DNA from: Gracilaria domingensis
Lineage: Eukaryota; Rhodophyta; Florideophyceae; Gracilariales; Gracilariaceae
Length of the DNA: 64,000 bases
NCBI GenBank assembly: GCA_022539475.1
Contig: VCMS01000067.1
Coordinates: forward strand, 62,001-126,000
Direction of reading: 5' to 3'
This document shows positions 1 to 64,000 of this stretch, piece by piece. The notes below the pieces were generated by a model. It searched no databases, had not been told where the DNA came from, and was given only the letters and a program-made list of their open reading frames with translations. A program made the position numbers and the translations under genes. Position 1 is the stretch's first letter, and every line of letters begins with the position of its first letter.

Positions 1-1293
1 TTGTCGCCGTCGTCGACGGAATCGCCGTTGCAGGCCCCAATGTCGCACGCAAGTCGTGTTGAACGCGCGCGAACGACCGCCGCACTGGCGAACAATCGGA
101 AAGACGCGAGCGACCCGCAGTTGTCGCGGAAGCCTGAGGAGGAACGCACCACTTCGGTGGAGCACAAAGCCGGAAACCCGGAAGAGCACCAGAGTGTAGC
201 TGCTGCAGAAGTCGCCGCCTTGCCCGCGGATGGTACTGTACGGCCGTCACAAACGGAAGGACAGGAGCCTGCCCCAGAGGTGCAGCGTGAGACCGGTATG
301 CCGGAAAAGAGTGTGGTAAACACCACAGCAGCCGCGTCGAATGCGGAAAATACACCCGTGCCGCAGTCGGAGCCCGCGAGCGGGAACGCAAATGCATCAA
401 GGAAAGCCGGGAGTCCGGAAGAAAAGTTAGTCAAAAGAGACCGTGCTGTTACGGCAGACCCGACTTCGGGAGATCTCAGTGAAGCATCGAGTGATGAAGC
501 CGTTGAAAACACGGAGAAAACCGCCGATATGGCCAGCCGATACGCCACAGTAAGTGGAAAGCAGCACAACGCTGCACACGCGCGCACATTGCGCCAAGTG
601 TCTGGCTTCGCCGGCGACCCGCCTCCAGTGGAGGACAACAGCACACGAGCCGGGCAAGGGCCTGCTGTAAGGCTTGCAGCCGACGAAAACGGAAATTCCG
701 AATTCGAATCGGCAGCGCACAGCCGTGCAACGGCGCAGGCCCTAGGAGCAGTGAGTGGCGAAACGCCGCCACGGCGCGCACAGCAGCGCCACTCGCTGGC
801 GAACCGCAATGCGCACCGTTCACCCTCACGACGGAAGGTCCCGCCGGAACGCCGGAAGCTCGCTGTTCGAGAAAACCAAAGTAAGGTCACAGCCCGACAA
901 CACGGGGTGGAAAGCCAGAAATCTGGAAGCCTGAACGTCAGGAACACACAATCCTCACCAGGACCACTTGGCGTGCAGAATGCACTGCCGTCAGGACGGA
1001 AGCCGTTTGGTAGCGACGCCCATGACGAGAAAGCAACCAAGGACACCCCAGAAGAGGGCACAATAACCGAACGGCACACTGAGCGGCGTTTCATCGACAG
1101 GGAATACGTTATGGACTGTCTGATTAGTCACGGCTACGCCTCTGATGGAGAGCTATTGTATCGAGTCCGTTGGTACGGCTGTCCTTCTTCGAAGGATACA
1201 CATGAGCCTATCGAGCATCTTCCTCGCTCTAAGGTCCTACAGTACCACCGTCGCACACGGACACCGATACCGGCTACGCTAGACAGAGCCTAA
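1..1293 (+). CDS. gypsy pol C-terminal tail with chromodomain (partial, element 1)
   Basis: The reading frame is open from the left edge to a TAA at 1291-1293, so the start lies outside the window. About 360 residues of low-complexity, charged and Pro/Ser/Ala-rich linker are followed by a chromodomain at residues ~365-420, recognisable from EYVMDCLISH, YRVRWYG and HEPIEHLPRS. Chromodomains at the end of Ty3/gypsy integrases bind methylated histones and steer integration (family knowledge). Unlike the equivalent regions of elements 2 and 3, this tail has no stop, so element 1 has the best-preserved pol 3' end here. The linker resembles those of elements 2 and 3 only in composition. Confidence 0.8.
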   Translation: MSPSSTESPLQAPMSHASRVERARTTAALANNRKDASDPQLSRKPEEERTTSVEHKAGNPEEHQSVAAAEVAALPADGTVRPSQTEGQEPAPEVQRETGMPEKSVVNTTAAASNAENTPVPQSEPASGNANASRKAGSPEEKLVKRDRAVTADPTSGDLSEASSDEAVENTEKTADMASRYATVSGKQHNAAHARTLRQVSGFAGDPPPVEDNSTRAGQGPAVRLAADENGNSEFESAAHSRATAQALGAVSGETPPRRAQQRHSLANRNAHRSPSRRKVPPERRKLAVRENQSKVTARQHGVESQKSGSLNVRNTQSSPGPLGVQNALPSGRKPFGSDAHDEKATKDTPEEGTITERHTERRFIDREYVMDCLISHGYASDGELLYRVRWYGCPSSKDTHEPIEHLPRSKVLQYHRRTRTPIPATLDRA

Positions 1294-1295
1294 GT

Positions 1296-1790
1296 GGGTT
1301 GACCACCCACGACTAGTGAGTTATGCCGTCTCGGACGGAATATGCCGCTTCACGCGGATGGAATTGCATCATGCAAAACGTGCCGCTTCACGCGGATGCA
1401 ACGATGTTGATACTAACAAGCCGCCCTAGGCGGACGCTACTGAAAAGCAGCAATATGCCGCTCTATGCGGACAGTCTCTGTCTGAACAGACAGACCGCGA
1501 AACGCGGAAGCCACTTACAGTGGAAGGAGAAAATGAAGAAGAAAGAAGCCTAAGAAGAAGGAGAAGAAGCCAGAACACTGGAAGGAAGACTAAGAAGTTT
1601 TATCGCTACAGCCGCTTCTGCGGAAAGTTACCCCTCTCTCGGGGGCCATTCGTAACAGCCTCGAACTAGGTACTGCCCACTGAGAAGGGGGAGAACAAGA
1701 CAAAAAGTTTGAGCCAAGCCAGAAAGGCTGGAGAAGTTTACCTCTAACTATTGAGTCGCCCCTCATCATCGGGGTCCATTACGGACTACT
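1296..1790. repeat. cluster of short CCG...CGG hairpins (element 1)
   Basis: Between the chromodomain stop and the 3' end of the antisense ORF lies a run of small perfect palindromes with 4-5 bp stems and 3-5 nt loops: ccgtctcggacgg (1326-1338), ccgcttcacgcgg (1345-1357 and 1383-1395), ccgccctaggcgg (1421-1433), ccgctctatgcgg (1458-1470), ccgcgaaacgcgg (1495-1507), ccgcttctgcgg (1612-1623) and cccctctctcggggg (1631-1645). Purine-rich gaagaag stretches separate them. The stems are similar but the loops differ. Clusters of the same type sit at the same place in elements 2 and 3. Confidence 0.75.
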
Positions 1791-1820
1791 ACAGCCCGTC
1801 AGGGATCTCGAGCCGGAAAA

Positions 1821-3626
1821 TTACACGCCGGACGGCCCAGCACCTGGGGTGCCGCCGCTACCGGGAGCCCCGGAGAAGCGCTGTGCCACTATCGCTTGCA
1901 ATTCCGACTCGTCGGTCACCGTATCGGGAACGGCCACTTCCACACCTCGAAGGAAGTCGCGAATGACCGCCGCTCGCGGAGTGAGAGAGGAACTGCCGCC
2001 CCCGGCGGATGCTACGTCCTGAGCCCACGGGCCGGTCGGATCGGGATCCGCTACAGCGGGTGGGACAACAACCACGACTTCGTCGTCGTCGCCCATAGCT
2101 CCGGGCTCCGGTACCACCTTCACGCCCACTGGGCTCCCCTCATCCATTTGGCTTCCTCCCTCAGTAGGGTCATCACCGTCGTCATCCACATATACGAACC
2201 CACGCGGGTGCCCATCCGGGATATGGGGCTCCTCTCGGCGGCGACCAGCCGCCTCAGCGGGACCAATTATCTCCCAAATCCATGGGTCAAAGTATACGAA
2301 GTCGCCGGCATTGACGTTCCGTCCGGGAGAACGGTCCGACTGCCGACGAACCCCGTCGGAAACCTGACTAGCAGGCACCTCATTCCAGTCAACCTGGTCA
2401 ATGACGTCCACCAACGCGGTGGCCTCGCACGCATTGCGGACTGAGCCGAGCACCTCGGAGAGATCCAGCGCTCGGATCGCTTGCCGGATGAGCTCCGGGA
2501 TGAACCAAACTCGGTACGAATCATATGCCTCGATGAGAAGGAAAGCCGCAACGCGGACGGTCCACTCTGTTGCCAGGATGCTCCACAGGCCGTGAGGCGG
2601 ATCGTTCATGAAGTACGAGCCTATGTAAGTTAGGCAGGGCGGTAGTTCTACGTGACACCCTCGTGGGACTTCGACCGCAGGCCAGAATGACGGCAGCGGC
2701 AGGTATCGCCCAGTATGGGAGTGACGCGCAATGCGTTCCACTTCCGTGCACTGGTACGGCACCAGTACCCCGAAGCGGGAACGCCATTTCCTCTCGAATC
2801 GGAGGCCTTCATGAAATTGAGACCGTCCAGGACGGCGAAGGAACCGGAACTCGGCGCGAAGAATGGGCCGCGCCTACAGGATCAGCTCCTGCTGCGGCTG
2901 AACGGTGTCCGAATATCGGTCAATTTCGTCCAACGCGTTGGCTAGATGGTCGCCGTAGCCGACCTCGCCGAAAGTTCGGTAACGTGCCACGTCGTACTGG
3001 TACTGCGCCGGCACCGGATGTTCGTTCGGAGCTCGGAAGTGTCGCGCCTACCCAATGCGGGCCATCTCATTGCAAGCGAATTGTCTCGTCTCGTTTCGAC
3101 CTACAAACAAGCAGCTCGGTATAACCGCAACGCGGGCGATCCAGTCCCATGAACGGGTAACGTCAGCAGGAAGCCCACCAGGGAGTTGACCGTCGACAGC
3201 GTACGAGTCGACGAGCTCGGTATCCCGAACTGCTTCGGCGTCAAACCAGGGAGCCTGGGCGAAAAGGAAACTGTGCCGGTGCGGATCCCGGATGCGTAAC
3301 GCGCCTGCGGTAGGCCACCCACCCAGCGTAGCTGGCATCTCGGCGTTGAACCAATCCCATACGGGCGCGGGACCAGCCTGAGCTGGAGCGTGATCTTGTC
3401 CGGAAGAACCCGGTTGAGAGGCAGCCGCCGACTGCGGAAGGGGTACAGACCGGAACGGCGGGTTGGACACTTGCATACGTGCCGTCGAGGACGGAGGGCC
3501 GTTCGGTACGTTGGACATCGTGGGAGGGCTCGTAATGGCGAGGTTCGCTACTGACACCGGAGGTGTTGGTGGCTCCGAACAGTTCTCGGCAGACCCGTCT
3601 TGGGAGACTTCCTTATATACCTCCAT
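1821..3626 (-). pseudogene. antisense accessory ORF of gypsy element 1 (two in-frame stops)
   Basis: This minus-strand frame runs 602 codons from an ATG at 3626 to a TAA at 1821, opposite to pol, with two in-frame stops (TAG near 3047 and near 2880) and no net frameshift. It aligns end to end with the antisense ORF of element 2 (603 codons). Shared blocks are APWF, DSY, SWDW and RVAV in the N-terminal half, RPILRAEF and ERKWRSRFG in the middle, then EVPRGC, RVAAF, DRSPGR and DFVY, and a Gly/Pro/Ser-rich end (GPSGV). There is no signal peptide, membrane segment or fold that I recognise. The ATG lies 54 bp from the 3' LTR, so any promoter would be in or beside that LTR. Function unknown. Confidence 0.7.
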
Positions 3627-3666
3627 CGCGAGGCGTATCGAGCCGACGGAGTCGGTGTCTCAGGCT

Positions 3667-3679
3667 GAGAAGGGGGAGA
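3667..3679 (+). promoter_or_regulatory. polypurine tract of element 1
   Basis: The purine run gagaagggggaga directly precedes the LTR start TGTAGAGC. Plus-strand DNA priming in Ty3/gypsy elements uses such a tract. Confidence 0.8.
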
Positions 3680-4538
3680 TGTAGAGCAAAACGCCCTTTG
3701 TGGGGATGCACCGAGGTGTTTTTCATAGTTTGTTGATCCGTTACCGGCTTCGACACCTCAGGTTATGAGAGGCTACTGGGGCAGTGGCCCTATTTTGGGG
3801 TATGCCTAGGAAGGGTAGTATTTCTGCACACGTGTGCCAAGTTGGCCCGATAGCGCGGGCGCCGTGGCAAGCCTGCCACGGGGGCACACCTGTAGTGTAT
3901 TGGCCGGCATTGCCGGATAGTTAGATATTTCAATGGATATTTTCAAGTGCCGTATATAAGTGGCGGCACTTGCCGCCACTGTACGGGAAGTAAAACTCAA
4001 GGAGGCCTTTGGCTCTGATCTTCTTGCCGCTTGCGCACGGTCACAAGCCCCATCCTGGGGACTACCGCCACAATTCCGGGCTGATCAACCAACCTCCATC
4101 TCTAAGGAGTACTAATCCGTCGTCACGGCACCTTTACTACCTATTCTATTGTTTTTACTTCCGTCTTACCGCTCTTCGATACTCTGCCCTGTCATACAGG
4201 TTTGGCCCATTAGCCTCGGGACTTATTCCCGTTATCTCGATTCAGTGCTCCGCAGTGCGGCTCGCTTACTAATCTTTTGTCGTCCCATACCGTGGGGCTG
4301 GATGCCTCCACTCGCTGTGGCTCGCCGGAACCATCCGGATACCTACGCCGATTCTACCCCCTCCACCTCCGACTGCACGCCCAGATCGGGGCCACCCGGA
4401 TTTACACCCGGCTCGTGTTGGCCCTATCGGAGGGTTCTGTCACTGCGCCTACCCCTGTAGGGAGCAAGGTTCGAACACCCCTGTCGGTGCTCTTCCGCGA
4501 CGCGGCTGTTGTTTTCCCGTCACCGGGTTTGCACCACA
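3680..4538 (+). repeat. 3' LTR of gypsy element 1
   Basis: The LTR begins TGTAGAGCAAAACG immediately after the polypurine tract, the same terminal motif as the LTRs of elements 2 and 3, while the interior is unrelated to theirs. The end is placed at ...gcaccaca (4538), which is a judgement. A TATA-box-like tatataag lies at 3953-3960, followed by a perfect 10-bp stem-loop at 3959-3980 (agtggcggca/tgccgccact) that would fall near the start of the transcript. Confidence 0.65.
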
Positions 4539-4849
4539 GTTATCTCGCGGCAGTCGTAAAGCCTCTGTGCGCCCAAGGTACTGGTCTTTTTGACGTTCCA
4601 AGCGCTTTTTGTGCTCAAATGTTTGTGTTCTCATGGACGGTGGGAGATGAAAACGTTACGGCTGTTCACCGTCGTGCTGGACAGGTTTTCAGAGGAGGTC
4701 GCACGAGCTGATCATTTGGACGTTTATTGCAGTCCTGTGAATGGCGGGAAAGGGGCTCACAATAGACTTAAGATTCCCCTGTGGCCCCAGATGGGATGGG
4801 AGATGGGTGTTTCGGTTCCCATACGTTTGGCGGGAATTTGTCCCAAAAT

Positions 4850-5656
4850 TAGCCATGTTTCAAAAATATCCTCCCAGAAGGGTACCGTCTATCTTTCGTT
4901 CAACTGCTACTCGGAGTTCCCTAAAAACATTCGTGTATCGCTGGACTGGACTCTGGCCAGAACTATTCCCAGAACCATTATCCTGCAAACTACGCAGGTA
5001 CGCATGAGACCATCCCACTACAGCGTAAAACCTAGTGCCAAAATTCACTGGCTTCGACTTCATATATGTCCGAGCGCGAGTACGCCTTTGCAAACCACGG
5101 TATTCTCATCCAGTGTACTGACACCTATTGGAACGGCCAGCGAACCGGCATTCCTTGCGTAGTGTTCAAGCAGTTGGCGGCTGTGCCATAGCGGGTCGGA
5201 TAAGGCTACAGCATGTTCGTAGGCAGGATACATACGAAGAGAAGCTCGAACCTCCAAGAAAGTATCTCGTGCCATGAAATTCTTGAAAAATGGAATACCC
5301 AACAGGTCGGACGAACACCAGTTGTCCTTCAATCTGTTCAAGCGGTGAACAGAAGTGGAGAGTTCAAGGCCAAGATATGCCATAAGCTCATCCATTGGAA
5401 GTGGCATTCTCCTCCGTCCGCGGTTTTCCATCTCCCTTGTAGTCCACAAGTGCAAACAATTTAGCAATTTACCGTTGATGAACAATAAGAAAAGACCAAG
5501 CTTTTTCTTATGCCCATAAAATTTACAGATCAATTCATTCTTCGTTAAATGTAAACCACTATGTTTGCGCCATTTTGCACAGTATAAAACCTTATCGTAT
5601 ATGTGCTTTTCTTCCGCAGCTTCTAATGAGGTCACGACTAACTCTCCTGGATCCAT
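4850..5656 (-). pseudogene. piggyBac-type transposase (decayed)
   Basis: An ORF at 5060-5656 resembles the N-terminal half of DDE_Tnp_1_7 transposases. It has MPLPMDELMAYLGLEL, then an NWCSSDLLGIPFF block, a MARDTFLEV block, and LDENTVVCKGV, which corresponds to the first catalytic aspartate of piggyBac. The match continues in another frame at 4860-5093 with TYMKSKPVNFGTRFYAVVGW, the K-P-x-K/N-x-G motif downstream. A frameshift at about 5060-5090 therefore breaks the gene. Beyond 4850 the expected second and third catalytic regions are not readable in any frame. No TTAA-flanked ends were located. Moderately sure of the family; sure that it is broken. Confidence 0.6.
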
Positions 5657-6844
5657 ATAGTCTCAGAACCATTGTCCAATTTCTTCGTCATTGCACTCGT
5701 GTTCATCCAAAATGAGAATTACTTCTTCACACGCCCATATTACATTTAGTTAAGCTACTTTAACTTTCATGATGAGAAACTTCCTGAAATTTAGCGTCCA
5801 ATTGGCAGAGGCGGCAAAAGTACTTTTCAAAGTTTACGAAGAATAGCGCAGGTGCTGGGTTATACGACTATAAATTATAGGGCTCTGTGATGGCTAAAAC
5901 TTTATTCGTGACTAACGGACAGTTCGTCGCACAATTTGATGCTCAGCGTGGCAGTAGAGAGGTAAAAGAGTTTTTAACATGATGTTCACTTGATTTGGGG
6001 GTTTATTGTCCTTTTGGAATGATGTTTTACTGCAGATTGCGCTCAAGTTTTTCCGTGTGGCAAATTTAGTATCGCAGATTGTGATTAGAACAGATCAATA
6101 GCGCAGATTGAGATGAAAACCTTATGCAAATTGTGCTGTGGAAGCGGGGTGCGCATACTAGGTAAGAAGCGTGAATGAAGAGTCCCTATCGGAGGGAGAC
6201 GCGCTCCACAACATGGTCGTAATTGGATGTAATGAGAAGCGATTGAACTCGCATGCAATGACATAGGTTTATCTTAAAGCTACGTTTAGTGAGATAGCTT
6301 TAGGAAAACAGAGCAAGTAGCACTGTGATATCCAACAGATTTCATCTTTGCCCAATAATAATGCACTCTTAAAGCTATCTCACTAGATTTAAGCGTTCAG
6401 TCCTGAAAGGGTCAAAAAGGGCTATTTGAGTTGGCTACTGTTAACTAGCATTGTCCTACACTTATAGCGCCCTGATCCCCGTTTTGGCGGGAAAAGTCGT
6501 GCCATGGCGATTGGGGTAGCACTCCTACCCCAATCGCCATTGCACGCCAAATCCAATATAGTGCTACCGCAGCCTTCGCCACAACTCTACCGAATAATCT
6601 CCACACGAGCTCTACGTCGGCATTCAACGCCTCGCTTGCAAGAAATGTACGCACTGTTTTGCAGTGATACGGTCAAGCATTTCGTTGCGTGAACCTGCTT
6701 TCAATCTATCCGCTGCGTCTCGCAAAGATCGCCGTTCTGCGCGCCAAAAGCCCTGCAAGCACCAAAACAAGTTTTACGCAGAATACATTTGCCGTTACTT
6801 GATACTGCTTTTCCGGGTTTCTTTTCTCTTCGCTTCTGAGTGCA
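5657..6844. other. non-coding, AT-leaning stretch with two inverted repeats
   Basis: No convincing gene is visible. Two structures stand out. A 15-16 bp inverted repeat lies at 6288-6302 (agtgagatagcttta) and 6370-6384, separated by 67 bp. A tight perfect hairpin lies at 6504-6540 (16-bp stem, 5-nt loop) and extends to 6499-6545 with one mismatch. The stretch probably includes the 5' non-coding part of the hAT element downstream. Confidence 0.5.
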
Positions 6845-9313
6845 ATGTCGAACAATAACATATCACTTTCCGAGACCGCAACGGAACGCAGTGATCATCA
6901 GTCTGGTGTGAATTCTGACCAGCGTACGACGAAGCGGAAATGGTGGATGAGTGAGTTGTTTGAGATGCGTGAATATGGCGACGACAACAGTGAAGAATCT
7001 CAGTTTTATTTGACCTGCAAAGGATGCTCATGGTTCACTAAGGCTAAGGTGCCAAATGCAACTAAGCTCGGCCAGCACTTGGTTTGCTGTGTCAGTGTCT
7101 CGTCAACAAAAAGGAAACGGCTCTTGGAGGATACGCGGCTGAAGGAGTACTATCAAAGCCACTTGGAGAGTGGTGGCTCCCAAATCATCGGATTTCCGGT
7201 GACCTCGTCGATCAAGAAGAAACGGAAGATTACAACTGCTTCGAGCAAATCAATTGGTATTCTTCATGTATCGGAAACACCCATAAGCAATCACAGTGAG
7301 TCCAATCTCATCACCTCACAAGACATCAAGTTGGGAGAGGCTAGAGAGAAATCCAGCAAGGAGTCCAAGTTTAACGAGCTGCTGACCCGCTTTTTTGTGA
7401 AACACATGCTCCCTTTCAGTCTCTTGAGTCGCGAAGAAGGCTCTGATGAGCTCTTTCAGGTAATTCATGCTGCGAATCCGCTTCTCGCTCAACAGCTGCC
7501 ACGTCCTCATCAAATGGGGAGCGAGAATGTCTGCCGATACTATCAATGCCTCAAGAAACGCGTTCAGGAGTCGATCTCTGGAGCGCTCAAGGAGAGCTTC
7601 GGCACTCTCATGTTTGACGGTTGGACAGATTGTAACAGACAGAGCGTCGTTAATGTTCTTCTTTCTGTGACAGGAACGGAACGAGTTAGGAGGACCTTTT
7701 TCTTGAAGTCCATATACACTGGATCAAGAACCTGTGACGCTGCGTACTATGCAAAAATTGTGAATGAGGCCATGTCCGATCTCGGGGATATGAAGCGCAT
7801 TTGCGCGGTTGTCAGCGATGGCACGAGTGCATGTGTTAAGGCGAAAGACAATTTGTTGACAAAGCATGGCCATATGTTTGCCGTGCAAGATCAAACGCAT
7901 CTTGCTAATCTGTTGGTGGAGGACATAGGGAAGCTAATATGGGTGAAACAGATACTTTCTTTGGTATCCACGGTAGTCGTGGATCTTCGAAACCATTCTA
8001 AGCTCTACCATCGATTTAAGGAGCTGAAGACGAATTTCAATCGACAGTATCTCTCTAACCAATCCTTTTCCGCTCGAGATAAGTATGGAAGAGTTCCGCT
8101 ACCTCCAAAGGCCATCCTGCCTTGCACAATGGCTGCGACGCGATTCGCATCTTCAGAGAGTATGGCGGCTTCCTTTTTGAGGAGCAAGGCAGTTCTTATC
8201 AGTCTCATTGAGTGTCCTGACTTTTCCTCCCACCTCTATGGAGACAGAAACCGAGAAAAACGGGAGTTGTTCAAAGCAACAGTTCGCGATGAATCATTTT
8301 ACGAGAAAGTGCTAGATATTTACCACATTCTACGATTGATTCGACAGTACTTCCGCATCTTTGACGATGAATCGTCTTTGCTGTCAGAAGTCTACCCTGC
8401 TACTATACAGCTTCTTTCGAAGTTGAAAGATTTGCCGTTGACGCCGTTCTATACTGCAGAGAGAAGTGCCGAAGTTATCAAGGTTTTTGAGGAACGACTG
8501 GACGGAGTTGGAAAGAAAGTAGCGCTTGTCACGCCACTACATCGCGTGGCTTACATCTTGGATCTTAGAAGTCTCAGAGAGAACATCACCGAGTTTAGAC
8601 CTCACCTAATTAACCACGTTATGTCTTTCGTTCGCTCGGACTGCTTTCCGGCGAGTGAAAAGTTTGCAAGCGACGGTGGCGAAGATAAGGCCATAGAGCG
8701 CATATGTCAAGAATTCGTTGATGTTCGGTCAGCCTGGCGTTCGGACATGCAGGATCCGGTTCGGAGACATTCTTTAAGGATGTACAACAAATCTCCAGTT
8801 AACTACTGGATCGAATACGATAAGTTCTCGCTGCTCCGCGAGTTTGCACTGCGAATTCTCTGTTCGAGCCCGTCCTCATCCAGTGTTGAGCGCAGTTTCA
8901 GTCTTCAAGCGCGCATACGCACGTCTACAAGAAACCGTCTGCATCAAGATAAGGTCTCTAAGCTCATATTCTGTGCTTTTAATGATTCGCTCTTGCGATC
9001 TAGAGAGAGGACCGTGCGAAAGATCGGTTCCGATGAATACGCAGCATTACGATTTGACACGGTCGCTTACGCCATTCCTACAGATGCGAGAGCAGGAATG
9101 TGCAGCGTACAGCTGTACTCTAGATTTCTCGAAGATGAGAGCATTAGTTGTAACCTCCCAGAAAGCATTGAAGACGAGATGGATTTAGAAGATCTGGAGG
9201 TTATGCGACTGGACTTAGCACCTACTACTGAAGCTCTAGGGATGTTCTCGGAGAGCTTTGAAGCTACAGACTTTGAAAATGTCACAGCTACGAACTCGCC
9301 TGAACTGACGTAG
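6845..9313 (+). CDS. hAT-family transposase (uninterrupted)
   Basis: 822 residues with no break. An N-terminal BED-type zinc finger lies at about residues 55-80 (LTCKGCSWF ... HLVCC). An RNase H-like DDE core begins with SFGTLMFDGWTD (about 255), and CAVVSDGTSACVK (about 320) looks like the second catalytic Asp region. The C-terminal hAT dimerisation region (about 670-715) contains SSSSVERSFSLQARIRTSTRNR, quoted here as SSVERSFS. hAT transposases cut and paste DNA and leave 8-bp target duplications (family knowledge). The ATG at 6845 is the first in frame. Terminal inverted repeats could not be fixed; the best candidate pair lacks a matching duplication. An intact ORF beside so many decayed transposases suggests recent activity or a domesticated gene. 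Confidence 0.88.
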   Translation: MSNNNISLSETATERSDHQSGVNSDQRTTKRKWWMSELFEMREYGDDNSEESQFYLTCKGCSWFTKAKVPNATKLGQHLVCCVSVSSTKRKRLLEDTRLKEYYQSHLESGGSQIIGFPVTSSIKKKRKITTASSKSIGILHVSETPISNHSESNLITSQDIKLGEAREKSSKESKFNELLTRFFVKHMLPFSLLSREEGSDELFQVIHAANPLLAQQLPRPHQMGSENVCRYYQCLKKRVQESISGALKESFGTLMFDGWTDCNRQSVVNVLLSVTGTERVRRTFFLKSIYTGSRTCDAAYYAKIVNEAMSDLGDMKRICAVVSDGTSACVKAKDNLLTKHGHMFAVQDQTHLANLLVEDIGKLIWVKQILSLVSTVVVDLRNHSKLYHRFKELKTNFNRQYLSNQSFSARDKYGRVPLPPKAILPCTMAATRFASSESMAASFLRSKAVLISLIECPDFSSHLYGDRNREKRELFKATVRDESFYEKVLDIYHILRLIRQYFRIFDDESSLLSEVYPATIQLLSKLKDLPLTPFYTAERSAEVIKVFEERLDGVGKKVALVTPLHRVAYILDLRSLRENITEFRPHLINHVMSFVRSDCFPASEKFASDGGEDKAIERICQEFVDVRSAWRSDMQDPVRRHSLRMYNKSPVNYWIEYDKFSLLREFALRILCSSPSSSSVERSFSLQARIRTSTRNRLHQDKVSKLIFCAFNDSLLRSRERTVRKIGSDEYAALRFDTVAYAIPTDARAGMCSVQLYSRFLEDESISCNLPESIEDEMDLEDLEVMRLDLAPTTEALGMFSESFEATDFENVTATNSPELT

Positions 9314-9769
9314 GAACCAACTTTTCTTCATTTTGTGTAGCTCCCTCATTTTTAACCCTTGCGATCATTTGGTTTCCTTCGTACATCTTGCTGTTCCACT
9401 TTGAAATAGATTTGAGTCACATCCACTCCTCTTGTTCTTCTCTCTTTTCCTTTGGCCACCTAGTTTGCAGTTGCTTTTCTCCGCCGCTTTTGTAGCCGCA
9501 TGCATCCTGCTCTCGAGGGCGACTTCACCGAATTGCGTAACAACGCCCCGTTGTAAAGTACTTCATGATCAGTGTTAGTAATGTCATTGCTACCCGCTGT
9601 CAGTACGAGGCCCTCAAGTGGGTTGCCCTCCCCTCCCAGACCTTGGCCAAGTGCAATAAGATGATGATTGTGTGATGATCTGGGGCACCTTCATGTCCGG
9701 AAAGCCCTACGGTGCTGTCGAGTACGGTGTCGCCGTCTTCGTTGCCCTGGGTGGTACCGTCTTCTTTTT

Positions 9770-9781
9770 GTCTGGACACAT
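9770..9781. repeat. target-site duplication, left copy
   Basis: gtctggacacat; identical to 11002-11013. The two copies bracket the non-LTR insertion inside the transporter pseudogene. Confidence 0.9.
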
Positions 9782-10923
9782 GGGAAATAGGGCTGTTACA
9801 CCTCTCTCACGTGAACTTCGCTCTGGCGAATTGCTCTAAAGACGATCCGGAACATATCCAAAGGAAGGCGGCAGAAGATCTAATACGCGAACTGTCACAA
9901 GCAGACCTGGATATCTGGTGCGACGGTTCCGTGGGAACAGCAGAGAACCACAAACCACTGCGCGTCGCCGTCGAGTGGGACCAGGGATGGTTTGCGGGGG
10001 ATATACACCACCTGTCGTCTAATCCGGAAGTTGAAGACTGCGTCGAATCATGTATCGCAAGACATAACGAAATGCCTTCTTTCTGGATTCATTATGACGA
10101 CGGAAAGAAGCACGCATACAAGTTCGACGAAGAACAACAAACTGGTGTCGATGAAGACAATGACAACCTCCGCATGAAGATCCTAGTCCCAAAAACAGTC
10201 GGCGCTGGCGCGTTTGAAATCTGGGACAGGAAACAGCACATAAATTTCAGCGGCATGGTCCCCGCCGGTATCAACGTATGCTCCTACACTGCAGAAATCA
10301 TCGCTGCTACGGAAGCATTGGAGCGGGTATCCGAAGTTACCGGAAAGATTATAAGAGTCTTCATGGACTCTCAGTCTACTGTGATTATGTTGCAAGGTAA
10401 TCTACGACGTCAGCCCGCCCATGCGCAAAGACTGGCTGTTATTGTTGACAAACTAGGCGCCTCGAACGAACTCTATGTTAACTGGATTCCCAGTCACTGT
10501 GGAATCTTCGAGAACGAACGAGTGGACAAACTGGCAAAGAAGGGTCTTTTACTGCCAATGTCACTACAGGTGAAAGTTCCGCTAGACCTCCTAGATGCAA
10601 AGAGTCGTTTGTCTGTAAGACAAAAATCGCCTTCCTTGCTGCAGCAGTGTCCAGATTTTCTAGAGAACGAGCGGAGAGGAGAGGTACTGCTTGCTCAGTT
10701 TTATACTGAACACGTACCATCTCTGCACCCGGTTGCGTCATACCTAGAAAATAAGAGATTGAGGTGCGCCTGTGGAACAAATGTCGACAAAGACTGCGAA
10801 CATTTCGTCTTGAGATGTCCGCTTTCAAACAGCGCTCGACGCGATCTACTCAGTGGTCAACCACGTGAAGCGAAATCATCCGTTCAACAACTGATAACCC
10901 ACAAAAATTCTTGGCCTTCCTAA
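9782..10923 (+). pseudogene. non-LTR ORF2 C-terminal fragment: RNase H domain
   Basis: The frame is open through the insertion junction (it is already open from 9712 in transporter sequence), so it has no start of its own. RNase H motifs appear in order: DIWCDGSVG (first Asp), SYTAEIIAATEAL (Glu), IRVFMDSQSTVIM (Asp), and VNWIPSHCGIFENERVDKLA (His/Asp). A C-x-C ... H ... C knuckle follows (RLRCACGT ... CEHFVLRC), as commonly found after RNase H in I/Jockey/R1-type elements. RNase H removes the RNA strand during element copying. The endonuclease and reverse transcriptase are missing. Confidence 0.8.
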
Positions 10924-11001
10924 AGAGAGAAAGCTTTCTTTGAAAGCTTTACTGTAGTTTAGAAATAAGAAACTACCGTCCAAAATAAAGAAGAAGAAGG
11001 A
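9782..11001 (+). mobile_element. 5'-truncated non-LTR retrotransposon
   Basis: A 1220-bp insertion between perfect 12-bp duplications, ending in an A/G-rich tail (aaataaagaagaagaag). It contains only the 3' part of an element: an RNase H domain plus a terminal cysteine knuckle. 5' truncation and variable-length duplications are typical of target-primed reverse transcription. Confidence 0.88.
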
Positions 11002-11013
11002 GTCTGGACACAT
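11002..11013. repeat. target-site duplication, right copy
   Basis: gtctggacacat; identical to 9770-9781. Confidence 0.9.
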
Positions 11014-11208
11014 CAAGGCCAAGAAGGCCTCCGACGAGGACTCCTACTACGGCCTTTTGCTCATGCTCGGCTATCTGGCCTTTGATGGCTTTACTTTCGC
11101 TTTCCAGGAGAAAGCTCTTTTCGGGCTATCAGATGACCATCTACAACCAAATGCTTTACGTCAACATGTGCTCGGGGCTCATGAGTATTTGCTTCCTTGT
11201 TGGATCTG

Positions 11209-11366
11209 GTAAGCTTGGACAAGTTTGTATAGAAAGCAATTTATCACCTAGCACTGCTAGGTGATAAATTGCTTTCTTTACAAACTTGTCCAAAGTGCGC
11301 ACATGCTTGTTGCGCACAAAGAGAGCTTTTCTCTTTTCACAGGTCACCGTGCTTGTGTGACCTGTG
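11209..11366. other. intron-like segment carrying a 79-nt near-perfect palindrome and two further hairpins
   Basis: A GTAAGC donor at 11209 and a pyrimidine-rich tctcttttcacag acceptor at 11330-11342 frame a 134-bp intron candidate. It contains a palindrome at 11215-11293 with 39-nt arms, one mismatch and a single central base, then a 7-bp hairpin at 11295-11317. A 10-bp hairpin (cacaggtcac/gtgacctgtg, 11338-11366) straddles the acceptor. It could be a small fold-back element inserted in an intron of the former transporter gene. Confidence 0.6.
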
Positions 11367-12083
11367 TGTCCCAATAGGGTAAGTTTGCAAAGCGATAGCT
11401 ATAGGGAGAGGGAGGGTGGGGTTCAAAACACAAAGCCAAAGGATACATACACAAGAAGGTAGCAGAACAAAGATCTGTTCTTTCTGACCTAGAATCCGGA
11501 GCAGCAACGTAATTGCCGTACTCGCCGTCGCTCAGCAATTCCCGCCAAGTATATAAGGATCAAAGCAACACTTGTGCTCGACAAAACCGCACTTTTCAGC
11601 CAAATAAATCCCTTTCTGCGTACCTTGAAAACCCATTCTTCTTCTTCTTTAGTGCGGACAACATCCTCTAATTCCTAGGATGTAGTAAACTAGCGTTACA
11701 GAAAGTCAGAAAGGCCAGCAATCTATGTGGATGTTGTCTAATCAAATCAGGAAGAGTAAGATTTTGTCGCTCCGCTACTGGGAAAGTGTTTCTCGGCATA
11801 GTTAGTTCCTACTTCCTTCAAAGCGCTTCAGTTCCACGACACGCTCCCTAACAAGGTGATGACTCTAGTCCTCGAACTCGATATATGGACACTCTTTACT
11901 TTGTGCGAGACAAAGTTCATATCTCGCTTGAGTAGAGACAATGTCTCTAGGAGTCGCAAACCTATGCAATTGGAACGATAGTCTTGATAGGAGTTGACAA
12001 ATGCACCATTCTGCGCTCCTAGTTCAACTGATTAGTTTCTTCTCGACACATGTTTGGGACATGTTTGGTAGGTCTATACACAT
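11367..12083. other. intergenic, no gene seen
   Basis: No ORF with family resemblance. Small inverted repeats occur (actttgtgcgagacaaagt near 11898; gagacaatgtctc near 11935) together with a repeated acatgttt near 12044-12067. The part next to 12084 is probably the 3' untranslated region of the DHQ synthase gene. Confidence 0.4.
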
Positions 12084-13472
12084 TTACTGGGGTAAGCCTC
12101 GCGTTTCATGTTCATAAGTTCCAGGGTTTGCTTTGAACAACTGTTGATAATGCATAATGGTATCAAATAAAACGCTCTCAGGGAAGTCAGCAGTGATGAT
12201 AGCTTGGCCCGGTCCCTTCAACAAAATGAGCCTTAGCACACCCGCCTCGACCTTCTTATCGACAGACATAAAGGTCATGAACTTTTCCAAAGTAACACTT
12301 GGAGGTGGGCGCGTGGGTAGCGTAGCTCGAACAAGAACGGCTTCCACTCTTTTTGTGATCTCGTCTGAAATCCAACCTAGTCTTCTACTCATCTCACAAG
12401 CCATGACCATACCAGCGGCAACAGCTTCTCCATGAAGCCAAGAACCATAGCCCATACTTGCTTCAATGGCATGTCCAAAGGTATGACCGAGGTTTAGAAT
12501 GGCTCTGACGCCACCTTCTCTCTCATCTTGGCCGACAATATCCGCCTTGTATTTACAGCTCTGAACCATGGCATATTGCAACGCTTCCGGGTCTCTGTTG
12601 ATCAAACGGTGCACATTGCGTTCGCACCATTCAAAGAAGCGCCAATCTCTGATAATTCCATACTTTACAATCTCCGCAACGCCCGCTGCAAGCTGACGTT
12701 CATTCAGAGTTTGCAATACTTGGGAATCAACAATAACGGCTTGAGGTTGATAAAAGGCACCAATCATATTCTTACCCATGGGATGATTAATGCCAGTCTT
12801 GCCACCAACCGAAGAGTCGACGACAGCAAGCAAGGTAGTAGGAACCTGAATAAACGGAATGCCCCTGACGAAAGAAGCGGCTGCAAATCCAGTAGTATCG
12901 CCTATGACACCGCCACCAAGCGCTATCATGGTACTCTTCCGATCCAGGCGATGCTCCATACAAACATCCCAAATGTTGGATACATACTGCAAGCTCTTAT
13001 ACTCCTCGCCGTCCGGGAGAATAATCTCGAAAACAGAGACACCCAACGCTTGAATGGCATCGCGCACGCGCTGCAGATAAAGAGGGGCGATGGTGGTATT
13101 CGTGACGATAAGAACCTTGTCACCATGAATGTAAGGTTTGAAGGTGTGTGGGTTTGAAAGCACGTGCTCCGAAAACAGAATGGGATACTTTCTGGACGGA
13201 GTGTCAACGTACAGCGTAATGTCGCGTTGAGCAGTATCCTTCGCAGCAGGCATGGCGCAGACCGGAGTGACAGACGTGTGGAAGCGTCGTACCCGAGGTC
13301 GCCCTCTTCGCTGCACGCAAGCCACGCGCTGCGCCGATGCGAACAAGGTGCGGTGCGCGGCGGCTGTGGGCAGCGGCGCAATGAAGGAGGGGCGACTGAA
13401 GCGCATCTGAGGACCAAAGGGCGTGGAGGCTTGCGATGAAGAGGGGGAATGGCGTGCGTTGTGGGTGAGCAT
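12084..13472 (-). CDS. 3-dehydroquinate synthase, plastid-targeted form
   Basis: Catalyses step two of the shikimate pathway: DAHP to 3-dehydroquinate, using NAD+ and a divalent metal. The AroB core starts at about residue 85 and shows NAD-binding ALGGGVIGD (about 185), FIQVPTTLLAVVDSSVGGK with KTGIN, AEIVKYG, and the metal-binding NLGHTFGHAIE and LHGEAVAAGM. I chose the ATG at 13472, giving 462 residues: about 360 for the enzyme plus a Ser/Arg/Pro/Ala-rich leader of about 75-85 residues that looks like a plastid transit peptide. The same frame stays open upstream to 13958, but that extension is Arg-rich GC-driven sequence. The gene is single-function rather than part of an AROM fusion, which points to a plastid-bearing lineage. 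It is divergent from the DUF1764 gene across a GC-rich spacer of about 700 bp. Confidence 0.93.
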   Translation of the reverse strand: MLTHNARHSPSSSQASTPFGPQMRFSRPSFIAPLPTAAAHRTLFASAQRVACVQRRGRPRVRRFHTSVTPVCAMPAAKDTAQRDITLYVDTPSRKYPILFSEHVLSNPHTFKPYIHGDKVLIVTNTTIAPLYLQRVRDAIQALGVSVFEIILPDGEEYKSLQYVSNIWDVCMEHRLDRKSTMIALGGGVIGDTTGFAAASFVRGIPFIQVPTTLLAVVDSSVGGKTGINHPMGKNMIGAFYQPQAVIVDSQVLQTLNERQLAAGVAEIVKYGIIRDWRFFEWCERNVHRLINRDPEALQYAMVQSCKYKADIVGQDEREGGVRAILNLGHTFGHAIEASMGYGSWLHGEAVAAGMVMACEMSRRLGWISDEITKRVEAVLVRATLPTRPPPSVTLEKFMTFMSVDKKVEAGVLRLILLKGPGQAIITADFPESVLFDTIMHYQQLFKANPGTYEHETRGLPQ

Positions 13473-14174
13473 GTTTATATTCAAGCGGTGAAGACGGCGG
13501 AGGTGAGAGGAGGTGGGCGCGAGTGCGACGAGACGACGATGTGAATTGGCACAGTTGGGCAGAATGCGATGTTGGCCGACGAGCCAGTTGCGCGGCGACA
13601 AGTGGCCCGCGAAGCGGCTCTTGTGCGCGGTGAGGTCATGCGCCGTCGGCACCAACGGCAGATGCCGTGCGTACGCGCGCCCCTCGCCGCCGCCGCGACG
13701 GAGGACCGCCGCGGCGAGCCCGCCGCGCCAGTAAAGTTTCACGCGCCGATGAATCGTCGTCGACAGACGTCGGCGCTCGGTCGCGGCGCGCTGAGCCGAG
13801 CGCGGCGGCGAACGCCGCCGACACGACGCGCTATCTAGCTGCGCCCGTCCACGTCGGCGCGCGCGCGCGCGCACGCGCGCCACGTGTCCAGCGCGGACTG
13901 GCGGTCCAACACAATGCGCGGCAAGCGCGACGCACGGCGCGTTTCCGGCGCGCGCCAAATCTGCGCGCGGTGGCGCCGCGCGTCGAACGCTTGGTCGAGC
14001 GTCCCGTGCGGCGCGCGCGCGCGCGGCGCCGGCGCCGGCGCCGGCCGCTCAACGCACACGCACGACACACACACGCGTCCGCGCCCGCGCGCCCATTTTC
14101 GCCGACGGCGCCGGCGGTGCATGTGCTGTCGTCGCCGGGTTGGAACGCGCCCGACGCCTTCTCCTCCGGTCAAC
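13473..14174. promoter_or_regulatory. GC-rich divergent promoter region with alternating CG tracts
   Basis: The spacer between two divergent genes is far more GC-rich than its surroundings and CpG-dense. It has alternating purine-pyrimidine runs near 13856-13885 (gcgcgcgcgcgcgcac...) and near 14008-14046 (gcgcgcgcgcgcgg then ggcgccggcgccggcgcc). Such runs can adopt left-handed DNA. Long open frames here on both strands are a by-product of GC content, not genes. Confidence 0.5.
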
Positions 14175-15512
14175 ATGGTCACGGTGGACATGTCTAAGAC
14201 CAGGCAGCAAATCTCTAAGAGGAAGCGGCGGCTGCGTCGTCTGCAACGCCGTCGGTTGCAAAAGGTCCGTCGACAGCAGCACGCCCAATTGATAGCCGCC
14301 GGTGCCGCGCGCAAGGCGCGTCAAGAGGCAGTTCAGAACTGGCATGAGGAAGAAAAGCGACGAGCAAAACAGCCCCGCAGTCAACCTCGTAACAAGCCGC
14401 GCGTGCGATTTGCAGATAATGTCTCCGTCACTGAGATTCCCACCGTGCCGGAGCATAGTTTACCCAAGCCGGTGTCGTCGCCGACGGGCGTTCGCCTCGT
14501 CAAGGACACGGAGAACGACCCGCCGCTTGATGCTGCTCTGCTGGGTGTCTGCGGAGACATGCAACACGCCTTTACGCTTCTTTGCGCATCTGATGACGAC
14601 TATGATGAGGATGACGATCCGGATTTTGTGCCCGGTGTACTGGCGGAGCACGCTGACGTTCAGCTTCCTGTCGCTGTCAGGCCGAAACGTCGCCTCATTC
14701 CTCAACAGCTTCCCGTTCCAGACACTTCCGCCTCAAAACCTGCCAAAGCCCATAACAACCCATCTCACAATTCTTCTCACAATTCTTCTCCCGCTTCCAC
14801 TCCCCCAAAATCATGCTCTTCTCGCGACAAACCCCTCAAGCAATCAGCAGAACACAACAAAAATGCGTCGTCGTCCAAGCCTAATGGTATAGTCAAGTCT
14901 CCAAAAAGAAAACGATCCCACTCTAAGATGTTGTCCACTGAAAATGAAAAGTCCCCAAGCGCCTCGCCAGATGCAGCGGAAAGCAAAACATCTCCCATCA
15001 ATGCTTCTGATTCGCCTAGACGTCGCAAGAAGAAGAAGCGAAAGCTTTCAAATACCGCTCAAACCGACAACAGCGCCCAGCACCAACCGAAGTCTCCCAC
15101 ACCTGCTGATAACAAACATTCCCCGAAGAAAGTCCAACCAACCGCGGGCCAAGCGCAAAGCAATGTGAATTCGCCGCAATTGAACCCCGTGCTCGCTACG
15201 GTTCAGGTCAACAAACAGAACGGTGCTGTGGCAAATGGCGCCAGTGAAGACTCGGACATTGATGACATGTTCGGTCAGATGGTGCGGCGCAAGGCACAAG
15301 TCAGAGCCGAGCAGCGCAATCGGAAGAAAGTGGCCAACGCCAACGCTGAAAAGCCTGTTGGTGACGGCGATAAGGGAAAGTCACATAAACGGAAAGGCCC
15401 CACAAGATATACTGAAGAGGGCTTCCGTATCATGAGTTACGATGAGATCAAAGCTGATCAACCTGCTGGCTTAAACGGTGATTGTCCATTCGAGTGTTCT
15501 TGTTGCTTTTGA
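14175..15512 (+). CDS. DUF1764-family nucleolar-type basic protein
   Basis: 445 residues from an ATG in good context (caacATGG); a second ATG lies five codons on. The N-terminus is very basic (KRKRRLRRLQRRRLQKVRR), followed by an acidic run (DDDYDEDDDPDF) and a long disordered Ser/Lys/Pro-rich centre with nuclear-localisation-like KKKKRK. The C-terminus carries the DUF1764 hallmark: TRYTEEGFRIMSYDEI then CPFECSCCF at the very end. The family is widespread in eukaryotes and of unknown function. Composition suggests a nuclear or nucleolar protein (inference). The frame is open upstream to 13884 but only through GC-rich promoter sequence. Divergent from DHQ synthase. Confidence 0.85.
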   Translation: MVTVDMSKTRQQISKRKRRLRRLQRRRLQKVRRQQHAQLIAAGAARKARQEAVQNWHEEEKRRAKQPRSQPRNKPRVRFADNVSVTEIPTVPEHSLPKPVSSPTGVRLVKDTENDPPLDAALLGVCGDMQHAFTLLCASDDDYDEDDDPDFVPGVLAEHADVQLPVAVRPKRRLIPQQLPVPDTSASKPAKAHNNPSHNSSHNSSPASTPPKSCSSRDKPLKQSAEHNKNASSSKPNGIVKSPKRKRSHSKMLSTENEKSPSASPDAAESKTSPINASDSPRRRKKKKRKLSNTAQTDNSAQHQPKSPTPADNKHSPKKVQPTAGQAQSNVNSPQLNPVLATVQVNKQNGAVANGASEDSDIDDMFGQMVRRKAQVRAEQRNRKKVANANAEKPVGDGDKGKSHKRKGPTRYTEEGFRIMSYDEIKADQPAGLNGDCPFECSCCF

Positions 15513-15569
15513 TTTAGGGGGCTCAAGGGGTCTTGGGGGAACGCACTTTACCAACCTTGATACTGATGG

Positions 15570-16217
15570 TCATGGGAACTTTTCGAAAGGTGCCGTATCA
15601 TTAAAGCATGCATCCCATGCTTGCTGCACAGCTAATTTTGTCTATGAACACAGTTTGATTGTTAGTCTTATTGCTTTGTTTCAATTATGTCATCGTATGC
15701 CTGCTTAAAGGAAACTTACCGCCACTCCTTGACAAAATGGATTCAGCGACACCGATAGCTCGGCACGACGCTTGACGCACCGTTGGAACTGTTTGGAAAA
15801 CCCAAAGTTTCGTCGCAAAAACACTTCACGCCCGAAACTACAGTCGCCGGATAGTGCGGCGGCGCGAATCTCGCTGCATGCGTGATGCACACAGTTTGCC
15901 CAGTCTATCTTTGCCCTGCATTGGTCGAATGCATGAACTGCCTCGTGCACTAGCGTGTTTGAGGTGTGCTCTTGCGTTGTGAGATGGTTCGAACAGAGAA
16001 GGATGCCGCCGTCATCCTGAAATCCGCCGGCTAGCTGCCCGTCGCATCGTTTGCATATCACTCGCTCAGGGCTGAGTTCGCACCCGCCGCGTTTCAAATG
16101 CTTGAACATAAAGCGAACTGATGGGTGACTGTCGCGATTTGGGTTAGTGTGGTTGCTTCGCTGAACACTGGGAAAAACGTTGCCATATTTGCAAATACCT
16201 TTTGAATGCCTCGTCAC
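15570..16217 (-). CDS. ATP23: ATP23-type mitochondrial inner-membrane metalloprotease (M76), with one intron
   Basis: Family members process and help assemble mitochondrial ATP synthase subunit 6 (family knowledge). The main exon (15720-16217) has VRFMFKHLKRGGCEL, ICKRCDGQLAGGF, the zinc protease motif HEAVHAFDQCR (HExxH), IDWANCVHHACSEIRAAALS, GDC and CVKRRAELSVS. A GTAAGT donor at 15719 and a TCATAG acceptor give a 78-bp intron (15642-15719). Exon 2 (15570-15641) then supplies the expected family end, KLAVQQAWDAC and DTAPFEKFP, then TGA. The N-terminus is unresolved: this frame opens at a GTG (16217) with no ATG before the conserved part. Just upstream, another frame has an ATG at about 16265 (MGLSEEAEMARCQKFRDEAF), which resembles the family N-terminus and implies a further tiny intron or a frameshift. 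Confidence 0.85.
15642..15719 (-). other. spliceosomal intron in ATP23
   Basis: On the minus strand a GTAAGT donor follows an in-phase GCG codon, and the acceptor is TTCATAG. Removing the 78 bases restores the conserved C-terminus of the protease; without splicing the frame stops three codons into the intron. Confidence 0.85.
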
Positions 16218-17681
16218 GGAACTTTTGGCATCGAGCCATCTCCGCTTCCTCGGAAAGACCCATAGCGCTCTTGTACAGCTACAAGCAGAATGTCGGCAAC
16301 AGAAAACCCGAGAAGAAATCGAGGTGGGAAAAGACGTAAGCGATAGAATCTGCTCGAGTTAGAGCTAGATCCCCTAATCCCTTTTTGAGATTTGTTTCTT
16401 TTGGATGGCAGAGCCCCGACGTCGCCGAAACTGTCGCACGAAGGTCTCGTAGGCTACGAGTCGTAGCGGAGTGACTTCCTCAAGTGTTCCACGAGCGCCA
16501 AACGAAAGCTGTGATTGCCGTGAAAAGGTTGCTCACGGTTTGTCATGAAATCGGAAGGTGGTGTGTGCGCATCGCGAACTTCGCACACCACCCCGCAGTG
16601 GGCAGGCTACCCTTGGTATCTGTAATCGAAATTGATACTGAGCACCATTTCGCAGGCGTCCACCATCTTCCTGCTGTAAATTGGCAAGAACCAATAAGGA
16701 ACCTAAACGAATAAACAATTTACAGCGCATCATTGTCATGTGATCGTGCCAAGAGTCGCCGGACTCCGAAGATGTGCACCTCTCTCTCTCTCTCTCTGTC
16801 TCTCTGCGGCGAGACTTGAGGTTCAGATTTTAAACAAACTGCACAAAGCTTGTGTTTTGGTTGACCCTTTTCAGCAAATTACTGCAAACAGCAACACAGC
16901 ACCTGTACATGCCTCCCCTTTCCCATTGGAGTGCTCTCCCTCTATCCGTTTCGGTCTAAACATCACTAGGAAAAAAAGTAGTTGAAGTGGAGAAACAAGT
17001 CTTATCGATTCAACTCATCCACTTCAATCTGACACATACATTCAGAAATCATGAGCACTAAGCTAATACCACATCAGATCTTGGTGTACTAGGAGGCTGC
17101 GCACAATGATGAGAATGGAGAGTCTGACATGCGTGGCGAGTGTCATCAGCGCATCTATCTGCTATCTACAATGACACCGAAGGTATCCTTACATCCGGGA
17201 TGTGTAACATCCCTCTGCCGCTGCTACAGTATGTCCATTACCTTCGCGGCGTTTGACGGCCAGGGAGCATGAGCGAAAGGCATGGCATCTTCATGATCAC
17301 AGATGACGACAAATGCGGGCTCGGCCCCGAATGCAAGTCGTACTGTAATGCTGGCGCAGACACGCCATAGACACGCACTTACACAACAGACATGACGTGG
17401 ACGTGGTCATTGCTGTTGACCAGCACTGATCAGTTTGCATGCCTTGAAATGGTTGGCGCTCAACGTTACCGCGCGTCTGTGGCAACAATTCAGCAAGTCC
17501 CCGCCAGAGACCTGACGCCCTTCGCCTTTATAATCGTCAGCGCTGCCGTCCATCGCACCACCCGCAACCACGGAGAGCTCCTGTTGACGTTATTTTCGTG
17601 TAGTGCAGAACGCACGTACTACCTACGTGCTAAACCTACTCTTTACCACCCTACCAAGCCGTGAGCAGAGCGCCGCACGCC
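16218..17681. other. intergenic between ATP23 and the MIT/RING gene
   Basis: No independent gene is supported. The left end may hold the ATP23 N-terminal exon (ATG near 16265). A (TC)n microsatellite lies at about 16780-16806. The last few hundred bases precede the next gene and presumably contain its promoter. Confidence 0.4.
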
Positions 17682-19421
17682 ATGTTACGCTTCGCCAAAC
17701 TCCGTCGTGGCGCAAGCTCCGACGTCCAACTACCACCATTTGAGCCTGAATCCCATGCATCGTCGCACGCACCCGCCAACTTGGCTCCCCCAGCACAAGA
17801 CGGAAAACGTTCCGTGGAAGTCTCCGCACCGAAAAAGTCCCTTCGATCCTTATTCAAGCAAAGACCTCGACCGTCTCGAAAGCAATCCACCGATGAAGTT
17901 TCCGTGCCGTCTAGTATCAATTCAACCTCTCCGCCTTCCGCCTCCGCCTCTCACGTGCCAAGCGCCGAATCCGTCGCACCGGCCATGACCCCCGAAGAGA
18001 AGCATGCCAAGGAAGCTCGTCGTAAAGCGCGTCGTGCCGAGCGGGAGCGCAGGGAACGCGAACGGGATGAAGAGAACCGTGAGCGTCGCAACCAAAGTAT
18101 CATTACTGGCGTTTCGTTCGATCCTTTACCACCTCTTTCCGAATTCGACTCTGCTTCAGAAGACGAGCGCGAGATGCCCCCAACACAGCACAAGCCCAAT
18201 GATTTCGATCGACGAGCTTCTGCTACAAGCTCCTTGCGCGCTTCGCAAGAAGCTCCACACCTCGATATTGCAGCTGCCACACTGCCGAGAAGTCGTAATG
18301 ACGACGTGAAACTAGCAGAGATGTTTGGAGCTCAAGCACTCCTGACAGCACCTCAACTGGAAAGGCGCCCAACTATGCCTTCAGCTCCTCCCACGGAAGA
18401 AATCAATTCCGACTACGTCTCTCCAGCGCCCAGTGGGACTGCGCCGAAGCCAGCATCCACCTCTTTCCCACAGGCAAGTGACTTGATCCGTCCTTCAAAG
18501 CAACCGGCTCCCATCGGATGGGGTGACGCGTATGATACAGTGCCGTCCCAACCGTTGTATGGCACACCTTCTCATCTAACCAATCGTGGGCCTACAGCCA
18601 TTGAACCTGCTTTAGCAGATAAGATAAGTCGTGGGCGTGAGTTAGCAATGCTGGCTATCGAGCAAGAGGAACAAGGAAACATGGGGGCAGCCGAGGCAGG
18701 CTATATGAAGGCATTAGGTCTTCTTGTGCCAGCTTCCAAAGAACTTGACATCGGATCCGAGCTAAGCCGAAATGCGCGCTCTGCAATGAAGGCCAAAATA
18801 CAACGAGAGGCTGCTGCGATGCTCGATCGCTGTGAACAATTGCGTTTGTTTCTAAAGGCGGCCGCACCTGCGGTGCCAACTAATGTCCCAGACATGCCAA
18901 AATTGGGAAATCCTTCTTCTCGATCAAGAGGCCCACGTGGTATCAGTCCGCCTCGGAAAACGCGAACAAGTTTGGACGAAGACCCGATATCTCCGGATTC
19001 TGCAGTAATGCCTCCAAGAGTCCAAAAGAAGAAGTCCACGGTCAAGCCTCAGATCTACATTCCCCCTCCACCCCCGCCAACATTCGAAGATAATCCACGA
19101 GAGCTTTTTCAGAGGATCGAGGATCGCAAGAACGTGCTTTCAGCTGCCTCTGTCGCGTTCCCCCCAGCGTCTGATGCACTGCCAAAAGAAAGAAAAGCCG
19201 TACTTCCTCACACAGTAGAAACACATGCAAAATGTTTCATGTGCAATGAAACCGCACATCTGAGCACACCATGCAATCACAAGTTTTGCTCGATTTGCGG
19301 TAATCAAGCTGTATCCGTATTCGGAAAGTGTCCTGTACCAGGATGCACTACCCAGCTCACCACAGAGTCGTTCACTCATATTTTGCCGAAGAATATGCCT
19401 CATCCTGGAAGTCGAAGATAG
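17682..19421 (+). CDS. MIT-domain and RING-like zinc-finger protein
   Basis: 579 residues from the ATG at 17682; an in-frame GTG at 17661 is upstream but less likely. The first ~300 residues are low-complexity (Ser/Pro/Arg/Glu), including a strongly charged KEARRKARRAERERRERERD helix near residue 110. A MIT-type helical hairpin lies at about 300-385 (SRGRELAMLAIEQEEQGNMG, YMKALGLLV, AMLDRCEQLR). MIT domains bind ESCRT-III or microtubule partners in endosomal sorting (family knowledge). A polyproline stretch (YIPPPPPPTF) precedes a C-terminal RING-like finger at about 520-565 with spacing C-x2-C-x8-C-x-H-x2-C-x2-C-x10-C-x4-C, so ubiquitin ligase activity is possible but unproven. No intron. 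Confidence 0.75.
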   Translation: MLRFAKLRRGASSDVQLPPFEPESHASSHAPANLAPPAQDGKRSVEVSAPKKSLRSLFKQRPRPSRKQSTDEVSVPSSINSTSPPSASASHVPSAESVAPAMTPEEKHAKEARRKARRAERERRERERDEENRERRNQSIITGVSFDPLPPLSEFDSASEDEREMPPTQHKPNDFDRRASATSSLRASQEAPHLDIAAATLPRSRNDDVKLAEMFGAQALLTAPQLERRPTMPSAPPTEEINSDYVSPAPSGTAPKPASTSFPQASDLIRPSKQPAPIGWGDAYDTVPSQPLYGTPSHLTNRGPTAIEPALADKISRGRELAMLAIEQEEQGNMGAAEAGYMKALGLLVPASKELDIGSELSRNARSAMKAKIQREAAAMLDRCEQLRLFLKAAAPAVPTNVPDMPKLGNPSSRSRGPRGISPPRKTRTSLDEDPISPDSAVMPPRVQKKKSTVKPQIYIPPPPPPTFEDNPRELFQRIEDRKNVLSAASVAFPPASDALPKERKAVLPHTVETHAKCFMCNETAHLSTPCNHKFCSICGNQAVSVFGKCPVPGCTTQLTTESFTHILPKNMPHPGSRR

Positions 19422-19607
19422 GTGAAACTCAAAGGGCCTAACTATTTAGTCCCATTCTTTCCTTAGTTGTAGTGAGAGGCACAGCCTTCAGCACACAACT
19501 TGTGCTACTTCCTTGTTATACGGATGAACTAAGATAAACTAACAATCAAGTCGACTACGTCCTGCACAGAAAACAATAAGTTTGAGACCGCACGAAAGAC
19601 ATATGCC

Positions 19608-21020
19608 TTACAATGTTGATTCCTCTTTGAAACTCAATGGCCAATATTCCATCTGCTGCAACAATGTATCTTCCACAACGTGGTCGAAATGTTGGACAAT
19701 GCTGTTATAGAAATCTCTACGTTTCTTTGCATGTTTTTGGAACCCGGCCTGGCTCGCATTCATTGAAATTCCACTGAGTTCGGTATCTATTCTATCCATT
19801 AACGAGGAATTCGGGACGCTGAACTTACGAGCAAACAAACTTCTTGTTGAGTACAGATCATCCCAAAAGGAATTCGAATTCCCTTTATCAAGCACGTATG
19901 GATGCTGCCCGGACCTTCGACCACGATGGTACCAAACAACTTTTCTAAACGCATCCTGAACAATAGTTTGGCGCCATATGGGATGATTGTACAGGACGTT
20001 CATGAAGTAGTGCTCTGGAACTGATAGCACATGCATATGGTATACTAGCATTCTCTTCGCAAAAGAACTGCGTATCAGAAACTTCACAAACGGTCTAGAT
20101 AGTACCACCCATGCCTCGGCTTTTGTGAATACAAATGATCTGTGAGGTTCAAGAGGATTTTCCTTGTGACCTTTGACGTAAAACAGATGAGCTTTGCGAG
20201 ATCCGTTTCGAGCAATGCCTGGATCCCAGTACAGATTTCGGATACGGAAACTGTATGGACCCCATTCTTTCTTTGGAAAGAATGTAACAAAGTTAAGCCG
20301 ACCAATTGGAAGGTTTGTTCTCGCAAGCAGACGTGCTTGCTTCTCAACTGATACCAGTGGGTAATCAGCACCACTGAGATTGATGAAATAGTCCCAGGAT
20401 TTGTGCTTTTCCAAAGCAAGCGTCATGGCTGCTATGGTGTTTAATACCATCGTCACCGCCTTGTATGTTACCATTTCGCTTTCCATTAAATGAACATTCT
20501 CCTTGTATCGATCGCTACTTTTGACAAGTTGCGCAAAACCGTTTCGTAGCTCTGGGTCCACTTTGGCATCTATGTGAACGATGTATACGTTGCGCGGGCT
20601 ATGTATCCTCGCAAACAATCGCTCCAGCAAAGCAACTGAATCATTTCCGACCTGAACGAAATACGCAATCTGCACAGAGTCTTTGATTTTCTGTCGAGAC
20701 TTGCTGGGGTGTACAAGAGACCACGCCGCATCATATCTCTTTTCGCAAGCCTGAAGGGTAAACGCGGAACCTGGACGATTTAGAGAAGGCTCGAAGAATG
20801 AAGAACGCATACGCACAGGGATCCAAGCATAGTTCTGCACTCTGCGATGAAAAATGAGGACGAAAGCGAAAAGCGCACACGTCAACAATACGAAGAGCTG
20901 CGGAAAGCCTTGACGCTTGAAGCAGACTCTCTGAAGTATGCGACGAGTACGACGAAAGAGGCCTCGTCGACTGACGGTGCGAGACTTTGCACTCGGGAGC
21001 TTCCGAACAGATGCATTCAT
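19608..21020 (-). CDS. GT14 (core-2/I-branching) glycosyltransferase, Golgi type II membrane protein
   Basis: 470 residues from the ATG at 21020. A short basic cytosolic N-terminus is followed by one membrane anchor (FPQLFVLLTCALFAFVLIF, about residues 39-58) and a lumenal catalytic domain. Branch-family (PF02485) features: IAYFVQVGNDSVALLERLFA, RNVYIVHIDAK, WDYFINLSGADYPL, SFRIRNLYWDPG, and VPEHYFMNVLYNHP. Plant and animal relatives transfer GlcNAc, xylose or glucuronic acid to glycoproteins or proteoglycans; the donor here cannot be read from sequence. In an alga with sulfated cell-wall polysaccharides a role in matrix glycan synthesis is plausible (inference). Divergent from the next gene across 389 bp. 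Confidence 0.85.
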   Translation of the reverse strand: MNASVRKLPSAKSRTVSRRGLFRRTRRILQRVCFKRQGFPQLFVLLTCALFAFVLIFHRRVQNYAWIPVRMRSSFFEPSLNRPGSAFTLQACEKRYDAAWSLVHPSKSRQKIKDSVQIAYFVQVGNDSVALLERLFARIHSPRNVYIVHIDAKVDPELRNGFAQLVKSSDRYKENVHLMESEMVTYKAVTMVLNTIAAMTLALEKHKSWDYFINLSGADYPLVSVEKQARLLARTNLPIGRLNFVTFFPKKEWGPYSFRIRNLYWDPGIARNGSRKAHLFYVKGHKENPLEPHRSFVFTKAEAWVVLSRPFVKFLIRSSFAKRMLVYHMHVLSVPEHYFMNVLYNHPIWRQTIVQDAFRKVVWYHRGRRSGQHPYVLDKGNSNSFWDDLYSTRSLFARKFSVPNSSLMDRIDTELSGISMNASQAGFQKHAKKRRDFYNSIVQHFDHVVEDTLLQQMEYWPLSFKEESTL

Positions 21021-21409
21021 TTGCAATCAATCATTCGGTTAGTAGCTGCAATGGGTCGATGGCGATACGCTTGCAGAGGGGCAACGGGGTAAGTGCAAAA
21101 TCGTTTGATATCGAATGGAGATGTCTTGGCGGAATGTGTACTGGAAGAACACTGAAAACGGTGGATGGGAAACAAAGCAGACTTTTGGTTTTACCCAGAT
21201 GTGAGTATCTGTCCCCTTAGGTGTGTACCAACGGTACTTAAGGTATAAGGATAGCCCTCCCCAAGGTACTGTAGATAGTGGTGCTTCCAGTACTCGAGCT
21301 TGTGCTCGCGAAGTGCGAATTATTGTTCGGCCCGTCAGCCATCATGGTCCGGCTGCCACCAAGGCTTTGATTTCTCATAGTAACTGCGAGAGCTCATCAC
21401 TGGCCCAAA
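21021..21409. promoter_or_regulatory. divergent intergenic spacer
   Basis: Separates the start of the GT14 gene from the predicted first exon at 21410. No TATA box or other motif that I would defend. Confidence 0.35.
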
Positions 21410-22614
21410 ATGACTGTCGACGCTGAGGGCAAAGTATCTGTTTTTCTTTACATGCAAAAGCTGTGAACGGCCTTAGGCCGGCCTTTTATTAAGATGACGA
21501 TTTTTCGTGAAAATTCGTCACATTACCCCTCAGATCGGCTCAATTTGGAATAGCGTCGCTCAATTTCACCTTGGACCATTATGAGTACGAGTCCGTGAAG
21601 GTCGACATCGACCTAATCGAAATCCCGGACGCAACGCTGAGAGGGACAGTTTGGGGGCACGTTGAAGCTCTGAAGGCGGAGATTCGAAGAAAAGGGTTTC
21701 TTCAGGCCCTTCAAACGAAGATTGTTGCTATTTTGATCACGGGTAAGTCCGAGACGGAGATGGTAGAGGACAATCGCGTGAAAGTTACGTGAATTCTCAT
21801 AGATAGGGCTCATCTTCTTGTGGCACTCAAGCAACTATGTGAGGAAGATAAAAAGATAAGGAAACTGTGTAAAAAACTTAACGTTTCCTTATGGAGGAGA
21901 AAAAATGAACAAAAGATGAAAACGAAAGAGCTTCTGAGTCTGGGTAATGCTTTGAACGATGGACTAGAGCAGGCCAGACTTATGAACTTCGCCGACAAGG
22001 TTCATTACATAGTATCCTTTATAACCGCGATGGTTAAAGAGGAGAAGAAAGTGTTGTACAGCATGAAAAGGACCGCTGTAGCGGGTGTCTTAAGTGTATG
22101 CGAAATCATAGGTCAGTACCATATCAGACATCTATCGAGGTTTGCGGAGATAGGTTTGAACGTGGCTAAGAGTCCTCGATTGCTGAAGCATTTGGAAATT
22201 GTGTGTCGGGAGTATAATGAAATTGGTATTACATGTATCCCCAGGGATGAGTTCTTTTCTATGGATGAGGACACAACCGATTTCACCCTGGACGCCCTGG
22301 CAGCATATTTTGCGAATAGACGAGAGTCCAAACTGAAGGGCCGCTTTAAAGACATACGCAAGTATTTCTTTATATGTTTCCGGTCCCTAAATGAGCTGGT
22401 CATTGAAGTATCGAAAAGAAAGAGACTCTCTCTGAAGAAAGAGTACGAGATGCAGATTGAAGTCACTAGGTTTGAGAAACTCAGCCTCCGTGAGTATCTT
22501 GCGACACAGGCCGCACGCCTGGAAACGGCAGCGACGAAGAAGCTCTGGAGCGGAAAGATATCGAGAAGGCTGGCTTATGCTCGTAAAATGCTGAAGAAGT
22601 CCGTCAGGGTGAAC
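21410..22614 (+). pseudogene. three-exon gene with a ParB-like N-terminal segment, truncated by an LTR
   Basis: A frame-consistent model is exon 1 21410-21462 (ATG; MTVDAEGKVSVFLYMQKL), intron 21463-21533 (GTGAAC...CCCTCAG), exon 2 21534-21742, intron 21743-21802 (GTAAGT...CTCATAG), and exon 3 from 21803. The protein is cut at 22614, where the LTR of element 2 begins; reading on adds 29 LTR-encoded codons to a stop at 22701. Joined exons 2 and 3 give VDIDLIEIPD, VEALKAEIRRKGFLQAL and ILITDRAHLLVALKQL. That order (substrate-contact strand, helix, then R-x-x-A/L helix) resembles ParB/sulfiredoxin-like domains, a weak call. The remaining ~270 residues are Lys/Arg/Glu-rich helices of unknown function. 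Exon 3 has no stop or frameshift before the LTR, so the disruption may be fairly recent. Confidence 0.55.
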
Positions 22615-23595
22615 TGTAGAGCAAAACGTGCTCGCCCGATACACGGGGATTGTTTTCATAAACCCCTAGTAAGGATGATTCGGAGTACTCGGAAGGTATG
22701 AGTATTGGCCCGCGGATGGGATACTGTTTGGCAGTATTGAGGTACGGTACCCTGAGAGGTCGGACATGACGTGGCGCAGATGAGTATTGGTCGCGTGGAC
22801 GCGTGTGTAGGAATGGGTGTGTTCACACATGTCTTGTTACGATTGTCGGATATTTTACTGGCCGCTGCCGCCGGTTGTCACGTGCACCACGTGTATGGAC
22901 CTGCTTAGGTGTGCAATAGATTATTTAATTTAGTTTAACTAATTTATCGGTTACGATATGAGAGGTGACCTCCCGGTCACCTCCTCCTTCAGTAAAGGGT
23001 AACCGAGTTCGGCTCTGAACCAAGTTCGCCTGCGCGAAGTGTACAACTCCCTCAGGAGGGTCACCGCGTACGGTATGGATTGGATTCATCCCTCGGGATC
23101 ACTCAGGCAATACCGACCATTGTGGTCTTGCCTTCGGGCCTATTTATTCCGTGTCTTCGGACTTTCTGTTTCGTTTACTGTGCAGTTGAACTGCTTTCAC
23201 CACAATTGGTAGCGTTTCCGTCTCTGTATAGAGTTGTGCCGCGTGGGCTTAATACACATCGTCGTCTGCCGGCGCCGGGTCTGTTGCCGCTTGCCGCACG
23301 TCCGGCAGCGGGATTCCTCTCTTTTCCTCCTTTGGTTTCCTTTCCTTTTCCCCCTTTTACCTAGGGCTTACACCGCTCTATGGTACCTCCCTCCTCAACC
23401 ATTCCGTCGCTTTTCGCCGGATTCCTGGATCAGGCCCGTTCACCCCTCAACCTCCGTAGGTATATCCCGTACCACGGGCGGTCTTACACCCGCACTATCC
23501 GTGTTCGGAGGGCTCACCACTGAGTTCACCTCGTCTAGAGGGCAAGGACTCGAACGCCTTGAGAGACGATCCCATCGCTGGCGTTTTGCTCTACA
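22615..23595 (+). repeat. 5' LTR of element 2
   Basis: TGTAGAGCAAAACG ... GCTCTACA, 981 bp. It aligns over its length with 44700-45647, with substitutions and several indels. It contains a hairpin ggtgacctcccggtcacc near 22964, part of which is deleted in the 3' copy. It terminates the upstream three-exon gene. Confidence 0.9.
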
Positions 23596-23597
23596 AG

Positions 23598-23609
23598 TGG
23601 TCTCCCGAC
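23598..23609 (+). promoter_or_regulatory. primer-binding site of element 2
   Basis: tggtctcccgac begins two bases after the LTR. The identical site occurs in element 3. It would pair with a tRNA ending GUCGGGAGACCA; I cannot name that tRNA. Confidence 0.75.
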
Positions 23610-23812
23610 CTAGAACGGGTTGGATTCTTTCTTTCATTCTCGTTCTTGTCGAGGAGTCTCACGATTAGTGATCAATTGGTTTTTGGGAAGCTACTGTAGA
23701 ACAGTGGACTCTCTAGAGTGTTTTATTTGTTTTTCGTTACTTACTCTTTGGAGTATCGAGACCTCTCGTTGTTAATTTGATCTTACCGCTGTTCGGTACA
23801 CCGTGGCTTGGT

Positions 23813-25910
23813 ATGGCGCCACCTGCGCCGAACCCGCGAAACGGTGTGGCCAGAGATGCTGGTGTGCCTCCGCCTAGGCCTCCGCGTTCTCGCGCCTCCG
23901 TACCTGCAAGGTCGCCTGACAATGAACAGGTCCCGGAACCCCGGAGAGCTTCGTCAGTCACGTCGGGTCCGATGGCCGCTTCTACGGCAGGAGCTCCGCC
24001 CGTTACGGGTACTCCGGCCACGGAGAGACCAGACGATGTAGTTGAAACCCCTGGATACTCGTACCTCAAGGCTCAACTGCGTGTCAGTCAGCTCGCGCAA
24101 AACTCGTTGTTCGAGGATCTGTAGTATCTCAGACGGAAGCTTGACCAAGCTGAAATCGGAGATCCGACCAATGAAATTCGTGTCCTACGTCAAGACGTGA
24201 ATTCCATTTTGGAAAGTCTGGGTGCACCAGCCGCTTTTGTTCAAGCTTACCATTCCTCTATTCAGGAGCATCGAACTGAAATCGATCCCCTAACCACTCG
24301 GTTGTCTACTCTTGAAGAGATCATTCGGATGGATAACGCATCTGATGCGAAGAATGTTAAGGAAGAAGCCTCTAAGCGCTCGGCACGCCAATCCCAGTAT
24401 CACGGAAATCGAAGATCCAAAAAGGAACTCCGTTACGAGTCGGATTCGTCTAGTTCGAATTCTAGCGTTCGCTCTGCGAAATCTACTTCACCCAGTTCTT
24501 CGGACAGTGAGGAAGACCGAGAACGGTATGGGAGTAGATCCCGCCGGACGAAGTCGAAGGCGACATATGCCACTCAAGGAGTGATTCGCTCTCGCGAGAA
24601 AGGTATAGGCCATCTTGGACTCAAGGAGTTGAAACCAACGAATCTTCTCTACAGGAAGCTGTTGTCGTATCGTTATTACCGATTGGACGATTCATCGTCA
24701 AGTCGCACCTCGTGAAGCACCGGTAAGGTGAAGGACCACATCAGAAGACTGAATATCGTCTTTACGAAGAAATTAGATGGCGAAGATCCAATTCTGGTAC
24801 TAGACTTCCTGGCCCGCTTTGTGCAGGAAGCCGACATTCTCGGTATGAACGAGGCGCAAGCGTTTCTCGTTTTACCCTATTTTCTGTCAGGGATGGCTGA
24901 AGATCAGTTTAACTCGGTCCGAGGGTCGTCCCGTGCATCTGAGGGAGGTGTCAGCTGATGGCCGGAAGCGGTTCAATACCTTCTGAGGTCCTATGCAACA
25001 GGAAGCGCGATTCACAACGCAACGCTGGCTCTGCGAGATACTAAACAAAAGACTGAAGAGAGCGAAACGGTTTACTCAACTCGGTTGAACAAAGCGTTTT
25101 CATCGTTGTGGGAATGTGTACTCCGCTCAGGAGAGATGCACGATGTTCGTGGATGGGTTGGACCCTTCTATCAAGGCTTTGGTTGCGCGATATCGCGAAG
25201 AGAAACGTAGGATTACTGATCTGGAATTGGTCCAGTACGCCCAGGCTGAAGGCGAAGTCCTCCGTCCTCGGCGCCCGCCAAAACCCCGTCGCTTAAGGGC
25301 GTTGCTCGTCAACGAGTCATCTCCATCTCTTTCCTTTGAACGTGGAAACTCCGTGAACCCGGATCTGGATAATGTCCACTTCGTTGGAAGTGCTCCCGAT
25401 TCGTACGGGTCTTCTGACATTCCGTCGTCGTCGACTCCTCTCTCGGAAGGTTACCTCGCACTCTATATGAAAGGGACACCGGTACAGGCCGCTCCACTCG
25501 CTTGAGCGACCAACGGCAGCCGTTTCTCACGCGCAGGATGGGTGAATGCGCAACCGCAACGACGGCCAGATGGTAATCGATCTTTCGATAAGTCGGTGAC
25601 GACCATCTGTCATATTTGTTCCCGACCCCGTCATATTGCACCTGTGTGCATGTTGCCCGCTCGGGAGTTACCGAAAATTATGGGGTGGTATGAGTTCTTG
25701 TCACCAGCTGACCGTGCTCGTGTTCCGAGTAAGAATTATGAAGAGCAAAGAGCCAAGTTTGGCAATCCTGTTACAGGACAGAACGTTCGAACTGAGCAAC
25801 CTCGGAACCAGGCTGAACAGGTAACTGTGACCAACCCCGAACCCGGGAATTCTGTTTCCCACTCTGAGCAGAGTTTGCCGTCGCCGGCCAACCCCGCCCA
25901 GAAAAACTAA
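23813..25910 (+). pseudogene. gag of element 2 (stops and a frameshift)
   Basis: Starts at an ATG (MAPPAPNPRNGVARD). It aligns with the gag of element 3: GHLGLKELKPTN, LLSYRYYRLDD, DPILVLDFLARFVQEADIL, VRGSSRASEGGVS, CTMFVDGLDPSIKALVARY, and NVHFVGSAPDSYGSSDIPS. In-frame stops occur at 24122-24124, 24713-24715, 24956-24958 and 25503-25505, and the frame changes between about 24960 and 25115. The zinc-knuckle region has lost part of its pattern (ICHICSRPRHIAPVC). The product would have formed the nucleocapsid shell. Clearly inactive. Confidence 0.85.
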
Positions 25911-26027
25911 ACTTGGGAGTTCCCCCTGCGGGAGGGGCGTCTCCTGAGCCAAAGTCGGAGACGCCCGAGGCGCCGCCGCTTCGCTCCCAGGTCACTTTCC
26001 TTAAAAAGAAAGATCCTTACGAGGAAG

Positions 26028-26995
26028 ATGGCTCAATCTGACGTGGACTCAGAGATTTTAACGGCTCTCCGTCGTCCGTGGGTACGGTCCCGAAATTTCC
26101 GTAACCCGGATAGAGTCCTTGTGATGGCCAAAAGGAATTATAAGGTTTACGCCTACCTCGTCTTATCACACCAGTTTATGGTTCGTCAACTGTCTGTGTT
26201 AGGCACGGGCGCTACGCCCAATCTCATTCACTCTTCGTTAGTGCCCCCGGCACTTCAGGAATTCGTTCGCTATGGTCCAGGCTTGGATATCGCTGACGCG
26301 AACAACAACCCGTTGCCCACGGTTGGTTACTTAACTCTCACAGTGAGACTTAGCACCTACGTGGTGAAACTTGATTTTGTTGTCTGCGATTCACTCGCTG
26401 CACCGGTTATACTCGGTTGTGATTTTTGCGACCGTTTTGTCGAAGCGATACGCCCAAGGGCGAAAACCGTGGAAATGGAAGACGGTACAACCATTCCTTG
26501 TTCGGAAGCCGTTGAGGCGCGCAATCCGGAAGCGCGTTCCGTTACATATGGCTCAGGAGGTTCCAAATGTGGAATGTGGATCCCAAATCAACAAAGCTTC
26601 GCATAGCGAAATCCGTTTCAATCCCGCCGGAATCCCAGATGTGTGTGCACTGCGTCTCCAAACAACATGGAATTCGACTAGTTCAACCGTCTTCATCGCT
26701 GTACGATCAGCGACAGCTCGCTTTAGCTAATGGTGTTGTTTCTATCGAGCCCGATCAACCTTTCAAGGTACTGGTTGCCAACTTTGGCAAAACCACTCAG
26801 TGGCTGGTCAAACACCAGGTACTGGGTTCGGTCCTGCCGCATCCGAAGACACTCGTACAGACGAGAATCCAAACGTCCGAGGTTCTCGGTGTGCCCAAAG
26901 CCAAGGAGGGGGCGGTGCCTCCCGGAAACTCCGTTTTGTCGGATTCCTCCAGAAATGGAAACTCCGCCGTACCGGAAGCAGGCGCTACTGAATAG
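26028..26995 (+). pseudogene. aspartic protease region of element 2 pol (inactive)
   Basis: The retropepsin segment is readable from 26028. Where element 3 has the active-site DTGA, this copy has GTGA (QLSVLGTGATPNLIH), so the catalytic Asp is replaced by Gly. The frame shifts near 26500 and again near 26570, and a TAG at 26993-26995 separates this segment from RT, which continues in the same frame. Confidence 0.8.
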
Positions 26996-28894
26996 GTGAA
27001 TCTAGTTAGTTCGGGCCACGAACGACCGTTCATTCCGGTTAAATCAGCGCTACCCCCTGGCACAGAACAGGCGAATCCTGTTGAGGAATTAGAGAAGTTG
27101 AATCTGGACCATGTCCCAGCGTCTCATCGCGAGAAGTTGCGAGACATGCTCAGAGAATTTACTCCCATGTGGGACGGTTCCCTTGGAACAATTGGAATTA
27201 CGGAGCACCGTATTGATCTGCTCCCAGATACTCACCCAATCGCACAACACCCGTATCGGGCAGGCCCGAAAGCGCGGGAAGAAGAAAATTCTCATGTCGA
27301 GAAGATGCTACGTGCCGACGTAATTGACCCAGCTCAGTCGTCATGGGCATCGCCCGTTGTACTTGTTCCGAAGTCGGATGGATCGTGGCGTTTTTGCATC
27401 GATTACAGGCGACTCAACGCCGTTACCATCAAAGACGTGTATCCGATTCCACGGATGGATGAGTACATCGACTCGCTGGGAAGCGCCAGAGTATTTACCG
27501 CCCTTGACGCCAATTGGGGTTACTGGCAGGTTCCAATTCGAAAGGAAGATCGCGACGAGACCGCGTTTGTATGTCACCAAGGACTGTACCGTTTCAAACG
27601 GATGCCCTTCGGGCTAACGAATGCTCCCGCTACGTTTCAGCGCGCGATTGATATTCTGTTGGCCAGGTTCAAGTGGAAGACTTGTCTTGTGTACTTGGAC
27701 AACATTGTCGTATTTTCCAACAGTATGGATGAACATATGTCTCATGTGAGGGAAGTGATGCAGGTTCTGCGTGACGCAGGTGTTACCTTGAAGCTCAAGA
27801 AATGCGAATTCTTTACCGACTCGGTGAAATACCTGGACCACATCATCCGCCGAGGGAAACTCTCGGTCGAAGAGGTAAGGGTGAAGTCGCTGAAGGAAGC
27901 GAAACATCCGACAACTCAAACGGAACTCCGATCATTTCTCGGTTTGTGTAATGTCTACCGTCGGTTCGTCTCGAATTTCGCTGATACTGCAGCTCCTTTC
28001 ATTTCTCTCCTCAGGAAAGGACAGCCAGTTAAACTGGAACCATTCGGCGATGCGGAAGCATCCGCCTTTTCGTCGTTAATCGACGCTGTTACGTCTCCGC
28101 CGATTTTGGCGTTGCCCACTCCAGGGCTTCCATATGAAGTTGGTACTGATTCCAGTGACCACCAAGTGGGGTGTGCATTGTTTCAAGTCTCGAGGGAAGG
28201 CGAGCGACGTCCAGTTGGATACTGGTCTCGTTCATTGAACGTGCATGAGCGTAATTACTCAGTCTCTGAGAAAGAGTGTCTCGCCGTCGTTTGGGCGCTG
28301 TCTACCTTAAGACCCAATCTTATGGGAACCCATTTTCAGGTACATACCGATCATTCGGCTCTCCGCTGGCTTATGGAGATCTCCGAGCCATCGGGTCGCC
28401 TTATGCGTTGGCGTCTCCGTCTATCGGAATTTGATTTTGACGTCCGGTACAAACGGGGCACCCTGAATATGCAGACTGATGCGCTTTCTCGCTTAGGAAC
28501 GTCTGGTGAAGCAGAACCTGTCGACGACGACGACATACCATGCTTCTTGGTGGAAGACTGGGAGGAAGACTCCGAAATTACGGATGACGTCTGTGAGGAT
28601 ATTCTCGCCGCAGAAACGGCCGAGCCACCGCCTGGCTCATTTGAACCCATTACCGCTGAAGAGGTAATACGTGAACAAGACGAGGATCCTTTCTGTACTC
28701 AGATAAGGGCCCGACTCAAGGGGGGATTCAAGATACCCTTTCTAACCAACGATCAGGGATTCCTTGTTAGGATTGTTGGGCCACGCCGTCAAATTGTGGT
28801 TCCACACTCCCTACAATGGAGCGTTCTCCATATATCCCACTATGCAAAGATTGGGGGACACCATGGTCGCAGGAAGTTGTATCTAACTCTCTGA
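26996..28894 (+). pseudogene. reverse transcriptase-RNase H of element 2 pol (mutated active site)
   Basis: 632 codons open between stops. Ty3-type RT motifs are clear: SWRFCIDYRRLNAVTIKDVY, FTALDANWGYW, MPFGLTNAPATFQRAID. The catalytic box reads VYLDNIVVFS where the family has YLDD, so the second catalytic Asp is Asn. RNase H follows (YEVGTDSSDHQVGCALF; the first D is changed in context relative to element 3, VDTDAS). The integrase zinc region begins at SHYAKIGGHHGRRKLYLTL and stops at a TGA (28892-28894) that element 3 reads through. Confidence 0.85.
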
Positions 28895-30457
28895 AGAGAC
28901 TTTTACTGGCCAGCTATGGCATTCGACTGCTACGCAGTACGCCGTTCATGCACGGAATGCGCCAAGAACAACGTCAAACTTTGACGAAACTCGAAGTCGA
29001 TGACGCTGTTCCCAGCCCGGGCTCCCTTGGAGTTCGTCGCTATCGACATTCTGGGCGAATTATTTCGAACCGCACGCGGTCACAAGTATCTCCTGGTTAT
29101 CACGGACAGGTTTTCGAAGTTAATGCGAACGGTTCCGTTGAAGCGGATCACTGCAGCAGCAGTTGCATAAGCATTTGTGACGCATGGGCTCTTCACTTAC
29201 GGGCCACCCGTTAATCTGCTTTCAGACAATGGCTCGCAGTTTGCGTCAAAGTTCTTTATGGACGTATGCCGTATCTTGGATGTCAAGAATTTGTTTACAA
29301 CAACCTATCATCCCCAGTGTAATGGGCAGGTAGAACGATTTAATCGAACAATGCTTAACGCATTACGATCCTATGTTGCGGATCACCCAAAGGATTGGGA
29401 CTTGTACACCGATGCTATTACGTACGCGTATAGCACCCAGGTGCATCGGGTAACGAAGCTTTCGCCGTTTGAACTCGTTCTTTCGAGGATACCGCCACCG
29501 GTAGCAATCGAATCACAACCGACGCTAGCGTCTTTCCCGTCACCACGGATGTACAAGGACACCTGGAAAAATTGGTTAACCAAGATGGTACCGGTAGCCC
29601 GGAAGGCCATGGACAAGGCACAACTTACGTACAAGCGTAATTTTGATCGCCAACTTCGCGGTACACCAGTGGTGGTAGAGCCAAACAGCTTTGTGTTCCT
29701 TTGGAAGGAGTATTACAACCCTGACAAGGAAAAGAGACATAAGCTCTTCCCCATCGCTGATGGACCGTATCGCGTCATTTCCGTCAATCCGGATACCGTC
29801 GTACTCGACATTAACGGACGTCATGAACGAATCTCGCGTGACCGCGTTGTGCCCGCCCCGATGCCACCCACCGCAACCGGGCCCACCTCAACCAATACCC
29901 AATCAGGGGATCCTCAACAGGAGGCAGAACCGTCAACAGCCGCTACACTACCGTCGCGCCCGGCGATTCTTCCGCACCCGGATCCAGGATTAATTGATCT
30001 ACCTACAGTAGGTACTTCTGACCACAGAACTACTTGGACGAATTCAAACGACTCTGCACGAGTATTTACAAGAGTAACCCCCCCACCCCATCTCCTGATG
30101 GAGCCGGTGGCGCCATCTAAGGAGGGGGAGAATGCCGCAGCTGCTGCGAATGGCATTGACGCTCCGGTGTCGCCCGGTTCCCCAACCACTGGAAATGTGA
30201 TCCACACTGACAATCCAGTCGCTCCCGAGGGAGAATCTAGCCGCACAGTTGCCTTTTCGCACCCCAAACGTGAGGACTCCGCCGTATCGGTCTCCGTTAC
30301 CACGGAACGTGCCTGTGAGAGGCGGAACGTCGCCGCAGATGCAGCTACCTATCATGGGATTGCTAACCGCTCGAAGTCGCGTAACCGCGTCGATAATGAC
30401 AGTCGAACTGTGAAGACAGTTTCCGCTGATCCGGACCAGCCGCCATACGCGGAGTAA
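28895..30457 (+). pseudogene. integrase and pol tail of element 2
   Basis: The part up to 29176 is frameshifted relative to both neighbours. From 29177 an ORF of 426 codons carries the integrase core (VNLLSDNGSQFASKF with Asp, then NGQVERFNRTM with Glu) and the C-terminal GPYRVISV/VVLDING region, followed by a Pro/Thr/Ser-rich tail. At 30117-30130 it holds an internal copy of the polypurine motif (taaggagggggaga). It ends at a TAA before the chromodomain, which lies beyond the nested element 3. Confidence 0.8.
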
Positions 30458-30966
30458 TAGCGCTGCAACCCTGAAAGGGGAAGCCTCGTGAACGAGTTGT
30501 GCTGAGTATTACCACTCATTATGGATTCCCTCGTGGGACTTTTAACGCTTTCTTGGAAGCCGACACTCTACAGTGTGAACCGCATTGCGTGAGGAGACTT
30601 GGAACTCCGCCGCCATTGCAAGAAGTGCAATCTCCGTGACACGGGGCCTGACAGAACCAGGCGCGTGCCACGCGACGCACGTTACAACGTGGAAAGCCCT
30701 AATGAGCGGTCGGCGACCTTTCGCGAACGGATGGCCGAGCACGGCACGCGCACGATTGTCGTGGTCGCCAATCTGTGGCGTAGAGCCAATCAGGGCTCTT
30801 GGCACAAGCTTCGTGGACCGGGTGAACCGCCGCCCTGCCAAGGGAGTGCCGTGCGCACCTCCGTCACCGAAACGGTTATCCCTGTGAAGGCCGGGAGATT
30901 CGTCAACCGGAAGTAATACCGTTTGTCGATCTCTCGACTCTCGTCGAATAACGTGATGCCGTTGGA
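30458..30966 (+). pseudogene. remnant of the element 2 pol linker before the chromodomain
   Basis: Arg-rich, Cys-containing open pieces (30599-30916) probably represent the linker between integrase and chromodomain, with stops. The sequence is cut at 30966 by the LTR of element 3 and resumes at 41967. Confidence 0.5.
30962..30966. repeat. target-site duplication of element 3, left copy
   Basis: ttgga, identical to 41967-41971 on the far side of element 3. Confidence 0.92.
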
Positions 30967-31940
30967 TGTGGGGCAAACTCGGAAGAGTGAAACCCACCAG
31001 ACTGTCCGAAGGTCCGCTCTCGTGAGAGATGGCAGACCAGTGACAGAGCCCTCTGTACCACCGTAACTCGGTTGTAAGGCCGAAGTGGCAACTGGCTATA
31101 CCTACAGAGGTGCTAGGCCACGTGGTGAGGAAACGATGAGAAACTCCAGAGATGGGGTGGTATCGGCAACGATGAAACACGACCAACGACAGGTGTAGTC
31201 CCGAGAGGGAAAGCAACAGAAAACAACAACCAAACAACAGCCACACGCGACGGGTAGGGCCTCCTCGGCACTGTGCCCGGAGCGGGGCGAGATCCTCCAA
31301 CGGTAATGCACGGGTTTCCGTAAACACGGCAAAACTCTATACAGATTCGGATCACTTCGTAATCTAGTCCTATACCTCCTCGGTACGACCCTCAGGTCCC
31401 GACATCAACGACAGATGTTCCTCAAAGGTACCGAGAGGGTAGGACCACCGTAACCAGACGTGGCTATACTCGCGAGAGTGATAACCCACGTAGGCGGTTG
31501 GCGCCAGAGCCTCACTCGTGTAGAGTCCACTCAGGAGAGCGCTACTCGACAAAGAGTTCACTTAGAAGTGCTCGGGTTGACTTTACAAAGGTGCTCGCGA
31601 CGACGAGGTCGAGCTCACCTAAGTAGGTCTAAACTAACTATGTACACGTGGTGCACACCCGCAGGGGTCCGTACACGTGGCTAGCCCAGTGTCAGGCACC
31701 TCAGGTGCACTACCTATTGTCCCGTAATATGCACACACACGGTGGTGTAGTACACGCGTCCACCTAGCGGTATTGGCCAGCAATGGCAACCCTGATTACA
31801 GGTAACTGTGGGAAAGCCATTCCAAAAGTAACCGCCAAAATTGGGTCCAACTCATAACTCTTCGAGTGCATCCTCGTATCACTCCCCTGAGTATATGAGG
31901 CGCATCATCCTGATAACCACGCAAAATGCGTTGCTCTACA
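30967..31940 (-). repeat. 3' LTR of element 3
   Basis: 974 bp; plus-strand ends are TGTGGGGCAA and GCTCTACA. It matches 40995-41966 nearly base for base; visible differences are act/acc near 31707 and a 2-base indel near 31915. Confidence 0.95.
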
Positions 31941-31954
31941 TCTCCCCCTCCTTA
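31941..31954 (-). promoter_or_regulatory. polypurine tract of element 3
   Basis: On the minus strand taaggagggggaga abuts the LTR start TGTAGAGC. The same core recurs inside pol at about 34557-34570 and 37697-37710. Confidence 0.85.
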
Positions 31955-32019
31955 GAGCCGAGAACGACTTCGAGGCTGAAGTTTTGTGCGAAACGCAAGT
32001 ACGTAAATACGTCACAATC

Positions 32020-32916
32020 ATGAGCGGTACCAACTCCTCGGTTTCTATACCTCGCAAGCGCGATACATACTCAAGCGAACAGAGTATTCAAGTATCCGAA
32101 CTCGATCACAGTACATCATCTGTCATTCCGATGAACCCGAATCAGTTTCCTCATCACCCGACCGGTCAGGCGAGCGCGTCGAACTACCCTCAGCCGGGTT
32201 CTGCGACGGCTCCACTGCCTCAGTCTCAACCGATGGTCCCGGTGAACGTTCCGTTATGGAATTCAGCGCAAGCGATGCCGCTGATGGCGAACCAAGCTGG
32301 TTGGATATCGAAGGAATCTCTCGCAGTACGCGATCCACTCCGTGATGGGTTTGCGTTCAGCCGTGCACCGTGGTTTCATCCGGTAGCTGTTAACGATGAC
32401 ACTCTCCTGGAGTCGTATGCCGAGTGGGCAGCGAACCAGCCACGGTCGATTCCAGACAGTCACCCCGTTGGGTTCATGTTCAGTGACAACAGGGTCGCCC
32501 CAGTGGATCTGGATGATCCGAACATGGATACTGGTGGAGAGGCGGCGGGAGCACTCGTCGAGATGGACCAGGAGTTGGTGAACGACCTACCGGCGGCGAA
32601 TCAGGTGTTGCACGCCAGCGGCGGGGTACCCCAGGCTCCTGTGGGTTGGAATGTTCCGACTCAAGCGAGTGTTCCGGTGGTGGGTCCGGCCCCTGTAGCG
32701 GCTACCGTTCCTTCGGTCCTTCCGGCCCCGACAGCTCCAGTCGCTCCGGGAGATTCTCCGGCGAACATCGCGATGTTGCGCGCCAGTCTCCAGAACGCTG
32801 GAATTATCGTGCCCGATCATCTCACCACTATGGCAGGGATACTGGCTTACGCCGTTCCGCACCCTTCGCAGGGTCCCTCCGGTAGCGGCGGTGCCGGTCC
32901 CTCATCGGGGGTGTAA
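32020..32916 (+). CDS. antisense accessory ORF of element 3 (open, centrally deleted)
   Basis: 298 residues on the strand opposite to gag-pol. I chose the ATG at 32020 (MSGTNSSVSIPRKRD); a TTG at 31984 extends the frame upstream. The start lies 80 bp inside the 3' LTR. The N-terminal part matches the antisense ORF of element 2: APLPQSQ, WNSAQ, GWI, RAPWFHP, ESY. The sequence then jumps to SHPVGFMFSDN, which in element 2 lies about 330 codons further on, so the conserved centre (SWDW, RPILRAEF, ERKWRSRFG) has been removed in frame. The Pro/Ala/Val-rich C-terminus ends GAGPSSGV. There are no stops. Unknown function; I see no signal peptide, membrane span or known motif. Confidence 0.6.
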   Translation: MSGTNSSVSIPRKRDTYSSEQSIQVSELDHSTSSVIPMNPNQFPHHPTGQASASNYPQPGSATAPLPQSQPMVPVNVPLWNSAQAMPLMANQAGWISKESLAVRDPLRDGFAFSRAPWFHPVAVNDDTLLESYAEWAANQPRSIPDSHPVGFMFSDNRVAPVDLDDPNMDTGGEAAGALVEMDQELVNDLPAANQVLHASGGVPQAPVGWNVPTQASVPVVGPAPVAATVPSVLPAPTAPVAPGDSPANIAMLRASLQNAGIIVPDHLTTMAGILAYAVPHPSQGPSGSGGAGPSSGV

Positions 32917-33285
32917 GATGACCAGCAGGGCTGGAGGACTTGGTCCTTAGTATAAGATAGAAACAGTAAAACCATCTAGTGGTAACTTTCCCTTCACCCT
33001 TTTGCCTGTTCTCCACGAACTTGATCGATCTTCGATTACTTCTTCACTCACACTGTGTTCAAGTGTACTTCACTTCTTTGGTGCTTCTTCTACTCTAACC
33101 GTTTTAAATCGGTACAACCGGCATTTCGGTATGCTCTTCTTTCTTTCTTCTCACTTCCTCTAGTTCAGTCTTCACCGCTTCATTGGTCTTCTTCCTTCAT
33201 TCATCCCCACACAGGAGGGGTCAACTCTCCATTCTGAGTCTTCCGCATCGCGGTATAGTTGAAAGCTCCTCACCGGGAACGGTTC
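32917..33285. repeat. hairpin-bearing spacer between convergent ORFs (element 3)
   Basis: Lies between the antisense ORF stop and the chromodomain stop. It contains short palindromes of the same type as in element 1, e.g. accgttttaaatcggt (near 33098), accggcatttcggt (near 33118) and ccgcatcgcgg (33243-33253), embedded in pyrimidine-rich DNA, i.e. purine-rich in the element's own sense. Confidence 0.6.
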
Positions 33286-33915
33286 TTATCCCACCTGGGC
33301 TTGGTCCAGGTTGGACGGCAAGGCTGACCGAGTGCGACGGTGGTATGAAACGATCTTCGACCTAGGTAGGTGCTCGACCGGCTCCATGGTGTCCTCCTCG
33401 GCGGAGTAGCCATACCATCGCACTTGGTACAGTACCGTCCCATCGGGGTCTACAACATGACGTACGATACGTTCGATCACGTATTCCTGCCGGTACACCT
33501 CGGTGTTTGACTGCTCTCCTTCACCCATTGTGGTTTCGTACCTTTGAGGGTGGCGAGGTGGTGGCCGGCTAACCTCTAGAGGGGTTCCTCTTGGACTTAA
33601 CCAGTCACGACTCACTAGGAGTTCCTCGCTGCGCGACAACCACAACTTACGCCAGGAGCGTCCAATCTTCAACCTGAAAGGTTCTTCTTGAAGTACTCTC
33701 CTTCTTGAGTCTGACGAGCTTCGGCTCGTTTTGGTTGAGCTTCCGACCGTCCAACGGTAGCTTCGGGATTCTGAGCTCCCTCTTGCTATCCAGAAGGATC
33801 GTCCGTGCGACGGAGAACGGGCAGGGTCTCGCTCGTGCGCCATGGAGGCGGATTGACCAATCACGGTGCATATCGCGGCCTTCTGGTTGGCCAGGCGGTG
33901 GCACGTGTGAGCCAC
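33286..33915 (-). CDS. chromodomain end of element 3 pol
   Basis: The last ~65 residues form a chromodomain: EYVIERIVRHVVD, YQVRWYGYSAEEDT and EPVEHLPRSKI, with the aromatic residues expected for a methyl-lysine cage. The preceding ~140 residues are Arg/Ser-rich linker. The same frame carries the pol tail at 34222-34845, but stops lie between (33916-34221), so in this copy the chromodomain is no longer joined to integrase. In element 1 the linker and chromodomain form one continuous frame. Confidence 0.8.
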   Translation of the reverse strand: MAHTCHRLANQKAAICTVIGQSASMAHERDPARSPSHGRSFWIARGSSESRSYRWTVGSSTKTSRSSSDSRRRVLQEEPFRLKIGRSWRKLWLSRSEELLVSRDWLSPRGTPLEVSRPPPRHPQRYETTMGEGEQSNTEVYRQEYVIERIVRHVVDPDGTVLYQVRWYGYSAEEDTMEPVEHLPRSKIVSYHRRTRSALPSNLDQAQVG

Positions 33916-34221
33916 GAGTTACCCTAACACGTGTCCGTTCGCCTACGGTTGGCGACCGTACATCGTGCACCGTGCACGTGTGGTACTCGCGCACGCGACT
34001 TACTGTCAGCAGTTCCCCGCGTCGGCGGTGCTTTCCATACGTCACCACGTCACACAACGTGTTACTCTCTACTTGGGTGTGTCATGAGTCCTCTGCCACG
34101 CGGCGTGGGTGCACCATCGACGGTTTCCAAACTCGTACTTCGTACTTCACCTTTCCAAGGTTGTTTTCCCAAATAATACGCGGGTAAGTACGACTTCTCG
34201 TTTCCTCATACCACGGCGTGG
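33916..34221 (-). pseudogene. interrupted linker between pol tail and chromodomain (element 3)
   Basis: Same region as the linker in element 1, here broken by stops. No separate gene is seen. Confidence 0.5.
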
Positions 34222-34845
34222 TTAACACCGGTCGGTAACATTGAGCTGATCTACCGCTTGCGGTTCTGCGTTCTCCGGAAAGCCCGGGTCTACAGATACT
34301 GTCTTCTCCGCTCTGCGGGTGGTGACCTCACTCAGTTGTGGTGTTCCCGACGGGGTTACGTTATCCACAGCGGTGTGTACCCCCTGGGTGGGTCGTGTCG
34401 TTTCCAGCGCATTGCTCAACGAACTCGACGGAGTATCACCACGAGGTACAGCGCCTCGGCGCACCACAACGCTATCGGTAGAGACCGCGAGATTGGTTGC
34501 GGTACCTTGCGACACAGTGTGACCGTGCGACGCCGGTGTAACGGGTTCCGTACTTTCCTCCCCCTCCTTAGGCGGTGGCACAGGAGCCACGACGTCCGGT
34601 GGGGGGTCAACTCTAGTTGAGTTTTTCTCTTCGTCTCCCGCAACGGGTTGTGCTACCCGCGTGGGTGATTCTGACTTCGGTAGATCCGATAAGCCGCGAT
34701 CAGGGCGGAGAGTCGCAGGGCGCAAAGATACGACCTGTTCGTCCCCTGTAGCTTCACCCAGTTGGGTGTTAACGTGAACGTAGGGTGGTGGGGCCAGCGC
34801 GACACGGTCTAACGATATCAGTTCGTGGAGATTATTGATATCCAA
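34222..34845 (-). pseudogene. pol tail of element 3, separated by a nonsense codon
   Basis: Continues in the frame of the integrase ORF after a single TAA at 34936-34938. The homologous position in element 2 codes Tyr (KEYYNP), so the stop looks like a TAT to TAA change. The segment holds the end of the integrase C-terminal domain (VLDINNLHELISLDRV) and a Pro/Thr/Val-rich tail, including PKEGEEST, encoded by an internal copy of the polypurine motif at about 34557-34570. Confidence 0.75.
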
Positions 34846-34935
34846 TACTACGGTATCGTCCGTGACGGAAATAACCTTGTACGGTCCTTCCGCGATAGGC
34901 GAGAGCTTGTGGCGGCGTTCCTTCTCCGGATTATA

Positions 34936-37611
34936 TTATTCTTTGCGGAGAAATACCATATCGTCTGGTGTGACCTTTGGTAATGGGGTCTTAACCTTCG
35001 CATCGAAGTTGCGCTTATAAGCGGCCTGCGCCTTATCCATCGCTGTGCGAGCGACCGGTACCATTTTGGTTAACCAATCCTTCCAAGCGTTCCTGTATAA
35101 CCCAACAGACGGGTACGTAGAAAGCGTTTCTTGAGCCTCGATTGCAACCGGTGGCGGTACTCTTGACAATACCAACTCAAAAGGTGCTAGCTTCGTTACC
35201 CGGTGGACTTGGGTGTTGTACGCATACGTAATAGCGTCCGTATACAAATCCCAATCCTTAGGATGATCTGCCACATAAGATCTTAATGCATTCAGCATGG
35301 TACGGTTAAATCGTTCTACCTGACCATTTGTTTGGGGGTGGTAGGTGGTCGTAAATAGATTCTTGACACTCAAGATCCGACAGACGTCCTGGAAAAACTT
35401 CGACGTGAACTGTGAACCGTTATCTGATAATAGATGAACCGGTGGACCGTACACAAAGACCCAGTGGGTGACAAAAGCTTGTGCAACCACGGTGGCCGTA
35501 ATCCGTTTCAGCGGGACTGTCCGTACCAACTTAGAGAACCGATCGGTGATAACCAGAAGGTATCGATTACCTCTTGCGGTTCTGATCAATTCACCTAAGA
35601 TATCGATAGCGATAAACTCCAAAGGAGACCGTGCTGGGAACAGCGTTAACTTCTTCGAGTACTTACGAAGTTTCACGTTATTCTTAGCGCACTCGGTGCA
35701 AGAGCGTCGTACTGCGTAGCAGTCCAATGCCATTGACGGCCAGTAAAAATCTCTACGCAGGGTCAAGTATAGTTTTCGACCTCCTGGGTGGGCTCCTACC
35801 TTCACATAGTGTGTCATGACCAACACACGGTTTTGCAGCGAGTATGGGACCACAATTTGGGTATACGCTTCGACCAACCTAACCAGGTACCCCTGATCGT
35901 TAACCTGAAAAGGTATACGATCTCCTCCATTGAGACGAGCGCGAATTTGCGTACAAAACTCATCCGTTTGCTGTTCTCGGATCATCTCCTCGGGAGTGAT
36001 GGGTACAAAAGATCCAGTCAAGGGATCCAACTTCTCAGAAGTGAGCAGGATGTCGTCACAGATGTCATCCGACAAATATTCGACCCAACCTGCTTGTTCT
36101 TCCACCATAAAGCATGGTATGTCCAGATCGTCAACTGGTGCCGCTTCTGCATTTGTTCCCAAGCGGGAGAGTGCATCTGCCTGCAGATTCAACGTTCCTT
36201 TTTTGTACATAACTGTGAAATCGAACTCCGATAACCTCAAGCGCCAACGCATCAAGCGTCCTGATGGTTCCGAGATTTCCATGAGCCATCGGAGAGATGA
36301 GTGGTCCGTATGTACCGTAGAATGGTTGCCCATAAGATATGGCCTCAGTGTAGTTAGAGCCCATACAACGGCTAAGCACTCTTTCTCCGAAACTGAGTAG
36401 TTACGTTCGTGTACGTTCAAGGATCGCGACCAGTATCCAATTGGATGTCTCACGCCGTCTTCCGTGACCTGAAACAGGGCGCAACCAACCTGGTGTGCAC
36501 TGGCGTCAGTGTCTACTTCGAATGGAAGTCCTAGCTTAGGCAAAGCCAAGATTGGCGGTGACGTCACTGCGTCAATTAATGCCGAAAAGGCAGACGCTTC
36601 CGCGTCGCCTAGGGGTTCTAGTTGAACTGGTTGACCTTTTCTCAAAAGGTGGTTAAGGGCGGTCGCAATATCTGCGAAGTTCGGGACAAAACGCCGATAT
36701 ACATTACAAAGACCCAGAAAACTGCGGAGTTCCGTTTGTGTCGTAGGGTGTTTCGCTTCCTTCAGCGACTTCACGCGAACTGCGTCAACTGAGAGCTGTC
36801 CAGGTCGAATGATATGCCCTAGGTATTTGACAGAATCTGTGAAGAACTGGCACTTCTTGAGTTTCAGCGTAATGCCCGCGTCTCTGAGGACTCTCATGAC
36901 GTCCCGGACGTGTGTTAAGTGGTCATCAAGGTTATCGGAGAACACGATGATATCGTCAAGATATACCAAGCAGGTCTTCCACTTGAATCGAGCCAAGAGG
37001 ATATCGATAGCACGTTGAAACGTAGCCGGTGCGTTGGTTAATCCGAACGGCATTCGTTTAAACCGGTACAAACCTTGGTGGCACACAAAAGCAGTTTTGT
37101 CCTTATCCTTTTCACGGATCGGAACTTTCCAATATCCCCAATTGGCATCCAAGGCGGTGAACACTGTAGCACTCCCAAGCGAGTCAATGTATTCGTCCAT
37201 CCTGGGTATGGGATAAACGTCTTTGACGGTGACCGAATTTAGACGACGGTAATCAATACAGAATCGCCATGATCCGTCCGCTTTTGGAACTAGCACCACG
37301 GGTGAGGCCCAAGCGGATTGAGCCGCCTCCGCCTCTATGACGCCAGCGCGTAACATCTTCTCAACCTGAGATTGCTCTTCTTCCCTAGCTTTGGGACCAG
37401 CCCGGTATGGGTGTTGGGAAATGGGGCTAGTACCTGGAAGTAGGTCAATACGGTGTTCCGTGATTCCAATTGTCCCGAGGGATCCATCCCACATGGGTGT
37501 GAATTCCCTCAACATTTCTCTTAGCTTACCTCTATGAGATTCAGGTACATGATCAAAATTCAACTGTTCCAGTTCCTTGACAGGGTCTGTATCTTCCGTT
37601 CCTGGTGGCAA
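34936..37611 (-). CDS. reverse transcriptase-RNase H-integrase of element 3
   Basis: 891 codons. RT: SWRFCIDYRRLNSVTVKDVY (~114), FTALDANWGYW (~151), MPFGLTNAPATFQRAID (~187) and an intact YLDD at residues 217-220. RNase H starts near VDTDASAHQVGCALF (~370) and includes SVSEKECLAVVWAL and VHTDHSSLRWL. Integrase: a zinc-binding H-H-C-C region (THYVKVGAHPG ... CTECAKNN), then the DDE core FIAIDILG, HLLSDNGSQF, NGQVERFNRTM. The enzymes copy the element RNA and insert the DNA. The frame continues upstream of 37611 and overlaps the protease ORF. The two are linked by a one-base slip in a G-run (minus-strand ggaggggga) near 37700. The ORF ends at a nonsense TAA. Confidence 0.92.
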   Translation of the reverse strand: MPPGTEDTDPVKELEQLNFDHVPESHRGKLREMLREFTPMWDGSLGTIGITEHRIDLLPGTSPISQHPYRAGPKAREEEQSQVEKMLRAGVIEAEAAQSAWASPVVLVPKADGSWRFCIDYRRLNSVTVKDVYPIPRMDEYIDSLGSATVFTALDANWGYWKVPIREKDKDKTAFVCHQGLYRFKRMPFGLTNAPATFQRAIDILLARFKWKTCLVYLDDIIVFSDNLDDHLTHVRDVMRVLRDAGITLKLKKCQFFTDSVKYLGHIIRPGQLSVDAVRVKSLKEAKHPTTQTELRSFLGLCNVYRRFVPNFADIATALNHLLRKGQPVQLEPLGDAEASAFSALIDAVTSPPILALPKLGLPFEVDTDASAHQVGCALFQVTEDGVRHPIGYWSRSLNVHERNYSVSEKECLAVVWALTTLRPYLMGNHSTVHTDHSSLRWLMEISEPSGRLMRWRLRLSEFDFTVMYKKGTLNLQADALSRLGTNAEAAPVDDLDIPCFMVEEQAGWVEYLSDDICDDILLTSEKLDPLTGSFVPITPEEMIREQQTDEFCTQIRARLNGGDRIPFQVNDQGYLVRLVEAYTQIVVPYSLQNRVLVMTHYVKVGAHPGGRKLYLTLRRDFYWPSMALDCYAVRRSCTECAKNNVKLRKYSKKLTLFPARSPLEFIAIDILGELIRTARGNRYLLVITDRFSKLVRTVPLKRITATVVAQAFVTHWVFVYGPPVHLLSDNGSQFTSKFFQDVCRILSVKNLFTTTYHPQTNGQVERFNRTMLNALRSYVADHPKDWDLYTDAITYAYNTQVHRVTKLAPFELVLSRVPPPVAIEAQETLSTYPSVGLYRNAWKDWLTKMVPVARTAMDKAQAAYKRNFDAKVKTPLPKVTPDDMVFLRKE

Positions 37612-38663
37612 CGCTTTACCCTCGGTGGGTGCCAGCGATTCGGTAACTTCGCTCTCCGGGGTATCCGATGCGGTAAAAGCGGTTTCCGCTGATCCTCCCC
37701 CTCCTTAGCATCGGTTATACCGAGAACATCCGCAACGGGTATCTTCGTCGGTACGATAGCAGCAGGGTGTGGGAGAGTGGTACCAAGGATTTGGTTTTTA
37801 GCTAACCACTGTCGGGTTGTGCCAAAGTTGGCGACCAAAACTCTGAATGGCTTGTCGGGTTCCACCGAGATTACTCCGTTCGCCAAAGCGAGTTGCTTCT
37901 GATCATACAATGATGGCAATGGTTGTACCACACGTAGACCAGACTGCTTAGTAGTTATGGTGACCCAAACTTGGGATTGCGCAGGGATTGCGATGGCATG
38001 AGCCACATGGAGCTTAGATGATACCGGGTCGACGGTTGGAACTTCCTGTGCAGCAGGGAGCGGGACGCGCTTGCGTGTAGCTCTCTTTAGCGGTTTCCTT
38101 ACAATCGGTATTTCGGAACCATCATCCATGGTAACAACTCGAGCTCGAGGTCGAATCGCTTCAACAAAACGATCACAAAAGTCACAACCGAGTATCACCG
38201 GTGCGGCAATGCTTTTGCAAACCATGAAATCCACTTTAACCATACAGGTTCCTAATCGTACCATGAGAGGTATGTACCCAAGAGTACGCAACGGGTTATT
38301 GTTGGCATCCGCGATATCCAAACCTGGACCATGACGAATTTCATCCCGTAGCGCGGGTGGCACCAACTCAAGGTGAATCAGGTTCGGTGCAGCTCCTGTA
38401 TCCAACACAGACAACTGTCGAACCATGAACTGGTTAGACAAGCCAAGATCGGCATAAACTTTGTAGTTTCTCTTGGCCATCACAAGAACTCTTTCCGGAA
38501 TACGGAAATTACGGGACCGTATCCACGGACGACGTAGAACCGAAAGGTGTTCTGAGCTCACATCAGTTGTAGCCGCTATCCTTGAAAGGATTCTAACAGC
38601 TGGGGAGCGAAGCTGTGACGCCTCGGGCGCCTTTAACTTCGGCTCGGAAGGCGCCCCTCCCAT
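37560..38663 (-). CDS. aspartic protease region of element 3 pol
   Basis: 367 codons. The retropepsin active site is intact: RQLSVLDTGAAPNLIH. The region after ILGCDFCDRFVEAIRPR matches element 2. The C-terminal ~35 residues are out of frame, because the frame slips at the purine run near 37700; the alternative frame gives a sensible linker leading into LPPGTEDTDP of the RT ORF. Element 2 needs no shift here, so this is a mutation rather than programmed recoding. It follows gag after 17 bases, in a different frame. Confidence 0.85.
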   Translation of the reverse strand: MGGAPSEPKLKAPEASQLRSPAVRILSRIAATTDVSSEHLSVLRRPWIRSRNFRIPERVLVMAKRNYKVYADLGLSNQFMVRQLSVLDTGAAPNLIHLELVPPALRDEIRHGPGLDIADANNNPLRTLGYIPLMVRLGTCMVKVDFMVCKSIAAPVILGCDFCDRFVEAIRPRARVVTMDDGSEIPIVRKPLKRATRKRVPLPAAQEVPTVDPVSSKLHVAHAIAIPAQSQVWVTITTKQSGLRVVQPLPSLYDQKQLALANGVISVEPDKPFRVLVANFGTTRQWLAKNQILGTTLPHPAAIVPTKIPVADVLGITDAKEGEDQRKPLLPHRIPRRAKLPNRWHPPRVKRCHQERKIQTLSRNWNS

Positions 38664-38680
38664 AGGGGAAACTCCCGAAG

Positions 38681-40819
38681 TCAGTTTTTCTGAACGGGGC
38701 TCACCGAATTCGGTGCGTGAACTCCGTTCGGGGGGCCTAACTGAACCCCATGCGTGGGTACTTCGCCTTGAACCTGGTTCGAAGGTGCCTGTGCCGGAAC
38801 GGAGGGCTGAGCATAGACCGGAACCGGTAATCCCAGTTCAGCTCTGGCCTTATCATATTCCTTTCGTGGAACAGATTCCTTTTCCTCGGGCGTGAGGGCG
38901 TCGTAATACGCAATGATTTTCGGCCTGTGCGACGGCGGAAATACGCACTGCGTCGATACGTGACCTGGAAGGTAGCACTGGTAACATATGACCGAGGCCG
39001 GTTTGTCGCGAGGGCGATTGTCCACTCGACGTTGTAATGCTGTGTCCTTCCACCCTGGACGGTTCAGACGCGACGAATTGTTAGCGTAAGGCAGCGGGGC
39101 TGCAGGCACCCGGACACCTTGGGCATACAATGCGGGGTCTTCTTCCGTGCTCGGAATCGAGGTTGACGGCAGGTCGGTATATCCGTAAGAATCGGGGTTA
39201 CTTCCGATGAAGTGGACGTTATCAGCATCACCGACAGCGGTTTCACGTCGCAAAACCGACATTGATGGTGACGAACTCTCCGCGAGTAGCGCTTTCGAGC
39301 GGCGCTGCCCCGGGTTGCGGGCTCGATACGTCTCTCCTTCCGCCTGGGCGTAATAGACCAACTCTAGGTACGTCATTCGGCGTTTTTCCTCGCGTCGGCG
39401 AGCGACCAACGACCGAATGGTGGGGTCCAAACCATCAACAAACATGGTACACCGCTCCCGTGCGGAATACACATTACCACATCGGTGAAACGCTTTGTTC
39501 AACCGCGTTGAATAAACCGTTTCAGATTCTCCACTCTTCTGTCTAGTGTCGCGAACAGCAAGAGTAGCACTGTAAATCGCGTTGGAAGTCGCGTACGACC
39601 TGAGAAGGTAGTTCACGGCTTCCGGCCAACACGTGACTCCTCCTTCCGAGGCTCTCGAGGTTCCTCGAACTGAGTTGTACTGATCTTCCGCAGTCCCTGT
39701 TAGGAAGTACGGCAGTGCCACATATGCCTGTGCTTCACTCATACCGAGTATATCGGCCTCCTGGACGAACCTGGCAAGGAAATCCAAGATAAGGATAGGA
39801 TCTGTCCCCGAGAACGTCCTTGTTTCAAGGGTAACATTCAACCTTCGAATGTAGTCCTTCACCTTACCGGTTCCTCGCGAGGAGCGATTCGAAGTAACAT
39901 CTTCCAACCGATAATAGCGGTACGACAACAGCTTTGTGTAGAGCGGGTCCGTCGGCTTTAACTCTTTGAGTCCCAAGTGGCGCCGTCCTTTCACGCGTGA
40001 TCTCATCACTGCCTGAGTAGACTGCGTCGCTTTCGACCGTGTCGAACGTGACCTATGACGGTTGTCATCACTATCAGATGAATCTGACGAACTGTCTTCA
40101 GTCATGCCGCTCGAGTCAGAGCGCGATGAATCCGAATCATAGTGAACTCGTTTTGGGTGTCGACGTTTCTGCTTCACCGAACGATGGTCTTCATCCGCAG
40201 ATGGATTTCCTTGAGGAAACTGTGCGTCCACAGCTTCATCCATACGGATTGTATCCTCCAGCGTTTCCAAGCGCGAACGAATTCGACCGATATCGGTGCG
40301 CATTTTCTCGACAAATGCCCGGTACTCCGTGACGAAGACGTCTGGGGTACCCAGATTTTCCATAATGGAATTCACGTCCCTTCTCAGAAGACGTAAGTCT
40401 CCTGAGACATCCCTCACCTGGGTATTATCAACCTGCGTCCTCAACGAGGTAACATCCTGTAGGAGTTCCACCTGAGCAGCGTGATTAATATCCAAGCGGG
40501 ATTCCAACCTAGCCAACTCGGCTACGGTAGCAGCGTTAGGATTAACCATGGATGGTGTCTCAACGACGGGTTGAGCAGAACCCACGTTTTCCTTAGGTGC
40601 TTCCGTAGCTGAGCGCGTTCTCCGGGGGCGGGGTACGACCTCAAGAGGTTGCGCCTCATCTGGGATAGACCGGGACGTCGGTGCAACGGGTGGAACCGCA
40701 GCTGACGACCGCGCTGAACCAGCTCGAGAACCTCGAGGCGGTTGCGGCACACTGGAAACCAGTAAGCAATCTGATCCAGATGATCCAGTTAAACTGGTAC
40801 ACGAGTCTCCAAAGAACAA
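38681..40819 (-). CDS. gag polyprotein of element 3
   Basis: 712 codons, uninterrupted. There is an N-terminal Pro/Ala/Ser-rich part, a coiled-coil-like stretch (LARLESRLDINHAAQVELLQ), a Ser/Asp/Arg-rich segment, and a capsid-like core (HLGLKELKPTDPLYTKLLSY, DPILILDFLARFVQEADILG, CTMFVDGLDPTIRSLVARR). A CCHC zinc knuckle near the end (CYQCYLPGHVSTQC) binds genomic RNA. Start choice is uncertain: the frame opens at a TTG (40819), there is no ATG in the leader, and the first in-frame ATG is MVNPNAATVAEL at about residue 91. Element 2 has an ATG further upstream at the position where this copy has GTG. Confidence 0.88.
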   Translation of the reverse strand: MFFGDSCTSLTGSSGSDCLLVSSVPQPPRGSRAGSARSSAAVPPVAPTSRSIPDEAQPLEVVPRPRRTRSATEAPKENVGSAQPVVETPSMVNPNAATVAELARLESRLDINHAAQVELLQDVTSLRTQVDNTQVRDVSGDLRLLRRDVNSIMENLGTPDVFVTEYRAFVEKMRTDIGRIRSRLETLEDTIRMDEAVDAQFPQGNPSADEDHRSVKQKRRHPKRVHYDSDSSRSDSSGMTEDSSSDSSDSDDNRHRSRSTRSKATQSTQAVMRSRVKGRRHLGLKELKPTDPLYTKLLSYRYYRLEDVTSNRSSRGTGKVKDYIRRLNVTLETRTFSGTDPILILDFLARFVQEADILGMSEAQAYVALPYFLTGTAEDQYNSVRGTSRASEGGVTCWPEAVNYLLRSYATSNAIYSATLAVRDTRQKSGESETVYSTRLNKAFHRCGNVYSARERCTMFVDGLDPTIRSLVARRREEKRRMTYLELVYYAQAEGETYRARNPGQRRSKALLAESSSPSMSVLRRETAVGDADNVHFIGSNPDSYGYTDLPSTSIPSTEEDPALYAQGVRVPAAPLPYANNSSRLNRPGWKDTALQRRVDNRPRDKPASVICYQCYLPGHVSTQCVFPPSHRPKIIAYYDALTPEEKESVPRKEYDKARAELGLPVPVYAQPSVPAQAPSNQVQGEVPTHGVQLGPPNGVHAPNSVSPVQKN

Positions 40820-40979
40820 GAAAACTCAATAAACCTTCTCGGTAAACCACCACGTCAGCGGTTGACGTTCAAAAATTGTCAACCTCCAAAACTCTAAAGA
40901 GTCCTCTGATCGTTTTCAGAAAACGGTGATCCGTCAACAATCAAGTCAATTCCACGACAGTGACCTAAAACGGTTCTAA

Positions 40980-40991
40980 GTCGGGAGACCA
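40980..40991 (-). promoter_or_regulatory. primer-binding site of element 3
   Basis: On the minus strand tggtctcccgac starts three bases after the 5' LTR. It is identical to the site in element 2. Confidence 0.8.
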
Positions 40992-40994
40992 CTT

Positions 40995-41966
40995 TGTGGG
41001 GCAAACTCGGAAGAGTGAAACCCACCAGACTGTCCGAAGGTCCGCTCTCGTGAGAGATGGCAGACCAGTGACAGAGCCCTCTGTACCACCGTAACTCGGT
41101 TGTAAGGCCGAAGTGGCAACTGGCTATACCTACAGAGGTGCTAGGCCACGTGGTGAGGAAACGATGAGAAACTCCAGAGATGGGGTGGTATCGGCAACGA
41201 TGAAACACGACCAACGACAGGTGTAGTCCCGAGAGGGAAAGCAACAGAAAACAACAACCAAACAACAGCCACACGCGACGGGTAGGGCCTCCTCGGCACT
41301 GTGCCCGGAGCGGGGCGAGATCCTCCAACGGTAATGCACGGGTTTCCGTAAACACGGCAAAACTCTATACAGATTCGGATCACTTCGTAATCTAGTCCTA
41401 TACCTCCTCGGTACGACCCTCAGGTCCCGACATCAACGACAGATGTTCCTCAAAGGTACCGAGAGGGTAGGACCACCGTAACCAGACGTGGCTATACTCG
41501 CGAGAGTGATAACCCACGTAGGCGGTTGGCGCCAGAGCCTCACTCGTGTAGAGTCCACTCAGGAGAGCGCTACTCGACAAAGAGTTCACTTAGAAGTGCT
41601 CGGGTTGACTTTACAAAGGTGCTCGCGACGACGAGGTCGAGCTCACCTAAGTAGGTCTAAACTAACTATGTACACGTGGTGCACACCCGCAGGGGTCCGT
41701 ACACGTGGCTAGCCCAGTGTCAGGCACCTCAGGTGCACCACCTATTGTCCCGTAATATGCACACACACGGTGGTGTAGTACACGCGTCCACCTAGCGGTA
41801 TTGGCCAGCAATGGCAACCCTGATTACAGGTAACTGTGGGAAAGCCATTCCAAAAGTAACCGCCAAAATTGGGTCCAACTCATAACTCTTCGAGTGCATC
41901 CTCGTATCACTCCCCTGAGTATATGAGGCGCATCATCGATAACCACGCAAAATGCGTTGCTCTACA
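40995..41966 (-). repeat. 5' LTR of element 3
   Basis: 972 bp, nearly identical to 30967-31940. In minus orientation it starts TGTAGAGCAACGC and ends TTGCCCCACA. Confidence 0.95.
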
Positions 41967-41971
41967 TTGGA
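41967..41971. repeat. target-site duplication of element 3, right copy
   Basis: ttgga, matching 30962-30966. Confidence 0.92.
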
Positions 41972-42202
41972 CTCGTCTGATCGAGAGCTTTGCAACTACC
42001 TCTCTAGCTCGAGGATAGGACGCGTAGGACACGAGTTACAGTACGGCCGCCACAGCGGAATGAGTGGAAAACCGCGGCAGTAAGCCCGTCTGCAACACTT
42101 GGAAAGCTTCACCTGAGTGATCTTAGGCAGCTACAGAATCTCTCCAGGTGAAACTGCGTCAGCAGGAGTGGCCCATACGCCATAGAGGCCCGCGAACGGG
42201 AA

Positions 42203-42415
42203 GTGTTCCCACAAGAATTCGTTATCGAACGCATCGTGAGTCACGTCGTGAACCCCGATGAGGAGACTGAATACCAAGTCCGTTGGTACGGATACCCCCC
42301 TGAGGAGGATACTTTCGAGCCGATCGAACATCTGCCTCGATCGAAGGTTCTTGCCTACTACCGGCGCAAGCGCTTACCGCCTCCTCCAAACTTGGACGCA
42401 GCCCAGGTAGGGTGA
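42203..42415 (+). pseudogene. chromodomain end of element 2 pol, cut off by element 3
   Basis: A 70-codon frame with a complete chromodomain: EFVIERIVSHVVN, YQVRWYGYPPEEDTF, EPIEHLPRSKVLAYY. It is separated from the rest of element 2 pol by the 11-kb nested insertion and by earlier stops in the linker (41967-42202). The frame ends at TGA in AQVG, the same ending as element 3. Confidence 0.82.
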
Positions 42416-42790
42416 CAGTATCACTGTGCCGCGAGGTGAACCGACGGGTCCACTTGTGGGAGAATAATTGATGGTATTACCAAGAAGTTTGGGTTGTTCC
42501 TACGGAAGGAAGTATCGAAGGGATGAAAGAAGAAAGATGAGTTCCGTTTAACGGACGCCGATTTATCGGAAAGAAGCGAACTACCGTCTAACGGTCCATG
42601 TGAACATGTCGTGAAGCTACACGCGTAATGGAGAATCGTATTGGAACGATGGTGCGCCAAAGGCACTGAACCGTAATCCGTTTATGAAAGAACTGATATC
42701 GAAGTCGATTTTATTCTAAGGAGAAGTTGTACCGCTAGCTATTGCGGAGTGCGTTGGTCGCAGAGCCTACCACAGCCCATCATGGAGGGA
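42416..42790. repeat. cluster of short hairpins (element 2)
   Basis: Small palindromes between the chromodomain stop and the antisense ORF stop: ccgtttaacgg (near 42546), ccgatttatcgg (near 42559), ccgtctaacgg (near 42585) and ccgctagctattgcgg (near 42731). Position and style match elements 1 and 3, with different loop sequences. Confidence 0.7.
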
Positions 42791-42810
42791 ACCCACCGCT
42801 GGGGTCACTG

Positions 42811-44619
42811 CTATCCTGTCGAAGGACCGGCATCTCCAGGGTTGGACTGCCCTGCTTGGGGAGGCTGACTCGCGAAAGCCTGCGCGCCCAATGCCAACAG
42901 CTGGCCGAGGTCGTACATATCCGGTGGAACCGGCACCCGAAGTCCGAGGAGGTTGTTGCGCATCGCTACCACGCGAGGGTCAATATTCCCCTGCGAAGGA
43001 CCCACGCCCCAACCGATAGGAGCAACTGGCGCAGCCGCCCATCCGACAACCGGAATTCCTGCGGAAGCCGCCGACGGGCCTCCCGTTGCCGGGTCTTCCA
43101 CAGTATCATCCACCATTGTATCGTTCTCCTCTGCTACGGAGTAATAGTTGTCGGAAAACATGAACCCAATAGGGTGATCGCTCGGAACCACTCGAGGAAG
43201 TCCGCGTAGGACGAGAGCCCGCTCCTTCGGGACGGTCACGGACTCCCAGGGATCGTAATACACGAAGTCACTGACACCCGGATGTCTTCGCCCTGGAGAA
43301 CGGTCGTAGTGCGAACGAGTGCCCCTGGGGTTGTTTTCCGCCCGAACGGTACTCTAATCAATGGAATCGATGAGATCGATAAGGCTGATAACCTCGCTGA
43401 CGTTTTCGTCCGAACCGAGCGCGGTGTATAAGTCCAGTGATCTAATCACATTCCGTAACCTCGGAGGCAAATACCAAACACGGTTCCGGTCGTATGCTTC
43501 CCATAGCATAAACGCGGCAACGCGAGCGGCCTATTCGGCGATGAAGAGCATCCAATACTCCTAGTACGTATTCAAAATCATGCGTGCACCCACATAGGAG
43601 ATGCACGGAGAGAATTCCGGGAAACACCCGCGTGGTACCTCATAGTGAGCCTACCACGATGGGAGTGGAGCGAATCGACCGGCTAGTGCGTCCGGTCGCA
43701 AACGTTCAACCTCCATATTCTCGTGCGGGATCTGATACCCGAACCGGGATCGCCATTTGCGTTCGTTTCGCAGTCGGTCGAAGAAGCTTCCCTCTCCCGA
43801 AGGGCGATGCAGATACTGAAACTCCGCTCGCAGGATAGGCCTGTTGAACAGGAGAATGTCCGCCGGCATCGACTCCGGGAAGTGTTCCGCCGCCTGGAAT
43901 TCCGCGAGGTTCGCTCCATACTTGACCTCTCCGTAAGTTCGGAACCGGGAAAGGTCGAACCCGTAGGACTCCGGAATCCTCTCGGGGAACGAGGCTCGGT
44001 CCTTCCGAAAGTATGCCAATCGCGCCATAGCCGCGCGCGCTTCATCCAGCGTTTCGTATCCACGGCCGCGCCGTTTTCGTGACAACACGTGAGGTGCGAC
44101 CGCCACGCGGAGTCTCCAATCCCAGGAATCCACCATATCTCGGTGCAGGCTGCCAGGCACCATACCGTTCTCGGTGTATGAATCCATCAACGCACTGTTG
44201 CGAACCGCTGTCGGGTGAAACCAGGGCGCTCTGGAATAGGCCCAGCTTCCTCCGGTAGTCGGGTCTTGAACAAGGAGCGATTCACGCGCTATCCAGCCAG
44301 CTGGAGTCGCCAGCAAGGGCACCACCTGAGCGGAATTCCACGCCGCGACGTCGACCGGGTTCGGTATAGCTGTGTGATGTTGACTCTGAGGCAGAGGAGC
44401 TGAAGCAAAAACGCCGAGATACCCTGTCGCAGGAGTTGCGGGACCGGAAACGTTCGGAGCCCCGGCTTGAGAATGCTGCTCGTTGCCCTGGTGAGGGTTC
44501 ATCGAATCGTCGATCGCAGAAGAAACTTCAAGTACTGAATCGTCTGAGTGCAGAGAAGTTGAGTGCGCTTGCGCGTGTGTCTCGTTGTGAAGAGGAACCG
44601 GAATCTCGGATATTTCCAT
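42811..44619 (-). pseudogene. antisense accessory ORF of element 2 (in-frame stops)
   Basis: 603 codons in one frame from the ATG at 44619 (MEISEIPVPLHNETH) to a TAG at 42811, with four in-frame stops, all between about 43350 and 43650, and no net frameshift. Conserved with element 1 along its length: RAPWFHP, SWDWRLRVAV, RPILRAEF, ERKWRSRFG, EVPRGC, ARVAAFM, DRSPGR, DFVYYDPWE and a GPSTG end. With element 3 it shares the two ends only (WNSAQ, GWIA, then HPIGFMFSDN). The ATG lies 80 bp from the 3' LTR. I cannot assign a fold or function. Decay is consistent with the age of element 2. Confidence 0.7.
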
Positions 44620-44685
44620 GGTGGACCACGCTTATATGCGAGCTCGCTGAAGAGTCTCAGCTTGTAAACCTGATGTTTCCTCCGC

Positions 44686-44699
44686 TAAGGAGGGGAATA
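44686..44699 (+). promoter_or_regulatory. polypurine tract of element 2
   Basis: taaggaggggaata directly before the 3' LTR start TGTAGAGC; one G shorter and slightly altered compared with element 3. Confidence 0.8.
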
Positions 44700-45647
44700 T
44701 GTAGAGCAAAACGGGCTCGCCCGATACACGGGGATGGTTCTCATAAATCCCTGATAGGAATGATTCCGGGTACTCGGAATGTATGAGTAATGGCCCACGG
44801 ATGGGATGCTTTCGCCAGTATTGAGGTACGGTACCCTGAGGGGTCGGCCATGACGTGACGCAGATGACTATTGGTCGCCTGTACGGGTGTGTAGGAATGG
44901 GTGTGTTCACACATGTTTGGTTATGATTGTCGGATATTTTGCTGGCCGCTGCCGCCGGTTGTCACGTGCATCACGTGTATCGACCTGCTTAGGTGTGCAA
45001 TAGATTATTTAATTTAGTTTAACTAATTTATCGGTTACGATATAAGAGGTGACCTCCCGGTGACCGAGTTCGGCTCTGAACCAAGTTCGCCTGCGCGAAG
45101 TGCACAACTCCCTCAGGAGGGTCACCGCGTACGGTACGGATTGGATTCATCCCTCGGGATCATTCAGGCACTACTGACCTTCTACACAGCTGTTGCCTTT
45201 GGGCTTATTTCCGTTTTCAGACCATTGGTTTACTTGTCTTTTTTTCAGATTACTGCTTATTTGTGTCAGGTGGGTTTTCCGTCTCTGTACAGAGTTACTG
45301 CAGCGTGGGCTTAATACATAACCCCCGTCTCTCGTCGTCGGGTCTGTTGCCGCTTTTCGCACGCCCCGCCGAGGGTTCCTCTTTTGTTTTTCCCTTCTTT
45401 TTCTCCCGTCTACCTAGGGTTTACCCCGCTCTACGGTATCTTTCTTTCCGACTATTCCGTCACTTTTCGCCGGACTCCTGGATCAGGCCCGTTCACCCTC
45501 AACCTCCGTAGGTATATCACGTACCACGCGCGGTCTTACACCCGCACTATCCGTGTTCGGAGGGCTCACCACTGAGTTCACCTCGTCTAGAGGGCAAAGA
45601 CTCGAACGCTATGAGAGACGATCTAATCGCTGGGGTTCTGCTCTACA
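44700..45647 (+). repeat. 3' LTR of element 2
   Basis: 948 bp, TGTAGAGCAAAACG ... CTCTACA, homologous to 22615-23595 with many substitutions and a deletion of about 30 bp within the ggtgacctcccggtcacc region. Confidence 0.9.
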
Positions 45648-47347
45648 TTAATGTGGGCCACACTATTTGATGAAGGCCTTTTTGGGCAAAGGAAACAAAT
45701 ATTAATGTGGCCGACAGTAATTACGGTATCACACCAAATATGATATAAACCAAAATAGTGTGGCCCAAGTTATTTACGTTTGACTCAAATAATGTGGGCT
45801 CAGCATACGCGCGATCTCCCATCTATTGCAAAATAACTTTACCCGCAAATTGATTTCAATGCTTTGCTACAATCTCTTGAAGTTCAGGAAACAAATGGCG
45901 CTCCTCTCAAACACCATTCAAATGTAACGCGAATCCTGTGCGACTCATCGCTAGTTTTTGCCTTTACACGCTGAAATCACTACCGTAACCCACAATAAAG
46001 TAATAGGTGCATAGACCTGTTTGTACCGTAAACAGCTCTTTTTAAATAAGAAGTTTTCACTTGAAAGCTAAACCTTTCTTTTCAGCACGTTCATACATTT
46101 TGAAATAAGGTGCAGTCTTACGACATGTACTCGTGCGGCCAAGATAGGAAGACAATAAATGGTTTTAGTGTGTTAATTTCGTATGAAAACGCATCGTTCA
46201 TACACAATCGTGCTAGAAAGGACAGACTGTGCGTAGTATGCACTGCGTGCAGTACAAACAAATTGGTTTTGTTTCTGCATTTAAATAGCCTGAAGTATCT
46301 GTTCTGTCTGCTTCAAGCTCACCCACGACGGCGATGCACTCGTAAAGTGCAAGAAAAGTGCCACTGTTAAAGGACTAAGCATGCTTGCAAAAATTATGGC
46401 GTTAACTGCCGTGCAGATACTTTTAATTGCGATACACAAATAATAAACATTTTTACGAAATGTAATCGTGAGCAGCATATTAGCAGCCAAAAACAGAAAA
46501 AACGGTTGTGAGCAGTGGCGATTTTGCTGCTTTTGGTTGCTGACATGCTGCTATAGTGGCTATGCAGAAGTTAGTTTGTAATTAAAACGTTGTAGAGACG
46601 AAAGCTAGACGCTTTTAATTAACCACTAATGGCATGCCAAATGTAGTGGTAATAAGCTAAACCTTCAGTACGTCAGATGTGAAGCGTACTGTTTTTTCCT
46701 TCCTTGGTTCGAAATTAGCCCACATTCTAACGTTTTTGTCGAATCTTAATTAAACAGCGCGTTCCCGCAAACCGTCTTTTATTTCAAAACTAGGCTCAGT
46801 TTTCCTTATTTAAAAAGGGCTAGTAGTGTAGGTTATTACCGTTTACACTATTTGCGGTACCACAGTAAATATGCACCCACACTAATTGCGGTCACTGGGT
46901 GTAGATTACTTCGTTCTGTCAGCTGACTGGTTAAAATGGAATTGAACTAACTACCAGTCTTCTCTTGTGTGAGGCAGGGTCTAAACAAGCGTGAGCGTGA
47001 GCGTGAACGGCGTTTTATTGGCAGAAAAAGGGTGGGGCATATACGCCCGTGAATGCCCGGGAGCAATTCTTTGAATGCCCCTGATCTGTAAGTAAAACGA
47101 TTTGGCAAGTAATACTGCTACACTTGGAAGCCTCTTTGCTAATTATTTGAACTCAAAACAAGGCGCCGGCAACGTCGATTTGGGGCAGGTTATGATGCCT
47201 CCGGTGCATTTTACGGGGTGCCCAACAACCCACTGCAGTCGACACAAATCGATAAGGTTTTAACTCTCCCCCTTGAGCACCTGCGTTCTCTCCAGGATAA
47301 AGGACAATGATTGCCTGTCCGCCTCCTTTTTTCCTCTCCGATTTGTA
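45648..47347. other. AT-rich region with repeated subterminal-like motifs; possible DNA transposon remnant
   Basis: No gene recognised. The left end has four variants of an AATGTGGGCC-type word (near 45651, 45704, 45751 and 45789). The right part (46824-46910) has inverted relatives (acactatttgcgg, cacactaattgcgg). A pair of looser direct matches occurs (acggtatcacaccaaatatg near 45722; gcggtaccacagtaaatatg near 46853). Repeats of this style mark the ends of many DNA transposons. A short (gcgtga)n run lies near 46990. The last ~100 bases lead into the next ORF. Confidence 0.35.
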
Positions 47348-48889
47348 ATGTCAAGCCATACTTCCTCTCAGCCCAATATGGCGGCTCCCGTGCGTAGAAG
47401 CCATCGTAAACATCCCGGATCCATACTACCGGTAGTACTGCCGTCCGTCGCCCAGCCTGATGCATCAAACTCCTCCTCTCTACTTCGAACTGTTGCTAAT
47501 GTTGCGCTCCCCTCTTCATCGGACATCAACGTTTCTCCTTACAACACTCCGGGATTTAGGGAAGAGCGCATGCAATACGTCTACTCCTTCCTACTGCGGA
47601 AAAGCGTCCCTGACCTGCGAAAGATTTGCAAATCGTTCCGCCTTACAGTTCGTAATCGCAAGCAGAATCAACTGGTGGCGCAAATTACTCTGTTTCTACA
47701 CGTCAAGAGCTTAGAAGACATCAGCATAAGAGATTGTTTATCTCTTAATGACGAGTTGAAATCTTTCTTTGCTTGGGAGAAGAGGTGCATCGAAAGTCGC
47801 GGAAGTGTTACTCCACTGCTCAAAGTCGGAGAGTTTCTCAACATCGTTACTGAAAAAGACAGAGCCGTGTACGAGAAGCAAATTGCATCGTTTCAACAAG
47901 AGGATGAACCGTCGGAGCAGTTTCCGTTGACATTGGAGGAACCGTCTGGTCACAAACAGCCGACCTTCAGCATAAATGAATTTGCACCGCTAATAGTACT
48001 ACTGCGCGATGATGAGCAAGCTCGAATTGCATTGGATAAGGCCGTGATAGAGACTTTGAGTAAGGAAGTGCTGGACCGCAAAGTAACACGCGAATCTTAC
48101 TGCTTGACTATTGCGAGTCGTTTCAATAACAATGACCTGGATTCAAAGAATTGCTTCGCTGGGAGGAAGAACGAAGTGGATTCGAACAAAAGACCACTTT
48201 GTTATAAGAGTGCTGCTGTGTTGAGAAAACAATTTGAAAGCGTTCGGTATATCGTCACGACGGCAAGATCTAGGTTGGCAGTGTCTGGTCAAAATGATCC
48301 GAGCAACATATCCAACTTTCTTCGAAGGGTCCCCGGTGGGTCTGCGCTGACTGCTGATTCTAAGCGAGCTTACATTTTTTTCATCGTTGCAAAAACCGGT
48401 ACAGCAAATGAAGCGCATCATTTGCTTACCACTTTTTCGAAGCTCATTGAAGAAGACGAAGGGGGTGTAGAGGAGGGTGGTCTGGGTGGCAAAGAACATA
48501 GCGAGGCCTTTAGCAGTCGACAGAGAAGTGGATCCGGTGCTCGGAACAGTGGCAGTCACAAGCACAATTATGAGATTTCGAAGGGTGTCAGTGAATCTAA
48601 TCAAATTGGTCGTGAATAGACAGCTATCATGAGAGAGCATCTGGCGCTTGAACGCCAGAAGGCAGAGGGGCCAGTTAAGTCATATGAAGAGGTCGAACTG
48701 GATGCGTATGCAAATCGTATGAAGTTTGCTACATATCTTGCAGAAAGCTCAGCCCACCTCAAGAGAGTTCGTGATCTGCATGACAGGGAGGTGGTAGACG
48801 TATTACAGGACAACCACACCGTGTTGTTGAAAAAGTTCAAGGGCATGGTCGAAAAGGGAAGGAGTGAAGACCTTTATGACGAACCGTAA
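47348..48889 (+). pseudogene. SAP-like domain ORF with one in-frame TAG
   Basis: The frame runs from the ATG at 47348 to a TAA at 48887-48889, interrupted only by a TAG at 48617-48619. The 423-residue first part has a SAP-like helix-extended-helix at about residues 80-115 (SVPDLRKICKSFRLTVRNRK), a motif that binds AT-rich DNA. An uncharacterised middle follows, then a Gly/Ser-rich tail. The 86-residue second part is a charged helix (MREHLALERQKAEGPVKSYE ... LLKKFKGMV), reminiscent of the C-terminal helices of Myb/SANT-like transposon-associated proteins. It may be a transposon accessory protein or a host gene with a nonsense mutation. Family not recognised. Confidence 0.45.
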
Positions 48890-49559
48890 CCTTTGTTTTT
48901 TTCTAAGCCAGAATCTCTGGCATCTCTGATTGTGGGACATGTCGTGGATGGGTATCCGGAATTCTTCCGTTATTTCTAGTAGAGCCTTTACTTTTGTCGC
49001 CACCATACTCAGTTTGTTTCCTTGCATTTTCTCTTGCATTCATAAAGATTGTCTTGACCTACACTCCATGGTAATCTTCCACAGCCATCGCGCCAAAGTT
49101 TGCCAATATGTGTTTCAAATCAATTCACTGTCCCACGCTCTCTCGGACCAAAGTTTCTGCGACAGGAAGCCAAGCTTTCATCGGCCATCGTTGCCTACAC
49201 CCATGTTCTGCGACAAACCTCCCTCTCTGAGAAGTCTGCAGACATTTGAGCACATCGTCTCAGAATGTAGTTAGATGACAGTTGCATTCTTGAGGCTACC
49301 TGTACCGTATTCGACCTCCGTCATTTCAGCGCCTCCGCAAAAAACAACTTCATTCCAACTTCTACGAAGCCGTATTCTCCAATCACATCTCCATCACATC
49401 CGTTTTGTATCAGCAGTTCGTCCACTTCCTTTTCACTCCATTCTTCTCTTGTCCGTCAAAACGAAAACGTACGGACTGCATTCAGAGCCCGATTTTCGGA
49501 ACAGTTGCAGCAGCAGCTCCTTGGCGACAAAGAATTGCAGCTTCTAGTCCGGCATAGTG
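48890..49559. other. intergenic, pyrimidine-rich
   Basis: T/C-rich stretch without a recognisable gene. The right end may contain unreadable sequence of the 6-phosphogluconate dehydrogenase pseudogene. Confidence 0.35.
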
Positions 49560-50390
49560 GCGGTCGGGAACCTCACAAAGTTCCACACAGGGAAGTCTCT
49601 GGGAGAGAAGAAGGTTCCCAATATGGCCTCAGTCTGATGCCGGGAGGTCCGAAGAGTGCTTGGGAACTCGTCAAGCAAATGATGGAGAAGATCAGTACCC
49701 AGGTTAATGACTGGCCATGCGTCACTTACATCGGCCCGGAAGGGTCTGGCAACTATGTCAAGATGGTTCACAACGGGATAGACATGCAGCTTGTCAGTGA
49801 GGCCTATGACCTGCTGCGCAACGTTGCTGGTCTGTCAATCGAGGAGATCTCTGACGTGTCTGAACAGTGGAACGCCGCCGAATTGCAGAGTTTCCTCATT
49901 GAGATCACAGCTAAGATTCTTCGCTAGAAGGATGATGTCGTCAACGACAGATCCTATCTCGTCAACAAAGTTTTGAATCAGACTGGATCGAAGGGTACCG
50001 GCATGTGGACCATACAGGAAGCCTCTGCGAGAGGAGTCCCATCCCCCTATTGGAGCAACCTTAGAAGCCCGATTCATTTTCGATCTAAAGAAGCACCGTG
50101 AGCTCGCTTTCGATGTATTGGAGGGGCTAACCTTCTCCGCGGAAACAAACCCCACCGTGAAGAAGCAGATTGTTGCTGATGTGCGAAAGGCACTTTATGA
50201 CTCCAAGATGTGCTCCTATGCTAAGGGCATGAATATCATTAGAAGTGCTGGTGTTGATGGTGACTGCGGCCTGAATCTTGGCGCCATTTTTCGTATCTGG
50301 AAGGGTAGTTGCATCATTCGCGCCAAGATCTCGGATCGTATCAAGTCTGTGTACGACCGTGATGCCACGTTGTTCTGTTCTTCTCAGGAA
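49560..50390 (+). pseudogene. 6-phosphogluconate dehydrogenase (decayed, 5' half missing)
   Basis: Corresponds to the middle and C-terminal part of the pentose-phosphate enzyme that oxidises 6-phosphogluconate to ribulose 5-phosphate with NADP+. Visible blocks in order: VSGREEGSQYGLSLMPGG (family GVSGGEEGA), GSGNYVKMVHNGIDMQLVSE (substrate-binding K-x-V-H-N-G-I), FLIEITAKIL, then a TAG (49925-49927), LVNKVLNQTGSKGTGMWT, a frameshift near 50030, LEARFIFDLKK, and after another shift VRKALYDSKMCSYAKGMNI and IFRIWKGSCIIRAKI. The NADP-binding Rossmann half is missing. The GG in the substrate motif is GR. No intact copy is visible in the window. Confidence 0.88.
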
Positions 50391-50777
50391 GCTCAAGATT
50401 ACTGCGCAATACGCAGCGCCTCTTTGCCACCATGTACCCTGCGCGTTCACAAGTCATGTTACTTCGTCGTCATCGTTAGTCAGCTCTTTTGTTCAACGCA
50501 GTTTCTATTTCTGAGATAAAGAGAAGTACGTTGTGATCACTGTCTTCGACAGTATGCATAACGGAAAACGGTGCCTTGAGCGCCACTTCGCGAAGTTTTT
50601 GTATGTGTGCTGGAGGTACAAGCCCATCTTGCATACCACGACATTAGCAGGCATTAGCGGAATGCAGAGTACCAGTGAGTCACGGTTAGAACATCGAAAT
50701 AGAACACGGAAGAAGGCCAAAGTAGAAAAGGTCTTGCCTTAGAAATAGAATCTGTACCTTAATTTCTTAGATGACAC
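50391..50777. other. no gene seen
   Basis: Separates the dehydrogenase and hydrolase remnants. It may include the degraded end of the former. No motif stands out. Confidence 0.3.
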
Positions 50778-50981
50778 TTAACGAATCTCACTTGTTTCTG
50801 TTACAGGCCTTGAATGGTTCAGAATTGATAGGACATAGTCAACCAGGTCATTTGTTGAGGTAGAGGTGTTTTCGACCATGAGACCGCGAATGGAGCCCTT
50901 AGCGATCGCGTTCGCCCCAAGAGCAATAGCACACGCACCTCCAAATGACCTCCCAAACACATACATGCGATTCGTGTCCAC
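50778..50981 (-). pseudogene. Bem46/ABHD13-like alpha/beta hydrolase fragment
   Basis: A 67-codon remnant with the nucleophile elbow MYVFGRSFGGACAIALGA (G-x-S-x-G with the catalytic Ser) followed by IRGLMVENTSTSTNDLVDYV, the combination typical of Bem46-type membrane-anchored hydrolases. Nothing of the rest of the fold is readable nearby. It abuts the C-terminal remnant of the aminopeptidase with a 12-bp gap, so unrelated pseudogene pieces have been joined. Confidence 0.6.
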
Positions 50982-50993
50982 TCATCTCGCAAT

Positions 50994-53731
50994 TCACGCG
51001 GTAAACTGTGGCTTCATGGGGTCCAATCGAGATACCTGTTCTGACAGGAACTTGTAGCCACTACTATCGATGCGCATGTGGACGTTTACTGATCCGTATC
51101 GGCGCAACAATGCATACAACTTATTCGGTACGCTCTCGCTGTAAAATGCGTGAGCGGTGAGGCTCTTGACTATGTCGAACACATCGTCTCGAGTGCCGGG
51201 AGTGCCGGTGAACTGAATAGCTAACCACTTTTCGACGACCAAAACATCTCACTTCCACTTTTCATAGAACTCTTCCAGAGCAATTTCGAGTCCTAGGCTG
51301 GTGCTCGAAGACAAATTACGCAAAGTAGCCAACAAATCTGTCATGTTTGTACCGCTGCGCACAATCTTAAGGCACAGCTCAAACACCTCTTTGCTTCCGA
51401 GCGTTGCCAAGTATGTCAACGCAACGTTCTTCAATACACGCTTACCCTGCGAGTCCGGATCCAGTTTGTACTCCGTAAAGTTCGCCACGCCTTCGTCGAA
51501 CATCTTCTGCAAGTCTGCTCGAAGACTTTCAGCCAACTGCTTCACGAAATGCTTTCGAGCAGCTCGGATGCGGACTGGGTCAGCTCCCTCCACTTGCTCA
51601 GTTATGTACGACTCTGGCGGCAACACACACACTTCCGAACGCAATGCGGCATCAATCTCCCTATTCGTCAAAGTCTGCTTGAAGGAATTGATGATCGCTT
51701 CAGGCGCCGAGGGGACCTCTTCGTCACTACTAATACACTTCACAATGAAGTTCAACGCAAGCTTCTGTCCAGACTCCCAACGGCAAAACTCATCGGCATC
51801 ATTTGCCATGAGGAATGCCAGCTCGTCGTCTGAAGCACCACACACCCTTTCAAGTTTCACTGGTGCACTGAATCCGCGGAGCAGTGAAGGCACCGATCCC
51901 TTCGGAACATTATAGAGAACGAACGTCTCATTTCGGGATGAAAAGTTCAAAACATTGGTCAGAGTTGGCTCAGAGCCATCCCTCAGATCAACAGGCACAG
52001 AGTACCCATCCAGACCAATAATACCCATGCGGATAGGAATTAGCATTGCCTCCGTGGTCGTTTGTTTCGAGATTGCCGGAATCATCTGGTTGAATTCCAG
52101 AGAAAGTGTAGAATCCCCGTCATTGTACGAAACGACAACCGTCACAACCGGTGTGCCGGACTGGTTATACCACGTTCGGAATACAGTTAGGTCCACATTT
52201 GGATTAGCTTCCTGAATCGCTTGTACCCAATCCTCGCAGGTAACTGCCTTGCCCTCGTTACGGCTAAAGTAGATATCAGTGCCTTTGCCGAAACCCTCCA
52301 GGCCTACAAGGGTCTTGAGCATTCTGATGACTTCAGCGCCCTTTTTGTAGACAGTGGCGGTGTAAAACGAATTGCAGCGTGATATAGGAAGCAGGACGAA
52401 TCGGGTGCGACATTGGTCCAGCATCCTCAGGAAACTGCGCAGTTCGCAAATGGCCACGTCATGAATTCGTTTCACCGTCTCTGAGTTCATGTCGGTAGAG
52501 AAGCTCCGATCGCGGAACAAAGTCAATCTCTCCTTAAGAGAAAGTTGGAACCAAGATCTCACAGTAACGCGATAACAGCTGTAGTTACGGAAGTACTCAT
52601 AGACTACAACACCCTCGACGTTGTTGAAACCGGTATCTGTCGCTGTCTCGGACTTACAAGTACATATTTTGCTGTTGCAGACGTTGAGGGAAGTGTACCA
52701 AATGGCACCAAAGACAACAGTGGCCACCGCCACAGTGTTGAAGATATCGTAGATATACCCCAAACCATACACATCTTCATCCCATTTCATTGCTTTCTTG
52801 AGACTTCTCATGGCGTGATGGCACTTGCGCACCTCCGACTCTCCCTTCACATAAACCTTGAGATTGACTTCTCTTCCGTTCATTGCGACAAACCTATCGG
52901 TCGAATGAGACAAATCTCCAGCAACCAAGGCAAGCAGGTAGCAAGGCTTGGGGAAGAGGTCCTCAAACTGAGCCCAATGACGATTGTCAGAAGACTCTCC
53001 AGGTGATACAGAGTTTCCATTGCTGAGAAGCACAGGACACTTTTTGAGATCCGCTACTAAACGAACGGAGAAGGTGGCCATGACACCCGGACGATCTACG
53101 TAAAAGGTAGTTCTGCGGAAGCCCTTAGCGTCGCACTGAGTGCAATAGTCACCCCGAGACATGTAGAGGCCTTCCAGAACCGTATTCCTCGCTGGGCGAA
53201 TCTTCACAACGCTCTCAAAAGTAAAGGCACTGGTAGGCAGTACTGCAGGAGAAATGGTGGGCGTATTTGCTGCCTGATCATACACATAATTGGAATCCTG
53301 GATCACGGTTGGATCAATCTTGAGCGTCGCCGGCTGCAAGGCAAGCGCTCGCCGTCGAGAACAAGCGGCATGCCAGCGTCACAAACTGGATGGATCTGCA
53401 GCTTGCTGCGAACCAGCGTGTCCAGTCCGTCATCATCCAGCTCGAAGCGCAAGTCTGCGTGCGAAACAAAATATGGCGGAGGAGCTTATTCCGCCAAATG
53501 CTTAATCTTCGGCTCGGTGGAAATCGGCGCCATGACAGGTTCTGTGGAAACGTCCGTGGCAGCGCGAGCCGACGCAACCGTGGTGGCGGCGGGGTCGCCC
53601 ACTGCGCGACGACGCAGAGCGGCGATGAAGAGCGGCTTGAAGGCGGAGCGAGGGCGAGCGAACGACGGGCTGGCGGCGCGCAGCAGGGAGAAACAGGCGA
53701 ACGGCACGATGCATCGTTTTGGTGGCGGCAA
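50994..53731 (-). pseudogene. M1 aminopeptidase (PepN type) with destroyed active site
   Basis: The N-terminal piece from an ATG at 53731 looks like an organelle presequence, followed by PKIKHLAE. Two frame changes (near 53490 and 53345) lead into the main ORF (51249-53339). A TGA at 51249-51251 interrupts the frame, which then continues to 50994 with VVEKWLAIQFTGTPGTRDDV. PepN landmarks: YCTQCDAKGFRRTTFYVDRP, NRHWAQFEDLFPKPCYL, MKWDEDVYGLGY, WFQLSLKERLTLFRDRSFS, ATVYKKGAEVIRML, WYNQSGTPVVTV. The substrate motif GAMEN reads GAIWY, and the zinc motif HEYFH reads YEYFR, losing both zinc-binding His. The enzyme cannot be a normal aminopeptidase, and the breaks mark it as a pseudogene. It has unusually long open sequence for its damage. 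Confidence 0.88.
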
Positions 53732-53929
53732 AGACTGGAGGGTGCGCCGCCCGTGAGCTGTGTGGATTGCATCGCGTTCGGCGTGGCCCAGCGGTGCATG
53801 CCTTGTCGATGACGCTGCGCTTGCTGACGGCTTGATCTGACCTGTACAGTCAGAAGATCAGAACGAGGCAGAACCGATCCCTTTGCCTGCATCCATAGCG
53901 TTTCTAAACGTGAGAAAAGATGTGGGAGA

Positions 53930-54890
53930 TTGAAAGAACAGAGCTTTCTGGAGAGCTCGCTATTCTTCGGAAGCATTGAGAGAGCACTTGCGCCTTTGTT
54001 GATCTCATTAGTTGGATCCGCTCTAGCTGCGAAAAGCCGAAAGGCAGCATCTTCATGCTTCTGACGAACTGCATATATGAGAGGCTTATCTCCTTCATTG
54101 TTCCACCAATCGACATCAAAACAATATTCCAGAAGCTGATCGACTATTGCAGCATGTCTGTCGTACGCTGCAAACATAAAGGCGGTGTTGCCATAATTGT
54201 TGGCGTGGCTAGCGTCCGCTCTAGCTTGCGGCAGTTGGTATACCACTGTAGAGTGACCGTATTTGACGGCGATCAGCAATGCTGTGGTGGCATCTTCCCT
54301 AGTGTGATCCACTTTGGTATGCGCTCGCAACCGTTGGTCCACTACGACAGAGTGCCCATTCTTCGCTGCCTGCATCAACGCGGTGAATCCCGTTCTTTGT
54401 GCAAGATTAACGTCTTCATTCGCTGCCAACAAATGCTGAATGACTGAAAAGTGCCCGTTTTGATCGGCATGAATCAACGCGGTGACACCGTCCTCCTTAG
54501 ACTGATCCACTATATCTTGTGCTTGCAACAATAACTCCGCTACATCGCGACCTTTCCTAGCTGCCAAAAGTATCGCGTTACATCCCCTCTTTTTAACGTT
54601 CTACTCGGCGTTTGCTTGCGACAGTTCGCCCACAACTGCAGCGTATTCGTGATGAGCCGCCTGAACCAGCGGGTTGGAACCTGTTTCCCATGCATGATTG
54701 ACATCTGCCTTAGCTTGCAGGAGCTATTCTACGATCTGAAATTGCCCATTCTGAGCCGTCGTAATCAAAGCGGTGCAATTTTCATACCCCACATGGTTCA
54801 CTTTCGCTTTTGTCTGTAGCAGCTTCTGCACAGTTGCGGAATAGCCGCTTTGAGGTGCAACAATCAGTGCATTCGATCGGCGTTCGTTTT
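53930..54890 (-). pseudogene. ankyrin-repeat protein gene (decayed)
   Basis: About nine ankyrin-type repeats of ~33 residues are readable on the minus strand, e.g. TGFTALMQAAKNGHSVVV, ATTALLIAVKYGHSTVV, YGNTAFMFAAYDRHAAIV and CTALITTAQNGQFQIVE. In-frame stops occur near 54600 and 54727, and there is no credible start. The open frame below 53930 (to 53314) no longer encodes ankyrin repeats and overlaps the aminopeptidase in another frame. Ankyrin repeats mediate protein binding; the partner is unknown. Confidence 0.65.
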
Positions 54891-55148
54891 CGCCATTGCG
54901 CCGCGCTCCTTTTTGTCACAAACGACTGACGGCGATGAAGTCTCAATTAATAGTGGCAGTGAACAAAAGCACGCGAGCTTCCATCTTTGGCATGAGAGCC
55001 GGAAAGAAATGCACGATGCAGAACTGTCTCGTATGACTTGGTTCTATTGTCTTGAAGGTATGGCGCTGTTTCGTTGCTCCACCGTATGATATCGTCACGA
55101 CTCAGTGCCTTCGCAAAAGCTTTTTTGTGCCCAAGTCGGCTTTACTGA

Positions 55149-56516
55149 TTAACAAAGCGGCTGGCCCACTCCCATCAAATCCGGGCGATGTAGGTTGCGT
55201 ACACGTATAATCTCGACCATTTGACTCCGCTTTTCTGTCGACTTCGGTACAGACACGCATAGTTCACGGCTTTCTTCTGGAGCGGCCATCATTTGTAGAC
55301 CTTCCTCCGAAGCGCGATACCAATCGCGAATATCTTTCTCCAGATCCTCTCTTTCTTGTGGAGAAAAAGCACACACTTTTTTGTCATCCTCATCGATGCA
55401 AAACTTTTGTAACTTCATGCATAAAACAATTATACTAGCGTTGATGCTGACAGAATAGTTGAGGCGGCTTTGCAAGATCCTTCATCTGGCGACTAGACGC
55501 CCAAAAGCCTGCTCTACATGAACCCTCATAGAACTGAGAAAATAGTTGAATGACTTCTCATATCAATACTGAATTTTAGATGACGGAATAGGAGTTCTCA
55601 AGTTTCTTGTAAAAATATATGCTTCGTCAGCCACCAGCTAAAACTCGATTGGAAGATTTTGGCCACCCAAAAACTCGGAAAGCTTTGATGCCGCATACGC
55701 CAATGAATCTTTGGTAGATCCCACACATTTTGGGGACACAAACAAAAAACGACCTGCGTAATCGACGACAGCTTGAACAGGAATACCGTAGTTATCTTTT
55801 CTACACCAATATTTAGCAGCGTTTCGTCTTGGTGGCTTAATCTTGATAGTTATACCATCGATAGCTCCAATACAGCCGGTCAGTGGACTTATCTTTGCAC
55901 GGGATGTCTTAAAACCCCGTGATAGTTTGCATAGATCATCGAACTTGTCAGGTATACCAGAAAGCCTCAATACTCTTGATAGTGCCATACATGTCTCTAG
56001 AAATACAAAATAAACCGTAAATCGCTGCGTTCTGAAAAGTTGGTGTATGGCATCCATAGTGCCTCCTGCCAATCGACTCAAAGTAATTCTTAATGGCATC
56101 GTTACTGAAAGTATTGGTCGTCCTGCTCGCCTTCCCATTTCATCACATTTTGACAAGTATGGACGTACAAGATCAGCAAGTTTGTAAAACGACTTACGAG
56201 ACAAACGATAGTCTCTCTTGAATGTCTTGTCAATTGAAAATTCCGTGATTGACTCAAAAGTAACATTTTTACGTGTTTCAACAGGCGGTTTGTACGATTT
56301 CGTAGACGCATATCTCTTACTGTTCATTTTGATATGCAGGACAGTTAGATGGCGAACAATTGCTCGAGATCGTTCGGTTTGATGAGCTAAGAAAAGAATC
56401 GGATGCATGGTGTTGGATGTTCTCCAAGTAGAAAAAAGAAGGATGTGGCGGCAAGATAATGGGAAAGAACATCTTGTAGACGACGACGGCGGACGTTGAG
56501 TAGTAATCTTAGACAT
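55149..56516 (-). pseudogene. PIF/Harbinger transposase 1 (three stops)
   Basis: DDE_Tnp_4 features in one frame: FKRDYRLSRKSFYKLADLV, then MPLRITLSRLAGGTMDAIHQ, SPLTGCIGAIDGITIKIKPP (first Asp), YGIPVQAVVDYAGRFLFVSP, KCVGSTKDSLAYAASKLSEF (second Asp region), and after stops at 55638, near 55570 and near 55490, VHVEQAFGRLVAR (Glu). The C-terminal 108 residues (55149-55475) continue in the same frame. Harbinger transposases need a separate Myb-like protein; none is visible next to this copy. There is a possible alternative start at about 56327 (MNSKRYAS). Confidence 0.82.
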
Positions 56517-58129
56517 GACGATACGCAGGTATTAGTTTTGATTGAAACGCAGGGATTTGCAGGGATTTGCATGTTTTGCTAGAGACTGAAGCGCACAGAC
56601 GTCGGGGACGTCGGGAATTGAGGCAGAGCGCAATGAGAGTTGAAGATGTGCGTAAGAACCATAGAATCTGGTTATCGATGGGAATACAGCGTTGATAAGG
56701 GCGCAATGTGGGGGCCATGAGCTAAACTGCTCAACATGTTGGTGCACAATATTGCACACACAGAGGAAGTTCTGATGTGAACCTTGTTGGTGATAAAAAT
56801 AAGTGTCTTGCTTAATTTACAGCTCTTTTTTGAGAAATGTAAAGATTCACGCGTTCACGCGTTAGGGCCTTTCCACATAAAGACAGACACGGTGCATTTT
56901 GTCCGAAATCGCTTCCATTTTGAACAAAATATTTCCGAAAACGACACGTTGCACTTGTCCAGTTTCAATCAAAACGTATTAAATTTTGTCGGCGCTTTTT
57001 GAGCGATGACAAGCTCTGGACAAGGCAAAGCTCCACACGATCGAAATCAGTCCGAAGGTGGATGAGGCGGCGGCAATTGAAAAGAAAAGCGCGTGTGGCC
57101 CCGACGCCGCCGTACTCTCCACCGCCGCCACCGCCGCGACCGCACCTATCGCGCACTTCCTACCCCCGCCACCCGCCTCCAATCTTTGACGTCGCACTCT
57201 TCGCCGTCAGCACTAAAGCAGACATCGCTAACCCCGCCGCACTCACCGCCATTTCTCAGTCTCGCACTCGTCGCCCCCTCCGCCACCATTACCGCCGTCG
57301 GACTTCGCCACCGCCATAGTCACCGTCGCCGCGGCCGCGGACGTGACCATTGAACCCGCCGCCGCAAGCAGCCGCCGCAAGCACCACCAATCTACGGCGC
57401 TGCAATCGTCTCCTTGCCACCGACGCCACCACCGCCTCAAACGCCAACCCGCCGCCGACCCAAGTCGTTGAAATTGCTGAAACCGCCATCGACGGCACCG
57501 CGGCACTCGTGGCCATTCTACGGCGCTAAATTCATTGACGTCGCCACTTTTGACGCCGTCGACTCCTGTTTTCATCCTCGCACCAGTCGACGTCGCCACC
57601 GCCGCAGACCACGCTGTCGCCGTCGACTTCGCGGCCTGCGCAGATAATCTACGTGGCAGTGGCCGCCTCACCGGGGTGCTTATTTGTCGCCTCTTCTGAA
57701 CACCGCACATTTCGGCGTTACGTGTTCCGGCATCCGTTGCCGCGCATACTTCAGTTTCTTGCCGCCACACTCCCTACCCCTCATTGTACTTGGCTCCGAT
57801 CCTGGCAAACGCTCTCCCCGGCCCCTGTGTCCGCCAAGGCACGTGCCTCAGCCGCAATCGCCAGCGCTTTTTCTCCCCCATGGGCCTCTTCTGCCACAAA
57901 TTTTCGCCGACAATCTAACCTGCGACACTCGCCTGCTGTCCTACCTCCACACATTCCGCCGCTTTTTGCCGCAGCAACCGCCGCCGTAAGTGCCGGCGCT
58001 TTTGGCGCTCCACTCGCCGCCGCTCTTGCTGTCACCTTCGCAGTTGCTTTTGACGGCGCTTTTGGCAGTAATCTTCCAGTGCCCTTACTCGCCGCAAATC
58101 CTGCCATCGCTCTCGCCCCCGACCTAGCC
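56517..58129. other. low-complexity GCC/ACC-rich stretch between two Harbinger remnants
   Basis: From about 57060 to 58080 the plus strand is dominated by imperfect gcc/acc/cgc triplet runs (e.g. accgccgccaccgccgcgac), which keep several frames open with Ala/Pro/Arg/Thr-rich translations. I read these as compositional artefacts. 56517-57060 is ordinary AT-balanced DNA with no gene. The stretch may contain the 5' end of the Harbinger 2 element. Confidence 0.45.
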
Positions 58130-59379
58130 ATGAGAGATCGTGATGCTGATGAGGATAGTACGCACCCCACAGGCCTGGAAGGTACACGAATGTCCTTGGC
58201 GCAGAGGAACGTATTCGGAATAATAACAGGATGCATTCTGTGTCTTGAAGATGAGACCGATCAGTTTGTTGCCTCTCTCATCGCCGAAGGTGTCCAAATG
58301 GCTTTACTCGTGAACTATTCGGATATGCGTGGAGGTTGTCATAGAAGGGTCTGGTGCAGAATGAGAAACTCACCAACATGGCTATACGACTATGCCTTTC
58401 ATCCTGATGTGAGGCTAACCCCTACGTGGTCTTCACTTTTCAGGGTCGCACAAAGCGTTTTTTGTCAGCTGGTCGCGGCAGTTTAAGGCAGCAGTCAGGC
58501 ATCAGAAATAACTAGGGGCCGAAAACCGTTGGCTTTTGAACTGAAAGTGGCTGCATTTCTCATGTACGTAGGAGAAGACTCGTGCAAGCGCGTTGCTACG
58601 ACGTTAGGTATAGGGCGCAGCACAGTCAATGACTGTATTCGGAGTGTATCCACTACGATATGCAGGACATTCAACGAAAAAGTGAAGTTTCCCACAAACG
58701 AGCAAGAACTTTCCGAAGCAATGGCTGGATTTCAATGGTTGGCGTGCTTACCTTATTGCGTCGGTGCGATTGACGCTACACATATTTGATGGCCCGCATG
58801 CCCGGAAGACCAGTACTATGAGTACCGTTGTTACAAAGGATTTACAAGTATCATAATATTTGCGGTTTGCGATGCCGCGAGAAGAATAATATATGCCGAC
58901 GTGGGGCTCCAGGGCGTGTTGGGAGACAGTACAATATATGGACGGTCAGTGCTGAAGCGCAACATTGAGAGTGGAAAATGGTTGGGAGATTCGGTTGGGA
59001 GCATACATGTGAGGCCTTACCTAATGGGAGACTGCGCCTTTACGCTACAAGTAAACATGATGAAATCAAGCTCTGAAGCGGAAATGAAAGCGAATCCGGT
59101 ACTGCGTGTGTGGGATTAACTTGCATCGACAACTCGAAAGCCAATTGAGTGTGCATTCGGGATCTCAAAAATCGCTTCCGCATTCTCCGCACAGGTATCC
59201 ATTTGCACCACGAAGGCAAAATTGCTATTATGCTTATGGCTTGCATAATCTTGCATAATATGTCACTATCTGACAGTGAACAGTACGATACAGAACTGCC
59301 AGACGATATTGAGGGCAACAGAGATGAAGTAACAGGAGAAACGGCACAAGGCCGTAAAAAACGTGATGAACTTCTTTAA
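58130..59379 (+). pseudogene. PIF/Harbinger transposase 2 (stops and a frameshift)
   Basis: Starts at an ATG (MRDRDADEDSTHPTG). Blocks in order: HRRVWCRMRNSPTWLYDYA, a stop at 58484-58486, LAFELKVAAFLMYVGEDSC, KRVATTLGIGRSTVNDCIRS (helix-turn-helix-like), LPYCVGAIDATHI (first Asp), a TGA at 58787-58789, YRCYKGFTSIIIFAVCDAAR, GVLGDSTIYGRSVL (second Asp), VRPYLMGDCAF, a TAA at 59117-59119, PIECAFG (Glu), then a one-base loss and DLKNRFRILRTGIHL in a new frame. Not close to Harbinger 1 in sequence. Confidence 0.82.
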
Positions 59380-59414
59380 TATATTCTCAATAAAGAGTGA
59401 AGATGTCCAAATTC

Positions 59415-60176
59415 CTAAATCTTGTGAAGAAAGTTCTCTAGCAGCATACACATCTTTAAGCGTTCCTCATTTCCGCGCTTCATTTCCATGCTGATTTGAC
59501 TATGCCGCTCTGATTGCTTAATACAATACTTTTCAAGGAACCCTTTCCCAGACGTCCTAGCTCGCTTATGGCTACTGTTCAACGACGCATCTTCAATTCC
59601 TTCGTCTGTCTTACACGTCCCTGGCGGCTCATGGCGTGTCTTTCCTGATTCGAGTACATACAGTTCCTCAAAGAAAGACGATTTGCTGTAAAGAGTTTCA
59701 TCGTCTCCAACACGTCCAGATTGTGACAGCTTTTGTATGTAGGCTGTATAGCCATTGCAAAGGGGCACAAACGTTTTCCGCTACGCTTGGGTATAACGTA
59801 CAATGCCGTTTTCTTCTTTTGCTACTTTGATTGCTGTAGAGAAACCGTCCTTAAGCGTCTTTCGTTGATGTTGATGAGAGCCGTATCTAGCAGTTTTGAT
59901 TTTCTTAAGCAAGATTAGAACAGTATCATGGTCATAACCTTGTTTTGGACAGATTGCATTCGCATTGTTGACTTTTGCAGTAGTTGCTGCACTTGCAACA
60001 TTTTGAGAATACATAATAGTATTTGGTGGGTTTGGTGGGGCAGTAGGGAGCTGTGGAGAAGCCGAGACCCCTTCATGTACATAGTTGGGTAGGTGAGTTT
60101 CATTAAAAGGCTGTAGAGAAACCAAAACATTTTGATGCACATTTTGACGGTAACAAGCTGCACTGTTTTGTATCAA
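59415..60176 (-). pseudogene. Harbinger 2 Myb/SANT-like accessory protein
   Basis: Convergent with the transposase and 35 bp from its end. One frame with a single stop at about 59775 gives a Gln/Asn/Pro-rich N-terminus, then YDHDTVLILLKKIKTARYGS, TLKDGFSTAIKVAKEENGI, YTAYIQKLSQSGRVGDDETL and SFFEELYVLESGK, and a charged helical C-terminus. This resembles the Myb/SANT-like DNA-binding proteins encoded as the second ORF of PIF/Harbinger elements, which bring the transposase to the element ends. Confidence rests as much on position as on sequence. Confidence 0.6.
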
Positions 60177-60231
60177 TTCCGTGGATAATATCGTTTTGGG
60201 ATAGTTAATAATTATTTTCTTTTTACGTTCC

Positions 60232-60482
60232 TGTTGTGAGATACAGAGTTTATGGCGGCTAACGGTATCAGCACGTGGAGTGCTGAGGTGCTACTTAAAG
60301 GTCGCAGACCGTAGTACAGTGTCTGTTCAATTCTAATGCCATCAAAGGGCGTGTAGTGTCGACAGGAGATAAGACGTCTGTCGGGTAAAGGCAAGGCCGG
60401 TTCATCGGAGGAACCAGAGCCGGAGTGCCCATTCTGTGTTTTGCCTGGCGTGAGAGCGTTCGTTGCTGCGTGAGTTGCAACA
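60232..60482 (+). repeat. candidate 5' LTR of gypsy element 4
   Basis: A 251-bp segment beginning TGTTGTGAG and ending TTGCAACA, with inverted ends TGTTG/CAACA, 46 bp before the gag ATG. The partner LTR is beyond the window, and no standard primer-binding site (TGG...) follows directly, so the boundaries are tentative. Confidence 0.4.
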
Positions 60483-60528
60483 GTTTAAACTGTTTCTAGA
60501 AACCGACCTCGCGCATCGTTGTATCATC

Positions 60529-61770
60529 ATGAGCAGTAACCAGAGCGAGTCGGAGAAGGACGCAACAGTCCGCCAGACGATCTTGGCTAACCTTGAAGCA
60601 CCACGACTACAGGGAGTAGCGACAAAACACTTCACAGCGTTCCAAAAGCGGCGCGATCTGTATGAAAAACAGTTGGCGGAAAAGAACCGTGAACCAGGTG
60701 TAAATGTCACTCCAACGTCGTTCAAGGCTTCAATCGATGATACCTTGCTTGATATATTTATCACTGCAGGGTGGATCGATGCTGCCTCTGTTGAGGAAAT
60801 CACAGAGGAGCAGTTGCAGAACTGCGTACGCGAGAGGGCTAATTTTGAGCCAGAAGGTGATGACCTCTCGCGTATCCGCTATTTCATCCGTAAGGTCAAG
60901 ATGGATGATTCCATAAAGGACCCGGAGCAGCGTGTGTGGACATTACACTACAAGTATGTCACCACTCTGCACTCCCATGGACTCCGTGATCTTCCAAAGA
61001 CAAAACCACACATCGCAATTAAGCACACTCTCAAGGTGATCAAACCGAAGAGGCTTCGTGAGCGTATGCAGGATATTGTCGAATGGAAGAAGGACGAACA
61101 TTTCGAGAAGAACGATTTTGGCGCGTTCATGAGAGAGTTGGCTAGACAAGCCAAGAAGCTCGAAGAGAAGCGTGGACCAGAAAGGATCAGTGAGAGCGAT
61201 GACGAAAGCGAGCATGATGATTCGTCGCGCTCTACTGAGAAGGAGTCACGCAAGTTCGAGCGGTCCAAAAACAGCAAGGACAAAAAGAGTGGTAAGAAGA
61301 GAGGCCGAAACGATCAAGGAGGAAGAGACAGCAAGGGAGGTAGCTCTAAGAAGCGGAAGCGAGACCTACCTCTCTGTCTCAATCCAGATTGTGGCGAGCA
61401 CCACTATGTCAAGAACTGTAAGAACACTTCCGAAGAGCAGAAGACGAAGCTGCTCAAGGAGTTCAAAGCGCAAAAGAAGCGCGACGCCAAGAACAAAGAC
61501 AATGACAGTGGCTCGACCAAGGGCAGAGTTAACCGCATCGCGGCAGACCGTATTGACTCCCACTCGTCGTTGTTCAGCGGCTTCTTCTGTGACGGAGCCG
61601 TCGAGGTTGTGGTCATGGCGGATCAAGGTTCAGATGTGAATCTCATCCCGAGAGAGATATTTGACCAAATCCTATTGGCCAAACCAGCGTTGCAGCTCCA
61701 TAAGTTGGACCCACTCCATTTGTATAATGGAAGGAGACGATGGTTTGTAAGACAGCAAGGTATACATTGA
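60529..61770 (+). pseudogene. gag and protease start of element 4
   Basis: 413 codons from the ATG at 60529 (MSSNQSESEKDATVRQ). A capsid-like helical region is followed by a strongly charged Lys/Glu/Ser linker and an atypical zinc knuckle (CLNPDCGEHHYVKNC). The protease segment follows directly in the same frame, with active site VVVMADQGSDVNLIP, i.e. Asp-Gln-Gly where most retropepsins have Asp-Thr/Ser-Gly. The frame is lost near 61740: the following codons in another frame (DSKVYIDLGDDEPEVLDEA) continue the protease-RT linker. Confidence 0.82.
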
Positions 61771-63389
61771 CCTTGGTGATGATGAACCAGAAGTTCTCGA
61801 TGAGGCTTTGCAAAAGCTCATCGCCGAGGCAGAAGCGAATGGCATGTCCGAGACAGGGGTTGAAGAACTCACAGAAATGATTCAAGAATTCAAACCGGTT
61901 TTCGGTTAAGGCTGGGGAAATCCGACCCAGCCAAACTGCCGCCGACGAAGATCAAGTTGGATCCCGAGAAGGTGCCGGTGAAGGTAAAGGCGCGGCGCTA
62001 CCCAGCGCCGCAACGAGCCTTCCTGAAGGCGTATATGGCCAAGCTCGTTGAGCTAGGAATATTTGTGCCGAACCCTCATGCGGATTGGCAGGCAGCGCCG
62101 TTGCTAGTCCCAAAAGTAGGTTCAAAAGCCAAGTTTCGGTGTGCAATAGACCTGCGTCCGGTGAACGCGGCTACCATTAATCAATCATGGGCGATGCCTC
62201 ATCTCGACTCCGAAGTTCAGGACTTTGCCGGAAGCCGCTGCTTCGCGGTTATTGATTCCCACATGGGTACTGGCAGCTTCCGCTGCACCCAGAGTCATAC
62301 ACAGCGTGTGGTGTGGTTTGTCCGGACGGAACATACTCATCTACTCGAGTAATTCCAGGGCTAACCAACGCAGGTGCGCATTTTCAGTCATCCGTGGAAC
62401 CGTTATTCGAGGATCTAAGGGCCAACCTGAAGGCTTGGATAGACGACTTTAACCTCCACGCAAAGAATGAAAACCTTTTACTCTCGGTGATGCGGCGTTT
62501 CTTTGAAATCTGCAGAGAGTACGGGCTGTTTATTTCCGCGAAGAAGAGTAAGTTTTTCGCCAAGGAAATCAAGTGGTGCGGGAGACGGGTCAATGGCGAT
62601 GGCTACACGATGGACCCATCTAATGTTGAGGGTCTACGCGATATGCAAATGCCACAAACCGCAGATGAGTTGTGTGAATTCATACACTGTTGCCGGTGGA
62701 TGGCTACTGCAATCCCTGACTTTGATCGGCGCGTGGCACCACTGACGAATGTCCTAGAGGAAGCATACAAGAAGGCCGGCAGGAGAAAGAAGCGTGCCAT
62801 AAAGGGCATAGCATTACAATCTCTGCCTTGGGGCCGTGTACAAGAGAAAGCCTTCTCAGAGATACAAGACAGTCTCTGTAATGCTGTGCAGCTTTCCTAT
62901 CCAAGGAAAGGCAATGTTATCTGTGTCTTCACAGATGCTTCAAATAATCATTGGTCAAGTGTGGTGACTCAAACGGACCCGAAAATGCTTACTAAACCAT
63001 TTGCAGAGCAGCAGCACGAGCCGCTGGCTTTCTTGGGAGGTACATTCAAAGGGGCTCAGAAAAACTGGAGCACATATGAGCAAGAAGGTTTTGCTATCGT
63101 CAAGACGTTTGACAAGTTGGACTACTTGTTCTTGGACGAGCATCCTGTGCACGTTTTTACATATCACAAGAACCTTTTGTTCGTGTTCGCACCCTATGCG
63201 ATGCAGCCTACGATCGGTCACCATATCGTGGCAAAGGTGCAGCGATGGGCAGTTTTTCTTTCGCGTTTTGAGTACGTCATCGAGCATATTCCGGGGCATG
63301 AGAATATATTCGCAGATATGCTTACCCGGTGGACAAAGGGCTACCGAAGAAAGACCTTGACCACGAGTAAGATCTTTAGTCTGGTGTAA
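61771..63389 (+). pseudogene. reverse transcriptase-RNase H of element 4
   Basis: The linker (61750-61908) ends at FKPVFG then a stop. RT follows in another frame from about 61910 with AFLKAYMAKLVELGIFVPNP, AAPLLVPKVG and FRCAIDLRPVNAATI, until a frame change near 62310. The 62313-63389 ORF carries VIPGLTNAGAHFQSSVEPLF, the catalytic KAWIDDFNLHAKNENLL, FISAKKSKFFAKEIKWCGR, then RNase H: CVFTDASNNHWSSVVTQT, STYEQEGFAIVKTF, and IPGHENIFADMLTRW. The catalytic Asp pair is intact, but at least three frame breaks inactivate the copy. Confidence 0.85.
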
Positions 63390-63422
63390 TCGGCTGCCCA
63401 GATTGCACCACCCACGAACAAG

Positions 63423-64000
63423 GTGGAATGGCCTGGTGTCGAAGAGTTTCGCTTGGCACAGGCTACGCATAGAGCTCCAGCGTACCTCAAGAGAGGAAAA
63501 GACAATTTACTGCATGACGGTCCGCTAATATGGATTCCTTCTGAGGCTACCGAGCTAAAGTTAAAGGTTCTAATCCTTTCTCACTGCGGCAGTATTGGAC
63601 ACCGCGGCGCGAATGCCACGGAAAGCATCATTCGTGAGAACTTCAAGTGGAATGGCATGTCGGCGGACATTCAAGACTTCGTGCGAGGCTGCTTGTAGTG
63701 ACTAGTGACGAGATCCGGTGAGGTTGTTCCTAGACCCCTAGGTTCAGGCCTGCACGGTGAACGGCCCAACGAGGTAATTCACTTCGATTTCATCTACCTC
63801 GGAGAGAGCGTAAGTGAGATGAAGTATGCCTTGATCATACGGGATGATCTGAGCTCATTCACTTGGCTATGGCCTACTGCAGAAGCGATGAGTGAAGCCG
63901 CCGCTGACGCTATCGCTACGTGGGTCGCGACATTTGGAGTCATGGAGTATATGGTTTCTGACCAGGGCTCACACTTCAAGAATGAATTGTTTCGCCTTCT
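63423..64000 (+). pseudogene. integrase of element 4 (partial, runs off edge)
   Basis: An N-terminal zinc-binding segment with ILSHCGSIGHRGANATESII, ending at a TAG (63696-63698) where the C-x2-C pair is expected. After the break, reading resumes with GEVVPRPLGSGLHGERPNEV, then the catalytic core FDFIYLGESVSEMKYAL (first Asp) and YMVSDQGSHFKNELF (second Asp). The window ends before the catalytic Glu. Confidence 0.8.

Follow-up and report, generated by a model that had tools for sequence, protein, structure and literature searches.

The window, a 64,000-nt stretch of contig VCMS01000067.1 from Gracilaria domingensis, carries three Ty3/gypsy elements of different families (families 1–3), each of which bears an ORF on the strand opposite to gag-pol. 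The three antisense ORFs of the original prediction were all found where it had placed them (Table 1).

Table 1. Features of the three elements in the window
Feature	Position	Strand	Remarks
Antisense ORF of element 1 (family 1)	1821..3626	-	601 codons + stop; 2 internal stops
Part of 3′ LTR, element 1	3680..4538	+	starts TGTAGAGC, 53 nt from ATG; outer end not located
5′ LTR of element 2 (family 2)	22615..23595	+	LTR pair comparison
pol pieces of element 2: RT, RNase H, integrase	26996..30457	+	frame interrupted
3′ LTR of element 3 (family 3)	30967..31940	-	LTR pair comparison; putative antisense promoter site
Antisense ORF of element 3	32020..32916	+	open, 298 codons; 957 nt lost in frame
Chromodomain PF00385, C-terminal end of element 3 pol	33334..33483	-	E 9.6e-10; strand opposite antisense ORF
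pol of element 3: RT, RNase H, integrase	34936..37704	-	Pfam matches
gag-like ORF of element 3	38681..40825	-	assigned by position; Pfam without significant match
5′ LTR of element 3	40995..41966	-	LTR pair comparison
Antisense ORF of element 2	42811..44619	-	602 codons + stop; 4 internal stops
Polypurine tract of element 2	44687..44699	+	within 80-nt ATG-to-3′ LTR gap; read directly from sequence
3′ LTR of element 2	44700..45647	+	LTR pair comparison; putative antisense promoter site

Element 3 is nested inside element 2. Its LTRs are 99.7% alike and come with a 5-bp target duplication (TCCAA); those of element 2 are 83% alike, with no obvious target duplication at their ends. As predicted, the antisense ORFs of elements 1 and 2 each keep a single frame over their whole span (602 and 603 codons including the stop): they contain nonsense changes and no frameshift. 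The missing part of the element 3 ORF, relative to an open relative, is bordered by a copy of the 8-mer TATGCCGA on either side; judging from this arrangement, the ORF is a deleted copy and not a short version of the gene. The G+C content of the antisense ORFs is 58–62%, and 53–80 nt lie between their ATG and the 3′ LTR. Both strands of the window contain long frames.

Open copies of the antisense ORF, 599–617 codons long, are present elsewhere in the genome: open relatives were found at 11 of 21 separate loci for family 1 (599–601 aa) and at one of seven for family 2 (604 aa), and those of family 3 are 617 aa long (the genome searches score the best candidates only, so that copy counts are lower bounds, biased towards better-kept copies). 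In family 3, at least 56 of at least 71 ORF copies had an integrase match within 12 kb (cross-matched with the first 100 of 125 integrase matches), on the opposite strand in 56 cases out of 56 and at a spacing of 2.0–2.1 kb in 52. Three further families, represented by one copy each, have open antisense frames (651, 703 and 721 aa) opposite an integrase and a chromodomain-like match. The ORF thus occupies the same place, opposite pol, in the six families examined, and lies between pol and the 3′ LTR (the 3′ LTR was seen in families 1–3; the further three were read on the pol side). Far from being absent from most intact members, a possibility raised with the original prediction, it was found in all 19 of the family-3 copies that had been chosen from the 125 integrase matches because their pol is open (open frame of at least 1,500, match free of stops, family 3; left out were three copies with internal stops and one of another family, at 78% identity). 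Ten of the 19 had no stop in the ORF match, eight of these over the whole match length; the other nine comprised two with a stop, six broken ones and one with a run of N.

To assess selection, dN/dS was computed by counting (Nei–Gojobori) on pairs which share copies and hence are not independent. The ratio was 0.1–0.25 in 26 of the 33 computable within-family pairs of open copies. For family 1, where eight of the 11 open copies were used and three were not, 27 of 28 pairs were computable and gave 0.06–0.40, plus one pair (three changes) at 0.68; for family 3, four open copies gave six pairs at 0.09–0.36. Fisher tests on six chosen pairs yielded p values from 2e-3 to 3e-13. Open copies are therefore well below a ratio near 1, the outcome named in advance as refutation. 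Family 2, which is mostly broken, gave 0.43–0.93 in pairs that differ, as expected for dying copies. Between families, synonymous sites are near saturation. Substitutions are concentrated at the third codon position when the DNA is read in antisense (e.g. 16/13/56), and in the nine pairs of open copies compared, stop codons fall at 8 to 40 positions in every one of the five remaining frames. Among the sense frames, a low ratio is confined to the one that has its wobble base in common with the antisense frame; this frame contains 13–40 stop positions in the nine pairs, which excludes a sense-strand constraint. We conclude that, in open copies, the antisense frame is under purifying selection now or until recently.

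These results leave hardly any credit to a chance open frame or a by-product of sense-strand coding in G+C-rich DNA, which the base composition and the long frames on both strands could favor but which the low dN/dS, the stop pattern and the recognizable relatives in other genomes refute. It is also very improbable that the conserved feature is the antisense RNA, acting as a self-limiting dsRNA, with the open frame as a by-product. The layout does predict a convergent overlap with the full-length sense RNA, and self-regulating antisense RNAs are discussed in excerpts of PMC7264820; yet the third-position excess and the low dN/dS indicate that amino acids are selected, whereas the LTRs can hardly be aligned between families (over the first 14 bases for families 1 and 2, or over a few short stretches). 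As a sole explanation, it is refuted by the codon pattern.

The same LTR comparison bears out the strong LTR divergence claimed for elements 1 and 2, and comparing the family proteins confirmed that the conserved blocks keep their order. The family 3 protein has 44–51% identity with those of families 1 and 2. When element 2 is compared with element 3, identity is 43% for the antisense ORF, 51–55% for gag and 79% for pol: the antisense gene evolves more rapidly than pol and at about the pace of gag.

Protein searches, two of which scored just the 7,997 and 7,999 candidates with most shared words, retrieved at least 16 relatives (P0001–P0016). Two of them can be named, Gracilariopsis chorda BWQ96_10156 and BWQ96_03215; such relatives have been deposited as host hypothetical proteins. 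The alignment contains 15 invariant columns besides the start Met. The predicted architecture consists of a helical core of about 380 residues (pLDDT about 90, in a model built from 15–16 sequences), a disordered linker that is acidic in families 1–3 and, at the C terminus, two paired helices. The antisense frames of the window had no Pfam match at E ≤ 1, and among 15 aligned members (12 relatives and three copies of this genome) the best Pfam E value was 0.022, for an unrelated family; another known domain was thus rejected. A Retand-type TRP28 protein was discarded as well, PF04195 being missing from these 15 members in a HMMER comparison extended to E 5. Nor was there any match among the PDB sequences and fold libraries searched, in keeping with the earlier statement that no homolog of this protein was recognized; the protein may have an undescribed fold. 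We also rejected an envelope-like protein: such an ORF would follow pol in sense orientation, the opposite of what all 56 ORF–integrase pairs display, and the window families have no membrane-spanning segment (top 19-residue hydropathy 1.3–1.5). Note that hydropathy exceeds 1.65 in two of the 16 relatives (P0004, 1.86; P0013, 2.15).

Broken copies bear on whether each element needs its own gene. In family 3, eight of the nine frame-broken copies have a single length change each, no two at the same place, and copies alike in ORF length carried different lesions. Of the 11 broken loci of family 1 (10 without one duplicate), three pairs share one lesion, and the members of these pairs differ at 86–109 other ORF sites. 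The loci L031/L032 and L013/L014, which have identical lesions and are alike throughout, flanks included, were each counted once. Either the same change occurred independently in both members of a pair, or elements went on multiplying after their gene had been broken; the sharing speaks against a strict need for the gene in cis.

Taken together, the dN/dS values, the third-position excess and the presence in 19 of 19 open-pol copies support the earlier proposal of a genuine accessory gene: very probably, the ORF is a third gene of a chromodomain-bearing Ty3/gypsy clade, located between pol and the 3′ LTR and opposite to gag-pol. Since selection acts on the encoded protein, an antisense transcript is presumably made, or was in the past. 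Its promoter probably lies in the 3′ LTR, because the gap between ATG and LTR is so short and holds the polypurine tract, and the protein would be translated from a transcript beginning there.

Three roles can be considered for this protein. It could be directed against the host, blocking silencing or another restriction as some retroviral accessory proteins do. With both sense and antisense RNA made from one stretch of 1.8 kb, the element would supply RNA interference with substrate, which would make a suppressor of its own useful, and the C-terminal tail is more variable than the core in four within-family pairs. We nevertheless hold such counter-defence to be unlikely: counting gave no sign of positive selection, the core is constrained in these four pairs (dN/dS 0.05–0.21), and Pfam returned no match to a known suppressor. 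A structural or replicative partner is a possible, if still doubtful, alternative: instead of controlling expression, the protein would join the particle or the reverse transcription or integration complex, for instance to help it enter the nucleus or, alongside the chromodomain, choose its target. The gag-like conservation, the predicted folded core with its many invariant charged residues and the occurrence of the ORF in every open-pol copy all fit; however, particle components are normally products of the sense RNA, an antisense gene with a timing of its own would better suit regulation, and the protein matches no domain. None of the searches gave a match that hints at an activity; by analogy, the most likely role, which we propose tentatively, is that of an accessory regulator working in the nucleus on the RNA, DNA or chromatin of the element itself. 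It would be comparable to Grande GENE23 or to the antisense proteins of retroviruses, and could act in trans. The antisense transcript, convergent with gag-pol, would simultaneously tune sense expression.

A broader reading is that of an ambisense retrotransposon lineage, whose third gene would be read from the 3′ LTR against gag-pol, needed in trans for transposition to succeed, older than the splits between the families and between at least two host species, and endowed with a fold absent from solved structures. We regard this reading as rather speculative, and slightly more so because diverged broken copies share lesions.

Plants have furnished examples of antisense genes in LTR retrotransposons for decades, but to our knowledge no function has been established for them. 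Finding a separate protein family at this position in what seems to be a different eukaryotic group, and under clear purifying selection, suggests repeated invention or deep inheritance; the algal case adds to the few antisense genes known in plants and fungi, and the question of what such genes do becomes testable in several systems.

The chromodomain at the pol end, which has counterparts resembling it in the three further families (one copy read per family), likens the algal elements to chromoviruses. Extra ORFs of plant chromoviruses were reportedly found by Steinbauerova et al. in 2011 to be rare and located on the 5′ side. Of the proposed chromovirus clade, the chromodomain stands, and the label itself is a provisional one based on that domain; chromodomain gypsy elements outside the chromoviruses exist in Ectocarpus, as indicated in excerpts of PMC12477816.

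The closest parallel is provided by the aORF-3R genes, which, in the excerpted parts of PMC7264820 and PMC11963269, lie in antisense between pol and the 3′ LTR of the plant Ty3/gypsy elements Grande (gene23), RIRE2, Retand and PvRetro13, occur in most copies, are conserved like other element proteins and have an unknown function. The algal ORF shows the aORF-3R traits tested, namely location and strand, presence in most copies and gag-like conservation. Retand belongs to a non-chromovirus lineage (PMC11963269, in part), whereas the algal elements bear a chromodomain and their host appears to be a red alga. The original prediction was right that antisense ORFs are known in a few plant gypsy lineages, but they are not confined to plants: Boty, an LTR retrotransposon of the fungus Botrytis cinerea, carries an additional antisense gene, brtn, according to the title of Zhao et al. 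2011 as cited in PMC8365987 (Boty is also named in excerpts of PMC7264820), and resembles the present case, by description, as an antisense accessory gene outside plants. In HTLV, an antisense promoter lies within the 3′ LTR (PMC7264820, in part), and the layout here suggests the same for the algal gene; the comparison with HTLV-1 HBZ is one of mechanism, and the algal protein has no Pfam match of any kind. The algal protein thus forms a new family within a class of genes already known, the antisense accessory ORFs.

The antisense ORF, a frame of about 600 codons between pol and the 3′ LTR, is opposed to gag-pol in all three gypsy retrotransposons of the window (elements 1 to 3), where it begins 53, 80 and 79 nt, respectively, from the 3′ LTR. 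Its matching placement, as originally predicted, is confirmed. The window (51% G+C) belongs to a 77.9-Mb genome in 680 contigs. Element 1 runs in across the left window edge. Element 3, a minus-strand chromodomain gypsy element, is nested within the older plus-strand element 2; its two LTRs, 974 and 972 bp long, are 99.7% alike, and it is flanked by a 5-bp target duplication. The LTRs of element 2 (22615-23595 and 44700-45647) are just 83% alike and its flanks lack a clear target duplication; element 2 may therefore be of considerable age, or may have arisen by recombination between two elements. As read directly from the sequence, the LTRs start with TGTAGAGC, purine tracts (AAGGAGGGGGAGA and similar) directly precede the 3′ LTR, and TGGTCTCCCGAC, downstream of the 5′ LTR, is a likely primer site. 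In family 3, the family of element 3, the antisense frame is open for 43 further codons upstream of its ATG, reaching into the LTR (31891-32019 in the window).

Other features of the window (window coordinates)
Feature	Position	Content
Second gypsy-type element, in pieces	60454-63389	RT/RNase H (E down to 8e-18) and an ORF whose position suggests gag; no similarity to elements 1-3 in the window self-comparison
Long hAT-type transposase-like ORF	6803-9313	DUF659 and hAT dimerisation region
DDE_Tnp_4 transposase fragment	55638-56531	
M1 aminopeptidase-like ORF beside ankyrin-repeat ORF	51249-54600	Same strand, overlapping frames

Linkage to pol was followed genome-wide in family 3. A translated genome search scored at least 71 ORF copies, 51 of them without a stop in the match; our samples of ORF copies are best matches, which overstates the intact share. 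Among the matches listed, at least 56 of the 71 have an integrase within 12 kb, always on the opposite strand and in 52 cases at a distance of 2.0–2.1 kb; the remaining 15 are without a partner among the integrase matches listed. The reverse test started from integrase and covered 19 copies whose pol is open for at least 1,500 codons. For 12 of these, the ORF was among the matches listed: two contain a stop and ten are stop-free (eight matching residues 1–617, one starting from residue 2 and one from residue 40). Inspection of the other seven revealed the ORF in each, broken in six and, in one, masked by a run of N that hides whether it is intact. All 19 open-pol copies therefore carry the antisense ORF, though only ten have no stop in the matched part. 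Three further families (one copy each) have open antisense frames of 651, 703 and 721 aa, with integrase and chromodomain-like matches on the opposite strand.

The frame is also under selection. By substitution counting among eight of the 11 open copies of family 1, dN/dS is 0.06–0.40, except for one pair with three changes (0.68) and one without synonymous change; open copies of family 3 give 0.09–0.36. A Fisher test was significant in six chosen pairs. The mostly broken family 2 provides an internal control, shifted in the expected direction (0.43–0.93). Between families, pN is 0.38–0.43 and pS 0.69–0.78, i.e. near saturation. The third-position excess of changes falls in the antisense frame, and the core is more tightly constrained than the C-terminal tail (four within-family pairs). 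One sense frame, which has its wobble base in common with the antisense frame, also appears constrained; because it holds 13–40 stop positions in nine pairs, it is noncoding, and sense-strand coding was rejected as the source of the constraint. The antisense ORF is thus a protein-coding gene under selection and a fixed part of the element plan, in keeping with the accessory gene of the original prediction.

All three window copies are broken. Those in elements 1 and 2 have two and four internal stops, and that in element 3 has an in-frame loss of 957 nt between two copies of an 8-mer. Open copies exist elsewhere in the genome: full-length ORFs occur at 11 of 21 (family 1), 1 of 7 (family 2) and 4 of 8 (family 3) separate loci among the best matches, one member of every duplicate pair being set aside. 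Two pairs of loci on different contigs (L031/L032 and L013/L014) are 99.97–99.98% alike; since this near-identity spans the entire loci, it suggests duplicated or uncollapsed assembly stretches. Eight of the nine aligned frame-broken copies of family 3 have one length change each, with no place repeated (the ninth contains N), and assembly errors may account for some of these changes. Family 1 is less uniform: a lesion is common to both members in each of three pairs of broken copies, whose ORFs otherwise differ at 86–109 sites. Copies without a working antisense gene may therefore have given rise to further ones, consistent with a protein that acts in trans or is not strictly required.

Protein searches against 5.8 billion sequences recovered at least 16 relatives (12, then three, then one new in successive searches), the first 12 being 31–45% identical to the family-3 query; the two named relatives belong to the red alga Gracilariopsis chorda, which makes a similar red alga the probable host. 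The antisense protein matches no Pfam family, no PDB sequence and, for the one structure model searched, no viral model. The tree joins family 1 to a G. chorda protein (support 100/100) and family 2 to a further relative (100/99); barring horizontal transfer, the families therefore parted earlier than family 1 did from its relative in G. chorda. Besides the start, invariant residues occupy 15 columns (five each of R and E, two of G, and a single F, P and D). Two structure models, from 15 and 16 sequences (mean pLDDT 72 and 73), contain a chiefly helical core of about 380 residues with pLDDT near 90 and two C-terminal helices; the N-terminal tail and a linker are disordered. Beyond the core, the sequence is acidic in all three families of the window (pI 4.1), but two of the relatives, P0004 and P0014, are basic there. 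A search of solved structures gave no match for either model, an absence that does not by itself prove a new fold.

The antisense mRNA would begin in the 3′ LTR and converge on pol, with translation presumably starting at the first ATG. Among possible roles we tentatively place that of nuclear accessory regulator first, though at less than even odds; one as a structural or integration partner is only slightly less likely, and one in counter-defence improbable.

Our literature search found no earlier report of this gene. Its position is that of the aORF-3R class (antisense accessory ORFs between pol and the 3′ LTR, as in the plant elements Grande, RIRE2 and Retand; PMC11963269), but a scan of 15 aligned members gave no match to TRP28 (PF04195), the domain of the Retand protein. 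It is a new protein family inside an already known type of arrangement.
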